DNA from: Membranipora membranacea
Lineage: Eukaryota > Bryozoa > Gymnolaemata > Cheilostomatida > Membraniporidae
Direction of reading: 5' to 3'
Length of the DNA: 64,000 nt
Assembly: GCA_914767715.1 (NCBI GenBank)
Contig: OU612070.1
Span: 25,716,025 to 25,780,024 of the forward strand
Positions 1 to 64,000 of this stretch are shown piece by piece (within the stretch, counting starts at the first letter, position 1; every line of letters starts with the position of its first letter). A model generated the notes under the pieces. It was not told the DNA's origin, did no database searches, and saw nothing but the letters and a program-made list of their open reading frames with translations. Position numbers and translations under genes: made by a program.

Positions 1-845
1 TGAATTCGATGGTGAGCAAGATTAGGCTTTCTGTATGTTTAAATGATATGATTCTAGCTGTGAGGTATGGAATATAAATTGTTTTATGCAGTATGCAGTT
101 AATGGCAGTACAACAGTTGCATACTACTTAAGTCCAGGTGTAGTATTGAAAACCATCCCCCGCGCTAATTAGTATGCCTGCTATTCACTACTCTGACCTG
201 TGTTCTCTCGCCCCATAGCTTATTCCACTCCACCATCGCCACCCTATGCAACAAATTGACATGTTAGGGTTGTTGGCCTCACATGGCCCATTACTGAGAC
301 CCCTTGTAGTGAACTGTTAACTGTCTTTCCACCTTGTCAGCATGTACCCCCAAGTTAACACATGAATCAACTGCATTTTTGGCCTAGACCCTCGGAAATC
401 AATTTGATGAAAGCGTATAGACTAACTTTGAGGCTGCTATTTTGTATCACATCTTATTCTCCATATTTAATTCTATCATGTGAGCAATTTCCAGCTGTAT
501 GATCCAAATATTGAGGAAGCTGTGGTCTCTCAAACTTTCAACGTGACGGAAGAAAATCGACATTAAGAATCAACGGCAAACCCAGTGTGACGTCACAACG
601 CTTCATACTCATTATGAGAATTTTATAATAATAATTCCACAGATAAGATGATAATCGAAATTCAGACCTAGGTGAACCCAGGTCTTTGATACCAGCTACG
701 CCCCTACCAGCACACAACTTCTTCCACCACTGTGGGGGATAGACAATATAGTTCTGTGCTGGTGGCGTTACTAGCTGGGATATATGGACAATATGGATCT
801 TGGTTCGAGCCCCACTATACTCCAGAACATTTTTATCATTCAATC
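1..845. other. Intergenic, no gene seen
   Basis: I see no convincing coding sequence here. Positions about 424-541 are an inverted, diverged copy of 4686-4806, so this stretch holds at least one short dispersed repeat of ~120 bp. The open frames are short and lack recognisable protein motifs. Confidence 0.5.
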
Positions 846-1474
846 CTAGCACCAACTTTGTTTCTCATCTTCATAAATGATTTCTTGACTTCATCAAAAT
901 CAGACTCATCATCATATGCATATGCTGATGATACAGTGTTCCTGTCATCTAATAAAAACCTTCAGCAACTAAAGGCAAAGGCATCTGAAGGTTTAAGTGG
1001 CATTTTGGATTGGTGCAATCGTAACCGATGGTTATAAATGTTCAGAAATCTCATTACAGGCTACTTAATATCTCAGATCCGCTTTATGACCTGGAACTGT
1101 ACATAGGGCATGAAAAACTAAACAGACAGAGAACTACAAGGCTTCTTGGTTTTGTGTTGAATGACTCGCTTTCATGGCAGGATCATCTAGAGTATGTATA
1201 TAAAAAGGTAAAATGGAATGTTTACCTACTTAAAAATTTGAGATATTTCTTGGATATAGCAAGTGCCTGCACATTTTACTTCCAGTTTATCTATTGTCAC
1301 CTTATATATGGTATCCATATCATTGGAAAATGTCCTGCAATAATGCCCTCAGTATATTTTTTTGATGCAAAAACGGGCTTTACGCATTATCACAAATGTG
1401 CATTACATCCCATATTATCTCATTCCAACCGAATCCATTACACAATTATTACAACTCCTACCTCTGTCAGATGA
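846..1474 (+). pseudogene. Non-LTR retrotransposon reverse transcriptase fragment (CR1/Jockey-like), frameshifted
   Basis: Two overlapping reading frames (to 1037, then from 1028) together encode the palm and thumb part of a non-LTR reverse transcriptase. The first frame has LFLIFINDF followed by the catalytic box YADDT, then the usual ILDWCNRNRW. The second continues with a KS...LLN stretch, RLLGFVLNDSLSWQDHL and a LIYG segment, all typical of the CR1/Jockey group. The upstream fingers, endonuclease and ORF1 are absent, so this is a 5'-truncated, decayed copy. The frameshift near 1030 shows it cannot make an active enzyme. Clade assignment beyond 'CR1/Jockey-like' is inference. Confidence 0.8.
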
Positions 1475-2465
1475 CATTTTCTTATGTAATCATCATAAAG
1501 AACATCATGTCTTATAATTACCTTAGTGTATAAGAGCAGCCACATTTTCTTCCGAATGTGCAACGATCACTTACACAACATGGTATCGAAGTATCCTTAT
1601 TCTCAAATGATTTATTATTAATAAGTGCGACAGTAAAAAACTAAAGGTCAATCACATATCATATAAAGACGCAGACCAATAAACAACTAGTTAATATTCA
1701 ACAAATACATTTCTGTACCAGACCCTGGGCCGAAACCATACAATTGGTAACAGATCATAACCTGGATTAGAAATCCCATAAAAATATGACACCTGTCAAA
1801 ACTGATTACCCTTGCACCTATTATTGGTCATTATTAGTTTCAAAAAGCGGAGAAAAACAATGAGCTTACAAAAGTCAAAAGCTAAGACTAAGGGTGAACT
1901 CTAGGTCACCAGACATTATAACACAAATAGCACTGGTTTCTGATTATATCTTTTTTCTCATAAGTTCCATTGTCATCAACATGTTGTCAATTTGAATAGC
2001 TATGGTGATCTGTTTCGGCGTGATTATTATAGGCTTGACCTGCTTGTTGTGAGAGCTTGCTGCTTGTGCGCTGACTTCGAATTGATGATAGGAGAACCAA
2101 GGACTTTACAGTTATAGATATGAAATCGAATCAGGGCAATAGTGTAGTAGAGTATGCATTGAGATTTAACCCAGCATGCTGTGCAGACAGGAAATCATCA
2201 TTAACCCCACATAATCTGTAAAACAAAACAAAGTAAAGTTAGTTTAAATTCAATTATTACTAAGAGCTTAAACTGAGACCCAACGGATACATACTTAGGC
2301 ATTCAGTGCATGGTGACGGGTAGTTTAGGTTAAGGCTTAAACATCATAGGTTATCATTATTGAGATTTATCTAGACACAGGCTATATGGTAATGGAAAAT
2401 AGTAATATTGTAGTAAATAGAGGGAATGGTGCACTGAGGGCGTGTTGAAATATAACAAAACATAA
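1475..2465. other. Intergenic, nothing recognised
   Basis: About 1 kb of AT-rich sequence with frequent stops on both strands. I find no protein motif, RNA gene or clear repeat. Confidence 0.5.
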
Positions 2466-2800
2466 TCACAGGGCCATGAGAAATCTGGGCACGTGCAACA
2501 ACCCGTGGAGAATCAAACAACGGGAAAACAACAGAAGTCACAAAACATCTTCAAAATAACCACAGAGTCACGAGATCTTTGGGCACGTGAATCAACCCTG
2601 GAAAGATTGCGAAATTAGAAAACCAATATATTGCACCATAGAAAACAAGTGCAGTTGACACCATAAGCTATTTTGAAAATAACGAGCAATAGAAGTCACT
2701 AAAGATCTTCAAAACAACCCTGGAAAGATTGCAAAATCAGGAAAACCAACAGATTACACCATGGATAAACAGGTGCACTTGACACCATAAATTACCTAAA
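2466..2800. repeat. Degenerate tandem/interspersed repeat (~120-160 bp spacing)
   Basis: Blocks recur within this stretch. CAACCCTGGAAAGATTGC begins near 2594 and again near 2715. Each is followed by a similar tract ending in TTGACACCATAA. The phrase GAAGTCAC-AAAN-ATCTTCAAAA occurs near 2535 and 2693. GGGCACGTG occurs near 2488 and 2581. This looks like an old, diverged tandem duplication with no coding content. Confidence 0.5.
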
Positions 2801-3030
2801 AATAACCAAAACAAAAATGAGGGAAGGTCAACCAAAGGACAGACTAACCATGTTTTTACAGCTAGATAATTAAAACTGACAAAACACGCAAATCAAAAGA
2901 GAGTAATGACGAAATTGAGGCTAAAACCAACAACAAGGTAAACACCTTTACGCCTGTAAATGCAAATGTTGCACAATAACAGGACAGCAAACCAGCACTA
3001 TAAAAGCCTGATGAACACTTGTAAAAATCA

Positions 3031-3178
3031 GTCAGCGCCAGGAGGCGGGTTCACGACATATAAGAATATACATATAATCAGAGAATTATCTGATTCAGTC
3101 AGCGCCAGGAGGCGGGTTCACGACGTACAGCATTACAGATTTAATCAGAGAATTATCTGATTCAATCAGCCCAAGGAG
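3031..3178. repeat. 67-bp tandem repeat, two copies and a partial third
   Basis: GTCAGCGCCAGGAGGCGGGT starts at about 3031 and again at about 3098. Each copy ends in AATCAGAGAATTATCTGATT. A third, truncated copy begins near 3165 (ATCAGCCCAAGGAGGC). The end of the unit contains a small palindrome (AATCAGAGAATTATCTGATT). Confidence 0.75.
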
Positions 3179-3245
3179 GCACATCTACAGAGAGGAAAAT
3201 TGTCTAAAAACTTCTAGACACATTCAGCCAACAGAGCTTTTGGCA

Positions 3246-3610
3246 AGATATACAGAGATACAAATACCACGATTCACAGCGAGGAACTTAGTCTAACATA
3301 GCTTAGATATAAGAGATACATATAACGCGATTCACAGCGAGGAACCCAGTCTAACATAGCTTAGATATAAAGAGATACATATACCGCGATTCACAGCGAG
3401 GAACCCAGTCTAACATAGCTTAGATATATAGAGATACAAATACCGCGATTCACAGCGAGGAACCCAGTCTAACATAGCTTAGATATAAAGAGATACATAT
3501 ACCGCGATTCACAGCGAGGAACCCAGTCTAACATAGCTTAGATATAGAGAGATACAAATACCGCGACTCACAGCGAGGAACCCAGTCTAACATAGTTAAA
3601 TACACAGAGA
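3246..3610. repeat. ~59-60 bp tandem repeat, about six copies
   Basis: The unit contains AGAGATACATATACCGCGAT, then TCACAGCGAGGAACCCAGTC, then TAACATAGCTTAGATATA. It recurs about six times with few substitutions, and the edge copies are more diverged. The repeats abut one another with no spacers, so this is a minisatellite and not a CRISPR array. There is no coding content. Confidence 0.9.
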
Positions 3611-4269
3611 TATCACACTGAGTATCACACTGAATTCGAGGTCATCTGCACCAAGGGTAAGATCTTATTATAAAGATTTTGAATGTTAATGTATTTTTAT
3701 GACTAAATGATAAATGCCAAGATATTATTGTAAAATTATTGATTGATTTATTGCCTGACGAATAGAACCATATTTATATTTTGTTATTATTGTTTAAAAT
3801 AAATCCTTGAGCAATTCCACCGAGAATTGCACCAAACTCAAATCTAAACCAGTGCTCAGTAGTTGAGGCTAGCGCACATTGTACGATAGTAGCTCTACTT
3901 ACCGCTGAGGTATTGTTGATCAACAGTTCAGTTGTGTTTTTGAAGTCTCTCTTTAATAACCGAATTATCAGCAATTATAAGTCCAGATCTGCTACCATTG
4001 CATTTGCACTACTTGAACCATACATATCGCGGATTCTAAAACAGAAAATTGGAGGATATTTTATTATTTGGGATTTCAGACAAGGAGTGAACAACTCCAA
4101 AATACAGTCCGATTAATCAAACACAAAATTCATTCACCATAAATATCATATTATTACATTACATAAAACACGAAGTAAACGTTATATTAAAAATTCCATG
4201 CTGATACCTCTTCCCAAGCTTTCACTTCACTTTTTGCGCATAAGATAAACAATTTTTTAACGCCTCCAT

Positions 4270-4590
4270 TTATATATAGAGGATTTAAAAACACTACCGA
4301 GTTCAATTTTCGTGATAAACATTTACTTTTATATCATGCAGACAATCTAAGATACAAAGTTCCTGCTACATACAATTCTTTGCCTTTAAATTTGAGATCT
4401 AAAGAGAAGTTCAGTTCACTTAAAATTTTACTTTTCAACCATATATTATATTATCGAGTTGACCAACATCATTGACGATATTATTTCCTTTCTGTTTCCC
4501 TTTTTTTTGTTTTAAAATAAATTTTTCTGGCACTGAGTGTAAAACATTTCAAATGAGATGACTTCGGTTGCCAATAAAAGTATATATATA
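4270..4590 (+). pseudogene. 3' end of a CR1-like retrotransposon (RT C-terminus plus tail)
   Basis: Positions about 4283-4475 translate to a C-terminal non-LTR motif: FRDKHLLLYHADNLR, then YNSLPLNLRS and a short basic end before a TGA stop. The same region of the neighbouring element at 4839-5306 reads FRDRYLLHYHTDQLR and FNSLPIQIRS, so they are paralogous copies. The 3' flank, with its CACTGAGTGTAAAACATT-like stretch and AATAAAAGTATATATA, also matches the flank of the neighbour at 5365-5420. The copy is severely 5'-truncated. Confidence 0.7.
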
Positions 4591-4838
4591 TATATCATCA
4601 TCATCTTATCTATTAGCACATGTATAAACATAATAAGTATGATGCGTTGTGTCATCACACAAGGATTGAAACAATTGAAGGTGATCACCTTGAAAATTTG
4701 AGAGACCATAACTTCCTAAGTATTTTGATTCTTAAGCTGGAAATTGCTCTCATGATATAATTAAATATGGAGAATAAGATGCGATTCAAAATAGCAGCCT
4801 CCAAGTAAGTCTTTAAATGGGTTCTATAGTCCTTAAGA

Positions 4839-5425
4839 TTGAGGTTGCTAATCATTACAATCAAAACATATATTACAATCATTACAATCAAAACAATCCG
4901 CATATATGGCAACCTATCACCACAATATATTCTTAAAAGAATATACTTGCTCCAAAAGAGGGCTTTCCGCCTAATAGCAAATGTCAACCACATTCCATAT
5001 CATCTAATACATACAAGAGATTTACATACATCTCTTGGTCTGATTCCTTTTCCTCTCCTTGCTGGTCATTTCACCTGTATTTTTGGTTTTCAAATTTTGC
5101 ATTTGATTGCACCTGACTTTCTTTTGGAAGGCTTTATTCCAGCTAGCTCTAAAACCTTTTTTAGAGACAGATACCTATTACATTATCACACTGATCAATT
5201 AAGACAAAAAATCACTACAACTTTTAACTCTTTACCAATTCAGATACGCTCAGCAACCAAACTTACCCATTTTAGACAACTATCAAAGCACTTTATATCC
5301 TATTAATTCTTGTTACTTGAGTATTTTTTTCTTTTTCTCTCCGCTTAGGTTTTTTCTTTTTTGTTCTGTCACTGCATAAAAAACATTCCAAAAGATGATG
5401 TAGAATGACAATAAAAATATATATA
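4839..5425 (+). pseudogene. 3' end of a CR1-like retrotransposon (RT C-terminal domain plus 3' tail)
   Basis: An open frame to 5306 has the layout of the C-terminal region of a non-LTR polymerase. It has a degenerate N-terminal low-complexity stretch (ITIIT repeats, not retroelement-like), then LQKRAFRLIANVNH, then a hydrophobic LIPFPLLAGHFTCIF segment. FIPASSKTFFRDRYLLHYH and TTFNSLPIQIRS follow. The stop is followed by a short UTR and an AT-rich tail near 5410 (AATAAAAATATATATA). The RT palm is missing. It is probably the same family as the fragments at 846-1474 and 4270-4590. Confidence 0.75.
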
Positions 5426-5933
5426 AAACAACCCAATGCCAAGAAAAATAAGAAAATTGATACTCAATTTTCATAATCTATCAAACAGTATAAATTGATA
5501 ATGATACATGATAAATAAATGATAAAGACAAGAGTGAAGAGTGCTGGACTTGAAATTGACTTATTTTCCCTTGGGTTTGGAGCCAAACCTTGATCCTCTT
5601 AGAGTTGAAAACTTTGGTGCTGCTTCGCCCCCTACAATGGATATAAATATGAGATATATAGGCAATAGTAGAGGCAATGCTCAACACGCTTTCAGACCTA
5701 CCAAGTCTCACGACTTTGACGTGAGTCTCAATATTTTCCCCCTTTTCTCACGATTCTCACGCTCGTCTCATGACTTTTCCCGTCTCACCTGCCTCAAAAC
5801 CTTCTCTGCTGCTTATGAAAGTTGTTTTGCCAATCTGACATTAAGTCCATGTATCTCTCAAGTGTGTTTTTATTGTGGTTTGTTGATTTCCTGTCTAACT
5901 CCTTTAGTGAGCCAAGCTCAACCTTTTGTTTAA

Positions 5934-7222
5934 GGTAATGTCACAGACCGATCCGAATATCAACATATCATATACCGTTGGAAAGCTGTCAAGCTAATGA
6001 AAATTAACACCTGAATAAAAACTTGATACGATGACGTTGTGTCATTTTAGGGAGGAAATGAGGCAGAAAACGCTGTTTTTGTCAATGTAAATGGGGGTGT
6101 CAAATTATTTGCAAGAAATTTCAAAACAGGTGGAATGTAAACTTTGAGATTGCATCCATCATAAAATTTGATTTCCTCTGATATATGACTAGTCTAAGTT
6201 GACTTTTTATGCCACGCCATACAATGTTTTTTTTTCGTGAAGCCATGAAAATATGTGAAATTTCAATCATTAATTCACAACAGATCATAGGCTCGAAATA
6301 AAATTAATTATGATTTTCTTTTAGAGTACTCTTCAAATTTCACACACATTGACTTTCAACAAATTAGCTTGCATATTGCAAGGGATTTTCGAATACAGCA
6401 TATATTTTCGCCCGCTTCGCATAACGTCAAACATGCTGTCCAAATAACCATTATTGTGGCCAAACAAAGTTATTTTTAGAGTTCTCACATACGAGGCCGC
6501 TTTCATTAACCATGATGCACACAGGGAATGCCAACAGAGTTTTTCATTGCATCTTCATTTTTTTTTAATTCAATGCAATTCAATGTTTTTTGGCATTCTT
6601 TTGCGTTAAATTAAAAAAAAAATGAAGGTGCAATGAAAGATTCTTTTGGCATCTCCTGTGTGTACCATGGTTAATGAAAACGGCTTTGTATGTGAGAACT
6701 TTCAAAAAAATGTTGTTAGGCCACAATAATGGTTATTCGGACAGCATGTTTGACGTTATGCAAAGGTGGCAAAAATATTACCCATATTCAAGAGTCTACT
6801 GTCATTGCAATATGCAAGCTAATTTTTTGAAAGTCAATGTGTATGACATTTGAAGAGTACTCTAAGAGAAAATCATAATCAATTGTGACTTTATGATTGT
6901 TATTTCACATATTTTCACCAAAAAAAATGCATTGTATGGCGTGACGTAAAAAGTCAATTTAGACTAGTCATATATCAGAGAAAATAAAAATTTATGATCA
7001 ACGCAATCTCTAAGTATACATTCCACCTGTTTATAAATTTCTTGCAAATGATTTGACTCCTCCATCTGCATTGACAAAAACCACGTTTTTTGCCTCATTT
7101 CCTCCCTAAAATGACACAACGTCATCGAATGAAGTTATTGTTCAGGTATTCATTTTCAGTAGCTCGGCAGCTTTCCAACGGTATATGATATGTTGATATT
7201 CGGATCGGTCTTTGAAATTACC
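5934..7222. mobile_element. 1.29-kb foldback DNA transposon (non-autonomous), TTAA target site
   Basis: The two halves are inverted copies of one another, with a centre near 6580. The left end GGTAATGTCACAGACCGATC pairs with the right end, whose reverse complement begins GGTAATTTCAAAGACCGATC. Internal landmarks mirror each other: ATGACGTTGTGTCATTTTAG on the left against CTAAAATGACACAACGTCAT on the right. TTAA lies directly outside both ends (5930-5933 and 7223-7226), the duplication made by piggyBac-type transposases. No transposase ORF is present, so mobilisation in trans is inferred. Arms are ~640 bp with scattered mismatches. Confidence 0.85.
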
Positions 7223-7226
7223 TTAA

Positions 7227-8061
7227 GCGATGAATTTGTCTCTGAGCCCATATTTGGCTAGCGCTTTGTTCAGGGGCCAATTAACTATCAGCTAACTTTG
7301 GTCAGACAGAAAATTATTTTATACATGTATATGGATGTATGGATTTTCTATTAATTCCCAATGCATAACAAAAGACATTATGATAAGGCATGAGAGACAC
7401 AGTGTGTACAGTACAATAGAATACAATATTACTGGCATTCCTACAGTTAAGCATTGTGAATGTAAAGAAGTATCCATTTAACAAATTCATTATTCTTTTA
7501 GTACTATTTGATGTCTCAACTGTTCATTTCTCACCATTCAATATATCACTCCATCTCCACTCTGCGACCACCTCATCATCATAACCCTCACTCTTCATAT
7601 CATGTTGTGTTACAAACCCGCCAGTTACTGTTGGTACCAATTAACTCACATGACAGTGCAGAATTCACTTTCAGGCATCAACTTCACACGCTCAAATATG
7701 GCAGCCTAGCATAATTCGTTTGCCTATACCATGCACTAGGGGCTTCACACAAATCGCGCAGTTCTCACGCGCGATATTTGTCAGTATCATATTCACTATC
7801 ATCAGTGTTTCAGCTGTAAGATCGGCTTGAAGTGCCTTTTTTAGAATCAGCGCACCGATCTATAGACACATCCTGTGATATTAATTGACATTCCAGCATG
7901 ACCAGCATTCTCTATCATCTCAGAAAGAGAGTGCAATCAACAACGCCTGATTTAATCACTTGAGGGGGGGGGAACAAACCAACATTAGCATCCCTTTAAG
8001 CTGAAGAGATTACCATACCACACTGTCTGGTGGTAGTCAGTTCTTTAGAGGGGAATGTTAA
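7227..8061. other. Intergenic, nothing recognised
   Basis: There is no gene-like signal. The ORF at 7508-7714 has a histidine-rich composition from low-complexity sequence and no known motif. Confidence 0.45.
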
Positions 8062-8113
8062 TTTGTTTTTCCTGGAACAGCAGAACATGCTCTGCTGTTC
8101 CATGAAAAACAAA
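8062..8113. repeat. Near-perfect 52-nt hairpin
   Basis: TTTGTTTTTC-C-TGGAACAGCAGA pairs with TCTGCTGTTCCA-T-GAAAAACAAA. This gives a ~23-bp stem with one mismatch and a 6-nt loop (ACATGC). It could be the core of a small foldback transposon or a structured RNA. The arm length overlaps that of microRNA stems, but nothing shows that it is transcribed. Confidence 0.7.
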
Positions 8114-8754
8114 GAAATGTGCTGGTATACTGTACTCGGATATAGCTACTATGTTCTCTCAGCGTAGACTGGTTTAAGATGAAAGGTTGTGGATGGTGAA
8201 GAGGAAGACATGGTGATTGAGCAAAGATTTTCATATGAGTGTTGAAACTCGGTGCAAATTTAAGACTGACTAGTTTTATGCGTTATGTTTTACTAGTATT
8301 TCATAAAGTTTGGTCTATTAGTATTACCAGTATTTTGTTTCTTGTAAGTTTCTTGCAACTGCTATTTTCATTGTTTCGTAGGATATAAAGCAACCATCAT
8401 GGAATATCCTACAACGCTGAAAATGTGTGCGTTATTTGTTGTCCGCTCACTTGATGGTCTCAAATTTATCACTCAGCTAGTGACCAAGGTTAACAAACTA
8501 CTACATTTGGGTGTAGTGCTCACATTAAGTAAACTACAGTCTTTCAATTAATACTTGTTGAGATTAAGAATAATTTTAAGAGAAACTTTGATCTGTCTTT
8601 AATCATGCACTCAGATCTAAATAAACCAAGATGACTCTCAAAGATCAATAATAATCAAGAAACAGTATTCCACAGTCGTAGCCCATGTAAGCTTTTAAGA
8701 TTTCCAATCAGGTGCTAGCTCTAGAAAAAATTAATTGCATTATATGATTTTAGG

Positions 8755-8829
8755 TTTTAATCTACAGTCTAGCTCCAGATATACTTATAGATTATATAAG
8801 TCTTTTTGGAGCTAGACTGTAAATTAAAA
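8755..8829. repeat. 75-bp inverted repeat (mini-MITE-like)
   Basis: TTTTAATCTACAGTCTAGCT at the left pairs with AGCTAGACTGTAAATTAAAA at the right, with ~22-nt arms and a ~31-nt loop. This fits a solo foldback repeat or very small MITE. There are no genes in it. Confidence 0.65.
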
Positions 8830-8999
8830 CATACAGATAACACTACGAATTTTGTCAGTGGTTTGAAATCCTAGACATAGTAAAATGGGGGAAATTTCGA
8901 TTGGTGCTCTTACCAGGCCAGTAAAAAAGTGAGCAATGCATAGGATTTGACAGAAGTGATATATATTAAAATAAAGGTTTTGAGCTACATTTTGAGTGG

Positions 9000-9205
9000 T
9001 TATTCATGGGCACTATCAAACCCCATAATTTGAGTACTAAACCCCAAAATTGTTGCCTAAACTGAAAAATTGTCTCTTAAACCCTATATTGTGAGCCTCA
9101 AATCCCAAATCTTGACCCTCAAATGTTGAGTCTCAATCCTGAAAGTTCCAGTCTCAAACCCCAAAATTTGAAACCTAGAACCCTTTATTTTGTCCATTTA
9201 GTCCC
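9000..9205. repeat. Degenerate CTCAAACCCCAAAATTTGAG minisatellite
   Basis: A 20-25 nt theme with CAAACCCCAAAATTTGA at its core recurs about eight times with heavy substitution. It has no coding potential. The CCCC/AAAA composition recalls telomeric repeats, but the unit is too long and too irregular for that. Confidence 0.5.
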
Positions 9206-10490
9206 AAATTCTGAAGTTCAGGCAAGCTTTATTCTCTCCCCTACCAGCCTCATACTAGGCATTTATACGATGAATGACTGAGAGCCGCTTGAACATCATT
9301 TTGGAGGCCAAAGATGCACACCTATTCATCAGTGAACACCTGAATTCTATATCTATGGTGCATTACTTGGAGTTATCTCCCCACAAGACAAGAAAAAGTT
9401 ACTCCCAAATACTAAGTTCAAACTGCATTGTAAGTTGAATGATAGTTAAGTGAGGTATAAACAGGTACCATATGAGAGATCAATCTAGGTAAAACCTGAC
9501 GATGCGAGTTTTGAGTCATAGACGGACTGATTTAAAGACAACAATAGGCGGTCAGGTTATTGACGGTCACCTACGAACTTTGTGTCCCGCAGGGATACTA
9601 ATTGAGGTCTTGTAGAACTGTTTTAATATGAATCATGGTCAATTCTTACTCTCCTAACAGCATCGTAAGAAGATAGCTGTATTTATGGCGCTGGGGATTA
9701 CAGAAGTCTGGACAAGTATGATGGCGTCTAACATGTCATGGCAAAAATAATATTAATATTCCATATTATTTATTATATTATCTTTGCATATAAAGATATA
9801 CAGTGAATCTTTCCAATAAAGTGTATTCTAACATGGGTGAGAAGTGGGCACTGATTTCTCTGGCTCTTGGCTCAGAAAATAATTCTAGTTGTTATAGAAA
9901 AATTTGTTTTAAGAGCATTACACTGTCCGTCCTTATACCGCTGCATCAGGGAGTTCTTCCCACATGCGTGTGTAATTGTGACCTACATGATATGGTTGAA
10001 TCTATAACTATCTCAGAGTATTGGTATCTGTTTACACTCTGAGCTAATTTGACGCTCTATGTGCAGTGGCATCGTATATGAATAACACAACAAATATAGT
10101 ACAGGGAACTGCGAATTTCTATAACCAGTGGAATTACCTCTTTTGGCTAGAGTTCGCTAAAACATGGAGGACAAAATATACATTTTTGTTATTTCAGATT
10201 TCATAGTGAGTTGACAAATGTAACAAGTGTGCAAAAATTCAACCTGATAGTTTGATTCGTCAACTGATTAACCTAATGGATTGTGAGGGTTCATTACCAT
10301 CAATAGCGTCTTACTAACTCAAACAAACACAGTTTTGAAATGATTGTACCGATCAATGAATCTCATAAGTATCGTCAAGAACCTGCTACAGACTGCTGCT
10401 CTCCCAAAGCCAAGAATTTAATTCAGAACCATAGAAATAAATCAGAAAGGTTGGACTCTCCTACTAAACTCAGCTGAAGACAAATTTAAC
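9206..10490. other. Upstream flank of the GPCR gene, no gene seen
   Basis: I see no coding sequence. The 79-codon frame at 9803-10042 has no recognisable motif and is probably chance. The promoter and 5' UTR of the downstream receptor gene presumably lie here, but I could not pick out a core promoter. Confidence 0.4.
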
Positions 10491-11477
10491 ATGTTGAAAA
10501 AAGAGGATTTAAATATTTTGACGCCACTATGTGATTCTCAACAGGAAATTTGTGACAGTACAGCTGCAGCAATGATTACAGATATACTCAACATTATAAC
10601 ATTCCTCATCAACATCATTCATGTGATTACACTGAAAAACCTGCCGTCACTAAAAGACAAGCCTTATTTATCTGTTTTGGTGTCCATGAGCTGCATAGAT
10701 ATGGTGTATAGCATCAACACCATTATCGCAATTAACTGTTCATTGATATCATATATGAATACAAAAGCTTTGTCCCTTGTGCAAAGCCTGTTTAACCTGA
10801 TAATAACCGTCCTGATGGAGTCGTCAGTTATCTGCAGGTATAGCATCAATATCTTATCTTCAGTAGAGAGATACCTAGCCGTCTGTAAGCCCTTTATCCA
10901 CTCCTCCAATTTACTCATCGCTAACATTGGCAAGACTTTCATACTCTTCACCATTTTCGTTACAATTATGGCAGCTGGCAAGACGATAGCATTATTCGAA
11001 CCACAAATGATATGTGTACATCCTGTTCTAGGTCCAATTACTTTGATGAGTTTGCCGAACGGTATTTTGGTAGGCCTCTTAATAACCCTTCCAGCAATTG
11101 CAATTTCTGTTCTGGTAATTCCTATCTTGAAAGAGATTCAAAAGTTACAGCAAGTAGCAGGAACGAAGTCTTCTGTCAGATATGTTATGGCCGTCAATAT
11201 AGTTTTCATAAGCTTGATGGTTCCAACATCAATAATATGGATGATCTGGGTGGGATACTGGGCTAAGGGTTCACAGCCTCCTGCTGCCATCTTTTGGGTG
11301 ACCGGATACTCACACACACTGTACGGTCTGATTAATTGTGCCATCTACTGCTTCATGTCCGCTACCTACAGAAAGACATTCATCAAAGTTTTGGTCCCAA
11401 AGATGTTTTACAAGGCGCAAGTATCTTGTGATACTACTACCAGCTCAGGGACCCGGACACTAACTTTTACTCCCTAA
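10491..11477 (+). CDS. Rhodopsin-like (class A) G-protein-coupled receptor, intronless, orphan
   Basis: A 328-residue single-exon protein with seven hydrophobic segments (about 26-48, 59-82, 92-117, 140-163, 188-212, 229-255, 266-290). It is expected in the plasma membrane. TM2 has Asp70 in SMSCID, probably D2.50. The end of TM3 has ERY at 126-128 (SSVERYLAVCKPF), the DRY-box variant typical of class A. TM7 has NCAIY at 282-286 in place of NPxxY, losing the proline. The C-terminal tail is short and Ser/Thr-rich (TTTSSGTRTLT), a plausible phosphorylation site. The N terminus has two cysteines and no signal peptide. Single-exon divergent receptors like this expand lineage-specifically in many marine invertebrates. 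The ligand cannot be predicted. The ATG at 10491 is the first in frame and leaves a normal-length N terminus. Confidence 0.9.
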   Translation: MLKKEDLNILTPLCDSQQEICDSTAAAMITDILNIITFLINIIHVITLKNLPSLKDKPYLSVLVSMSCIDMVYSINTIIAINCSLISYMNTKALSLVQSLFNLIITVLMESSVICRYSINILSSVERYLAVCKPFIHSSNLLIANIGKTFILFTIFVTIMAAGKTIALFEPQMICVHPVLGPITLMSLPNGILVGLLITLPAIAISVLVIPILKEIQKLQQVAGTKSSVRYVMAVNIVFISLMVPTSIIWMIWVGYWAKGSQPPAAIFWVTGYSHTLYGLINCAIYCFMSATYRKTFIKVLVPKMFYKAQVSCDTTTSSGTRTLTFTP

Positions 11478-11727
11478 CTACTCACTAATCGGACAGATCA
11501 GGAGGTTATAACTCCTGGCAGCAGACAGCAGTATCTTTATGTTCCACATCGTTTTACCTCACTATGCTGCTGATATACTTTCGAGGGCATAGACAACCTA
11601 ATTTCAATCTTAAAAATATCGTAAAATAAGCTCACACCATCAGGTTTTAACTTGGGTTTTTCATCTTGTTTTAAGGATTCATATACCTAAACTTGAACTG
11701 TATATATATTTCAATTTACATGTATGC

Positions 11728-11807
11728 CACTGTTCAAACCATATGAAATGCAGTGATGTAACAAAATCGGTAATATGTCATATTCATTTTATATGGTTTG
11801 AACAGTG
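11728..11807. repeat. 80-bp inverted repeat downstream of the GPCR
   Basis: CACTGTTCAAACCATATGAA (from 11728) pairs with TTCATTTTATATGGTTTGAA-CAGTG ending at 11807, giving ~22-nt arms. It lies 250 bp after the receptor stop codon. It may therefore be a small foldback repeat or a stem in the receptor's 3' UTR. Confidence 0.6.
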
Positions 11808-11835
11808 AAATTATCTTTCTCTATACAAAGAAAGA

Positions 11836-12109
11836 ATGGAATTTTTTCTGATAAAGTGTGCATATCTTAAAATCATTACCCGCTTGCATCCATTGATATT
11901 GATGATTGCAGCCAAATTGCGGTCATTAAAATCAGTATCTATCTTAATTCTGCTTTTAGATAGTGATAATTCACCAAGCATTAACGGAAGCCACAATCTT
12001 TCCGCAGCTGATTTTACAACAGAGTACATCCCAACTGTTCAATGGCTACTGCGGTTAGGGTTATCAGTTGTTGGGTTGTTGTTGCTCATTTTCACAGCTA
12101 TTAGAATAC
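11836..12109 (+). CDS. Candidate first exon of a membrane protein (low confidence)
   Basis: The open frame from 11836 has an N-terminal hydrophobic stretch, then possible N-glycosylation sites (NGS, NLS). A strong transmembrane-like segment follows (LGLSVVGLLLLIFTAI). A good splice donor, GTATGT, sits at about 12110 just after the hydrophobic segment, and in-frame stops follow within 25 nt. That is the shape of an exon ending in TM1 of a receptor-like protein. I found no downstream exon that continues it, so it may be a gene fragment or chance. An ordinary intergenic ORF is the main alternative. Confidence 0.25.
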
Positions 12110-12132
12110 GGTATGTCAATCACACAACCTAA

Positions 12133-13460
12133 TAACCAGTGAGCCTTACTATTACACCATGGTATGACAGCCACCCCCCTATTCAGGAGATGTGCTATAG
12201 ACTATCAAATAATGTGTAAGGAAGTATGAGGAATCCAAATATGAAATTAGTTTCCAAAGTATGTACTAAGAGCTGAGATATCTAGTAAAATGTGCAAGAC
12301 TTCATCATAATGCCAATACACAATTTTCGAAGCTTTCTTTACCTCTCAAATTGCCTGATATAATGTTATTAACAATAGGAAACGGCCATTTTTAGTGTTA
12401 AAAATCAGGACATAGGTCTCAAATAGTGGTCTTTTCTGATCCCTGTCAGCTATATTGCGTACAATAGTGTACAAACATTTTCAAATGAGTTTAAAGAATT
12501 ATAAAGGTTTCGAGCATCTCAATAATATGCTAAAATGCTCATAATTCATGATTTGCCTCCCCCGACACATTTGTGTATAAGAGGTACAATCTGTTGGCAT
12601 GGACATTTATCAATACAATCCCAATTGATTGGTAGTTAAGTATTGATCCCCTTGCCTGCGGTGTGACCAGCGGCGGGCGATCAACTGAATGCAGGCAAAT
12701 TGAATCAAACTTGTTCTAACTCACCATAAAATAGGAAATAAGAAAAATGTATAATTGTCTCTCCATGTTTTACCGAACTCTGGTCAAAAAAGGTCATACC
12801 ACTGGTCATTAGAACTTTGCTGTCTCCTGCATTATATTTATTGTGTTATTTGTGTACCTTGCCACCGCACAAAGAGCGCCAAATAAGCTCAGAGTGTAAA
12901 CAGAGACCAGCACTGTCTGGTAGTTTGTTGATCAGTGGTAAAATACACAGTAGGGCTATTTTGGGAGATAACCCATCAGTAAATAGCTTTGAGACTTCAA
13001 CTGGATCTAGCAAAATAAAACAGAACTCAAATCGTTAAAAATGTGTTCCAGTATCCATTCATAAAAACCCATATATATGTTCAGAGTCAGATATGTTCCC
13101 CTGATCCATATAATAAAATTTGTAGCAGTGTATATGGGCCAAAATTAAAGATCTTTGAGTGGGTTTTGAAGAGGATTAATTACAATTAATTTTATCTTTT
13201 GATTTAATCTTTTATCCTATTACAATATTATTTTTGTTCTTTTTATATATCTATTGACAAACTTGAAGAATATTGTCTGTTGGGATGCGAATAAATGTCA
13301 ATAATAGTGATAAAGAAAGCTAAACAATGTGAATATTGGTACCAAGGAGTTGTCTTTTCTCAAGACATGAGAATACAACTATCCATAATTATAATGCTAT
13401 TACAGCTATTACAGCTATTACAGCTATTTCAGCTGTCATCTAAATGAGTAATCCATGGTC
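12133..13460. other. Intergenic, nothing recognised
   Basis: There is no convincing gene. The frame at 12817-13038 lacks motifs. A short TTACAGCTA triplication occurs near 13400-13430. Confidence 0.45.
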
Positions 13461-13467
13461 ATTAGGG

Positions 13468-14390
13468 GTGGAACGGATCAGGGTTAGGCAACCCCGGATC
13501 GGATATCGGATCGGTCCATAAACTCAACCTCGGATCGGATTCAGATCCGGATTACGCGTAAAGACGCTAAATTGACCAGTCACAGCAGTTTCCTTAAGAA
13601 CCCAAACATACTGTTAAGGTTATTGAATGCATGGATGAGCAGCGTCGACAGCCTCTTTGCTGAACCTATACCTTAATTTAAATGTGGTGATCTCTGCTTG
13701 GATATAATGATTGCAAGCATCACCTTATCACTCAAACACCTCAAAGATCACATAAACAGAGTATCTGCGCTGATCATGGTCAGGTCGTGTTACCAAACAC
13801 TGAGTTGGAACAAACTCCCTGCTCCTATGTCCCAAACATATGCATCTGGAGTATCAAGCATGGTACATTGCCAATGTCCATGATCATGGACATTGGCAAA
13901 GTATACATGCTTGTAACCCCAGATGCCTATGGTCCCAAACGCTCTGCTGTTATTAGGATAGAAATTGTCCTCCTACTTTGAAAAAGCAGAAGAGTATAAC
14001 TTTATTGTTCATCAGATTAGATATTTTGTTACGAGGAACATCATTGGACAAAATTATTCACAACAAAGTGAATAAAGATTTTTCTATCAATTTCAGTAGA
14101 AAAAAACACATCCATCAATTTAATCTGCAACATTATAGATAGCTATGGAAATGAGATAGATATTGAATGCCTACGGATCACCACTGAGTGCTTTCAGCCA
14201 AACTCAAGCATCTTATCTGAACTCCAATTTAATGACTTCTTATGCATACTTCCTTCCTTGTCATTTTAAGTGAGATAAATGATGTAATGTAAGTGTTGAT
14301 TAAAAAATTGATCATCTTGGATCAGACATAACAACTATCCGATCCAGTTCGTGATTGAATCCGAGGCCAAATATCCGAAATTCAACTGGA
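13468..14390. repeat. Region bounded by GGATCGGAT motif clusters (possible non-autonomous transposon)
   Basis: GGATCGG-type motifs are clustered at 13492-13550 (GGATCGGATATCGGATCGGT, then further copies). Reverse-complement forms (CTATCCGATCCAG, ATATCCGAA) occur at 14335-14380. Subterminal motif clusters in opposite orientation are seen in some hAT elements, and GGGGTGGAA at 13468 resembles a hAT end. I could not define matching terminal repeats or a target-site duplication, so this is tentative. Confidence 0.2.
13868..13899. repeat. Perfect 32-bp palindrome
   Basis: TTGCCAATGTCCATGA is followed directly by its own reverse complement, TCATGGACATTGGCAA. The symmetry extends imperfectly outward (CAAGCATGGTACA against AGTATACATGCTTG), giving ~59 bp of dyad (13855-13913). 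It has no loop, so it would extrude as a cruciform or act as a dyad binding site. Confidence 0.85.
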
Positions 14391-14399
14391 CTGCCAGGA

Positions 14400-15030
14400 C
14401 GGAAGCGCGACAAATTCGCCTGAGCCAAACTTGGCCTGAGCCAAACTTGACCCAAGCCAAACTTGGCCCGAACGAAACTTGGCCCGAGCCAAACTTGGCC
14501 CCATGCAATGAAACTTGGCCCGAGCCAAACTTGGCCCTATGCAATGAAACTTGGCCCCAATTAGTAAAACTTGGCCCCATGTACTGAAACTTGGCCCCAA
14601 TTAGTAAAACTTGGCCCCTCATATAAAACTTGGCCCCAAGGAATTAAATTTGGCCCCAATTAGTAAAGCTTGGCCCCGGTTAGTAAAACTTGGCCCCAAA
14701 TATGAAACTTGGCCCAATGCAATGAAACTTGACCCAAAATATAAAACTTGGTTTCATGTACTGGAAAGTTGCCTCAATTACTAAAACTTGGCCCAATATA
14801 CTGAAACTTGGCCCCATATACTGAAGCTTGGCCCCAATTAGTAAAACTTGGCCCCATGCAATGAAACTTGGCCCCAAGTAGTAAAACTTGGCCCCATATA
14901 TGAAACTTGGCCCCAAGTACTGAAACTTGGCCTCAATTAGTAAAACTAGGCTCCAAATATAAAACTTGGCCCCATGTACTGAAACTTGGCCCCAATTAGT
15001 AAAAGTTAGCCCCTCATATAAAACCTAGGT
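14400..15030 (-). repeat. ~20-bp minisatellite (AACTTGGCCCC family), about 30 copies
   Basis: Tandem units of the form AACTTGGCCCC plus 8-11 variable bases (AATTAGTAA, ATGTACTGA, ATGCAATGA, AAATATGA) run for ~630 bp. Two or three spacer types alternate. All six frames show periodic peptides such as GPSF or TWPEPN, which are satellite translations and not genes. The same family lies at 17335-17870 in inverted orientation. Confidence 0.95.
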
Positions 15031-16019
15031 TTTGTACTTTCAATTAAAGGAAACAAACATAACAATGTTTCATTTCAATTTAACATCGAGACAAAAAAAT
15101 GTTATAATATAATAAATGAATATAATAAGCACTATTTTAATCTGTATTATCAAACTTTGTGTACAGGTCCAGGACTTCTTTGTTCCTCTTTCACAGTTAG
15201 AAGAGATGGAAACACTTTACAAAACCAGGATTCAACCAAAGTAAATTACGTTGACATATGTGCGCAGCAATTCAATTTTACATCTTGCATGATATCAAGG
15301 AGACGTGATGGTACCTCCACCTGTTTGTGAGTGATAACTCTGGGTAATGAAGAATGGGCTGATCTTTTATATATCCGATATCAAAATATTTGTTACCTCT
15401 CATGTTGTACGAAGACTGGGGAAATTGATCTGCAAATCTGTTATAATATGACAGTGCATTATCATCCACTATTTAGGCGGTATTTATGATTGGTCATCTA
15501 AATCTGATATATGCTCAACTAGATACTTAATATCTTGCACTCCTGAGATTGGATAGAGAATACTCAGTCCTGACAGACTATGGGCCAAATTGCTATGAAT
15601 GACACATTACATCAGTTATGGGGATCTGACTAGCTATCAGCTTATCAGCTATATGTGATACCATAGTATCTTCCAATCACTTAGGGTTATATCCAGATTG
15701 ATGGATGCAGATCCTTGGTAAGCCATTCTGCAATATGTGATACCGCAGTATCTTCTACTCTCATAGGGTGCCAATCTGTTGAACATTGTCTTGCCGCAAG
15801 TGGACTATAGTGTAGGAGTTTCTTGTACAAAGGTTCACCTGCCCAGTTCCTATTATGAAAGACTGTTCTACAATATGACCTGGCGATGCTGCTAGTTGGT
15901 AACGTCATTGACACTATATTTTATATTTATATTTCAATATTTTTATCTTGATCAAATGAGCTTCAATGTGGCATATATTAAGTATATCATACACATGCAT
16001 TGTAAATAGTTCATGGCAT
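15031..16019. other. Intergenic, nothing recognised
   Basis: There are no credible genes. Antisense frames at 15278-15469 and 15687-15914 have no motifs. ATATGTGATACC followed by GTATCTTC occurs twice (near 15650 and 15735), a small local duplication. Confidence 0.45.
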
Positions 16020-16570
16020 TGATAGACTTAGAATCTTACTGCCAATTATGTTTCATTTAGTTTGCTGCATCATCATTATAAATTCTCAGATTTTCATCTT
16101 TCTTATCCCAGAAATTTGTATTTAATCTCATATTTTTTTTCATTATTTTACATGGTGGTACCTATGTATTAATCATCTCTTAGGAGACTGTGAAACTGAG
16201 TTTTGTTAAGAGCTAACAATCTAACTGCCCATACTGTTTCATTTATATTTTGCAACAACCATTGTAAATTGTCTTATTGTTACCTCATTTCTAATCTCAG
16301 AAGAAATTTTATTTTGTCTCTCAATAGATTTCATCTTAGTACATGGTAGTACCGAAGTATTATCACTTGAAAGCCAGATTTTTGTGTTGCATAAAACTCA
16401 AAGAACTATTGGTTTTAGCTCAGGTTTAGATATTACATAAATACTCTAGCTGCCTACTCTATTTTATATTTTGCATCAAACTTTATAAAGATAATATCAT
16501 TTTTAATCACACATTTAATCTCAAAAAAATCATTATGTCTCTATAATGGAAACAATGTTTAATTTTGCAA
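16020..16570. repeat. Old ~180-220 bp tandem repeat, three diverged copies
   Basis: Three successive stretches share the order CTGCC(A/T)A...TTTCATTTATATTTTGC...CAT(T/C)ATAAA...TTTAATCTCA...ACATGGTRGTACC. They start near 16038, 16225 and 16450. They are strongly diverged, so this is an ancient tandem array. Confidence 0.5.
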
Positions 16571-16889
16571 GAACGGATTATCATTTTTGCCTGCATACAG
16601 TGGCTTTTGTGTTATTCTGTAGTTTTATATTCAATAATAAGGTAACTATTACTACACATGCATAATTCTCTTTCATTTTTTTAAATTGATGCTTCTGATA
16701 ATTGATTGTATTAAATAAAAGTTTATTGCAGCTACACACACGTTTATTTCATAATCTAAACACAAATAATAGCATGTCTTAACGACCAGATAAGGTAATT
16801 GACTTTGGTATTTTACTAATTTTACTATGTGTCTAGCTGTGCCTCTTAGAATGCAATGCTTTCCTACTTTTACTGAATGTATATTTTTG

Positions 16890-17338
16890 TACCACCTTAG
16901 CACTCTATATGGGCACTTATCCTCGTCATCTAGGAAATCGCTCAATAGAGTTATAAGCCTCGCATGCTATCTAGGTAGCTGCAAGTTTGACACCATCGAG
17001 GCAATATACGAAAGAGTGATGAGAACAAGATGCCTCAGACTCGTAGCTACTGACCATGCTGACCCAGTATTTATATTCGATAAACTTCCGTCTGGTCGAT
17101 ACAGAGCAATCAAAGCGAGGGTAAACATACGAACTGACTGTTTCCGATCCCTCTGTGTGCGGAAGTTAAATAGTATACTTTTTTAGCCAACTAATGATAA
17201 TTCTTACTGTTTATTTATTTTGTTTCAATTTTCAAAACCAACCAGATCCAAACTTTTTAATGTTTACACTATAACTTTTATTGCTCAGCGAAAACAAAAT
17301 ATTTCTCAAACTTGAGACTGTAATAAACGATCATCATC
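16890..17338 (+). pseudogene. 3' end of a Rex1/Babar-like non-LTR retrotransposon
   Basis: The frame to the TAG at 17184-17186 carries the C-terminal signature of Rex1-type polymerases. This is SRKSLNRVI, then HADPVFIFDKLPSGRYRAIK, then a D-C-F-R block ending LNSILF. The element at 29421-30504 ends almost identically (CPSGRYRTVK, then DSFLRHL, then LDNILF), so the two belong to one family. A ~150-bp 3' UTR ends in (ATC)n at 17330-17339, a typical short microsatellite tail, and the minisatellite starts immediately after. The RT palm is missing. Confidence 0.75.
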
Positions 17339-17870
17339 ATGTGGGGCCAAGTTTTGTATTTGGGGCCAAGTTTTACTGATTGGGGTAAGGTTTCATTAGA
17401 TTGGGCCAATTTTCAGTACATGGGGCCAATTTTTATATTTTGGGCCAAGTTTCATTGCATTGGGCCAAGTTTCATATTTGGGGCAAATGTTTACCAATTG
17501 GGAAAAGTTTTACTAATTGGGGACAAGTTTCATTATATGCAGCCTAGTTTTATATAGGGGCCAAATTATAGTAATTGGGGCCAAGTTTCACTACATAGGA
17601 CCAAGTTTCAGTACATGGGGACAAGTTTCATTACATGGGGCCAAGTTTCAGTACATGGGGCCAAGTTTTATATTTTGGGTCAAGTTTCATTGCATTGGGC
17701 CAACTTTCATATTTGGGGCCAACTTTTACTTATTGGGGCCGAGTTTTACTAATTGGGGCCAAGTTTTAGTAATTTGGTCGAAGTTTCATTGCACGGGGCC
17801 AAGTCTTTGTTATTGGGGTCAAGTTTCATAACATGGGGCCAAGTTTTATAATTGGGGCTAAGTTTTACTA
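17335..17870 (+). repeat. ~20-bp minisatellite (GGGGCCAAGTT family), inverted relative to 14400-15030
   Basis: Units of GGGGCCAAGTTT plus a variable spacer (CATTACAT, TACTAATT, ATATTT, CAGTACAT) run for ~535 bp. This is the reverse complement of the array at 14.4-15.0 kb, so the two arrays face each other across ~2.3 kb. Peptide-like frames such as MGPSFI repeats are satellite artefacts. Confidence 0.95.
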
Positions 17871-18310
17871 ATTTGGGAAAAAACTTAAGTTTTCAAATTT
17901 TTCAAAAAAACGGCCCATCTTGGTTGTTGAGTTTTCCAAGTCCCAAAACCTCTAAAAAATGAGTTAAGTCAACAAACTTAAGATTTTGGGAAAAATCTTA
18001 AGTTTTCAAACTTTTCGAAAAAACGGCCCATCTTGGTTTTTGAGTTCTCCAAGTCCCAAAACCTCTAAAAAATGAGTTAAGTCAACAAACTTAAGATTTT
18101 TTGAAAAAACTTAAATTGTCAAACTTTTCGCAAAAAATGGCCCAGCATGATTTTTGAGTTCTCCAAAACCCAAAACCTCTTAAAATCGAGTTAAGTCAAC
18201 GAACTTAATTTTTTGTGATAAAAAATTGTTTTGAAACTTGCCCAGCATGATTTTTGAGTTCTTCAAGTCTTGAAACCTCTGTAAAACAACAAGTCAACAA
18301 AGTTAAGTAA
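17871..18310 (+). repeat. ~115-120 bp satellite, about four copies
   Basis: The repeating unit contains AAACTTAAGTTTTCAAA, then ACGGCCCATCTTGG, GTCCCAAAACCTCTAAAAAA, and TGAGTTAAGTCAAC. Copies become more diverged toward 18300. It is fused directly to the 20-bp minisatellite on its left. The same unit occurs inverted at 21925-22435. Confidence 0.9.
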
Positions 18311-18559
18311 ATTCTAACCTGATAGAAATAAATGTAACAGTTGATATGGCTTAGGACAATAAAATACTATGTAAATGCAAGGATGTCTAACTTACGTGCA
18401 GAATGTGTTTGTTTTCGTAGTACATTTCTCAATGTAGTTTACACCACTGTATATTTCGTTTATTTTTCATCAGAGCACTCACAGAACAATGATTGGATAA
18501 TAAAATATTGACAAAGATTGAACTAGACAATGACAAACATACAGTGTAGTGAAGTTTAA

Positions 18560-21466
18560 CTAATCATATTCCGTTTCTTCCATCGTAATTGCAGATATGC
18601 CTAGCTCATCAGCCTGATATGCACTGAACCGTAGTAGGTCTTTGAGGTTTTTCATACGATTAAATTTATCAAAGGCTGAAAAAATTGACCTATTTATTTT
18701 AAGAAAACGTTTATTCCTAATCCTGGTGGCCTCTCCCACCTTCACCAGCTGCACCTGTCTCAAGGCCTCCTTGGCCTCTAAAGCAAGCCTTGCCATGAGC
18801 TTCCATGTGTTTGATTTTGCTTTATTCAGGTCATTCAGCCGTTTGTGGTAGCCTATGGAAGAACAATACAACCAAATGACAGTATACAAATTGGCAGTTA
18901 ATCACAAAATTATTAATACCAACACACTGGCAGATTGTCAGGTCCTCAGTTACTTCAGCATTGTTAGAAAAGATGCTAAATATTATTATTGTGTTGATCT
19001 GAAAGGTGTTCAGTAAAAAATAAACAAGTCGAATCATCTTTTGGAATGAGAAAAAAAACATTGTAGATAAATACGCAACAAGCATTGTAAACATGCGTTG
19101 CATTCCCTTTGATGATCCTTGGATTTTCCCTGCCTTCCAAGTCATTATTGGTACGTATCTTTCGACCAAATACTGAAACCTCTGTTGGCTTCCATCTCCT
19201 TGTCCAAACATTTTCATGATACAACAGCAATTCTTTGGCAGGGGCTGACTTTGCCATTTCTCTTAGCCAACCTAGTGCTGGAACCACTCCCTCAGGTGGA
19301 AGTAGCGCTAGTCCCATTACCATCTGGACAAATTGTTTGGTCTCGCTATCCTGGCAATATATCCTGTACCATCCTGTGTTTCAAAATATAGGGGATGTTC
19401 AGTTTTAAGCGTGACCAGTTATAACATAATCCGGGCTAGGTATTTGATTGATTTTGTACCTGTTGATAACTACTTTATAACTGGCACAGGCTTATCTATG
19501 ACCAGAGCAGCATAGATTAGGCCCAGCGACTTAACATATAGGTTACAAGCCTTTAAGTTTTTGGAAAACTGCATTCTACGATCAGTAATTAGATTTTGGC
19601 GTCGTATTTAAATGGGACTACTGGATCCTACACCAACACTGAGTACCAACATTTCCAGTCGATGACGCTGATAGGGTGCTACCATAGATATAAAAACTGT
19701 TTTTATGTCTATAGGTGCTAAATATAATACTAACATTATTTTAATATAATGTCTATTCAAAAAGAGATAAATCTTGCCGTCTATCATAAAAACATAACCC
19801 CCTTGTGAAGGCATTTTTATTTTAAAGTACAGTCAAATGTAACAGAAATGCTAATTTATGTGAAGTTCATCAGAGGCATATTCGACCAGATGTAATATTT
19901 CCTGAAACCTGAACACCAACCGCTCAGCCCAAACCCAAACCTATAACCTAAACCGATAATTAATTAGATAGAACACACGTATGGTGTGTATACAATACTT
20001 TTAGAAAGATACTGAATAGTACCCATGCTTAATTTCACAATAAATGCTTGTGGCCCACTTGGTATAAGTGAAACAGAAATGGAAAGATCCCGCTCTTCAT
20101 AGACAGATATATGTCACACATTGAATTTCTCAAAGGAATCAAATATACTTTAAAAAATGCTAAAATATTGAAAACTAATCAAATCAAATATGTATTTGAT
20201 GATTGTAGTTGTTGTTAATTTAGGATTTGGACTCTTATATTGTGAGTCTATTAAGATTACAGGCTAAGAGAGACCAGAGTCCTTAAGTGATTTATTTTGC
20301 CTTACTTTGAACCTGATTACCTAAACAGCAGTGTACACAGTGTGCAAAGGTCATTATCGTTCCTCTCAGAGCTCAGATTTTTGAAGAAAATCAAAAGCAG
20401 TGCAGAAAACAACTCTGAAATTCGCTGGTTATAAAATTATCTATACAGCTGTAGACTGATTTCAAGAGTGGCGCCATCTGACAAAAATTCAAAGTTTTGT
20501 AGACTGGCAAATCTCAATTTTAAGACCGGTTTTCTGACACTCTAGAGATCAACAGATGTGCATGGTGGAACACTCAGGAAAGTAGAATCACAGCTTGAGT
20601 GAGTAGGCATCCCTAAACCGTCAGCATCTTAAACTTCCCAGTCATTTGCACTTATATGTACCTGACACAATGGTTTGTACAAATAAGTATATGAATCAGC
20701 TCACGAGTTTGCAGCCTTTTAATTTGAGTAACAATACATGACATATATGACATGACATATACATCTTGATTGGTCCTTTTGGTGTGGATGAAAGCCAGAT
20801 TACAAGGCTTAGCGCTTTACCACATCACTTCATTTCGCTTTTAATTATTACCATGTGATAGAACATCTTATATCATGTGCCAACATTTATAATATGGACA
20901 TTGATACGTAATTATCAAAAATAGATGTTCCTTTCTACACCTACCAAAAGCCTATTTGTGCGCATTGTTGCCAGCAAATATCTTTTGCATTTGCAAATAA
21001 TTTAGCTTCATCAGAGAGATTAATAATGTGAAGCAATTTGTCATCCAACTATTGTAATTGATTTGGTAGAAGAAAAATGAACAAAGCAGATTAATTGCAA
21101 TACCAATTCATCTGTGAGATGAAATAATATAAATAATTTAAGCTCTCATACCAGAAATGGCTTTCACCTTCTTCATAATTTGTTGTCTATGATGGAAATG
21201 GCATCCGTGAACATTTACGTTCGGCAGCACCTCACGTATAGCAGCCCACATAGCTACAATAATTGATCAACTAAGTGATTATTTTATACAAATTATGCAT
21301 TCTACTATTTCATTTTATGTTGAAAACAAACACATCTAGCCTTATCCAATTTTTGATCACTCCAAGACATAATGATATAAAAAAATAACCTACCTGCTTC
21401 AAAGTCCAAGTTGCAGACTTGAACTGCTACATCACCAGCAATGTCTAATATTTCCTTTTTGAGTAC
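18560..21466 (-). CDS. MULE transposase-domain protein, four in-phase exons (C-terminal part of the gene)
   Basis: Four minus-strand exons join without breaking frame: 21466-21394 (73 nt), 21253-21152 (102 nt), 19373-19134 (240 nt) and 18852-18560 (293 nt, with stop). The product shows the MULE (Mutator-like) core. VCNLDFEAA holds the second catalytic Asp. NVHGCHFHHRQQ is the C/H motif of the family (GCxFHxxQ). LALLPPEGVVP follows, and then IRTNNDLEGYHKRLN, which holds the catalytic Glu and the family's EGxHxRLN signature. The rest is a helical, Lys-rich C-terminal tail ending MEETEYD. Introns 1 and 2 have GT-AG ends (GCAG/GTAGGT, TTGTAG/C, TCTG/GTATGAG, ACACAG/G). Intron 3 would be GC-AG. 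The exon with the first catalytic Asp (usually DGTF) is not found upstream, where the satellite and duplicated blocks begin. Multi-exon structure and intact phase suggest a domesticated or recently active gene, not debris. Confidence 0.75.
18853..19133 (-). other. Predicted GC-AG intron of the MULE-like gene
   Basis: The coding frame demands a junction between NNDLE-G and YHKRLN. The only donor that keeps phase reads GAAG/GCAGGG, a GC donor. The acceptor is TTCTTCCATAG/GC. The nearest downstream GT (in GCATGTTTAC) would add 41 nt and shift the frame. GC-AG introns are a known minor class, but a mutated donor is also possible. Confidence 0.55.
19374..21151. other. Large intron of the MULE-like gene, no other feature
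   Basis: This 1.78-kb stretch lies between the second and third recognised exons. The flanking exons join in phase across it (IS-G then WYRIYCQD), so no exon is missing here. I see no other gene or repeat in it. Confidence 0.5.
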
Positions 21467-21924
21467 CTAATGACAAAGCAGACTCCTGTTATTACAGTAA
21501 AGTCTGATAGACAAGGAATGACTTGACTATCTATGATAGAATTTCTATGGTCCATTACATTTGTCCACCATTTTTCATATAACTATTAGTATCATACTCC
21601 AAATATTGTGTAAGAAAAGTTGGAGTCAGGTGGAAATAGATCCAAAGATCATGACGTTGATAGAGGTTAATAAACATGTGTTATGATTGATATGACCTTA
21701 TTTCAATAACAATTTTCTATAGGCTCATTTCAGGGTTTAGAAGCTAAAGGCCTATACCAGGGGCTTATCTATAGGTACTAAAATACTAAATTACTAATGC
21801 TTTTCAACGCGGTATGTCCCATGAACTAGATGGAACTCCCTCAATCGATGTCACAGCTTTGAGGATACTCCCATAAAAGGCCCTCAAATTTTATTTTTTA
21901 CACCCATTATTGCTGTCTATTACT
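21467..21924. other. Upstream of the recognised MULE exons, nothing found
   Basis: I looked for the expected upstream exon with the DGTF catalytic Asp on the minus strand and did not find it. The sequence is AT-rich with no other motif. Confidence 0.4.
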
Positions 21925-22435
21925 GCGTTTTGGAGAACTCAAAATCCAAGATGGGCCGTTTTTTCGAAAAGTTTGAAAACTTAAGAGTTTTCCCAAAAAC
22001 ATAAGTTTGTTGACTTAACACATTTTTTAGAGGTTTTGGGACTTGGAGAACTCAAAAATCAAGACGGGCCGTTTTTTTGAAAAATTTGAAAACTTATGTT
22101 TTTTTCATAAAACATAAGTTCGTTGACTTTACTCATTTTCTAGAGGTTTTGGGACTTGGAGAACTCAAAAACCAAGATGGGCCGTTTTTTTAGAAAAGTT
22201 TTAAAACTAAAGTTTTTTCCCAAAGACTTAAGTTTTTTCCCAAAAACTTAAGTTCGTTGACTTAACTCATTTTTTAGAGGTTTTTGGACTTGGAGAACTC
22301 AAAAATCAAGATGGGTCGTTTTTTTGAAAAATTTAAAAACTTTAGTATTTTCCCAAAAACTTAAGTTTGTTGACTTAACTCATTTTTTAGAGGTTTTGGG
22401 ACTTTGAGAACTCATAAAACATTCTGGGCCGTTTC
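21925..22435 (-). repeat. ~110-126 bp satellite, about five copies, inverted relative to 17871-18310
   Basis: GGAGAACTCAAAAATCAAGA-TGGGCCGTTTTTT recurs near 21931, 22046, 22156, 22282 and 22403. Each is followed by TTGACTTAACTCATTTTTTA and GAGGTTTTGGGACTT. It is the reverse complement of the satellite at 17.9-18.3 kb. The two arrays bracket the MULE-like gene. The right edge meets duplicated block C at ~22435. Confidence 0.9.
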
Positions 22436-23110
22436 AAAGGACTTTCAATATAAGTGGATTGACATAAACCTGAGTCACACATAAAACATAAACTTATTAA
22501 TAATTAAATATATCGCTACTATCTGAAACTATTTATAAATGTTGAAACGGTCTGAAGATCCATTCGCTAAAGTGTTTATCAATAAATCTCTCCAAAAATT
22601 CAGCTCAGATTCAAGTTCCTGCCAGTCATGTTTCAATTACCTTCAATACTATAATGGAGGGATGTTGGAAGTGCTACAATCAAAACTAAAATACATCAGC
22701 TAAGGCAAGTGAATAAGTTTGTACGACTGGCTCTGCTAGATTGTCAATCTTCAGAGTACATATCTTGATTTGTGTTGGACGTTAATCTTACTGCAGCCCA
22801 CTTACTGTCAGGGGTTGTTTGGCTCTCACTGTTTTGGGATGGACATTTTCATTTATTAATACTTTTTTTGATGCAAGAAGAAATTTAAAAGACCAGACAA
22901 TTAAGGTTATTACCATTTATTATTGAATGTCTTCATTATAGCCATTAATTTCGGTATAAACATAGCTATAGCAGCCAGCTATCTCTGCGCTGTTTGCGCT
23001 TTCCTATTGTTCCAAGTTATATAGCTATGACTATGACTCAGTTGTTTTAACCATCAGCCAGCATTGTTACAAGCGGCAGCTCAGCAAGAGGAAGGTATAT
23101 ATCTGGCTGC
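22436..23110 (+). repeat. Duplicated block C, copy 1
   Basis: This block recurs in the same orientation at 39540-40240 and 52440-53040. It includes GATTGACATAAACCTGAGTC, TGGAGGGATGTTGGAAGTGC, TTTGGCTCTCACTGTTTTGG and AGCAGCCAGCTATCTCTG. At 52 kb, as here, it precedes a minus-strand peptide locus. I see no intact gene in it. Confidence 0.8.
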
Positions 23111-23981
23111 CAGTAAATTTATTAATGTGTATCATGTTTTCAACTCGCTCCAAGAAATGTTATAGAACCCTACACCATGTAAGTCTATTTATTTTAATGG
23201 ATAAGTTTATTCTGACGCGCTCCTAATATGTAGCAAACTGTCCATTGCTATGGCTTCAACTTAATTTTGAGCGCATATTACTATGTCAAGTGTTCCATAT
23301 TCATTATTACCATACGAACGAACGTTATATTAGACTATATATACCCTTTTTAGCGGTGTTAATTATTAGCTTTAAGGAGTTATGTTCGCAACAACAGCTG
23401 GTTAATTCAACGTCCTCTCCTATCAATATTTGTAAGAGGTTAAATTCATTTTGTAATTTGTGTACTTTGTTTATTGTTTTTTTTGGTCTTGTTTGTAATT
23501 CTGATGATGATTTAATTTTATGTTTAGCTTCTTTGCATAAAGCATGTTAAATCATTTTGTCTTGTCCTGTTACATCGTTACATTGTCAGTATTTTTTATA
23601 GGTTACGTCTTCTAAATAAAATAATTACCCGCAAGTCAGTCAAGTTCCTTCACACTGAGGTAAATGATAGAGCCCTGATGCTTTCATCTATTCATCTACA
23701 AGTTAATATGTCATGAGGACGAGTTGAGATTTGGACAAAGGGCTCGGAATTCTGTATCTAAATCACTAAGCCTGAATTAAAGAATAACACTGTATTTTTT
23801 TGTGGTTGAAACAAGATGATGTATTAACAGGATAATTGATAATACAGAAAATCAATATTGCAAATAAATGGTTGTCTCAAATAACATGGTATTGAAAAGT
23901 TAATACCATGCAAAAATTGAAAGATCAACAATTTAAATAACATAGATTTAGTTTGGATTTTTATCATTCATTGTATTAACA
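23111..23981 (-). repeat. 3' flank of peptide locus 0 (duplicated)
   Basis: The sequence downstream of the pseudogene matches the 3' flanks of the other peptide loci: 38282-38760 (+), 49791-50610 (+) and 53020-53926 (-). TTGAGACGACCATTTATTTG-type and GTAAATGATAGAGCCCTGAT-type stretches are shared. It is non-coding. Confidence 0.75.
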
Positions 23982-25120
23982 TTATTTATAGCAACAGCAG
24001 CATGTAGTCTGGCAGTTTCCTCCTGTCCATCCAACCTTTTCGCATGCTGTACCACAGTCGTTTGCTGCTCCAATCATTAGGACTGCTCTTCTGTCCAGTA
24101 CAACCAGCGCAGGCATCTGCAGATTCCCCTGAAAGAGATTTCAGAAGTTGAGACATGATACTGTTTATGGTTAATTGGATAACATTACTGTGTTGAGTGT
24201 CACCTAACCAGCAAGATAAGCTTTTTCTTAGGTGGCTATATAACATTATTTAACTGATATCAAGGATATCAAGTGGTGATTTACTCCAGATTTTTATTCA
24301 TCCTTATAATATAATGTTACATGTAGAGTTCAATGCTTAGTATATTTATATAGTGTCAGAGATGCCTCTTACGTAGTTTGCTTATATTTCTAAGTTCTTT
24401 AAAAGTATTGGCTGATTTTGGTGATTATCTCCTCCTGGCCAAACTTTGCAAAATTTAACATGTATATCTGTTTTATGAAAGTATGCCTGATGTGCGCTTA
24501 CAATTGGGCAATAGACCAGAGACCTTAGCCTTTGATATACTCTCTTTCTCCAAACAAAGCGTCTTCTATAACAAGCTTTCAATTCAATCAATGTATGAGG
24601 CACAATATTCCTATGTCCCAATGCAACAAGTACAATTAAAATCTGCTACTGGTAGCCTAATACTGTGATTACCAAAGATTATAAATTGTTAAAGATTACG
24701 GAACGACCACGGCAATAAATAGTCTGGAAGCTAGTATTGCAGTAATTGTGCAATATTTTCACATTTATAAAATTCAGAGCACTGGTGGGTCAAAATTATT
24801 TATAGTGTTAGGAAATGTCCTCCCTTCTCATCTATGAGCTATGAGGTATATATGTGCCCTAGTGCTGTTCCAATATAATAAGCAGCGCAGGCATCTGCAG
24901 ATTCCACTGAAAGAGATTTCGGATGGTGAACACATGATACTGTTGGGAAACTGTTTACAATCATCAAAAGGGTAATTATTTTATAATGTGTTTGCACACA
25001 TATGGTGAACGCTTGATACGGTGTTGAAAATGAACAGGGTATTTTTGTGATATGATGTGAAGTGAAGGCAAACATCACTTTCAGCTCCAAGAGATTATTT
25101 TGGTCAATGACAGACTAAAT
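23982..25120 (-). pseudogene. Cysteine-rich secreted peptide, pseudogene copy (locus 0)
   Basis: The mature exon is present at 24128-23982, after a normal TTTCAG acceptor, and starts ESADACAGC, then GQKSSPNDWSS. It then lacks 8 bp relative to the sister copies (near 24067), shifting the frame and losing the downstream cysteines. The intron, including the decoy exon at 24906-24839, is recognisable back to about 25120. There homology stops and an unrelated duplicated block begins. The signal-peptide exon, 5' UTR and TATA box are therefore missing. Two independent lesions make this a clear pseudogene. Confidence 0.85.
24839..24906 (-). other. Intronic decoy exon of locus 0
   Basis: A CTCTTTCAG acceptor is followed by a near-copy of the mature-exon start (VESADACA), then AYYIGTALGHIYTS and a stop. 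It is one of four homologous partial exons, one per peptide locus. Confidence 0.65.
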
Positions 25121-26089
25121 TTAAAAAAAAATACACCACAAACTTTTCTCTTCTCTTAAGCGTGAATTAAAGGCCACAAGTTGATTATGGTTTAGAAAAA
25201 AGTAAGCTTATGATTATTAATCAGAATCAATGTATTTTTACATCAAAATCAGGTGATCTATAGTTAGTGTTTACCAACACACCTATTAATGCCCTAAGCG
25301 CTCCCATCTATTAGTGTAAATTTCATAATAACGTGCTGCGTGGGGAAAAGACTGCTTTTTGAGAGAGATGTCCATTTATATTGTTAATACTATTTTCAAT
25401 CCTATCTTTTGCTTGCAAGGCAACTTCATCAGTTTTTTAGCTGAGTAAATGTTCCAGCAAACTTTTTCTCCTTCCGTAAACAAAGTACATCAATAAAGAT
25501 ACTCAGTATTGGACTCTATTATCATGTTATGAATTCAAACTTTGACTGCGCTGACACAGATCATACAATCATTTCTTCGATCAGAATCAAATTCTCCCTG
25601 CTTCATAACTATGATAACCGGATCACATGCTTTCCATTTTCACAAAAGTTCTTTTGCTGTCCAAAAGGAAGTGAGATTTTCATGCAAATTATACGCTTTA
25701 GTTTTAAATGTGTCACGTTTCGTCCCAATGTTAGCAAACTGCGTAAAATACCCTTCTGACATTATCAATCATTGTAAGTTTTTTTAATTTCAATTAAGAG
25801 GACACTGAATATTCTGCTCTGAGATAGATAAGATGAGCTAATTACAGTATAACTACATAAACTAATCTGGAAAAACTTGACAAACAAGGAACCAATGAGG
25901 ATAATAAACGACTAAATACTCATCCCAGAAAAAAAATCGCCATTAGAGACTACATTAGAAACTCTAATGCGTCATATCCATGAATGGCAAAAATATATAT
26001 TGATGAATTGTAAAATGATAATCTTTGAATAGTTTGACATAGGCCTAAATAGGGACACACATAACATGATATCCTCATTCAGAGTATGT

Positions 26090-26220
26090 CATACATCCTA
26101 GGGAACTAGAATGCATCCTAGATGCATATGGCCATAAATGACATCTTCAGCTTTGTGTGCAGCAAGCTGCCAAAACTTGATCTGACACTAGTTAGCCATT
26201 GGCAGCGACACTTTGATCAT
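26090..26220 (-). repeat. U2-headed SINE-like module, body only
   Basis: On the minus strand this reads GATCAAAGTGTCGCTGCCAA, then TTTTGGCAGCTTGCTGCACA, then ATCTAGGATGCATTCTAGTT. It matches the bodies at 32724, 58958 and 60748. The U2-like head is truncated here. Confidence 0.6.
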
Positions 26221-27184
26221 AATAAATGACATCTATTATTATTGAATCTGGTGCCAATTAACACTGAATATCCTAGTCCTTCTATAAATGATTTAATATA
26301 GAAACCTCAGTAAAGCCTTGCTGTTTGGGTTAAACCCCATTAATCTCTTTATTCACCAAAAAAATAAATAATAGCTGAGCTGAGGTACTGTCTCCTTGAT
26401 GATAGTATTAAGCAGGTGGAGGTGAATGCAGCAGTACAAGCTAGCAACAGGGACGAGTTGTGATTTCATCATTCAGGCTTGCCTCTGTAAACTATTATAA
26501 ACTTAGTGACAACGATGTGATGATGATGTATGCCATCAGTATCAACTGAATAATTAACCATTCATTTTGGCTAATTCAGAAATATTATTATATACTTACA
26601 GACTATTTGCATTAATTGCCTTTAATTGCCTTCAGTTGACAGTCATTAACTTATATTCTACCAGGATGTCTTGCCTTATATTCAGCACAAGACATGATAG
26701 GAGCAGGATATAAAATAGTGATTAAGTTTATAATAATATTTCTGAAAAAACCAAAATGAATGGATTATATTCCAACTCTTAAGATGTATGACAAGCCTTC
26801 CGTTGAATAATACAGATGGATCAACAAAAAAGAATAAACACAAAATTGTTTTCTGCACAGTTGTAGAAGATTATCTTTTCTATTTATTCAGTGTCAGGGC
26901 TTACACAAGAAATGAGCAGAAAGTGCAGCAAAGCATTAAAAAAAACAACTGTATGTTCAAACTATGAAGCAGTGCCAATTGTCCATTTGACATTCCTATT
27001 CACTTCAGATATAAGATAATGAAGAGACTGGATATGCCAAAGCTGAAACAGTGCCAATTTGCCACTTGAGACTCCCAGAGGCGGCAGAAGCAAATAATTT
27101 AAACTTGTTATTTAGCTTTGCTAATTCCCTTAAATCTTCCAAAGTAAGTCAATTTGTCACAGGTGTGTCACCAACACATGCCCT

Positions 27185-27215
<31 letters not shown>

Positions 27216-27216
27216 G
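27185..27216. repeat. (AATC)n microsatellite
   Basis: Seven to eight AATC units. Orthologous shorter tracts lie at about 41570-41592, 57886-57900 and 61088-61100 in the other copies of the foldback repeat, so the tract varies in length between copies. Confidence 0.9.
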
Positions 27217-27421
27217 GACCCCCTCTCCTCCAGGAGTAACAACAGGGCATTATTCACCACTCAGCAATTAGTATCACTGTAGCCATCTAAATGGCAGCAG
27301 AGTAACAAAATCATAATCACATATATGAAATAGAATGACTAATAAGCCCTTATTACATTTATCAAAGAGTTCATAATTATTTGTCAAATCTTCAGAAATT
27401 GTCTTATCCTAACCATCTCAG

Positions 27422-27578
27422 GGTGTATCGTTTCCCCGGGATACCTGATAGGCATATTATTGAAGATGTGAATACCAACACACATGTGTTTGTTGTGGCT
27501 GATCTCTTTGTATGCTCAAGAAAATGTATAAAGGGTGCTTGGTTGGGCCTTAAACCAAACTCATGGGATAGAGAAAAG
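27422..27578 (+). CDS. Exon-like ORF inside the foldback repeat, copy 1
   Basis: This is a 157-nt open segment bounded by a CCATCTCAG acceptor and a GAAAAG/GTAACC donor. It encodes a peptide starting VYRFPGIPDRHIIEDV, then NTNTHVFVVAD, CSRKCIKGAWLGLKPNSWD, and REK. The second copy (41799-41955) has identical length and splice sites and only a handful of residue changes. I do not recognise the domain. No partner exons were found nearby. It may be an exon captured from a host gene, or one exon of the element's own protein. Translation is unproven. Confidence 0.45.
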
Positions 27579-28671
27579 GTAACCCTAGTTGCTTCTACAT
27601 AATTTATTTCATTTGAAAAAATATCCCTAGCGATTGTGCATCTAAATACTTGTGGTTCTTATTGTCAAATACATGCATATTTCATTAAAGGAACAGATGA
27701 GTGTAGCAAAGTTCAATAGCACACAATCACCCTAGGAAAATGATCAGCTCTGCTCTGAGTTGACGTCAGTGAAGGTTCTCAGCCAATGAAAGTCTGATTC
27801 CATTTGGTGTACTAAATTCATTGTTTATTTTCCATTGATGACTGGCATACACAATAACAGCAAATATTTCCTATATAGACCTAACGGATTTAGCCTATGC
27901 TACTGGAGTTGGTTTAACAGGCCAAATGTCTAGTTCATCACATTATGTCACGCCCTCATCAAGTATATTGTCCTTCCTTAAAGTAGCAGACAACCACAAA
28001 CATTATATTTTGATATTTGATGCGTAATGACGTACTCATTCTAAATTTGCATGTTATAAAAAAGTATTAAATTAGAAAATTCTAAGTATTTTAATTGCAA
28101 CCTCTCTTCCACCATTTTATTTTAGTATTAGGCATACCCAATATGATTGGCCAAGTGTTAATACTCTCCAAATAAATATATTGCTGGAAAAATTTTATGT
28201 AGAAAAGTATTTGCCTCAAGAATTAAAGCAGTTATCTTTTGTTTGTTTTAATCTTAATACATAAACAGTCATGTCAATTGAAAAAATCATCAACAAAAAG
28301 AATATTTTTGCCTTCAATAAAAAAAATTGCGCTTTTCTCTGAGATTACAAACAAAACATAGCTTCCCGTATAAACTCGGTTTGCAGCAGCCATTGCGGTT
28401 TAGGGGCTGCTGACTGCCCTGTGGTGCAGAACCAGAGCTTATACCTCTGATTTTCATTGTTGAGTATGTTGCCTATCTGTGAAGGCAAATAGAAAATGGA
28501 TTTATATCCGGTGGTGCCTGTGTTGTATGCTACTTTAAGGATAGGGAGTCTAATGCCCTTAGTACACAGTTACTGGTTTCTTTTCAGTTGATACTGACGG
28601 CATCATCATCACATTGTTGTTAGTAAGTTTTACATAGTTTACAGAGGCAAGCCTGAATGATGAAATCACAA

Positions 28672-28862
28672 ATTCGAATCCCGGTCACTACCCATGCTGC
28701 TGAAGGAGGTGAGCTCTTTGGACAATAGCCTAGCTTGCCCACTCCTATCTTGTACAGGAGTGCGCTAAATTGAATATGTATATGTATCTATCTTATATTC
28801 ATGTAAATATTGCTGGAGAGCAGCTAAATAAAAAGTGATTTACATTTACATTTACATTTACA
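28672..28862 (+). mobile_element. 5'-truncated tRNA-derived SINE with (TTTACA)n tail
   Basis: This ~190-bp insertion is absent from the equivalent position of the other foldback copies (42470, 58725, 60510), where ATCACAACTC is uninterrupted. It starts at ATTCGAATCCCGGTCAC, which matches a tRNA T-arm / B box. It ends in about four TTTACA units. A short ACAA duplication flanks it. Confidence 0.75.
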
Positions 28863-29420
28863 AATCGTCCCTGTTGCTAGCTTGTTCTGCTGCATTCACC
28901 TCCACCTGCTTAATACTATCATCAAGGAGACCGTACCTCAGCTCAGCTATTTTTTATTGATTAGGTGAATAAAGAGATTAATGTGGCTTAACCCAAACAG
29001 CTAGGCTTTATTGAGGAGTCTATATTAAATCATTTATAGAAGGACCAGGATATGAATTGGGGATTGGCACCAGATTCGATAATAATAAATGTCATTTATT
29101 AGCTGAATACGTCATTTATGGCTATACACATCTAGGATGCATTCTAGTTCCCTAGGATGTATGACATAATCTGAATGAGGATATTGCGTGCTGTGTGTCC
29201 CTATTTAGGCTCATGTCAAACTATTCAAAGAATATCATTTTACAATTCATCAATGTAAATGTTTGCCATTCATCGATATGACGCATTAGAGTTAAATAGT
29301 TTCTAATGGCGATTATTGTTTCTGGGCCGGTATTTACTCGTTTATTATCCTCGGTTCCTTGTTTGTCAAGTTTTTCCAGATTAGTTTATGTAGTTATACT
29401 GTAATTAGCTCATCTTATCT

Positions 29421-30504
29421 GGATGGATGGATGGATTTATTACTATCATAGACAAAAATTTGTCACGAAATACGTTGTTAATACTGACAAGAAAGAAAAA
29501 CATGGAAAAATCAGATCGCTGTTGTATAAAAAGTTTTTTAGAATAGTATATTATCAAGTGTATGTATGAGATGTCTTAAAAAGCTGTCTCTACCCCATGT
29601 ACCCCGATATTTAACGGTGCGGTAGCGACCTGAGGGGCATTTAATTAGAAAGTCATTGATAAAGTGCTCTTCATCGTGTATGTACCGTAGTCCAAGTGTC
29701 TTGATCTGGTTGGCCACCAGAGCATCTATATCGGGGTGCTCGATCCCTAACTTGGCGGCATCTTTAAATATTTTGCGTAAGCACTTCTTGTCGCTTGCAT
29801 GGATGCTTGTAAAAAGTATGGGGAGACAGTATGTGATGAGGGATACAATAAAACTCTTGAATAACATATGAGAAAGGGGCTTTGAGCTATAGTATACAAA
29901 ATTTTTCACAATATACATGCGTTGAGATGCAGTAGTCACTATGGAGTGCACATGATCATGATAGCGGAGTTTATCGTCAACAGTAACACCAAGGTATTTT
30001 ACTTTGTCACAAAAATCAACATCCGTGCCGTTAAGGATAAGAGTAGGGGTAATGGGCCTAACAAGCTGAGTAGAAAACATCATTTCTTGAGTCTTGGAGG
30101 CGTTTAACAATAGGTTTAAATCACAACATTGCTTTGAAATTCTACTAATCTCATCAAGATAGGCACTAAGATCTGATTGATTTGATATGCATCCAATTAT
30201 ACAGGTGTCTTCTGCGTATTTAATGACAGTTATATTGCTCAAGTCTGAGGTAATCCTATTGGTATATATTGAAAACAAAAGTGGAGATAAACAGCAACCC
30301 TGGGGAGTGCCAGTGTTGGTTATGATGGGTTTTGAGATATTGCCATCTACTATTGTTCTTTGGGTGCGATTCGTTAGGAAGCTGTATATCCATTCAGTGA
30401 CATTGGAGTCGAGATGTGATAGTTGCGAGATTAAGTCTGGAACATGTATTGTGTTGAATGCAGAAGAAAAGTCAAGGAACAGACACCTGGCATAATTTGA
30501 AGCT
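29421..30504 (-). pseudogene. Rex1/Babar-like non-LTR retrotransposon, 5'-truncated insertion
   Basis: On the minus strand a continuous frame runs from the left edge of the insertion (30504) to the stop at 29538. Motif A reads FLDFSSAFNT. Motif B reads GTPQGCCLSPLLFSIYTN. Motif C reads KYAEDTCIIG. The C-terminal signature is CPSGRYRTVK, then DSFLRHL. The canonical YADD is YAED here, so one catalytic Asp is replaced by Glu. The 3' end has (ATCC)n at 29421-29436. The endonuclease and upstream parts are missing. The insertion interrupts CTTATCT/ATCTCAGAGC, which is intact at five other places in the window. This is the youngest clear retroelement insertion here and shares a family with 16890-17338. 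Confidence 0.85.
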
Positions 30505-31319
30505 ATCTCAGAGCAGGATATTCAGTGTCCCCTTAAATTAAATTAAAAAACTTACAATGACATTAGTGGCAATATATCAATACTGGACAAAAATAAATCA
30601 TGTCAGAAGGGCCTTTTACGTAGTTTGCAAATATTTTAGACGAAACGTGACACATTTAAATCTAAAGCACTTAATTTGCACAAAAATAAATCTCACTTCC
30701 TTTTGGATAGTAAAAGAACTTTTGTGAAAATGGAAAGTATGTGATCCGGTTATCATAGTTATGAAGCAGGGAGAATTTGATTCGGATGAAGAAATGATCA
30801 GATGATCTGTGTCAGCGCAGTCAAAGTTTAAAATCCATCATAACTTGATAGTAGAGTTCAATACTGAGTATCTTTATCGACATACTTTGTTTACGGAACG
30901 AGAAAAAGTTTGCTGGTTCATTTACTCTGTTAAAAAACTGATGAAGTTGCCTTGCAAGCAAAAGAAAGGATTAAAAACAGTATTAATAATATAAATGGAT
31001 ATCTGTCTCACAAACCAGTCTTTTCCCTACGCAGCACTGTATTATGAAATTGACACTAACAAATGGGAGCGATTAGGGCATTAATAGGTGTGTTGGTCAA
31101 ACTATAGATTACATGATTTTGTTGTAAAAATATATCGATTCTGATGAATATTCATAAGCTTACTTTTTTCTACACCATAATCAACTTGTGACCTTTAATT
31201 CACGCTTAAGAGAAGAGAAAAGTATTTTGTTGACAAATACATCTCAATTTTTTTAGAAAAGAGGAAACTACCATGTATTATCAAAATAAAAAATTTGTGC
31301 AAATTAAAGTGCGATTGAT
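30505..31319 (+). repeat. Foldback repeat, copy 1, distal right arm (block E)
   Basis: Continues the arm cut by the retrotransposon: CAGAGCAGGATATTCAGTGT, then TGACATTAGTGGCAATATAT, then TTCCTTTTGGATAGTAAAAG. The inverted partner is 25121-25860. Direct copies lie at 42780-43200, 59350-59500 and 61465-61990. It is non-coding. Apparent ORFs such as 30809-30994 are not conserved in frame. Confidence 0.7.
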
Positions 31320-32720
31320 TGTGGTCTCACCAATATGTGAATAGTTTGTAGTCAGGAACCCTTTGGTCAAAAACTGTGTTGGAAATGGGTGACTTTAGTC
31401 CCTCATCTTGTAGCAATGTTATGTTTTTGTAATCCCTCCTCAAGCAGGATCAAAATTAATATTATGAACTTTGACAGTCAGGACACTGGTTATCTTGTTC
31501 TCACCACAACAAAATATCAAACGAATCAGTTTATAAGAATGATGAATGATCTGAACATAGAAAACTAAAGCTTTATGTTGATAGATGCTTTAAAATTTAT
31601 AGTGATAAATTATGAAATGATGAGAATTAAATAGCTTGATAAATCTAAATCTATAATCATTAGAGGAAGAGTCAAATTCTAGTAACAAGTGACAATAATT
31701 TGACTATCATCACTGGATACTTTCACTCAAGTTTAAAAAAATTGCTAAGTAAGTTCCCCGACTATACAAGTGGAAGTGGCAGTTCGGCCAAAATATAAGC
31801 AAAGTACGTCAAAGGCCCCATTGACATTATATAAATAAATACTCAGCATCGAACTCTAGATGTACCGTTTTATTATTTGGATAAATAAAAATCTGGTGCA
31901 AATCGAAACTTGATATCCTGGTCCTAGTGGTCCCTCAGTTGATTGATGTTATATTGCCACCAAAGTAAAGGCTTATCTTGCTGTTACGGTAAAACTTAAC
32001 CGCAGATATTATAGCACACCGTTAAGTAGAAACTTGCAAAAAGGTGAGGTCTAAAAGTGGCATAGCTCTTGGAACACAGGCGTTCTTGGTTGTCCCTGAC
32101 ACATAGTCAGAAAACCCCGACTGGTATTCTGGGATGTTGCAGGATAACCAATGACTGGAGGTATTCCACAATTTATGTTGAGCACACATACAAATGGTTT
32201 ACAGGCTATGACCACTAACTAGCTCACTTAACTTACCTAAACAAGGTAACTAACTCGCCTCTTATGGTATTCATATCGAGCTCATACAGATGGTTTATAG
32301 GCCATTTCTTTTCACCAGCTCAGTCTTTCTGACCTAACAAGGTCCCTTACTAATCACACACCAACCATTTGTATCCATTCAAAACAAAAGTACTAAATGA
32401 CAAACTCGGCATCTATCTCTCTTGTTTTTATCATTCACATCTAAGCCTTTTTGCACACTGATCTAAACGTTAGCATTGGGCTAAGTTCAAAAACCTTGTA
32501 ATTGCATTCAAATCCCTTGTGTCTACTAGCGGTCACAAGTAAAGATTTATAAAACTGTTTTGTATATCACATGTAAACAGGATATTCACCATATAAAATA
32601 ATGAATACATTAAATGTTTTTACTGTGCATTTAATAGCGATATATGGATACACAGTAACAATTGCCTAGAAACCACGGTCTTTTCAAGAATTAGTAAGAG
32701 TAATTGTACATTTATATATA
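31320..32720 (+). repeat. Duplicated block H, copy 1
   Basis: Direct copies lie at 43270-44690 and 62085-63490. Shared landmarks are GACAGTCAGGACACTGGT, GATAGATGCTTTAAAATTTA, GGCATAGCTCTTGGAACACA, ATCGAGCTCATACAGATGGT and CTAGCGGTCACAAGTAAAGA. The reading frames differ between copies, so I treat it as non-coding. Confidence 0.75.
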
Positions 32721-32723
32721 ATC

Positions 32724-32905
32724 TTGGCTAAGATCAAAGTGTCACTGCCAATGGCAGATTAGTGCCAGTTCAGTTTTGGCAACTTGCTGCACACTTATGA
32801 TTAGGAGGTCCTCTATGGCCTCACCTCTAGGATGCATTCTAGTTTTCTAGAATGTATCACATTCTCAGTATGAGGACTAGGGTACCTTGCGTCCCTCTTT
32901 AGGGG
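32724..32905 (+). repeat. U2-headed SINE-like element, 5'-truncated copy
   Basis: Starts TTGGCTAAGATCAAAGTGTC, where TTGGCTAAGATCAA is part of the U2 snRNA 5' end. It then runs through TTTTGGCAACTTGCTGCACA and CTAGGATGCATTCTAGTT to about CCTCTTTAGG. It sits at the edge of block H. Confidence 0.6.
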
Positions 32906-34053
32906 CAGCCAAGCAAACAGCAATTTAAATATTTTTTGTGCTGGGCTATATCCATTAAGTGGTTCTTTGCCCTGACAGAGATAACTCTATATAGTTGCCC
33001 CTTTTCACAGAACAGAACACAGAAACACATATACGTCCGCAATTAAGTGTTCAACTACCCTCGCAATCCCAAAAACACCGGAACGAATGATTTTTTAAAT
33101 GTTGTCACAAATGCTCGAATCAACTAACATCACAAATTTGATAAGAATTAGTAATTATGATGTGCTGGAAGTAGGAGATAGGAACACAAAGATTTAAAAA
33201 ACTGTGGCGATTTGAGATTGATTGTCATGTATTGTGCTATGGATAAATGTATTTTTCCTATTGTTTGAAGCATTTTTTTTCACTTACCTAGAGCCATTTA
33301 TTGTTACCATTACTGCTGTCATAAAAGGGATCAACATCTAGCACCGATAAGTAACCAATTCGTAGTGTAGTGTTTTGATTTAGCCAATTATTGAAGTCTT
33401 CAAGAGGTATTGGCACAGCTTGACAGAATGCCAATTCTGCTTAAGCATTTACATCTCTTATTGACTAGCCTTTTTTTGCCCTAAACTAAGTGTGCTAAAA
33501 CTCCGGAGTATTGCACCACGGTATATACTCATCTACATACTAACAACTAATTGTAAAGCTTTCGCCGCATACCGGCATCAATATTTTTTAGAATGTAGCC
33601 TTGTTGTTTCAAATTTCTACCATTGCTCTTGGCATAAGTTGTTATTTGGCAATAGCTTTTTTTCTTTGGAAGAACATTACAATTCGTATATTTAGCTGCG
33701 TAATGAAAGAAATTTTACTTGACCGAGCAGAAGTGAAAACATAAACAGATATGTTTGAGTTATCCACAAAACTTCAGTGTTTATTATAAATCCATGTGTA
33801 TATAAAGTTAAAGAAACCCATATCCAGTGCCTCATAACACTTTTTGCAAAAATTTTCTTTTTGGAAAATAGAAAACATGGCTGAATCAAAGTCCTGTCAT
33901 AAACCACATATGTGTAGTTAAACTAGTTGCGCATGTGCATATAACATATTTTCCACATTTATTGCCTTCTTTGTTTTAAAAAAGAAAAATTGAACATATT
34001 TACACAACAGGTAACTTCACCCAACCATGTCCCGTTTAAATATATGCGTCATT
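32906..34053. other. Single-copy stretch, nothing recognised
   Basis: This ~1.1 kb is mostly missing from the otherwise parallel second unit, which jumps at about 44690-44760. The open frames here have no motifs. Confidence 0.45.
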
Positions 34054-34130
34054 GGGCAGGCGTGGCTGAGTGGCTAGCGTGCTCGATCACTGATCAATAG
34101 GCCCAGGTTCAAATCGTGGTTGACAACATA
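34054..34130 (+). mobile_element. tRNA-like SINE head
   Basis: GGGCAGGCGTGGCTGAGTGG contains a pol III A box (TGGCTGAGTGG). AGGTTCAAATCGTGG, ~45 nt downstream, is a B box. The length and order match a tRNA, but the acceptor arms do not pair and the sequence runs into A-rich DNA. It is therefore a tRNA-derived SINE and not a functional tRNA gene. Confidence 0.7.
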
Positions 34131-34169
34131 AAAAAACAAGGAAGTGAATGTGTGTAACAAATTATTTTT

Positions 34170-34605
34170 ATATATTGATGTAATTATATAAATGTAACCA
34201 ACTATTTACTACATACAATTCTATGTTATAAAAAATCGTATTTTATATTCAATTTTAATTTCAATCATATATTCTATACAATCCTATATTCTATACAATC
34301 CTATTTTATATACAATAATAAATTATTTACAAATATATTTTATACAATCATATATCATATACCATTATATTTTATATATAGTTATATTCTATATACAAAT
34401 ATATCAACGTATCATATGCGATTATGTATAATATATAGTATACACAATTATGCACTTTTTACAAATATATTTTTTATACAATTATATATAATATATAATT
34501 AACAATCATATATTATAAACAATTATATATTCTATCCAATTATATATTATAAATAATCATATATGCTATCCAATTATACATTATTATTACAATTATAACA
34601 TGCTT
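34170..34605. repeat. AT-rich minisatellite, copy 1
   Basis: Irregular tandem units of ~15-18 bp on the theme TACAATTATATATTATA, with no coding content. A short tRNA-like T-arm (GAGTTCAAATCCTGG) follows at 34620-34634. It is paralogous to 44750-45225. Confidence 0.9.
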
Positions 34606-34639
34606 TTTGCGAGATAGGCCGAGTTCAAATCCTGGTGAA

Positions 34640-36500
34640 TACAGATCTTGTTAACATATGACTCTTTTATTACTTGGTGGTTTAACTTGTTTTGTCTTGT
34701 GACGACTACTACTTACACCCACTATCATATAGAATATATTGAATGTTACTATTATTGTTAATTGATTATTAAGTTATTGAAATCAATTGTTTAATTTATA
34801 TATTGTTTTATTAAATAAATTGAATAATTTATGAAATTTTCAATAACTTATTAAAATTATCAATAAAAATGTAAGGAATAAATAAATTATCAATATTTAA
34901 ACATATTAATATAAACTATATTAGTCATTTAGCAACTAATAGTGCATGTGACTATAATTTATGCTAAAAACTAATGAATAATGAGCCGATATCCAATGTG
35001 GCTGCCATTAACAGTTCATTGCTGGCGATTAAATGTTCATATAATGTCATTGAGTTAAATCTAGGGGTTGGTTTTTTATTTTTAAGTGTTATGGTAGAGA
35101 GCTAAACCACGCAAGCAAGATTGAGCCATATTGCAATTCTAAAATATAATAGGTTGGTAGCATTAATTAGCAACATCACTATAAACAACTCAGAACCTTA
35201 CACTCGCATCTTACAAGCTCACACCATGATATAATACATGCTAGGGTTTTGGTATTTGTTTAATTCTACAGAATATTCATTAGGCTTGTGATACTAATTT
35301 GCTTCTCTGAAAAAAAAGCCCAGAGGCTTTGTCAGCGATTGCAGTGTTGTAGAAGGGATTGCCCCTGTCAGCTTAATTTTCCAATTGATATTACTTTAAG
35401 ATGAATTAATCACAGAGTAAGGATATCAAGGGGATATTGTCCAGTGGGGGCAATGTTCGATCTGGATGCCTTCCAAATTTCAATAATTATATAAGTTACA
35501 AGGATGATTTGTGATGCAGACATACCCACCTGTGATAGGTCCTATTTGACTCTGTATTATCCTAAAGACTTATTTCCAAGTTTTGGAAAGGTCTAACTTA
35601 CAAGCTATACACCATAAAGTTATTGTCACTTTTTGCTGGGTTGCAAACGGATGAAAGAAAAGGATTTATGGTCGACAATTACCATTTTTATATGATGTTT
35701 CAGAGAAAGCTACTAAAAATATACTTCTTTAGGGATCTTAGGTATATGTTGTGGAACATTGTTGAAAAATAAATTGCACTCGAATTGCAGTGACTCTCCG
35801 AGCTATTCTTTTCTCCTAATCACCAACATGGGGACATGAACAGCTTACCACCAGCGCTTCACATTATGAGCAACCTGAGATATTTTGGCCATCAAGCCAA
35901 CTGTTTAGCAGCACCTATAAAAGCTTGATAGAAAGAAGCCTTCTTTACCAGTCAACAATCATATACCATCATTTGACAGATAGAGAATAATCCATTCTAC
36001 ATCAGAGAGCTGATGATAAACTCTGTCACCAACATCACCTATCCTAAAGGATACCAGAAATAATTCCTTCACTTACAAAGCAAATTTTTCAGCTTTTTAT
36101 TTTCGTAAATACTTTTATAATATTTATTGTATGCATTTTTTATCATTTCGGATCCAGTTGAAATCTGCTTTAATTATGCCTCTAAGTTTGTTTTTGTAAA
36201 AAATATATTCTTGAATTAGAGTTTAGTATACATGAAGTAGAATATAAATACAGCCAATATGTTGATACGACCCCCACAGAAATAACAGACAGACAAAATA
36301 AGCTTTATACAACAACATGCAATTAATATGTATAGCTTTGTTAATTTCCTGCTGAACCATTGAGCTTGCATGATATTCTAAGTGTGAGAACTGTTCATAG
36401 GGACTCATCAAATGGCCTCTTTATTAAAATTAATACACCATTCAATGTCCTGCTCCTATCTTGTCATGTATATGAATTTTGACATGCTAAACTTGGTCAG
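34640..36500 (+). repeat. Duplicated upstream block G of peptide gene 1
   Basis: Matches 45890-47600 in the same orientation: AACTCAGAACCTTACACTCG, GAAGGGATTGCCCCTGTCAG, TATGGTCGACAATTACCATT, GGGGACATGAACAGCT and TTGATACGACCCCCACAGAA. The last ~250 bp are also kept upstream of gene 3, inverted, at 55370-55610. I find no gene in it. The antisense frame at 36223-36411 reappears at 47345-47527 but diverges at its C terminus. Confidence 0.7.
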
Positions 36501-36509
36501 ACATCCTGG

Positions 36510-36640
36510 TACTATATTTTGACTAAATATAATTTTATGTACGTCAATGACGGTAGCGTATTGTGACATGCAGACATCCTCATGTCCCCTATAAAAACGA
36601 GAACCTAACAACATTAAGTCATTATTACTCTACAGAGCCC
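36510..36640 (+). promoter_or_regulatory. Core promoter of peptide gene 1 (TATA at 36590-36596)
   Basis: TATAAAA lies in GTCCCCTATAAAAACGAGAA. It is followed 20-50 nt later by a conserved GTCATTATTACTCTACAGAG block where transcription should begin. Genes 2 and 3 keep the same arrangement, as does the region about 80 bp upstream (TGACATGCAGACATC). The start site itself is inferred. Confidence 0.75.
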
Positions 36641-36721
36641 TCTACTCACACACAGTAGGTCATTTATATAATTACCAATTATAAATGCTGTTAGAACTTT
36701 TGCTCAGGAGAAATTTGACAC

Positions 36722-37036
36722 GTAATTTCCGAAACTGCTGTTGTTCCTGAAAGCGACATTCATCTAATTTTGGTTATCTTGTGCAATATAGTGAGATGTA
36801 GCTGATCTCCTTCAAATTCTTATCCAGCAACGTTTTGCTACTAGATGCAATCATTTTGAAATGGAGTATTGCAGTAACTCAGTTATTTTAGTTTTTTTTG
36901 AATCAAATTAACTCTTTGCATAAATTCTTTGAGCATAATGAGAAGACAAAGAAAAAGCACATTTATTATGTATTGAATAGTTCTAGGTTTTTTCCAGTTT
37001 ATAACAAGCTGAACATGGTTTATGTTACTTTTTTAG
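36722..37036 (+). other. Candidate 5'-UTR intron of peptide gene 1
   Basis: A GTAATT donor follows GACAC, and a TTACTTTTTTAG acceptor lies 19 nt before the start codon. Gene 2 has the equivalent at 47832-48142. Gene 3 lacks this segment entirely, and its UTR joins directly to the start codon. The junction in gene 3 does not correspond to clean splicing, so a genomic deletion is more likely than retro-processing. Confidence 0.4.
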
Positions 37037-37055
37037 GATATCAACTGGATAAATT

Positions 37056-38281
37056 ATGGCAAACCTTGCAAGACTTTTCTTCATCATGGTGATCGCAGCT
37101 GCGTTATTCTCAGTTGGTAAGTGCTATTCATGCTCACATTTAGTTGTTTCTATCACTCCATTTTTGGTTCAATAAGTCCAGTCGAAATTCAGCCATTAGA
37201 TGTTCAAAGTTATTTAATAATCTAAGATTTATTGGCATTGATTCATAAGAGAAGGCCTGTGCTGTATTTGGCGTTTTCAATTTAAAAATTTAGTTTGTGA
37301 TTGACTACAAATAATCTCTTGGAGCTGAAAGTGATGTTTGCTTTCACATCACATCACAAAAATACTCTGTTCATTTTCAACACCGTATCAAGTGTTCACC
37401 ATATGTGTGCAAAGACGCTATAAAAGAGTTACCCTTTTCATGATAGTAAGCCATTTCGCAACAGTATCATGTGTTCACCATCCGAAATCTCTTTCAGTGG
37501 AATCTGCAGATGCCTGCGCTGCTTATATGTTAGAACAGCACAAGGGCACATAAATACCTCGTAGCTCACAGATACGAAGGGAGGAAAATTCCTAACACTT
37601 TAAATACTTTTTCCCACAAGTGCTCTGAATTTTATGAATGTGAAAATATTGCATAATTAAGGCAGAACTAGCTTCCAGACTATTTATTGCCGTGATCCTT
37701 CCGTAGTCTTTAACAATTTATAACCTTTGGTAATCACAGTATTAGGCTACCAGTAGCAAATTGTAATTGTACATGTTGCATTGGGACATAGGATTATTGT
37801 GCCTCATACATCGAATGAATTGAAAGCTTCTTATAGAAGAGGCTTTGTTTAGACAAAGATAGTATATCAAAGGCTAAGGTCTCTCTGAAATTATATAAAT
37901 ATACTCAGCATTGAACCCTACATGTAACATTATATTATAAGGATGAATAAAAATCTTGAGTAAATCACCACTCGATATCCTGGTCCTAGTGGGCCCTCAG
38001 TTGAATGATGTTATATAGCCACCTAAGTAAAAGCTTATCTTGCTGGTTAGGTAACACTTAACACAGAAATGTCATCCAATTAACCATCAACAGTATCATC
38101 TGTTCACCTTCTGAAATCTCTTTCAGGGGAATCTGCAGATGCCTGCGCTGGGTGTAAAGGACAGAAGAGCAGTCCTAATGATTGGAGTAGTTGTTCAGCT
38201 AACGACTGCGGTACAGCATGCACAAAGGTTGGATGGACAGGAGGAAACTGCCAGACTACATGCTGCTGTTGCTATAAATAA
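37056..38281 (+). CDS. Secreted 10-cysteine, defensin-like peptide gene 1 (two exons)
   Basis: Exon 1 (37056-37116) encodes a signal peptide (MANLARLFFIMVIAAALFSV). Exon 2 (38127-38281) encodes the rest. The junction is phase 1 (GTTG/GTAAGT and TTTCAG/GGGAA), and the product is 71 residues. The mature part has 10 cysteines spaced C-x2-C-x12-C-x4-C-x3-C-x9-C-x3-CCCC, ending YK. C-x3-C, then GWTGGNC (a gamma-core-like GxC), then CxC match the CSalpha-beta fold of invertebrate defensins. The extra N-terminal C-x2-C and the CCCC run are unusual and allow five disulfides. There are few charged residues. A secreted defence peptide is the likely role. A venom-like or signalling peptide is an alternative. 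Gene 1 differs from its sisters at Lys after the second Cys and at Thr in ACTKVG. Confidence 0.85.
37498..37553 (+). other. Intronic decoy exon of gene 1
   Basis: After ATCTCTTTCAG the sequence repeats the mature-exon start (TGGAATCTGCAGATGCCTGC). It then diverges to AYMLEQHKGT and a stop at 37551-37553. Splicing exon 1 to it keeps phase and gives a short peptide with one cysteine. The upstream ~40 nt also duplicates the tract before the real exon 2. Confidence 0.7.
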
Positions 38282-38760
38282 TGTTAACAGAATATATGAT
38301 GAAAATCCAAACTAAATCTATGTTATTTAAATTGTTGATCTTTCAAATTTTGCATGGCATTAACTTTTCAATACCATGTTATTTGAGACGACCATTTATT
38401 TGCAACACTGATTTTCAGTATTATCAATTTTCCTGTTAATACATCATCTTGTTTCAACCGCAAAAAAGTACAGTCTCCTCCATTAATTCAGACTTAGTGA
38501 TTCACATACAGAATTCCGTGCCCTTAGTCCAAATGTCAACTTGTCCCCATGACATAGTAACTTGTAGATAAAAAGGTGAAAGCATCAGGGCTCTATCATT
38601 TACCTCAGTGTGAAGGAACTTAAATTACCTACGATAGGAGACTGTGTGAGTGTGCTGGTATGTGGCATCCTTATTAATTGCCAACTGCATTGTGGGTAAC
38701 TATTTTATTTAGAAGACGTAACCTATTAAAAATACTGACAATACAACGATTGAACAGGAC
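38282..38760 (+). repeat. 3' flank of peptide gene 1
   Basis: The 3' UTR and downstream DNA are shared with the other peptide loci. No consensus AATAAA signal is obvious close to the stop. Homology to 49791-50270 ends near 38760 (ACAGGACAGGACAAGC). Confidence 0.6.
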
Positions 38761-39540
38761 AGGACAAGCTTATACCTTGGATTTCCATTGTTGAGTATGT
38801 TGCCAACTGGTGAAGGTTCATTGCATCTTGATACGTATTTAGTGGTGCCATTGTTGTCTTCTACTTTAACCAACTCTAATAGTGATATTTTTTCTCGGAG
38901 CAGTCTATGCTGATTTTCCGAGTTAAGTTTGATATTCAGTAAAATGAAACATTGATTGATGGGTTATTGAAGACGATTTCCGTTGAAGATATTAGGGCAT
39001 TTAAATCCAATTGTTCTAGCCATTGTTTATTATTAAGATTTATTCTAACATTTCTTGCTAGTGGTTGAGCACAACTGCCAATATATGCAAATCAAAACCA
39101 CATACATGTGACGTAATTTTCAACGTTCAACTTACTTTTTTGTGTGCGGTATTACCTATGAACGGATCCCACATCCACATCAAATTTCGCTTTTGTTTTT
39201 TAAGACACAGAACTTAAAGGACAAGCACATCTTGCGCATTCCTATCTAACGTTGAATGCTGGTCCATAAATCATTTTGTTAAAGCAGCGAATAGTCTGTC
39301 CGTCGTTTCAATATCTCTGGTTTTCATGAAAAGATGGTCTGTCCATGCCGCCTTTGCTTCAAAAATATCCCCCTCAAAAGACTTATGATGAGTACCAAAG
39401 AATTTAATTAATTTAGCGGGGGACATATGTTAACTCATCTCTAAATCAGACACTCTAAATGATTGACTTCTACACCTCACAATCCGTACAGCAAATAATT
39501 ATTGAGCGTCATTTGTTCGTGATTCAATATATTTAACTGA
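38761..39540. other. Spacer, partly duplicated, no gene
   Basis: From about 39145 this is a direct copy of 52020-52440 (CCTATGAACGGATCCCACAT, then TTGCGCATTCCTATCTAACG). The first 380 bp seem single-copy. No coding signal. Confidence 0.5.
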
Positions 39541-40250
39541 GCCATAGGTTTGAGGTTTCATAGGACTTACTTCCAATAAAAATGGATTGACATAAACCTG
39601 AGCCACACATCAAACATAAAATTATTTATAATTAAATATATCGCTATATATATATATACTATCAGAAACTATTCATAAATTTTGAAACGGTCTGAAAGTC
39701 AATTTCCTAAAGTGGTTATCAATAAATATCTCCAAAATTCAGCTCTGATTCAAGTTCCTGCCAGTCATGTCTCAATTACCTTCAATACTATTATGGAGGG
39801 ATGTTGGAAGTGCTACAAACAAAACTAAAATATATCAGCTTAAGCAAGTGAATAAGTTTGTGAGATGTGATTGTCAATCTTCAGAGTACATATCTTGATT
39901 TGTGTTGGAATTTAATCTTACTGCAGCCTACTGACTGTCAGGGTTTGTTTGGCTCTCACTTTTTTGGGATGGAGATTTTTATTTATAAATACTTTTTTTG
40001 ATGCAAGAAGAAATTTAAAAGACCAGTTAATTAAGGTAATTAGCATTTATTATTGAATATCTTCATTATTACCAATATTTTGGTATAAACCAAAGCTATA
40101 GCAGCCAGCAATCTCTGTGCTGTTTGCGCTTTCCTATTGTTCAAAGTTATATAGCTATGACTACGACTCATTTGTTCTAACCATCAGCCAGCATTGTTAT
40201 ACGCGGCAGCTCAGCAAGAGGACGGTATATCTATTAGATGGTTAGGGTAA
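39541..40250 (+). repeat. Duplicated block C, copy 2
   Basis: A direct copy of 22436-23110 and 52440-53040. Unlike those two, it is not followed by a minus-strand peptide locus and runs straight into an inverted fragment of the foldback repeat. Confidence 0.75.
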
Positions 40251-40590
40251 GACAATATCTGAAGATTCGACAAATAATTATGAACTGCTTGATAAATGTA
40301 ATAAGGGCTTATTAGTCATCCTATTTCATATATGTGATTATGATTTTGTTACTCTGCTGCCATTAAGATAGCTACAGTGATACTAGTTGCTTAGTGTTGA
40401 ATAATGCCCTGTTGTTACTTCTGGAGGAGAGGGGGTTCATTGATTGATTGATTAGGGCATTTGTTGGTGACACACCTGTTTCAAATTGACTAATTTTGGA
40501 GGATTTAAGGGAATTAGCAAAGCTAAATAACTAGTTTACATTATTTGCTTCTGTCGCCTCTGGGATTCTCAAGTGGCAAACATTTATATT
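40251..40590 (-). repeat. Inverted foldback fragment with truncated exon-like segment
   Basis: Reverse-complement copy of 41440-41800, including the (AATC)n tract (seen as GATTGATTGATT near 40440) and the stretch just before the exon-like ORF. With 41440-41800 it forms a local inverted repeat. Confidence 0.7.
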
Positions 40591-43310
40591 GATGAATTGC
40601 AAAATGTCATGCGCCTAAATAGGGACACACAGCACATAATATACTCATTCAGATTATGTCATACATCCTGGTCCTTCTATAAATGATTTAATATAGACTC
40701 CTCAATAAAGCCTTGCTGTTTGGGTTGAACCGCATTAATCTCTTTATTCACCAAAAAAATAAATGATAGCTGAGCTGAGGGACTGTCTCCTTGATGATAG
40801 TATTAAGCAGGTGGAGGTGAATGCAGCAGTACAAGCTAGCAACAGGGACAAGTTGTGATTTCATCATTCAGGCTTGCCTCTGTTAACTATTGTAAACTTA
40901 GTGACAACAATGTGATGATGTATGCCATCAGTATCAACTGAGTAATAACCCTTCATTTTGGCTAATTCAGAAATATTATTGTATACTTACAGACTATTTG
41001 CATTAATTGCCTTCAATTGACAGTCATTAACTTATATTGTACCAGGATGTCTTGCCTTATATTCAGCACAAGACATGATAGGAGCAGGATATAAAATAGT
41101 GACTATAAGTATATAATAATATTTCTGAATTAGCCAAAGTGAATGGTTTATATTCAAACTCTAAACATGTACGACAAGCCTTCCGTTGAATAATACAGAT
41201 GGATCAACAAAAAAGAATAAACACAAAATTGTTTTCTGCAAGGTTGTAGAAGATTATCTTTTCTATTTATTCAGTGTCAGGGCTTACACAAGGAATTAGC
41301 GGGAAGTGCAGCAAAGCATTAACATAAAAAAAACTGTATGTTGAAAATATAAAGCAGTGCCAATCGTCCATTTGACATTCCTATTCACTTCAGATATATG
41401 ATAATGAAGAGACTGGATATGCCAAACCTGAAACAGTGCCAATTTGCCACTTGAGACTACCAGAGGCAGCAGATGCAAATAATGTAAACTAGTTATTAAG
41501 CGTTGCTAATTCCCTTAAATCTTCAAAAGTAAGTCAATTTGTCACAGGTGTGTCCCCAACACATGCCCTAATCAATCAATCAATCAATCAATAGACCCCC
41601 TCTCCTCCAGGAGTAACAACAGGGCATTATTCAGCACTCAGCAATTAGTATCTCTGAAGCTATCTAAATGGCAGCAGAGTAACAAAATCATAATAACATA
41701 TCTGAAATTGAATGACTAATAAGCCCTTACTACATTTATCAAAGAGTTCATAGCTATTTGTCGAATCTTCAGAAATTGTCTTACCCTAACAATCTCAGGG
41801 GGTATCGTTTCCCCGGAATACCTGATAGACATATTATTGAAGATGTGAATACTAACACACATGTGTTTGTTGTTGCTGATTACTTTGTATGCGCAAGAAA
41901 ATGTATAAACGGTGCTTGGTTGGGCCTCAAACCAAACTCATGGGATGGAGAAAAGGTGACCCTAGTTGCTTCTAAATATTTCATTTGAAAAATATCCCTA
42001 GCCATTGTGCATCTAAATACTTGTGGTTCTTATTGTCAAATACACACATATTTCATTGAAGGAACAGATGAGTCTAGCACAGTTCACCAGCACACAATCA
42101 CCCTAGGAAAATGATCAGCTCTGCTCTGAGTTGACATCGGTGAAGGTACTCAGCAAATGAAAGTCCTGATACCATTTGGTGAACTGAATTCATTGTCTAT
42201 TTTCCATTTATTACTATTATTTATTTCCTATATAGACCTAACAGAATTAGCCTATGCTATTGAAGTTGGTTTAACAGACCAATGTCTAGTTCATCACACT
42301 ATGTCACGCCCTCAACAAGTATATTGTCTTTCCTTAAGGAGAGGCAGTCTAATGCCCTAATTACTCAGTTACTGGTTTCTTTTCAGTTGATACTGACGGC
42401 ATCATCATCACATTGTTGTCACTAAGTTTATAATATTTTACAGTGGCAAGCCTGAATGATGAAATCACAACTCGTCCCTGTTGCTAGCTTGTACTGCTGC
42501 ATTCACCTCCACCTGCTTAATACTATCATCAAGGGGACAGTACCTCAGCTCAGCTATTATTTATTTTTTTGGTGAATAAAGAGATTAATGCGGTTTATCC
42601 CTATTCATCAATATAAATGTTTGCCATGCATGGATATGACGCATTAGAGTTATATAGTTTCTAATGGAGATTATTTTTCCTGGGCCGGGTATTTAGTCGT
42701 GTATTATCCTCGTTGGTTCCTTGTTTATCAAGTTTTTCCTGATCAGTTTATGTAGTTATACTGTAATTAGGTCATCTTATCTATCTCAGAGCAGGATATT
42801 CAGTGTCCCCTTAAATGAAATTAAAAAAAACTTACAATGACATTAGTGGCAATATATCAATACCGGACAAAAATAATCAATGTCACAAGGGCCTTTTACG
42901 TAGTTTGCAAACATTTGAGACGAAACGTGACACATTCAAAACTAAAGCATATAATTTGCACAAAAATAAATCACACTTCCTTTATGATCGCAAAAGAACT
43001 TTTGTGAAAATGGAAAGCACGTGATCCGGTTATCATAGTTATGAAGTAGGGAGAATTTGATTCTGATGAAGAAATGATCAGATGATCTGTGTTAGTGCAG
43101 TCAAAATTTAAAATCAATCATAACATGATAGTAGAGACCGAGTATTTTTATAGAAAAGAGGAAACTGCCATATATTATCAGTAATAAAAATTGGTGCAAA
43201 TTAAGAGAAATATTTAATATTATCCGGACCTCAGCAGCTTTTGTAAAAGGAAGTTTATGTCTGGTGTGTTTTTGATTTTGAAGTGTGATTGATTGTGGTC
43301 TCACCAATAT
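40591..43310 (+). repeat. Foldback repeat, copy 2 (left arm truncated)
   Basis: The body 40680-42150 parallels 26270-27740. Positions 42400-42600 are the inverted partner of 40760-40920. The right arm from 42600 leads into block E. The right arm is uninterrupted at CTTATCTATCTCAGAGC (42776-42792), the site that holds the retrotransposon in copy 1. Confidence 0.7.
41799..41955 (+). CDS. Exon-like ORF inside the foldback repeat, copy 2
   Basis: This has the same 157 nt as copy 1, with an AATCTCAG acceptor and a GAAAAG/GTGACC donor. The peptide keeps YRFPGIPDRHIIEDVNTNTH and CINGAWLGLKPNSWDGEK. The differences from copy 1 (for example AD-Y-FVCA for AD-L-FVCS) leave the frame open. It is unrecognised as a domain. 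The Trp/Gly/Asn/Trp pattern GAWLGLKPNSWDG is faintly like part of a C-type lectin fold, but that is speculation. Confidence 0.45.
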
Positions 43311-44690
43311 GTGAATAATTTATAGTCAGGAATCCTTTGGTCAAAAACTTTGTTGAAAATTTCAGAGATAATTTTAGTAACTTATCTTGTAGCAGTGTTA
43401 TGCTTTTGTAATCCTCCTCAAACAGTATCAAAATTAAGATTATGAACTTTGACAGTCAGGACACTGGTCATCCTATTCTCACCACGAAAAATTGTCAAAC
43501 GAATCAGTTGATAAGAATGATGAATGGTCTGAATATAGAGAACTAAAGCTTCATCTTGATAGATGCTTTAAAATTTATAGTGATGAATCGTGAAATGATG
43601 AGAATTAAATAGCTTAAAAAATCTGAATCTATTATCATTAGAGGAAGAGTGAAACTCTGGTAACAGGTGGTCTTGATTTGACTATCATCACTGGAAAACT
43701 TTCATTCTACTTTCACAAAATTGATAAGGAATTTCCCCAACTATACAAGTGGCAGTGGCAGTTCGGCCGAAATATAAAAAAAGTACGTCAAAGGCCCCAT
43801 CGACATTATATAAATAAATACTCAGCATTAAACTCTAGATGTACCGTTTTATTATTAGGATGAATAAAAATCTGGTGCCAATCGCAACTTGATATCCTGG
43901 ATCTCTAGTCCCTCAGTTGAATGATGTTATATTGCCACCTAAGTAAAGGCTTATCTTGCTGTTTAGGTAACACTTAACCGCAGAAATGTTTCTAATCACA
44001 ATAATGATATCTAAACTCAGCTGCACAAAATTGGTAGCAGATATTATAGCACTCCGTTAAGTTGAAACTTGCAAAAGGTGAGGTCCAAAAAGTGGCATAG
44101 CTCTTGGGACACAGGCTTTCTTGGTTGTCCCTGACACATAGTCGGAAAACCCCGACTGGTGTTCTGGGATGTTGCAGGAAAACCAATGACTGGAGGTATT
44201 CCACAATTTATATTGAGCACACATACAAATGGTTTACAGGCCATGACCAATAACTAGCTCACTTAACTTGCCTAAACAAGGTAACTAACTCGCCTCTCAT
44301 GGTATTCATATCGAGCTCTTACAGATGGTTTATAGGCCATTTCTTTTCACCAGCTCAGTCCTTCTGACCTAACAAGGTCACTTACTAATTACACACCAAC
44401 AATTTGTATCCATTCAAAACAAATGTTCTGAATGACAAACTCGGCATCTATCTCTCTGGATTTGATAATTCACATCTAAACCTTTTTGCACACTGATCTA
44501 AACGGTTACATAGGGCTAAGTTGAAAAAACCTTGTTTTTGCATTCCATTACGAGTCACAATAGCAGACACATGAGTTGTCTCTCTTGTGTCTACTAGCGG
44601 TCACAAGTAAAGATTCACAAAACTGTCCTGTCTATCACATGTAAACAGGATATTCACCATACAAAATAATAAATACATTTTTAATTTTTA
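43270..44690 (+). repeat. Duplicated block H, copy 2
   Basis: A direct copy of 31320-32640 and 62085-63440. Two overlapping antisense frames (43992-44250) recur at 62713-63046 but are broken in the copy at 32 kb. I regard them as conserved by recent duplication, not by selection. Confidence 0.75.
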
Positions 44691-44749
44691 CTTTGCTAGA
44701 GCCATTTATTGTTACCTCGATCCATTACTGCTGTCATAAAATACCACAA

Positions 44750-45225
44750 TTATATAAATGTAACCAAATTGTTCATTACATACAATTATATGTTATAAAA
44801 AATCATATTTTATGTTCAATTTTCTTTTGCATACAATCATATATTCTATACAGTCCTATATAATATACAATTATATATTATTTACAAATATATTTTATAC
44901 AATCAGATATCATATACCATTATATATCATATACAGTTATATTCAAATATATCAATGTATCATATGCGATTATATATAATTATATATTATGCTAAATAAT
45001 ATACTATTTACAAATATAATTAATATGCAATAATATATTATTTACAATTATATATTATAAACAATTATATATTGTATTCAATTATATATTATAAATAATC
45101 ATATATGCTATTCAATTATATTTAATATATAATCATATATTCTACACAATCATGTATCATATATGATTATATATTGTAAAAAATATATATTAACAATTGT
45201 ATATTACCATACCACAATTATCACA
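44750..45225. repeat. AT-rich minisatellite, copy 2
   Basis: The same ACAATTATATATTATA-type units as 34170-34605, followed by the same tRNA T-arm-like GAGTTCAAATCCTGG (45247-45261). Confidence 0.9.
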
Positions 45226-45349
45226 TGATTGTTGCGTGATAGGCCGAGTTCAAATCCTGGTGAAGACAGATTTTGTTTACATATCACTCTTTTATTACTT
45301 GGTGGTTTAACTTGTTTTGTTTTGTGACTATTACTACCTACACCTACTA

Positions 45350-45890
45350 AATCACTCAATTCAAACACCTGGGTTACTTCGCACAGGGCTGTGCAAGCTT
45401 CAGCGGCCCAGCGTGGCACAGCGGTTGGGGTGTTTGATCTCAGATCGAGTTCAAGCAAGGAAGGATCATGAGGAGGATCCCTTATTTTTATATAGTATAT
45501 ATTAATATATCACAACCATAACATGTTTGTTGGGCTATATTTCATAGCTTTTTTCACTGAAAATAATTGTGGCGGAGTTCAGCCACATTATAGGACAACG
45601 ATACTATCTCAGGCTACCTCATAAGTGGTAGGGAAAGGACTGCCTTTCTAATTTGCACTTAAAATGACATTGACATAACTCAATCGACAACCTGAGTTTA
45701 ATAATATGTAATAAATAGCATTCTGATAATAGACAGCGTTCCATATCATGGAGCGTTGTCTATTATCAGAAGATTCTAAGGCATGATAAACATCATCTTA
45801 ACAACCTTATAAATGAATGTAAATAACATTCAATGCTTTTTATTACATATTATTGAATTAACAAATTTATATTAGTCATTTTTATTTTGA
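45350..45890. mobile_element. Insertion specific to unit 2: tRNA-like SINE plus nested MITE
   Basis: Unit 1 passes directly from CACCCACTATCATATAG to AATATATTGAATG at 34720, so this ~540 bp is extra. Positions about 45396-45470 have a pol III A box (TGGCACAGCGG) and a B-box-like GAGTTCAAGC. Positions 45700-45722 pair with 45832-45854 (AATAATATGTAATAAATAGC and its mirror). Inside lies a second hairpin, 45722-45770. I could not define exact ends or a target-site duplication. Confidence 0.55.
45722..45770. repeat. 49-nt hairpin
   Basis: TCTGATAATAGACAGCGTTC-CAT pairs with ATG-GAGCGTTGTCTATTATC-AGA, a 23-bp stem with two mismatches and a 3-nt loop. It sits inside a larger inverted repeat. Confidence 0.75.
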
Positions 45891-47600
45891 ATATATTGAA
45901 TATTATTATTATTATTAATTGATTATTAAATTATTGAAAGCAATTGTTTAATTTATAATTTGTTTCATTAAATAAATTGAATAATTTAAGAAGTTTTTAA
46001 TTACTTATAAAAAATTATCAATGAAAATGTAATGAATAAATAAATTATCAGCATATTAAACATATTAATATAAACTATATTAGTCATTTATCAACTAATA
46101 GTGCATGTGACTATAATTTATGCTAAAAAATAATGATTAATGAGCCAATATCCGATATGGCTGCCATAAACAGTTCATTGCTGGCGATTAATTGTTCATA
46201 TCATGTCATGGAGTTAATTCTTGGGTTTGGGTTATTTATTTTTAAATATCTTCTTTTAAGTGTTTTGGTAGAGAGCTAATGCACTGCCATTCCAGAATAT
46301 ACTAGGTTGGTAGCATTAATCAGCAACATCACTATAAACAACTCAGAACCTTACACTCGCATCTTACAAGCTCACACCATGATATAATACATGCTAGGGT
46401 TTTGGTAGTGGCTCAATTCTACAAAATATTCATTAGGTTTGTGACACTAGTTTGCTTCTCTGAAAAATAGCCCAGATGCTTTGTCAGCGATTGCAAAGTT
46501 GTAGAAGGGATTGCCCCTGTCAGCTTAATTTTCCAATTGATATTATTTTTAGATGACTTAATCACAGAGTAAGGATATCAAGAGGATTTTGTTCAGTGGA
46601 GACAATGTTCGATCTGGATGCCTTCCAAGTGTCAATATATATAAGTTACAAGGATGATTTGTGATGCAGACACACCCACCTGTAATAGGTCCTTTTTGAT
46701 TCTATATTATTCTTAAGACTGATTTCCAAGTTTTTGGAAAGGTCCAACTTTCAAGCTATACACCATAATATAATTGTCATTTATTGCTGGGTTGCAAACG
46801 GATGAAAGAAAAGGATTTATGGTCGACATCACCATTTTCGTATGGTGTTTCAGAGGAAGCTATCAAAGTATACTTCTTTAGGGATCTTAGGTATATGTTG
46901 TGGAAAACTGTTGAAAAATAAATTGCTCTCAAATAGCAGTGACTCTCCGAGCTATCCTTTTCTCCTAAACACCAACATGGGGACATGAACAGCTCACCAC
47001 CAACACTTCACATTATGAGCAACCTGAGATAGTTGGGCCATCACGCCAACTGTTTAGCAGCACCAATAAAAGCTTGATAGGAAGAAGCATTCTTTACCAG
47101 TCAACCATCATATACCATCATTTGACAGATAGAGAATTATCCCTTCTACATCAAATAGCTGAAACTCTGTCACCAAAATCACCTAACCTAAAGGATACCA
47201 GGATACCAGTTTTTGATTTTTGTAAATATTTTTATAGTAGTTGGTGTATGCATTTTTTTATCATTTCGGATCCGAGTTGAAATCTGCTATAATTATGCCT
47301 CTAAGTTTGTTTTTGTATAAAATATATTCTTGAATTGGAGTTCATTATATACAGTATATATATAGTATACAGTCAATATGTTGATACGACCCCCGCAGAA
47401 AAAACAGACAGACAAAATAAGCTTTACACAACAACATGCAATTAATTGGTATGGCTCTGTCCATTTCCTGCTGAACCATTGAGCTTGCACGATATTCTAA
47501 GAGTGAGAACTGTTCATAGGGACTCATCAGATGGACTCTTTATTAAATTTAATACACCATGTAATGTCCTGCCCCTATCTTGTCATGAATCTGAATTTTG
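45890..47600 (+). repeat. Duplicated upstream block G of peptide gene 2
   Basis: The direct counterpart of 34740-36500, with small indels. No gene seen. Confidence 0.7.
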
Positions 47601-47619
47601 ACATTCTAAAATTGGTTAG

Positions 47620-47750
47620 ACATCCTGGTACTATATTTTGACTAAATATAATTGTGGCAGTGGCATATTGTGACCTGCAGACATCTTCATGTCCCCTATA
47701 AAAGCGAGAACCGAACAACACTAAGTCATTCTTACTCTACAGAGCCCTCT
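47620..47750 (+). promoter_or_regulatory. Core promoter of peptide gene 2 (TATA at 47697-47703)
   Basis: TATAAAAG lies in GTCCCCTATAAAAGCGAGAA, followed by CACTAAGTCATTCTTACTCT as in gene 3. It is nearly identical to the promoter of gene 1. Confidence 0.75.
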
Positions 47751-48161
47751 ACTCACACACAGTAGGTCATTTACATAATTACCAAACAATTATAAATGCT
47801 GCTAGAACTTTTGCTTAGGAGAACTTTGACATGTAATTTCCGAAACTGCTGTTACTGAAAGCGACATTCATCTAGATATGGTAATCATGTGCAATATAAT
47901 GAGATGCAGCTGATCTCCTTCAGATTGTTATTCAGCACGGGTTGGTTATTATGTGCAATCATTTTGAAATGGACTGTTGCAGTAACTCAGTTTTTTTTAG
48001 TTTTTTTGGAATCAAATCAACTCTTTGCATATTCTTTAAGCATAATGAGAAGACAAAGAAAAAGCACGTTTGTTACGTATTGAATAGTTCTAGGTTTTTC
48101 CTGCTAATAACTAGCTGAACATGTTTTATGTTACTTTACTAGGATATCAACTGGATAAATT

Positions 48162-49790
48162 ATGACAAACCTTGCAAGACTTTTCTTCATCATGGTGATT
48201 GCAGCTGCGCTATTCTCAGTTGGTAAGTAATATTCTTGCTCACATTTATTTGTTTCTATCACTCCATTTTTGGTTCAATCAGTCCAGTCGAAATTCAGCC
48301 ATCTGATGTTCAAAGTTTTTTGGTAATCTAAGATTTATTGGTATTGATTCATAAGAGAACGCCTGTGCTGTATATGGCCTTTTAAGTTTAAAAATTTAAT
48401 TTGTCATTGACCACAAATAATCTCTTAGAGCTGAAAGTGATGTTTGCCCTCACATCACATCACAAAAAATACTCTGTTCATTTTCAACACCGTATCAAGT
48501 GTTCACCATATGTGTGCAAAGACATTATAAAATAATTACCCTTTTGATGATAGTAAGCAGTTTCGCAACAGTATCATATGTTCACCATCCGAAATCTCTT
48601 TCAGTGGAATCTGCAGATGCCTGCGCTGCTTATTATGTTATAACAGCACTAGGGCACATAAATACCTCATAGCTCTTAGATAAGAAGGGAGGACAATTCC
48701 TAACACTATAAATAATTTTTCCCACAAGTGCTCTGAATTTTATAAATGTGAAAATATTGCATAATTACTGCAGAACTAGCTTCCAGACTATTTATTGCCA
48801 TGGTCCTTACATAGTCTTTAACAATTTATAATCTTTGTTAATCACTGTATTAGCAGATTATAGTTGTACTTGTTGCGTTGGGACATAGGACAATTGTGCC
48901 TTATACATCAATTGAATTGAAAGGTTGCTATAGAAGAGGCTTTGTTTAGACAAAGAGAGAATATCAAAGGCTAAGGTCTCTGGTCTATTGCGCAATCGTA
49001 AGCACACATCAGGCATACTTTCAAAAAACAGATATACCTGTTGCATTTTGCTTGCATACAACTTACAATGATGCAAAAATCGGCATATCTGGACAGCCCT
49101 ATTCTGGATAACCAAAAAAAATTTGGAAGTTATCAGACTATTGGAAGTAGCTGTGCCATACATTACTTTGTTAGTAACGGCTGTTTTTTGTAGATTTTAT
49201 CGAGAGATAATAATTTTTTCAAATATTGTTGTGGCTCATTGGGTTTACATTGGTATAATCCATAATTATATTTGGGTTAATATCACCCATGATAAATACA
49301 CTTCCCTAGAGTGAAGTTCATAGTCAGGAAGAGATAATCACCAAAATCAGCCAATACATTTAATGAACTGAGAAATATAAGCAAACTACATAGGAGGCAT
49401 CTCTGAAGTTATATAAATATACTCAGAATTGAATTCTACATGTAACATTATATTATAAGGATGAATAAAAATCTGGAATAAATCATCACTTGATATCCTA
49501 GGCCTAGTGGGCCCTCAGTTAAATAATGTTATATAGCCACCTAAGTAAAAGCTTATCTTGCTGGTTAGGTAACACTTAACACAGAAATGTCATCCAATTA
49601 ACCACCAACAGTATCATGTGTTTCACCTCTTTCAGGGGAATCTGCCGATGCATGTGCTGGTTGTACAGGACAGAAGAGCAGTCCTAATGATTGGAGTAGT
49701 TGTTCAGCAAACGACTGCGGTACAGCATGCAAAAAGGTTGGATGGACAGGAGGAAACTGCCAGATTACATGCTGCTGTTGCTATAAATAA
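48162..49790 (+). CDS. Secreted 10-cysteine, defensin-like peptide gene 2 (two exons)
   Basis: Exon 1 is 48162-48222 and exon 2 is 49636-49790. Sizes, phase and splice sites (GTTG/GTAAGT, CTCTTTCAG/GGG) match gene 1. The product has 71 residues. The signal peptide starts MTNLARLFF. The mature peptide keeps all ten cysteines and the GWTGGNC core. It has Thr after the second Cys, a Lys pair before VGW, and Ile in NCQITC. The intron is 1,413 nt, about 400 nt longer than in the sisters. Part of the excess is sequence also kept at the two minus-strand loci, and the rest (about 49030-49330) is unique. The gene is intact in every feature I can check. Confidence 0.85.
48605..48672 (+). other. Intronic decoy exon of gene 2
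   Basis: A TCTTTCAG acceptor is followed by VESADACAAYY, then VITALGHINTS and a stop at 48670. It is the longest-reading plus-strand version and very close to the pseudogene copy at 24839-24906. Confidence 0.7.
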
Positions 49791-50610
49791 TGTTAATGCA
49801 ATGAATGATAAAAATCTAAACTAAATCTATGTTATTTAAATTGTTGATCTTTCAAATTTTGTATGGCATTCACTTTTCAATACCATGTTATTTGAGACAA
49901 CCATTTATTTGCAATATTGATTTACAGTATTATCAATTTTCCTGTTAATACATCATCTTGTTTCAACCACAAAAATATACAGTGTCCTCCATTAATTCAG
50001 ACTTAGTGATTCAGATACAGAATTCCGAGCCCTTTGTCCAAATCTCAACTTGTCCTCATGACATATTAACTTGTAGATAAATAGGTGAAAGCATCAGGGC
50101 TCTATCATTTACCTCAGTGTGAAGGAACATAAATTGCCCACGAAAGATGTCTGCGTGAGTGTGCTGGTATGTGGCGTCCTTATTACTTGCCAACTGACTT
50201 GTGGGTAGTTATTTTATTTAGAAGACGTAACCTACAAAAAAAACTGACAATGTAACGATATAACAGGACAAGACATAATATGTGGTATGCAAAGAAGCTT
50301 AACATGAATTTAAATTGTCATTAGAACTACAAACAAGACAAAAAAAAAACAATAAACAAAGTACAGACGAATTATAAAATGAATTTAAGCTCTAACAATT
50401 ATTGATAGGAGAGGACATTGAATTAACTAGCTGTTGTTGCGAAAATAACTCATAACAGTTTGCTACATATTAGGAGCGCATCAGAATAAACTTATTCATT
50501 AAAAAAATTACACTTACATGATGTAGGGTTCTTAAACATTTCTAGGAGCGAGTTGAAAACATGATACACATTAATAATTTTTCTGGCGGCCAGAGATATA
50601 CCTGTCCAAT
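49791..50610 (+). repeat. 3' flank of gene 2, left arm of a large inverted repeat
   Basis: The reverse complement of 53020-53926. Homology ends at CTGGCGGCCAGAGATATACC (about 50583-50602), which mirrors GGTATTTCTCTGGCCGCCAG at 53024. With the genes themselves, the two arms (about 47.6-50.6 and 53.0-55.6 kb) make an inverted pair around a ~2.4-kb spacer. Confidence 0.8.
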
Positions 50611-52020
50611 CTATTCTTAAATATTTTGCTTGAAAAACAGTAATTTATGTTTGAAACAACCCATATAAACTTCAATAATGATCTAATTGACATTGCTTCC
50701 TCCGAGCAATCCTCGTTTGAAATGTGATAGTGTCAGGCCTTCTTGTGTATTTCTTAGGAATAAAATATTTCATAATTGTTTGATGGGTATCCCTGGCTCA
50801 TCTTTTATTCATATCATTGGTTAAGGTGGGTGGATTCAAGTACCGGTAGACGAATTACGCGACCTCATTTAATCCACCCATCCAAAAACTAAAGCCAATA
50901 GTAATGAATTTGGATTGGAGATAGTAAATCGAATATTTATTGCTATCTATTCTATTGTATCTTGCAAGTAAAAGGGATTATGTAGTTTATGAGATTTAAA
51001 GGGCAACCAAGGTTTCAAACAACTTTTCATTGATGGCCATTGATTAATAGCAGATTGCACCTTCTGAATGGGGTAAAAGACAAAATATAATTCAGATGAT
51101 TATTCAGCCAGAATTCTTGTGAAACATTTCTTCCATCAGGTACTCAAACTCAGCTAAAAGAGAATACCACATAGCAGTTTCCTGTTATTATTTAGCCTGT
51201 GCTCTATAATTATTACAGCAAAGTCTTGGAACCTCCCCTAAACTGAAGTGTTACCCAGCTTAGAGTCAGCAACTACTTTGAGTTTTGCATCGCGAAATGC
51301 ACAAAGCTGATGCTGCCCAGCACATTATTTGCCATCCATTGATGCATTGCTGCGAAACCTTGGTTGCCCTTTAACCAGATTGACACAATTAATTGTTCCG
51401 CTTGCTGCTTGGAGTTTGGAATAATACCTGTATACAGGAAGAACTTGCATCCTGGAAAAATTTCTGATTTCTTCTTCTCTAAATAATTCTCTCATTTAAG
51501 ATTGTTTAGCCAGATACAAGGACGAGATTTGATAAATTGGGTAAATTAAGATAACTTCTGATATATAATAAGTACGACACTGTATGAATATGAGAAGATA
51601 ACTCTACAGCAATTTGAAGCCAAAATACTTTTAATGAACAGTGTGACATCTTCTGTAGGTAACAGTACATTTATAGAAAACAAATTGAACTTTTATTTCA
51701 TACATGCTTGCTAGCATGATTAATATTGTCATGCCGATAGGGATTTCTAACAAATTGAGAAAAATCTCCTGGTGGATTTGCAGTCTAATTTGTCCTGAAA
51801 ATGCAAAGCTTCTTTTCTGAGGGAGAGTTTATTTTATTTATTGCCAGCAGTACTTACCTCCAACCAGTTATGATGTTTCGCAAATTAATGACAGCTGTCC
51901 CATCTCAAGAGAGCATTGATTTTAATTATAATAATGAACAATCTGATACCTGGCATATCAACTCTGCAATGTATTGCCTCAGTATGGTTTCCTTTATATA
52001 TTAGTTAGAAGAAATGGCGG
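50611..52020. other. Spacer of the inverted gene pair
   Basis: Single-copy DNA apart from the TTAA-flanked element at 51000-51370. The frame at 51801-52004 has no motif. No gene seen. Confidence 0.5.
51000..51370. mobile_element. 371-bp TTAA-flanked MITE
   Basis: The left end AGGGCAACCAAGGTTTC pairs perfectly with the right end GAAACCTTGGTTGCCCT. TTAA flanks both sides (50996-50999 and 51371-51374). There is no ORF. Its ends differ from those of the TTAA foldback at 5934, so it belongs to a different family of piggyBac-type passengers. Confidence 0.8.
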
Positions 52021-53040
52021 TACGGTGTGCGATACTACCTATGAACAGATTCCACATCCGCATCAAATTTCGCTATGTTTTTATGACACAGAACTTAAAG
52101 GACAAGCATATCTTGCGCATTCCTATCTAACGCTGAATGCTGGTCCATAAATCATTTTGTTGAAGTTGATTCCCTCATGAAGAAGCGAATAGTCTGTCCA
52201 TCGTTTCAATATCTCTGGTTTTCATGCAAAGATGGTTTGTCCATGCCGCTTTTGCTTCAAAAATATTCCCCTAAGAAGACTTATGATGAGTTCCAAACAA
52301 TTTTATTATTTTAGCAGGGATATGTGTTAGCTCATCTCTAAATCAGACGCTCTAAACGATTGAATTCTAGACCTCCGTACAGCAAATAATTATTGAGCGT
52401 CATTTTTTCGTGATTCAATATATTTAACCGAGCCATAGGTTTGATGTTTCAAAGGACTTACTTTCAATATATGTTGATTGACATAAACCTGAGTCACACA
52501 TATAACATAAACTTATTTATAATTAATTATATCGCTACTATCACGTTCCTGCCAGTCATGTTTCAATTACCTTCAATACTCTAATGGAGGGATGTCGGAA
52601 GTGCTACAATCAAAACTAAAATATATCGGCCAAGGCAAGTGAGTAAGTTTGTACGACTGGCTCTGCTAGATTGTCAATCTTCAGAGTACATATCTTGATT
52701 TGTGTTGGAATTCAATCTTACTGCAGCCCACTGACTCTCAGGGTTTGTTTGGCTCTCACTGTTTTGGGATGGACATTTTCATTTATGAATACTTTTTTTT
52801 ATGCAAGAAGAAATTTAAAAGACCAGTTAATTAAGGTTATTAGCATTGATTATTGAATGTCTCCATTGTAAACAATAATTTTGGTATAAACATTGCTATA
52901 GCAGCCATCTATCTCTGTGCTGTTTGCGCTTTCCTATTGTTCCAAGTTAAATAGCTATGACTACGACTCATTTGTTTTAACCATCAGCCAGCATTGTTAC
53001 ACGCGGCAGCTCAGCAAGAGGAAGGTATTTCTCTGGCCGC
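52020..53040 (+). repeat. Duplicated block C, copy 3, with upstream extension
   Basis: 52020-52440 matches 39145-39540, and 52440-53040 matches 22436-23110 and 39541-40240. It leads directly into the 3' flank of the minus-strand gene, as at 22-24 kb. Confidence 0.75.
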
Positions 53041-53926
53041 CAGAAAATTAATTAATGTGTATCGTGTTTTCAACTCGCTTCAAGAAATGTTATAAAACCT
53101 ACACCATGTAAGTCTAATTTTTTTAATGAATAAGTTTATTCTGATGCGCTTCTTATATGTAGAAAACTGTTTGTGGAGATTTCTATCCATTGCTATGGCT
53201 GTAACTTAATTTTGAGCGCATATTACTATGTCAATTGTTCCATATTCATTATTATAATATGAGCAAACATTATATAAGACTATATATACCCTTTTTAGCG
53301 GTGTTAATTATTAGCTTGGAGGAGTTATGTTTGCAACAACAGCTGGTCAATTCAACGTCCTCTCCTATCAATAATTGTTAGAGCTTAAATTCATTTTGTA
53401 ATTCGTGTGTACTTTGTTTATTGTTTTTTTTTGTCTTGTTTGTAATTCTGAAGAGGATTTAATTTTATGTTTTGCTTCTTTGCATACAACATGTTAATTC
53501 ATTTTGTTTTGTCCCGTTACATCGTTGCATTGTCAGTATTTTTTTATAGGTTACGTCTTCTAAATGAATTAATTACTCGCAAGTCTGTTGGCAATTAACA
53601 AGGCAATTTGAGTTCCTTCACACTGAGGTAAATCATAGAGCCCTGATGCTTTCACCTTTTTATCTACAAGTTAATATGTCATGAGGACGAGTTTTGATTT
53701 GGACAAAGGGCTCGGCATTCTGTATCTGAATCACTAAGTTTGACTAAATTGAGGACACTGTATTTTTTGTGGTTGAAACAAGATGATGTATTAACAGGAA
53801 AAATGATAATACTGAACATCAATATTGCAAATAAATGTTTGTCTCAAATAACACGGTATTGAAAAGTTAATGCCATACAAAATTTGAAAGGTCTAATTTG
53901 GATTTTTATCATTCATTGTATTAACA
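53020..53926 (-). repeat. 3' flank of gene 3, right arm of the large inverted repeat
   Basis: The reverse complement of 49791-50610 and the direct counterpart of 23111-23981. Non-coding. Confidence 0.75.
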
Positions 53927-55172
53927 TTATTTATAGCAACAGCAGCATGTAGTCTGGCAGTTTCCTCCTGTCCAACCGACCTTTTTGCATGCTGTACCGC
54001 AGTCGTTTGCTGAACAACTACTCCAATCATTAGGACTGCTCTTCTGTCCAGAACAACCAGCGCAGGCATCTGCAGATTCCCCTGAAAGAGTTTTCAGAAG
54101 ATGAACACATGATATTGTTGATGGTTAATTGGATAACATTCCTGTGTTAAGTGTTACCTAACCAGCAAGATAAGCTCTTACTTAGGTGACTATATAACAT
54201 TATTTAACTGAGGGCCAACTAGGCCTAGGATATCAAGTGGTGGTTTGATCCAGATTTTTATTCATCCTTATAATATAATGTTGCATGTAGAGTTCAATGC
54301 TGAGTATACTTGTATATTGTCAGAGAGGCCTCCTACGTAGTTTGCTTATATTTCTCAGTTCATTAAAAGTGTTGGCTGATTTTGGCGACTGTCTCCTCCT
54401 GACCAAACTTTGCAAAATTTAACACGTATATCTTTTTTTTTGAAAGTATGCCTGATGTGCGCTTACGATTGCGCAATAGACCAGAAATCTTAGCCTTTGA
54501 TATTTCCTCTTTGTCTAAACAAAGCCTCCTCTATAACAAGCTTTCAATTCAATCGATGTATGAGGAACAATAATCCTATGTCCCAATGTAAAAAGTACAA
54601 TTATAATCTGCTACTGGTAGCCTAATACCGTGATTACCAAAGATTATAAATTGTTCAAGACTACGGAAGGACCACGGCAATAAACAGTCTGGAAGCTAGT
54701 TTTGTAGTAATTATGCAATATTTTCACATTTATAAAATTCAGAGCACTGATGGGTGAAAATTATTTATAGTGTTAGGAATTGTCCTCCCTTCTCATCTAT
54801 TAGCTATGAGGTATTTATGTGCCCTAGTGATGTTCAAACATAATAAGCAGCGCAGGCATCTGCAGATTACACTGAAAGAGATTTCGGATGGTGAACACAC
54901 GATACCGTTGCGAAACTGCTTACTATCATGAAAAGGGAAATTCTTTTACAATGTCTTTGCACACATGTGGTGAACACTCTTATGAATCAATGCCAATAAA
55001 TCTTAGATTATCAAAAAACTTTGAACATCTGATGGCTGAATTTCGACTGGACTGATTGAACCAAAAATGGAGTGATAGAAACAAATAAATGTGATCAAGA
55101 ATAGTACTTACCAACTGAGAATAACGCAGCTGCGATCCCCATGATGAAGAAAAGTCTTGCAAGGTTTGCCAT
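53927..55172 (-). CDS. Secreted 10-cysteine, defensin-like peptide gene 3 (two exons)
   Basis: Exon 1 is 55172-55112 and exon 2 is 54081-53927, with the same phase and splice signals as genes 1 and 2. The product has 71 residues. The signal peptide has Gly in place of Val (FFIMGIAAALFSV). All ten cysteines and GWTGGNC are kept. The residue after the second Cys is Ser. Across the four loci that site reads Lys, Thr, Ser and Thr, making it the most variable mature position. The intron is 1,030 nt. Its UTR lacks the ~330-nt segment present in genes 1 and 2. It is intact and probably functional. Confidence 0.85.
54810..54871 (-). other. Intronic decoy exon of gene 3, decayed
   Basis: The acceptor and the CTGCAGATGCCTGCGCTGCT core are kept. 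GGAATC has become GTAATC, so an in-frame TAA follows immediately after the splice site. Confidence 0.65.
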
Positions 55173-55199
55173 AATTAAGTTCTCCTAAGCAAAGGTTCT

Positions 55200-55620
55200 A
55201 ATAGGATTTATAATTGGTAAATATATAAATGACCTACTGTGTGTGAGTAGAGGGCTCTGTAGAGTAAGAATGACTTAGTGTTGTTTGGTTCTCGCTTTTA
55301 TAGGGGACATTGGGATGTCTGCATGTCACAATATGCTACTGTCATTGACGTTCATAGAATTATATTTAGTCAAAATATAGTACCAGGATTTCTCACCAAT
55401 TTTAGAATGTCAAAATTCATATACATGACAAGATAGGAGCAGGACATTGAATGGTGTATTGATTTTAATAAAGAGTCCATCTGATGAGTCCCTTGAACAG
55501 TTCTCACTCTTAGAATATCATGCAAGCTCTTTGTTACATAATTCAAATGGTTCAGCTGGAAATGGAATAAGCCATTCAAGTTAATTGCATGTTGTTGTGT
55601 AAAGCTTATTTTTATTATTA
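55200..55620 (-). promoter_or_regulatory. Promoter of peptide gene 3 (TATA at 55302-55296)
   Basis: On the minus strand this reads GTCCCCTATAAAAGCGAGAA, with the same downstream start-region block as genes 1 and 2. About 400 bp of upstream sequence is shared with 36290-36590 and 47390-47690, then homology stops at ~55620. The whole family therefore shares at most this ~400-bp promoter, a useful bound on the required control region. Confidence 0.75.
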
Positions 55621-56799
55621 TCAAATTCAAAAACACACCAGACATAAACTTCATTTTACAAAAGCTGCTGAGGTCCGGTTAATATTATATATTTCTCTTA
55701 ATTTGCACCGATTTTTTATACTGGTAATACATGGCAGTTTCCTCTTTTCTATAAAAATTGAGGTGTATTTCTCAACAAAATACTTCACAAACTTTTCTCT
55801 TCTCTTAAGCTTTAATTAAAGGTCACAAGTTGATTATGGTTTAGAAAAAAGTACGCTAATGATTATTCATCAGAATCAATGTATTTTTACATCAAAATCA
55901 GGTAATCTATAGTTGGTGTTTACCAACACACCTATTAATGCCCTAATCGCTCCCATTTATTAGTGTAAATTTCATAATACCGTTCTGCGTGGGGAAGAGA
56001 CTGCTTTTGATATAGATGTCCATTTATATATTTTTGTCCGGTATTGATATATTGCCACTAATGTCATTGTAAGTTTTTCATTTAAGGGGACACTGAATAT
56101 CCTGCTCTGAGATTGATAAGATGAGCTAATTACAGTATAAATACATAAACTAATTTGGAAAAACTTGACAAACAAGGAACCGAGGATAATAAACGAGTAA
56201 ATACCGGCCCAGAAATAAAAGTCCCAATTAGAAACTATATAACTCTAATGCGTCATATCGATGAATGGCAAACATTTATATTGATGAATTGTAAAATGAT
56301 AATCTTTGAATAGTTAGACATGGGCCTAAATAGGGACACACAGCACATGATATCCTCATTCAGATTATTTCATACATCTTAGGGAACTAGAATGCATCCT
56401 AGATGCGTATGGCCATTATGGCCTTATTAGTCATTCTATGTCATATTTGTGATTATTATTTTGTCACTCTGCTGCCATTTAGATAGCTACAGTGATACTA
56501 ATTGCTGAGTGGTGAATAATGCCCTGTTGTTACTTCTGGAGGAGAGAGGGTCCATTGATTAATTGATTAGGGCATGTGTTGGTGACACACCTGTTACAAA
56601 TTGACTTATTTTGGAAGATTTAAGGGAATCAGCAAAGCTAAATAACTTCTTTACATTATTTGCTTCTGACGCCTCTTGGAGTCTCAAGTGGCAAACATAT
56701 ATATTGATGAATTGTGAAATGACAATCTTTGAATAGTTTCACATTGGCCTAAATAGGGACACACAGCACATGATATCCTCATTCAGATTATTTCATACA

Positions 56800-56940
56800 T
56801 CCTAGGGAACTAGAATGCATCCTAGATGCGTATGGCCATAAATGACAACTTCAACTTTGTGTGCAGCAAGCTGCCAAAACTGGATCTGACACCAGTAAGC
56901 CATTTGGAGCGACACTTTGAACTAAGTAAATGACATTTTT
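56800..56940 (-). repeat. U2-headed SINE-like module, body only
   Basis: The minus strand carries TCAAAGTGTCGCTCCAAATG, then CAGTTTTGGCAGCTTGCTGC. It lies in the left foldback arm. The head is lost. Confidence 0.55.
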
Positions 56941-58107
56941 CATTATTAAATCTGGTGCCGATTAACACTTCATATCCTAGTCCTTCTATAAATGATTTAA
57001 TATAGACACCTCAGTTAAGCCTTGCTGTTTGGGTTAAACCGCAGTAATCTCTTTATTCAACAAAAAAATAAATAATAGCTGAGCTGAGGTACTGTCTCCT
57101 TGATGATAGCATTAGGCAGGTGGAGGTGAATGCAACAGTACAAGCTAGCAACAGGGACGAGTTGTAATTTCATCATTCAGGCTTGCCTCTGTAAACTATT
57201 ATAAACATAGTGACGCCAATGTGATGATGTACGCTGTCAGTATCAACTGAGTAATTAACCATTCATTTTGGCTAATTCAGAAATATTATTATATACTTAC
57301 AGACTATTTGCATTAATTGCCTTTAATTGCCTTCAATTGACAGTCATTAACTTATATTGTACCAGGATGTCTTGCCTTATATTCAGCACAAGACATGATA
57401 GGAGCAGGATATAAAATGGTGATTAAGTATATAATAATATTTCTGAATTAGCCAAAATGAATGGTTTATATTCAAACTCCAAACATGTATGACGAGCCTT
57501 CCGTTGAATAATACAGATGGTTCAACAAAAAAAGATAAACACAAAATTGTTTTCTGCAAAGGTGTAGAAGATTATCTTTTCTATATATTCAGTGTCAGGG
57601 CTTACACAAGAAATAAGCAGAAAGTGCAGCAAAGCATTAAAATAAAAACAACTGTATGTTGAAAATATGAAGCATTGCCAATCGTCCATTTGACATTCCT
57701 TTTCACTTCAGATATATGATAATGAAGAGAATGGATATGCCAAACCTGAAACAGCGCCAATTTGCCACTTGAGACTCCCAGAGGCGGCAGATGCAAACAA
57801 TGAAAACTAATTATATAGATTTGCTAATTCCCTTAAATCTTCCAAAATAAGTCCATTTGTAACAGGTGTAACACCAACAAATGCCCTAATCAATCAATCA
57901 ATTGACCCCCTCTTCTCCAGGAGTAACAACAGGGCATTATTCACCACTCAGCAATTAGTATAACTGTAGTTATCTAAATTGAAGCAGAGTAACAAAATCA
58001 TAATCACATATATGAAATGGAATGACTAACAAGCCCTTACTAAATTTATCAAAGAGTTCATAATTATTTGTCGAATCTTCAGAAATTGTTTACCCTAACC
58101 ATCTCTG

Positions 58108-58262
58108 GGTGTATCGTTTCCTGGGATACCTGATAGAGATATTATTGATGATGTGAATACCAACACACATGTCTTTGTTGTTGCTGATTACTTTGTAGGC
58201 TCAAGAAAATGTATAAAGGGTGTTTGTTGGGGCTCAAACCAAACTCATGGGATAGAGAAAAG
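58108..58262 (+). pseudogene. Exon-like ORF of the foldback repeat, degraded copy 3
   Basis: Homologous to 27422-27578 and 41799-41955. The acceptor AG is changed (ATCTCTGGG for ATCTCAGGG). Two bases are missing in TTTCCTGGGATACC, and GCTTGGTTGGGCCTCAA is rearranged to TTTGTTGGGGCTCAA. The donor GAAAAG/GTGGCC survives. The frame is broken at least twice. Confidence 0.65.
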
Positions 58263-58957
58263 GTGGCCCTAGTTGCTTCTAAATATTTTATTTGAAAAAT
58301 ATCCCCAGCGATTGTGCATCTAAATACTTGTGGTTCTTATTGTCAAATACATTCATATTTCATTAAAGGAACAGATGAGTCTAGCAGAGTTCACCAAGTC
58401 CTGATACCATTTGTTGTACTAAATTCATAGTTTATTTTCCATTGATGACTGGCATACACAATAACGGCAAACATTTCCTATATAGACCTAACACAATTAG
58501 CCTATGCTATTGAAGTTGGTTTAACAGGCCAAATGTCTAGTTCATCACACTATATCACGCCCTCAAGAAGCATATTGTCCTTCCTTAAGGAGAGGGAGTC
58601 TAATGCCCTAATTACTCAGTTAATGGTGTCTTTTCAGTTGATACTGACGGCAAACATCATCACATTGTTGTCACTAAGTTTATAATAGTTTACAGAGGCA
58701 AGCCTGAATGATGATATCACAACTCATTCCTGTCGCTAGCTTGTACTGCTGAATTCACCTCAACCTGCTTAATACTATCATCAAGGAGTCAGTACCTCAG
58801 CTCAGCTATTATTTATTTTTTTGGTGAATAAAGAGATTAATGTGGCTTAACCCAAACAGCAAGGCTTTACTGAGGTGTCTATATTAAATCATTTATAGAA
58901 GGACTAGGATATGAATTGGGGATTGGCACCAGATTCAATAATAATAGATGTCATTTA

Positions 58958-59180
58958 TTAAGATCAAAGTGTCACTGCCAATGGCTAAATAGTGTCCGAT
59001 CCGGTTTTGGCAGCTTGCTGCACACAAAGTTGAATATGTCACTTATGGCTATACACATCTAGGATGCATTCTAGTTCCCTAGGATGTATGCCATACTCTG
59101 AATGAGGATATCACATGCTGTGCGGATCCCTGTTTAGGCTCATGTCAAACTATTCAAAGATTTTCATTTTACAATTCATC
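58958..59180 (+). repeat. U2-headed SINE-like module
   Basis: Starts AAGATCAAAGTGTCACTGCC, continues TTTTGGCAGCTTGCTGCACA, then CTAGGATGCATTCTAGTTCC. Only the last bases of the U2-like head (AAGATCAA) remain. Confidence 0.6.
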
Positions 59181-59509
59181 AATATAAATGTTTGCCATGC
59201 ATCGATACAACGCATTAGAGTTAAATAGTTTGTAATTGGGATTATTTTTCTGGGCCAGGTATTTAGTCGTTTATTATCCTCATTGTTTCCTTTTATGTCA
59301 AGTTTTTCCAGATTAGTTTATGTAATTATACTGTAATTAGCTCATTTATATTTATCTCAGAGCAGGATATTCAGTGTCCCCTTAAATGAAATTTAAAAAA
59401 CTTACAATGACATTAGTGGCAATACATCAATACCTGACAAAAATAAATAATGTCAGAATGGCTTTTTACATAGTTTGGATACATTTGGGACGAAACGTGA
59501 CACATTAGG

Positions 59510-59940
59510 TGATTTAAGTGCCTCATCTTGTAGCAGTGTTATGTTTTTGTAATCCGTCCTCAAACAGGATCAAAATTAAGATTATGAACTCTGACAGTCA
59601 GGACACTGATCATCCTGTTCTCACCACAACCAAATGTCAAACGAATCAGTTAATAAGAATGATGAATGATCTGAGCATACAAAACTAAAGCTTTATGTTG
59701 ATAGATGCTTTGAAATTTATAGTGATGAATGGTGAAATGATGAAAATTAAATAGCTTGATAAATCTAAATCTGGTATCAATAGAGGAAGAGTCAAACTCT
59801 GGTAACAAGTGGTCATAATTTGCCTATCATCACTGGAAAACAAGGAATTTCCCGACTATACAAGTGGAAGTGGCAGTTCGGCCAAAAATTTAACAAAGTA
59901 CGTCAAAGGCCCCACTGACATTATATAAATAAATACTCTG
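59510..59940 (+). repeat. Block H fragment
   Basis: Matches 31385-31850 and 43360-43830 (CCTCATCTTGTAGCAGTGTT, then GTGGCAGTTCGGCCAAAA). It stops abruptly at ATAAATAAATACTC, where an inverted foldback fragment begins. Confidence 0.7.
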
Positions 59941-62110
59941 GGAGTCTCAAGTGGCAAATTGGCGCTGTTTCAGGTTTGGCATATCCATTCTCTTTATTAT
60001 CTTATATCTGAAGTGAATAGGAATGTCAAATGGACGATTGGCACTGCTTCATATTTTGAACATACAGTTGATTTTACTTTAATGCTTTGCTGCACCTTCT
60101 GCTCATTTCTTGTGTAAGCCCTGACACTGAATAAATGGAAAAGATAATCTTCTACAACTTTGCAGAAAACAATTTTGTGTTTATTCTTTTTTGTTGATCC
60201 ACCTGTATTATTCAACGGAAGGCTTGTCATACATGTTTAGAGTTTTTAATCACCATTTTATATCCTGCTCCTATCATGTCTTGTGCTGAATATAAGGCAA
60301 GACATCCTGGTACAATATAAGTTAATGACTGTCAATTGAGGGCAATTAAAGGCAATTAATGCAAATAGTCTGTAAGTATATAATAATATTTCTGAATTAG
60401 CCAAAGTGAATGGTAAATTACTCAGTTGATACTGACGGCATACATCATCACATTGTTGTCACTAAGTTTATAATAGTTTACAGAGGCAAGCCTGAATGAT
60501 GAAATCACAACTCGTCCCTGTTGCTAGCTTGTACTGCTGCATTCAGCTCCACCTGCTTAATACTATCATCAAGGAGACAGTACCTGAGCTCAGCTATTAT
60601 TTATTTTTTTGTTGAATAAAGTGATTAATGTGGTTTAACCCAAACAGCAAGGCTTTACTGAGTTGCCTATATTAAATCATTTATATAAGGACCAGGATAT
60701 GAAGTGGGGATTGGCACCAGATTCAATAATAATAGATGTCATTTATTAAGATCAAAGTGTCGCTTCCAATGGCTAACTATTGTCAGATCCAGTTTTGGCA
60801 GCTTGCTGCACACAAAGTTGAAGACATGTCATTTATGGTCATACGCATCTAGGATGCATTCTAGTTCCCTAGGATGTATGACATACTCTGAATGAGGATA
60901 TCGGGTGCTGTGTGTCCCTATTTAGGCGCATGTCATTTTGCAATTCATCAATATAAATGTCTGCCACTTGAGAATCCCAGAGGAGGCAGAAGCAAATAAT
61001 GTAAACTAGTTATTTAGCTTTGCTAATTCCCTTAAATCCTCCAAAGTTCGTCAATTTGTAACAGGTGTGTCACCAACAAATGCCCTAATCAATCAATCAA
61101 TGAACCCGTCTCCTCCAGAAGTAACAACAGGGCATTATTCACCAAACAGCAACTAGTATCACTGTAGCTATCTTAACGGCAGCAGAGTAAAAAAATCATA
61201 ATCACATATATGAAATAGAATGACTAATAAGCCCTTATTACATTTATCAAGGAGTTCATAATTGTTTGTCAAATGTTCCGAAATTGTCTTATCAATATAA
61301 ATGTTTGCCATTCATCGATATGACGCAATAGAATTTCTAATGTAGTTTCTAATGGCGATTATTGTTTTTGGGCCGGGTATTTACTCGTTTATTATCCTCG
61401 TTGGTTCCTTGTTTGTCAAGTTTTTCCTGATCAGTTTATGTAGTTATACTGTAATTAGCTCATCTTATCTATCTCAGAGCAGGATATTCAGTGTCCCCAT
61501 AAATGAAATTAAAACTTACAATGACATTAGTGGCAATATATCAATACCGGACAAAAATAAATAATGTCAGAAAGGCCTTTTGCCTAGTTTGCCAACATTT
61601 GGGACGAAACGAGACATTTAAAACTAAAGCATTTAATTTGCATCAAATAAATCTCACTTCACTTCCTAGTTTCAATAATATAAATGGACATTTGTCTCAA
61701 AAAGCAGTCTTTTCCCCACGCAGCACGGTATTATGAAATTTACACTAATAAATGGGAGCGATTAGGGCATTAATAGGTGTGTTGGTAAACACCAACTATA
61801 GATTACCTGATTTTGTTGTAAAAATACATTGATTCTGATGAATAATCATATGCTTACTTTTTTCTAAACCATAATCAACTTGTGACCTTTAATTCACGCT
61901 TAAGAGAAGAGAAAAGTTTGTGAAGTATTTTGTTGAGAAATACACCTCATTTTTTAAAGAAAAGACGGAATTGCCATGTATTATCAGGATAAAAAATTGG
62001 TGCAAATTAAAAGAAATATTTAATATTAACCGGACATCAGCAGCTTCTGTAAAAGGAAGTTTATGTCTGGAGTGTTTTTGAATTTGAAGTGCCATTGATG
62101 GTGGTCTCAC
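59940..62110. repeat. Foldback repeat, copy 4 (rearranged)
   Basis: 59940-60410 is an inverted body segment (counterpart of 57290-57780). 60420-60960 is a right-arm segment, 60960-61290 is body sequence with a short AATC tract, and 61290-62110 is right arm plus block E. The order is scrambled relative to copies 1-3, so this is a composite of at least three pieces. The CTTATCTATCTCAGAGC site is uninterrupted here. Confidence 0.65.
60748..60960 (+). repeat. U2-headed SINE-like module
   Basis: AAGATCAAAGTGTCGCTTCC, then CAGTTTTGGCAGCTTGCTGC and CTAGGATGCATTCTAGTTCC, as at 58958. Confidence 0.6.
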
Positions 62111-63490
62111 CAATACGTGAATAGTTTGCAGTCAGGAATCCTTTAGATAAAAACTGTGTTGAAAATTTCAGGGGTGATTTTAGTACCTTATCTTGTAGCA
62201 GTGTTATGTGTTTGTAATCCTCCTCAAACAGGATCAAAATTAAGATTATGAACTTTGATAGTCAGGACACTGGTCATCCTGTTCTCACCACAACAAAATG
62301 TCAAACAAATCAGTTAATAAGATTGATGAATGATCTGAAAACTAAAGCTTTATGTTGATAGATGCTTTAAAATTTATAGTGATGAATGGTGAAATGATGA
62401 GAATTAAATAGCTTGATGAATCTAAATCTATTACCAGTAGAGGAACCGTCAAATTCTGGTAACAAGTGACCATAATTTGACTGTCATTACTGGAAAACTT
62501 TCATTTAAGTTTCACAAAAATACTAAGTAATTTCCCTGACTAAACAAGTGGAAGTGGCAGTTCGACCAAATTATAAGCAAAGTACGTCAAAGGTCTCATC
62601 GACATTATATAAATAAATGCTCAGCATTGAACTCTAGATGTACCGTTTTATTATTAGGATGAATAAAAAGCTGGTGCCAATCGCCACTTGATATCCTGGT
62701 CCTTGTGGTCCCTCAGTTGAATGATGTTATATCCCAACCTAAGTAAAGGCTTATCTTGCTGTTTAGGTAAAACTTAACTGCAGAAATGTTTCTAATCACA
62801 AAAATGATATCTAAACTCACCAGCACAAAATGGGTGGCAGATATTATAGCACATAGCGTTAAGTTTAAACTTGGAAAAGGTGAGGTCCAAAAAGTGGCAT
62901 AGCTCTTGGAACACAGGCATTCTGGGTTGTCCCTGACACAAAGTCGGAAAACCCCAACTGGTGTTCTGGGATGTTGCAGGAAAACCAATGACTGGAGGTA
63001 TTCCACAATTTATATTGAGCGCACATACAAATGGGTAACAGGCCATGACCGCTAACTAGCTCACTTAACCTACCTATACAGGGTAACTAAACGCCTCTAA
63101 TGGTTTTCATATCGAGCTCATACAGATGGTTTATAGGCCATTTCTTTTCACCAGCTCAGTCTTTCTGACCTAACAAGGTCCCTTACTAATCACACACCAA
63201 CCAATTGTATCCATTCAAAACAAACATACTGAATGACAAACTCAGCATCTATCTCTCTGGTTTTTATCATTCTTATCTAAGCACACTGATCTAAACGTTA
63301 GCGTTGGACTAAGTTGAAAAACCTTGTTATTGCATTCAATTACGAATCACAATAGCTGAATATGAGTTGTCTCCCTTGTGTTTACTAGCGGTCACAAGTA
63401 AAGATTTATAAAACTGTTTTGTATATCACATGTAAACAGGATATTCATCATATAAAATAATAAAAACATTAAATATTTCTTCTATGCATT
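62085..63490 (+). repeat. Duplicated block H, copy 3
   Basis: A direct copy of 31320-32640 and 43270-44690. It ends at GATATATGGATACACAG (about 63505). Block G and a peptide gene do not follow here, unlike the other two copies. Confidence 0.75.
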
Positions 63491-63505
63491 TAATAGCGAT
63501 ATATG

Positions 63506-63948
63506 GATACACAGCATACTGACTCTCGTGATCTGAATGGGCATATAGATCACTGAAAAACTAGGCTATCATTACCACAGAGCAGGTGTCGTAAGGCTAA
63601 GTATGCATCATGCGTGACTTGAATTTGCGCATGTGCAAGAACAATGAGTTTAGTTTGGGTTCTGGTTGCAACTTTCGAAAGGAGAAATGGGAATCCCCTG
63701 CATAAACTGTCAATCAAAATCAGCTAATAATGACAAGAGAGGATAACTATTAATAACAAATCCACACGCTTTGGGGAGTATATCACCACACCAATCAGAT
63801 GGCTCCGGAATTCCGAGAATCAATTTTGCAGAGATCAGCCCATGCCCAGAGCTGAGCACGCGCGTAACAGAGTAACTGTAATTAGTAATTAGTAACTGTA
63901 ATTGTACAGTTATATATATTCTTCCGATGGTTCAGCATAGCTAAATAA
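63506..63948. other. Single-copy stretch, nothing recognised
   Basis: Somewhat less AT-rich DNA with a small direct repeat (GTAACTGTAATTAGTAATTA near 63872). No gene seen. Confidence 0.45.
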
Positions 63949-64000
63949 GCTTCTCGGCCTATTGGCTAAGATCAAAGTTTCACTGCCAATGGCCGATTAG
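63949..64000 (+). mobile_element. U2 snRNA-headed SINE, 5' end (cut by the window edge)
   Basis: GCTTCTCGGCCT-ATTGGCTAAGATCAA matches the 5' end of U2 snRNA (bases ~4-30) at 26 of 27 positions. After AAGATCAA it leaves U2 and becomes AGTTTCACTGCCAATGGCC. That is the body shared with 32724, 58958 and 60748. A genuine U2 gene would continue GTGTAGTATCTGTTC, so this is a U2-derived repeat. Confidence 0.7.

What the first reader, a model, noticed from the sequence alone, without database searches (positions are those of the whole stretch)
23982..55172. A multigene family of 10-cysteine secreted peptides that resembles no common defensin exactly
Three intact genes and one pseudogene encode a signal peptide plus a 50-residue mature region. 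Its cysteine framework is C-x2-C-x12-C-x4-C-x3-C-x9-C-x3-CCCC. The core C-x3-C ... GWTGGNC ... CxC fits CSalpha-beta invertebrate defensins. The added C-x2-C pair and the run of four cysteines would make a five-disulfide variant I do not recognise. The variable residue after the second Cys (Lys/Thr/Ser/Thr) hints at diversification.
Basis: partly seen in the sequence, partly recalled or inferred. Interest (0 to 1): 0.8.

Follow-up and report, generated by a model that had tools for sequence, protein, structure and literature searches.

The report
New ten-cysteine defensin-like peptide genes
Three near-identical animal genes and one broken copy encode a small secreted peptide that looks like a defensin core with two extra cysteine pairs, probably a defence peptide with an undescribed cysteine pattern.

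Summary
Three intact two-exon genes (37056-38281 +, 48162-49790 +, 53927-55172 -) and one pseudogene (23982-24128 -) encode a 71-aa precursor whose 50-residue mature part carries exactly C-x2-C-x12-C-x4-C-x3-C-x9-C-x3-CCCC. The frame is under purifying selection (10 synonymous, 6 non-synonymous changes; 3.7 synonymous expected; P=0.0007), so 'diversification' is not supported. The last 32 residues fit the published invertebrate CSalpha-beta pattern apart from its His. Folded alone they model as alpha-beta-beta (pLDDT 81.6), nearest to short scorpion toxins and defensins; the whole mature peptide gave no confident model. Layout (phase-1 intron in the signal peptide, unsplit mature exon) is that reported for mollusc and arthropod defensin genes. 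The absent cysteine between array positions C4 and C6 excludes macins and eight-cysteine mollusc/nematode defensins; the CCCC end, N-terminal C-x2-C and near-zero charge also depart from them. Best reading: a new cysteine variant of the CSalpha-beta superfamily, a secreted defence effector whose core has three canonical disulfides and whose N-terminal pair is stapled to the two outward cysteines of CCCC. Core fold likely; staple and function inferred. Species, transcripts and relatives were not found.

The parts
37056..37116 (+). gene B exon 1 (signal peptide, 20 codons + 1 nt), donor GTAAGT
38127..38281 (+). gene B exon 2 (end of signal peptide, whole mature peptide, stop)
48162..48222 (+). 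gene C exon 1
49636..49790 (+). gene C exon 2
55112..55172 (-). gene D exon 1
53927..54081 (-). gene D exon 2
23982..24128 (-). pseudogene A: exon 2 only, 8-nt gap and frameshift; exon 1 not found
48563..48642 (+). relic of the start of exon 2 inside the intron of gene C; also B 37456-37532 (+), D 54837-54913 (-), and upstream of pseudogene A at 24872-24948 (-); broken in B and D, a short frame with a single Cys in A and C
34732..38766 (+). duplicated block with gene B, matching 45889-50275 with gene C at 88-91%
52541..54975 (+). duplicated block with exon 2 and most of the intron of gene D, matching 22611-25010 with pseudogene A at 89%

Best explanation
A small tandem/inverted cluster of genes for a secreted CSalpha-beta host-defence effector of an invertebrate animal. 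A 61-nt exon encodes most of a signal peptide; a phase-1 intron is removed; exon 2 gives a 50-residue, near-neutral mature peptide, probably cut before Glu22 (my reading of the leader; no predictor was run). Residues 43-71 fold as helix-strand-strand with the three canonical disulfides Cys43-Cys62, Cys48-Cys67 and Cys52-Cys69 (array positions C2-C6, C3-C8, C4-C9). The other two cysteines of CCCC (66 and 68) face the other side of the last strand and would staple the N-terminal C27-x2-C30 segment across it, giving a five-disulfide variant of the fold. Being uncharged overall, it would act by binding a defined target (cell-wall precursor, surface glycan or channel) rather than by electrostatic membrane lysis. 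SHOWN here: gene models, frame, selection, cysteine pattern, gene layout, charge. PREDICTED: core fold. INFERRED: animal source, splicing in vivo, disulfide map, staple, defence role, target binding.
Confidence: 0.6

Rival explanations
1. Same CSalpha-beta fold but a channel-acting secretion (venom, skin or predation peptide), since the nearest solved structures are short scorpion potassium-channel toxins.
For: Closest sequence and structure hits are scorpion toxins, notably BmBKTx1 with identical core spacing; the peptide is not cationic.
Against: The potassium-toxin signature K-C4-X-N (PMC5004176, passages) is absent: the peptide has N-C-Q-T/I at that Cys; the same paper calls the signature important but not essential. 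Purifying rather than diversifying selection. Solved structures are rich in scorpion toxins (general knowledge), so they tend to head a CSalpha-beta list. Tarr 2016 notes that fold and cysteine pattern do not separate toxin from antimicrobial.
Confidence: 0.15
2. A secreted cysteine-rich metal binder or redox peptide: CxxC plus CCCC chelate zinc, copper or cadmium.
For: 20% cysteine, C-x2-C and CCCC, near-zero charge; a defensin-like protein of rice chelates cadmium (PMC5811569, abstract).
Against: A signal peptide sends it through the oxidising secretory route (general knowledge); core spacing and modelled core fit disulfides.
Confidence: 0.1
3. A cysteine-rich secreted peptide with a different, non-CSalpha-beta fold; the resemblance is coincidence of spacing.
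For: No Pfam match, E-values of 0.018 and above, poor full-length model.
Against: The pattern match is rare in shuffles; 23 of 23 hits summed over the three exact copies are named CSalpha-beta proteins while four controls gave one hit in all.
Confidence: 0.1
4. Not a working gene family: duplicated open frames without expression.
For: No transcript seen; one of four copies is broken; gene D lacks about 331 nt just upstream of its ATG that B and C share.
Against: Excess of synonymous change (P=0.0007); conserved splice sites, stop and all ten cysteines.
Confidence: 0.05

Closest known systems
Invertebrate (mollusc/arthropod-type) CSalpha-beta defensins
   Same: Signal peptide with a phase-1 intron, unsplit mature exon, C...CxxxC...GXC...CXC core, modelled alpha-beta-beta core.
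   Different: Ten cysteines instead of six (or eight), an N-terminal C-x2-C, CCCC instead of CXC, near-zero net charge, no His in CX2HC.
Mytilins of Perna mussels (CCC motif)
   Same: Extra Cys filling the CXC of the last strand; some are near neutral (PMC7168163).
   Different: Perna mytilins have mature peptides of 33-37 aa, a C-terminal extension and usually nine Cys; here there is no extension, four consecutive Cys and two N-terminal Cys.
Short-chain scorpion toxin BmBKTx1 (alpha-KTx 19.1)
   Same: Identical core spacing C-x4-C-x3-C-x9-C-x4-C-x1-C and C-terminal Tyr-Lys; top structure match to the core model.
   Different: Six cysteines, no N-terminal extension; the K-C-X-N signature is absent in the present peptide.
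Ten-cysteine macins (theromacin)
   Same: Ten cysteines on a CSalpha-beta core.
   Different: Theromacin uses array bonds C1-C7 and C5-C10; here there is no Cys between C4 and C6, hence no C5.

Membership tests
CSalpha-beta superfamily | Framework C...CxxxC...C...CxC with GXC gamma-core | tested here: met
   Cys43, 48, 52, 62, 67, 69 with G60-N61-C62; pattern and shuffles
CSalpha-beta superfamily | Helix-strand-strand fold | tested here: inconclusive
   Seen in the 32-residue core alone, not in the 50-residue model
CSalpha-beta superfamily | Disulfides C2-C6, C3-C8, C4-C9 | not testable with these tools
   No experimental data; register inferred
Six-cysteine invertebrate defensin | Exactly six cysteines, CX2HC | tested here: not met
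   Ten cysteines; C-GTA-C lacks His
Six-cysteine invertebrate defensin | Two exons, phase-1 intron in signal peptide, mature exon unsplit | tested here: met
   (gene models; no transcript)
Mollusc/nematode eight-cysteine defensins, mytilins, myticins | Cysteine C5 between C4 and C6 of the array | tested here: not met
   The nine residues between Cys52 and Cys62 hold no Cys
Macins | C1-C7 bond; in ten-Cys theromacin also C5-C10 | tested here: not met
   No C5; no Pfam match of any kind. The C1-C7 bond itself cannot be tested
Drosomycin / plant defensins | C1 and a C10 beyond the CxC | tested here: not met
   In the register that meets the spacing only Tyr-Lys follows C9. A shifted register (C66=C8, C68=C9, C69=C10) leaves 3 residues after C6, under the 4-9 of the pattern
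Scorpion alpha-KTx | K-C4-X-N toxin signature | tested here: not met
   N-C-Q-T/I at Cys62

The most novel reading that the evidence does not exclude
A previously undescribed subgroup of the CSalpha-beta superfamily in which a run of four cysteines in the last strand uses alternate residues for two jobs: 67 and 69 close the canonical core, 66 and 68 bind an N-terminal C-x2-C arm folded over the outer face. It would be a five-disulfide, uncharged effector with a new disulfide topology and a target-specific mode of action.
Probability: 0.4. Interest if true: 0.5.

Novelty: new variant of a known kind. Interest (0 to 1): 0.38.

Why it matters
CSalpha-beta peptides are a very widespread scaffold of invertebrate defence and venom peptides. 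A member with four consecutive cysteines, an added N-terminal pair and no net charge would extend the published ten-position cysteine array, would test whether outward-facing strand cysteines are stapled or make dimers (the open question raised for Perna mytilins in PMC7168163), and would be a probably very stable uncharged scaffold. It remains a variation on a well-known theme until structure and activity are measured.

Tried and rejected
Diversifying selection: rejected. Macin, mollusc/nematode defensin, drosomycin and alpha-KTx membership: rejected on cysteine positions or signature. Blocks 31791-32000, 43806-43989 and 62568-62789, which resemble the sequence just upstream of exon 2, were read for hidden paralogues: they do not encode the peptide. 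The relic of exon 2 was considered as an alternative exon: rejected as a source of the peptide, since it has a stop in D, a frameshift in B, and in A and C a short frame with one Cys. No other Cys-dense frame in the window, at 6 or more Cys per 45 aa, resembles the family. Relatives elsewhere: none in the protein collection (no candidate sharing three 5-residue words), viral contigs, bacterial and archaeal contigs or plasmids; these collections are mainly microbial, so this says little about animals. Species: not identified; the receptor-like ORF was searched as a lead and gave three unnamed relatives. Literature: not found under the searches (peptide strings in full text); open-licence papers only, and each listing showed at most 20 of the papers it counted. 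Copies of the family elsewhere in the genome could not be counted. Tarr's alignment of all superfamily sequences is a supplement that I could not read, so a listed member with this array cannot be ruled out.
Full report
WHAT IS THERE. A six-frame scan finds the framework C-x2-C-x12-C-x4-C-x3-C-x9-C-x3-CCCC open in three places and broken in one. Upstream of each intact copy lies a signal-peptide-like exon ending in a GTAAGT donor. Joined at the CTCTTTCAG acceptor in phase 1, they give three 71-residue precursors, the second and third 94% and 96% identical to the first, with all ten cysteines invariant. Introns are 1010, 1413 and 1030 nt (coordinates; the lengths printed for B and D used a wrong acceptor and are superseded). 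The fourth copy, 23982-24128 on the minus strand, has an 8-nt gap in exon 2 that shifts the frame; none of the three exon 1 queries matches beside it.

IS IT MORE THAN CHANCE? Cysteine density alone is not: 1 of 20 first-order Markov windows also held a 10-Cys stretch of 45 aa without a stop. Selection is the stronger test. Against their majority sequence the three coding regions differ by 10 synonymous and 6 non-synonymous changes; a neutral simulation expects 3.7 synonymous changes and reaches 10 in 0.07% of 20,000 runs. Pairwise dN is 0.024-0.027 and dS 0.11-0.21. Exon 2 differs by 5.2% in each of the three pairs of intact copies, introns by 8.3-9.4%. Non-synonymous codons are two in the signal peptide (residues 2, 12) and three in the mature part (31, 53, 64).

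HOW THE CLUSTER AROSE. Self-comparison shows duplicated blocks, mostly about 85-94% identical: B and C lie in direct copies (34732-38766 with 45889-50275), A and D in another direct pair (22611-25010 with 52541-54975), the two pairs inverted to each other. Upstream of exon 2 all four copies carry a relic of the start of exon 2, inside the intron in B, C and D, so an internal duplication came before the gene duplications. Gene D lacks about 331 nt (equivalent to 47827-48157) immediately upstream of its ATG, so its regulation may differ.

WHAT FOLD. Pfam gives nothing at E<=10 for any of eight query forms, exact mature peptides included. Against sequences of solved structures the exact mature peptides of D, B and C give 9, 7 and 7 hits at E<=10, best E 0.042, 0.018 and 0.093. 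All 23 go by names of CSalpha-beta proteins (assignment by name, from general knowledge): scorpion potassium-channel toxins, gamma-thionins, a plant defensin, an engineered insect defensin, and 2ru0, labelled arthropod defensin in these calls and actinomycesin. A first search with a mixed 52-residue query gave the same nine chains as D. The three-sequence profile gives eight hits, seven of them CSalpha-beta and one an unrelated lipoprotein. Controls from D: reversed, none; three shuffles that keep every cysteine in place, none, none and one, the one being nasonin-1 at E 1.7, itself on this fold by its structural rank. So cysteine spacing alone does not explain the hits, though it contributes, and none is significant by itself. 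The published pattern for invertebrate CSalpha-beta defensins, CX4-15CX2HCX6-9GX1CX4-9CX1C (PMC6435467, passages), is met from Cys43 to Cys69 except for His; shuffles meet the no-His form in 0.05-0.5%, depending on the null. With Cys66 and Cys68 in place of 67 and 69 the last loop would be 3, below the 4-9 of the pattern.

GENE LAYOUT. The scorpion defensin paper states that mollusc and arthropod defensin genes share an unsplit mature exon flanked by a phase-I intron, which in its four genes lies within the signal peptide. The present gene models have exactly that.

WHERE IT DEPARTS FROM KNOWN SUBGROUPS. In the ten-position reference array (Tarr 2016, PMC5116183; passages and the whole cysteine-pattern section) the core is C2-C6, C3-C8, C4-C9. 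Mollusc and nematode eight-cysteine forms add C5 and C10, drosomycin and plant defensins C1-C10, macins C1-C7 (theromacin also C5-C10). Here no cysteine lies between C4 and C6, so C5 is missing, while two cysteines lie N-terminal of C2 and two extra ones sit beside C8 and C9. None of these named classes fits. The nearest precedent for the C-terminus is the CCC motif in 13 of 15 Perna mytilins, where the middle Cys is predicted to point outward and some peptides are near neutral (PMC7168163, sections 2.2 and 2.5); those peptides have a C-terminal extension.

MECHANISM. In a strand, neighbours face opposite sides. If 67 and 69 close the core, 66 and 68 face out and are free for the N-terminal C27-x2-C30. 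This predicts five disulfides within one chain or, failing that, dimers. Net charge is about zero (4 Lys, 4 Asp/Glu), which argues against simple electrostatic membrane lysis; an anionic CSalpha-beta defensin active mainly on Gram-positive bacteria is known (AfusinC, PMC6181372, abstract). A channel-blocking role is disfavoured by the absence of the K-C-X-N signature (PMC5004176, passages), though that paper calls the signature important but not essential. A metal role is possible (rice CAL1, PMC5811569, abstract) but fits a secreted, probably oxidised peptide less well.

LIMITS. The species is unknown: the window reads as animal DNA to me (introns, reverse-transcriptase remnants, a receptor-like frame), no tool named it, and the genome search did not complete (11 tries). 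No transcript was seen. The protein and contig collections used are mainly microbial, so 'no relative found' is weak evidence of rarity. Absence from print rests on nine searches of open-licence papers, of which only listings were seen apart from the papers cited, and not on the supplementary alignment of Tarr 2016.

VERDICT. Very probably real genes, under constraint, encoding a CSalpha-beta-type peptide with a ten-cysteine arrangement that I found described nowhere: a new variant of a known kind, moderately interesting, with a clear laboratory test.

Noticed in passing
window 10491-11477 (+): Intact single-exon 328-aa seven-helix receptor-like frame; Pfam Srbc 25 bits against a cut-off of 22; three unnamed relatives at 47-50% identity, of which one of the two scanned hits 7tm_1 below its cut-off; no solved-structure sequence hit at E<=0.01.
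   Followed up: partly
window 29541-30521 (-) and 690-1034 (+): Reverse-transcriptase remnants (RVT_1, E 2.6e-22, and 3.1e-05 with a score below the cut-off), LINE-like by eye.
   Followed up: partly
window 5930-7226: A 1.3-kb sequence that is its own inverted repeat at 82.6%, possibly a foldback DNA element.
   Followed up: no
window 14408-15024 and 17339-17877: Two minisatellite arrays with a unit of about 20 nt, inverted relative to each other, about 75-81% alike.
   Followed up: no
window 47827-48157 versus 55172-55177: Gene D lacks about 331 nt directly upstream of its ATG that genes B and C share, so its promoter or 5' leader may differ.
   Followed up: partly
window 31791-32000, 43806-43989, 62568-62789: Three further blocks resemble the sequence just before exon 2 (about 80-83%) but continue into other repeated sequence and do not encode the peptide.
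   Followed up: yes
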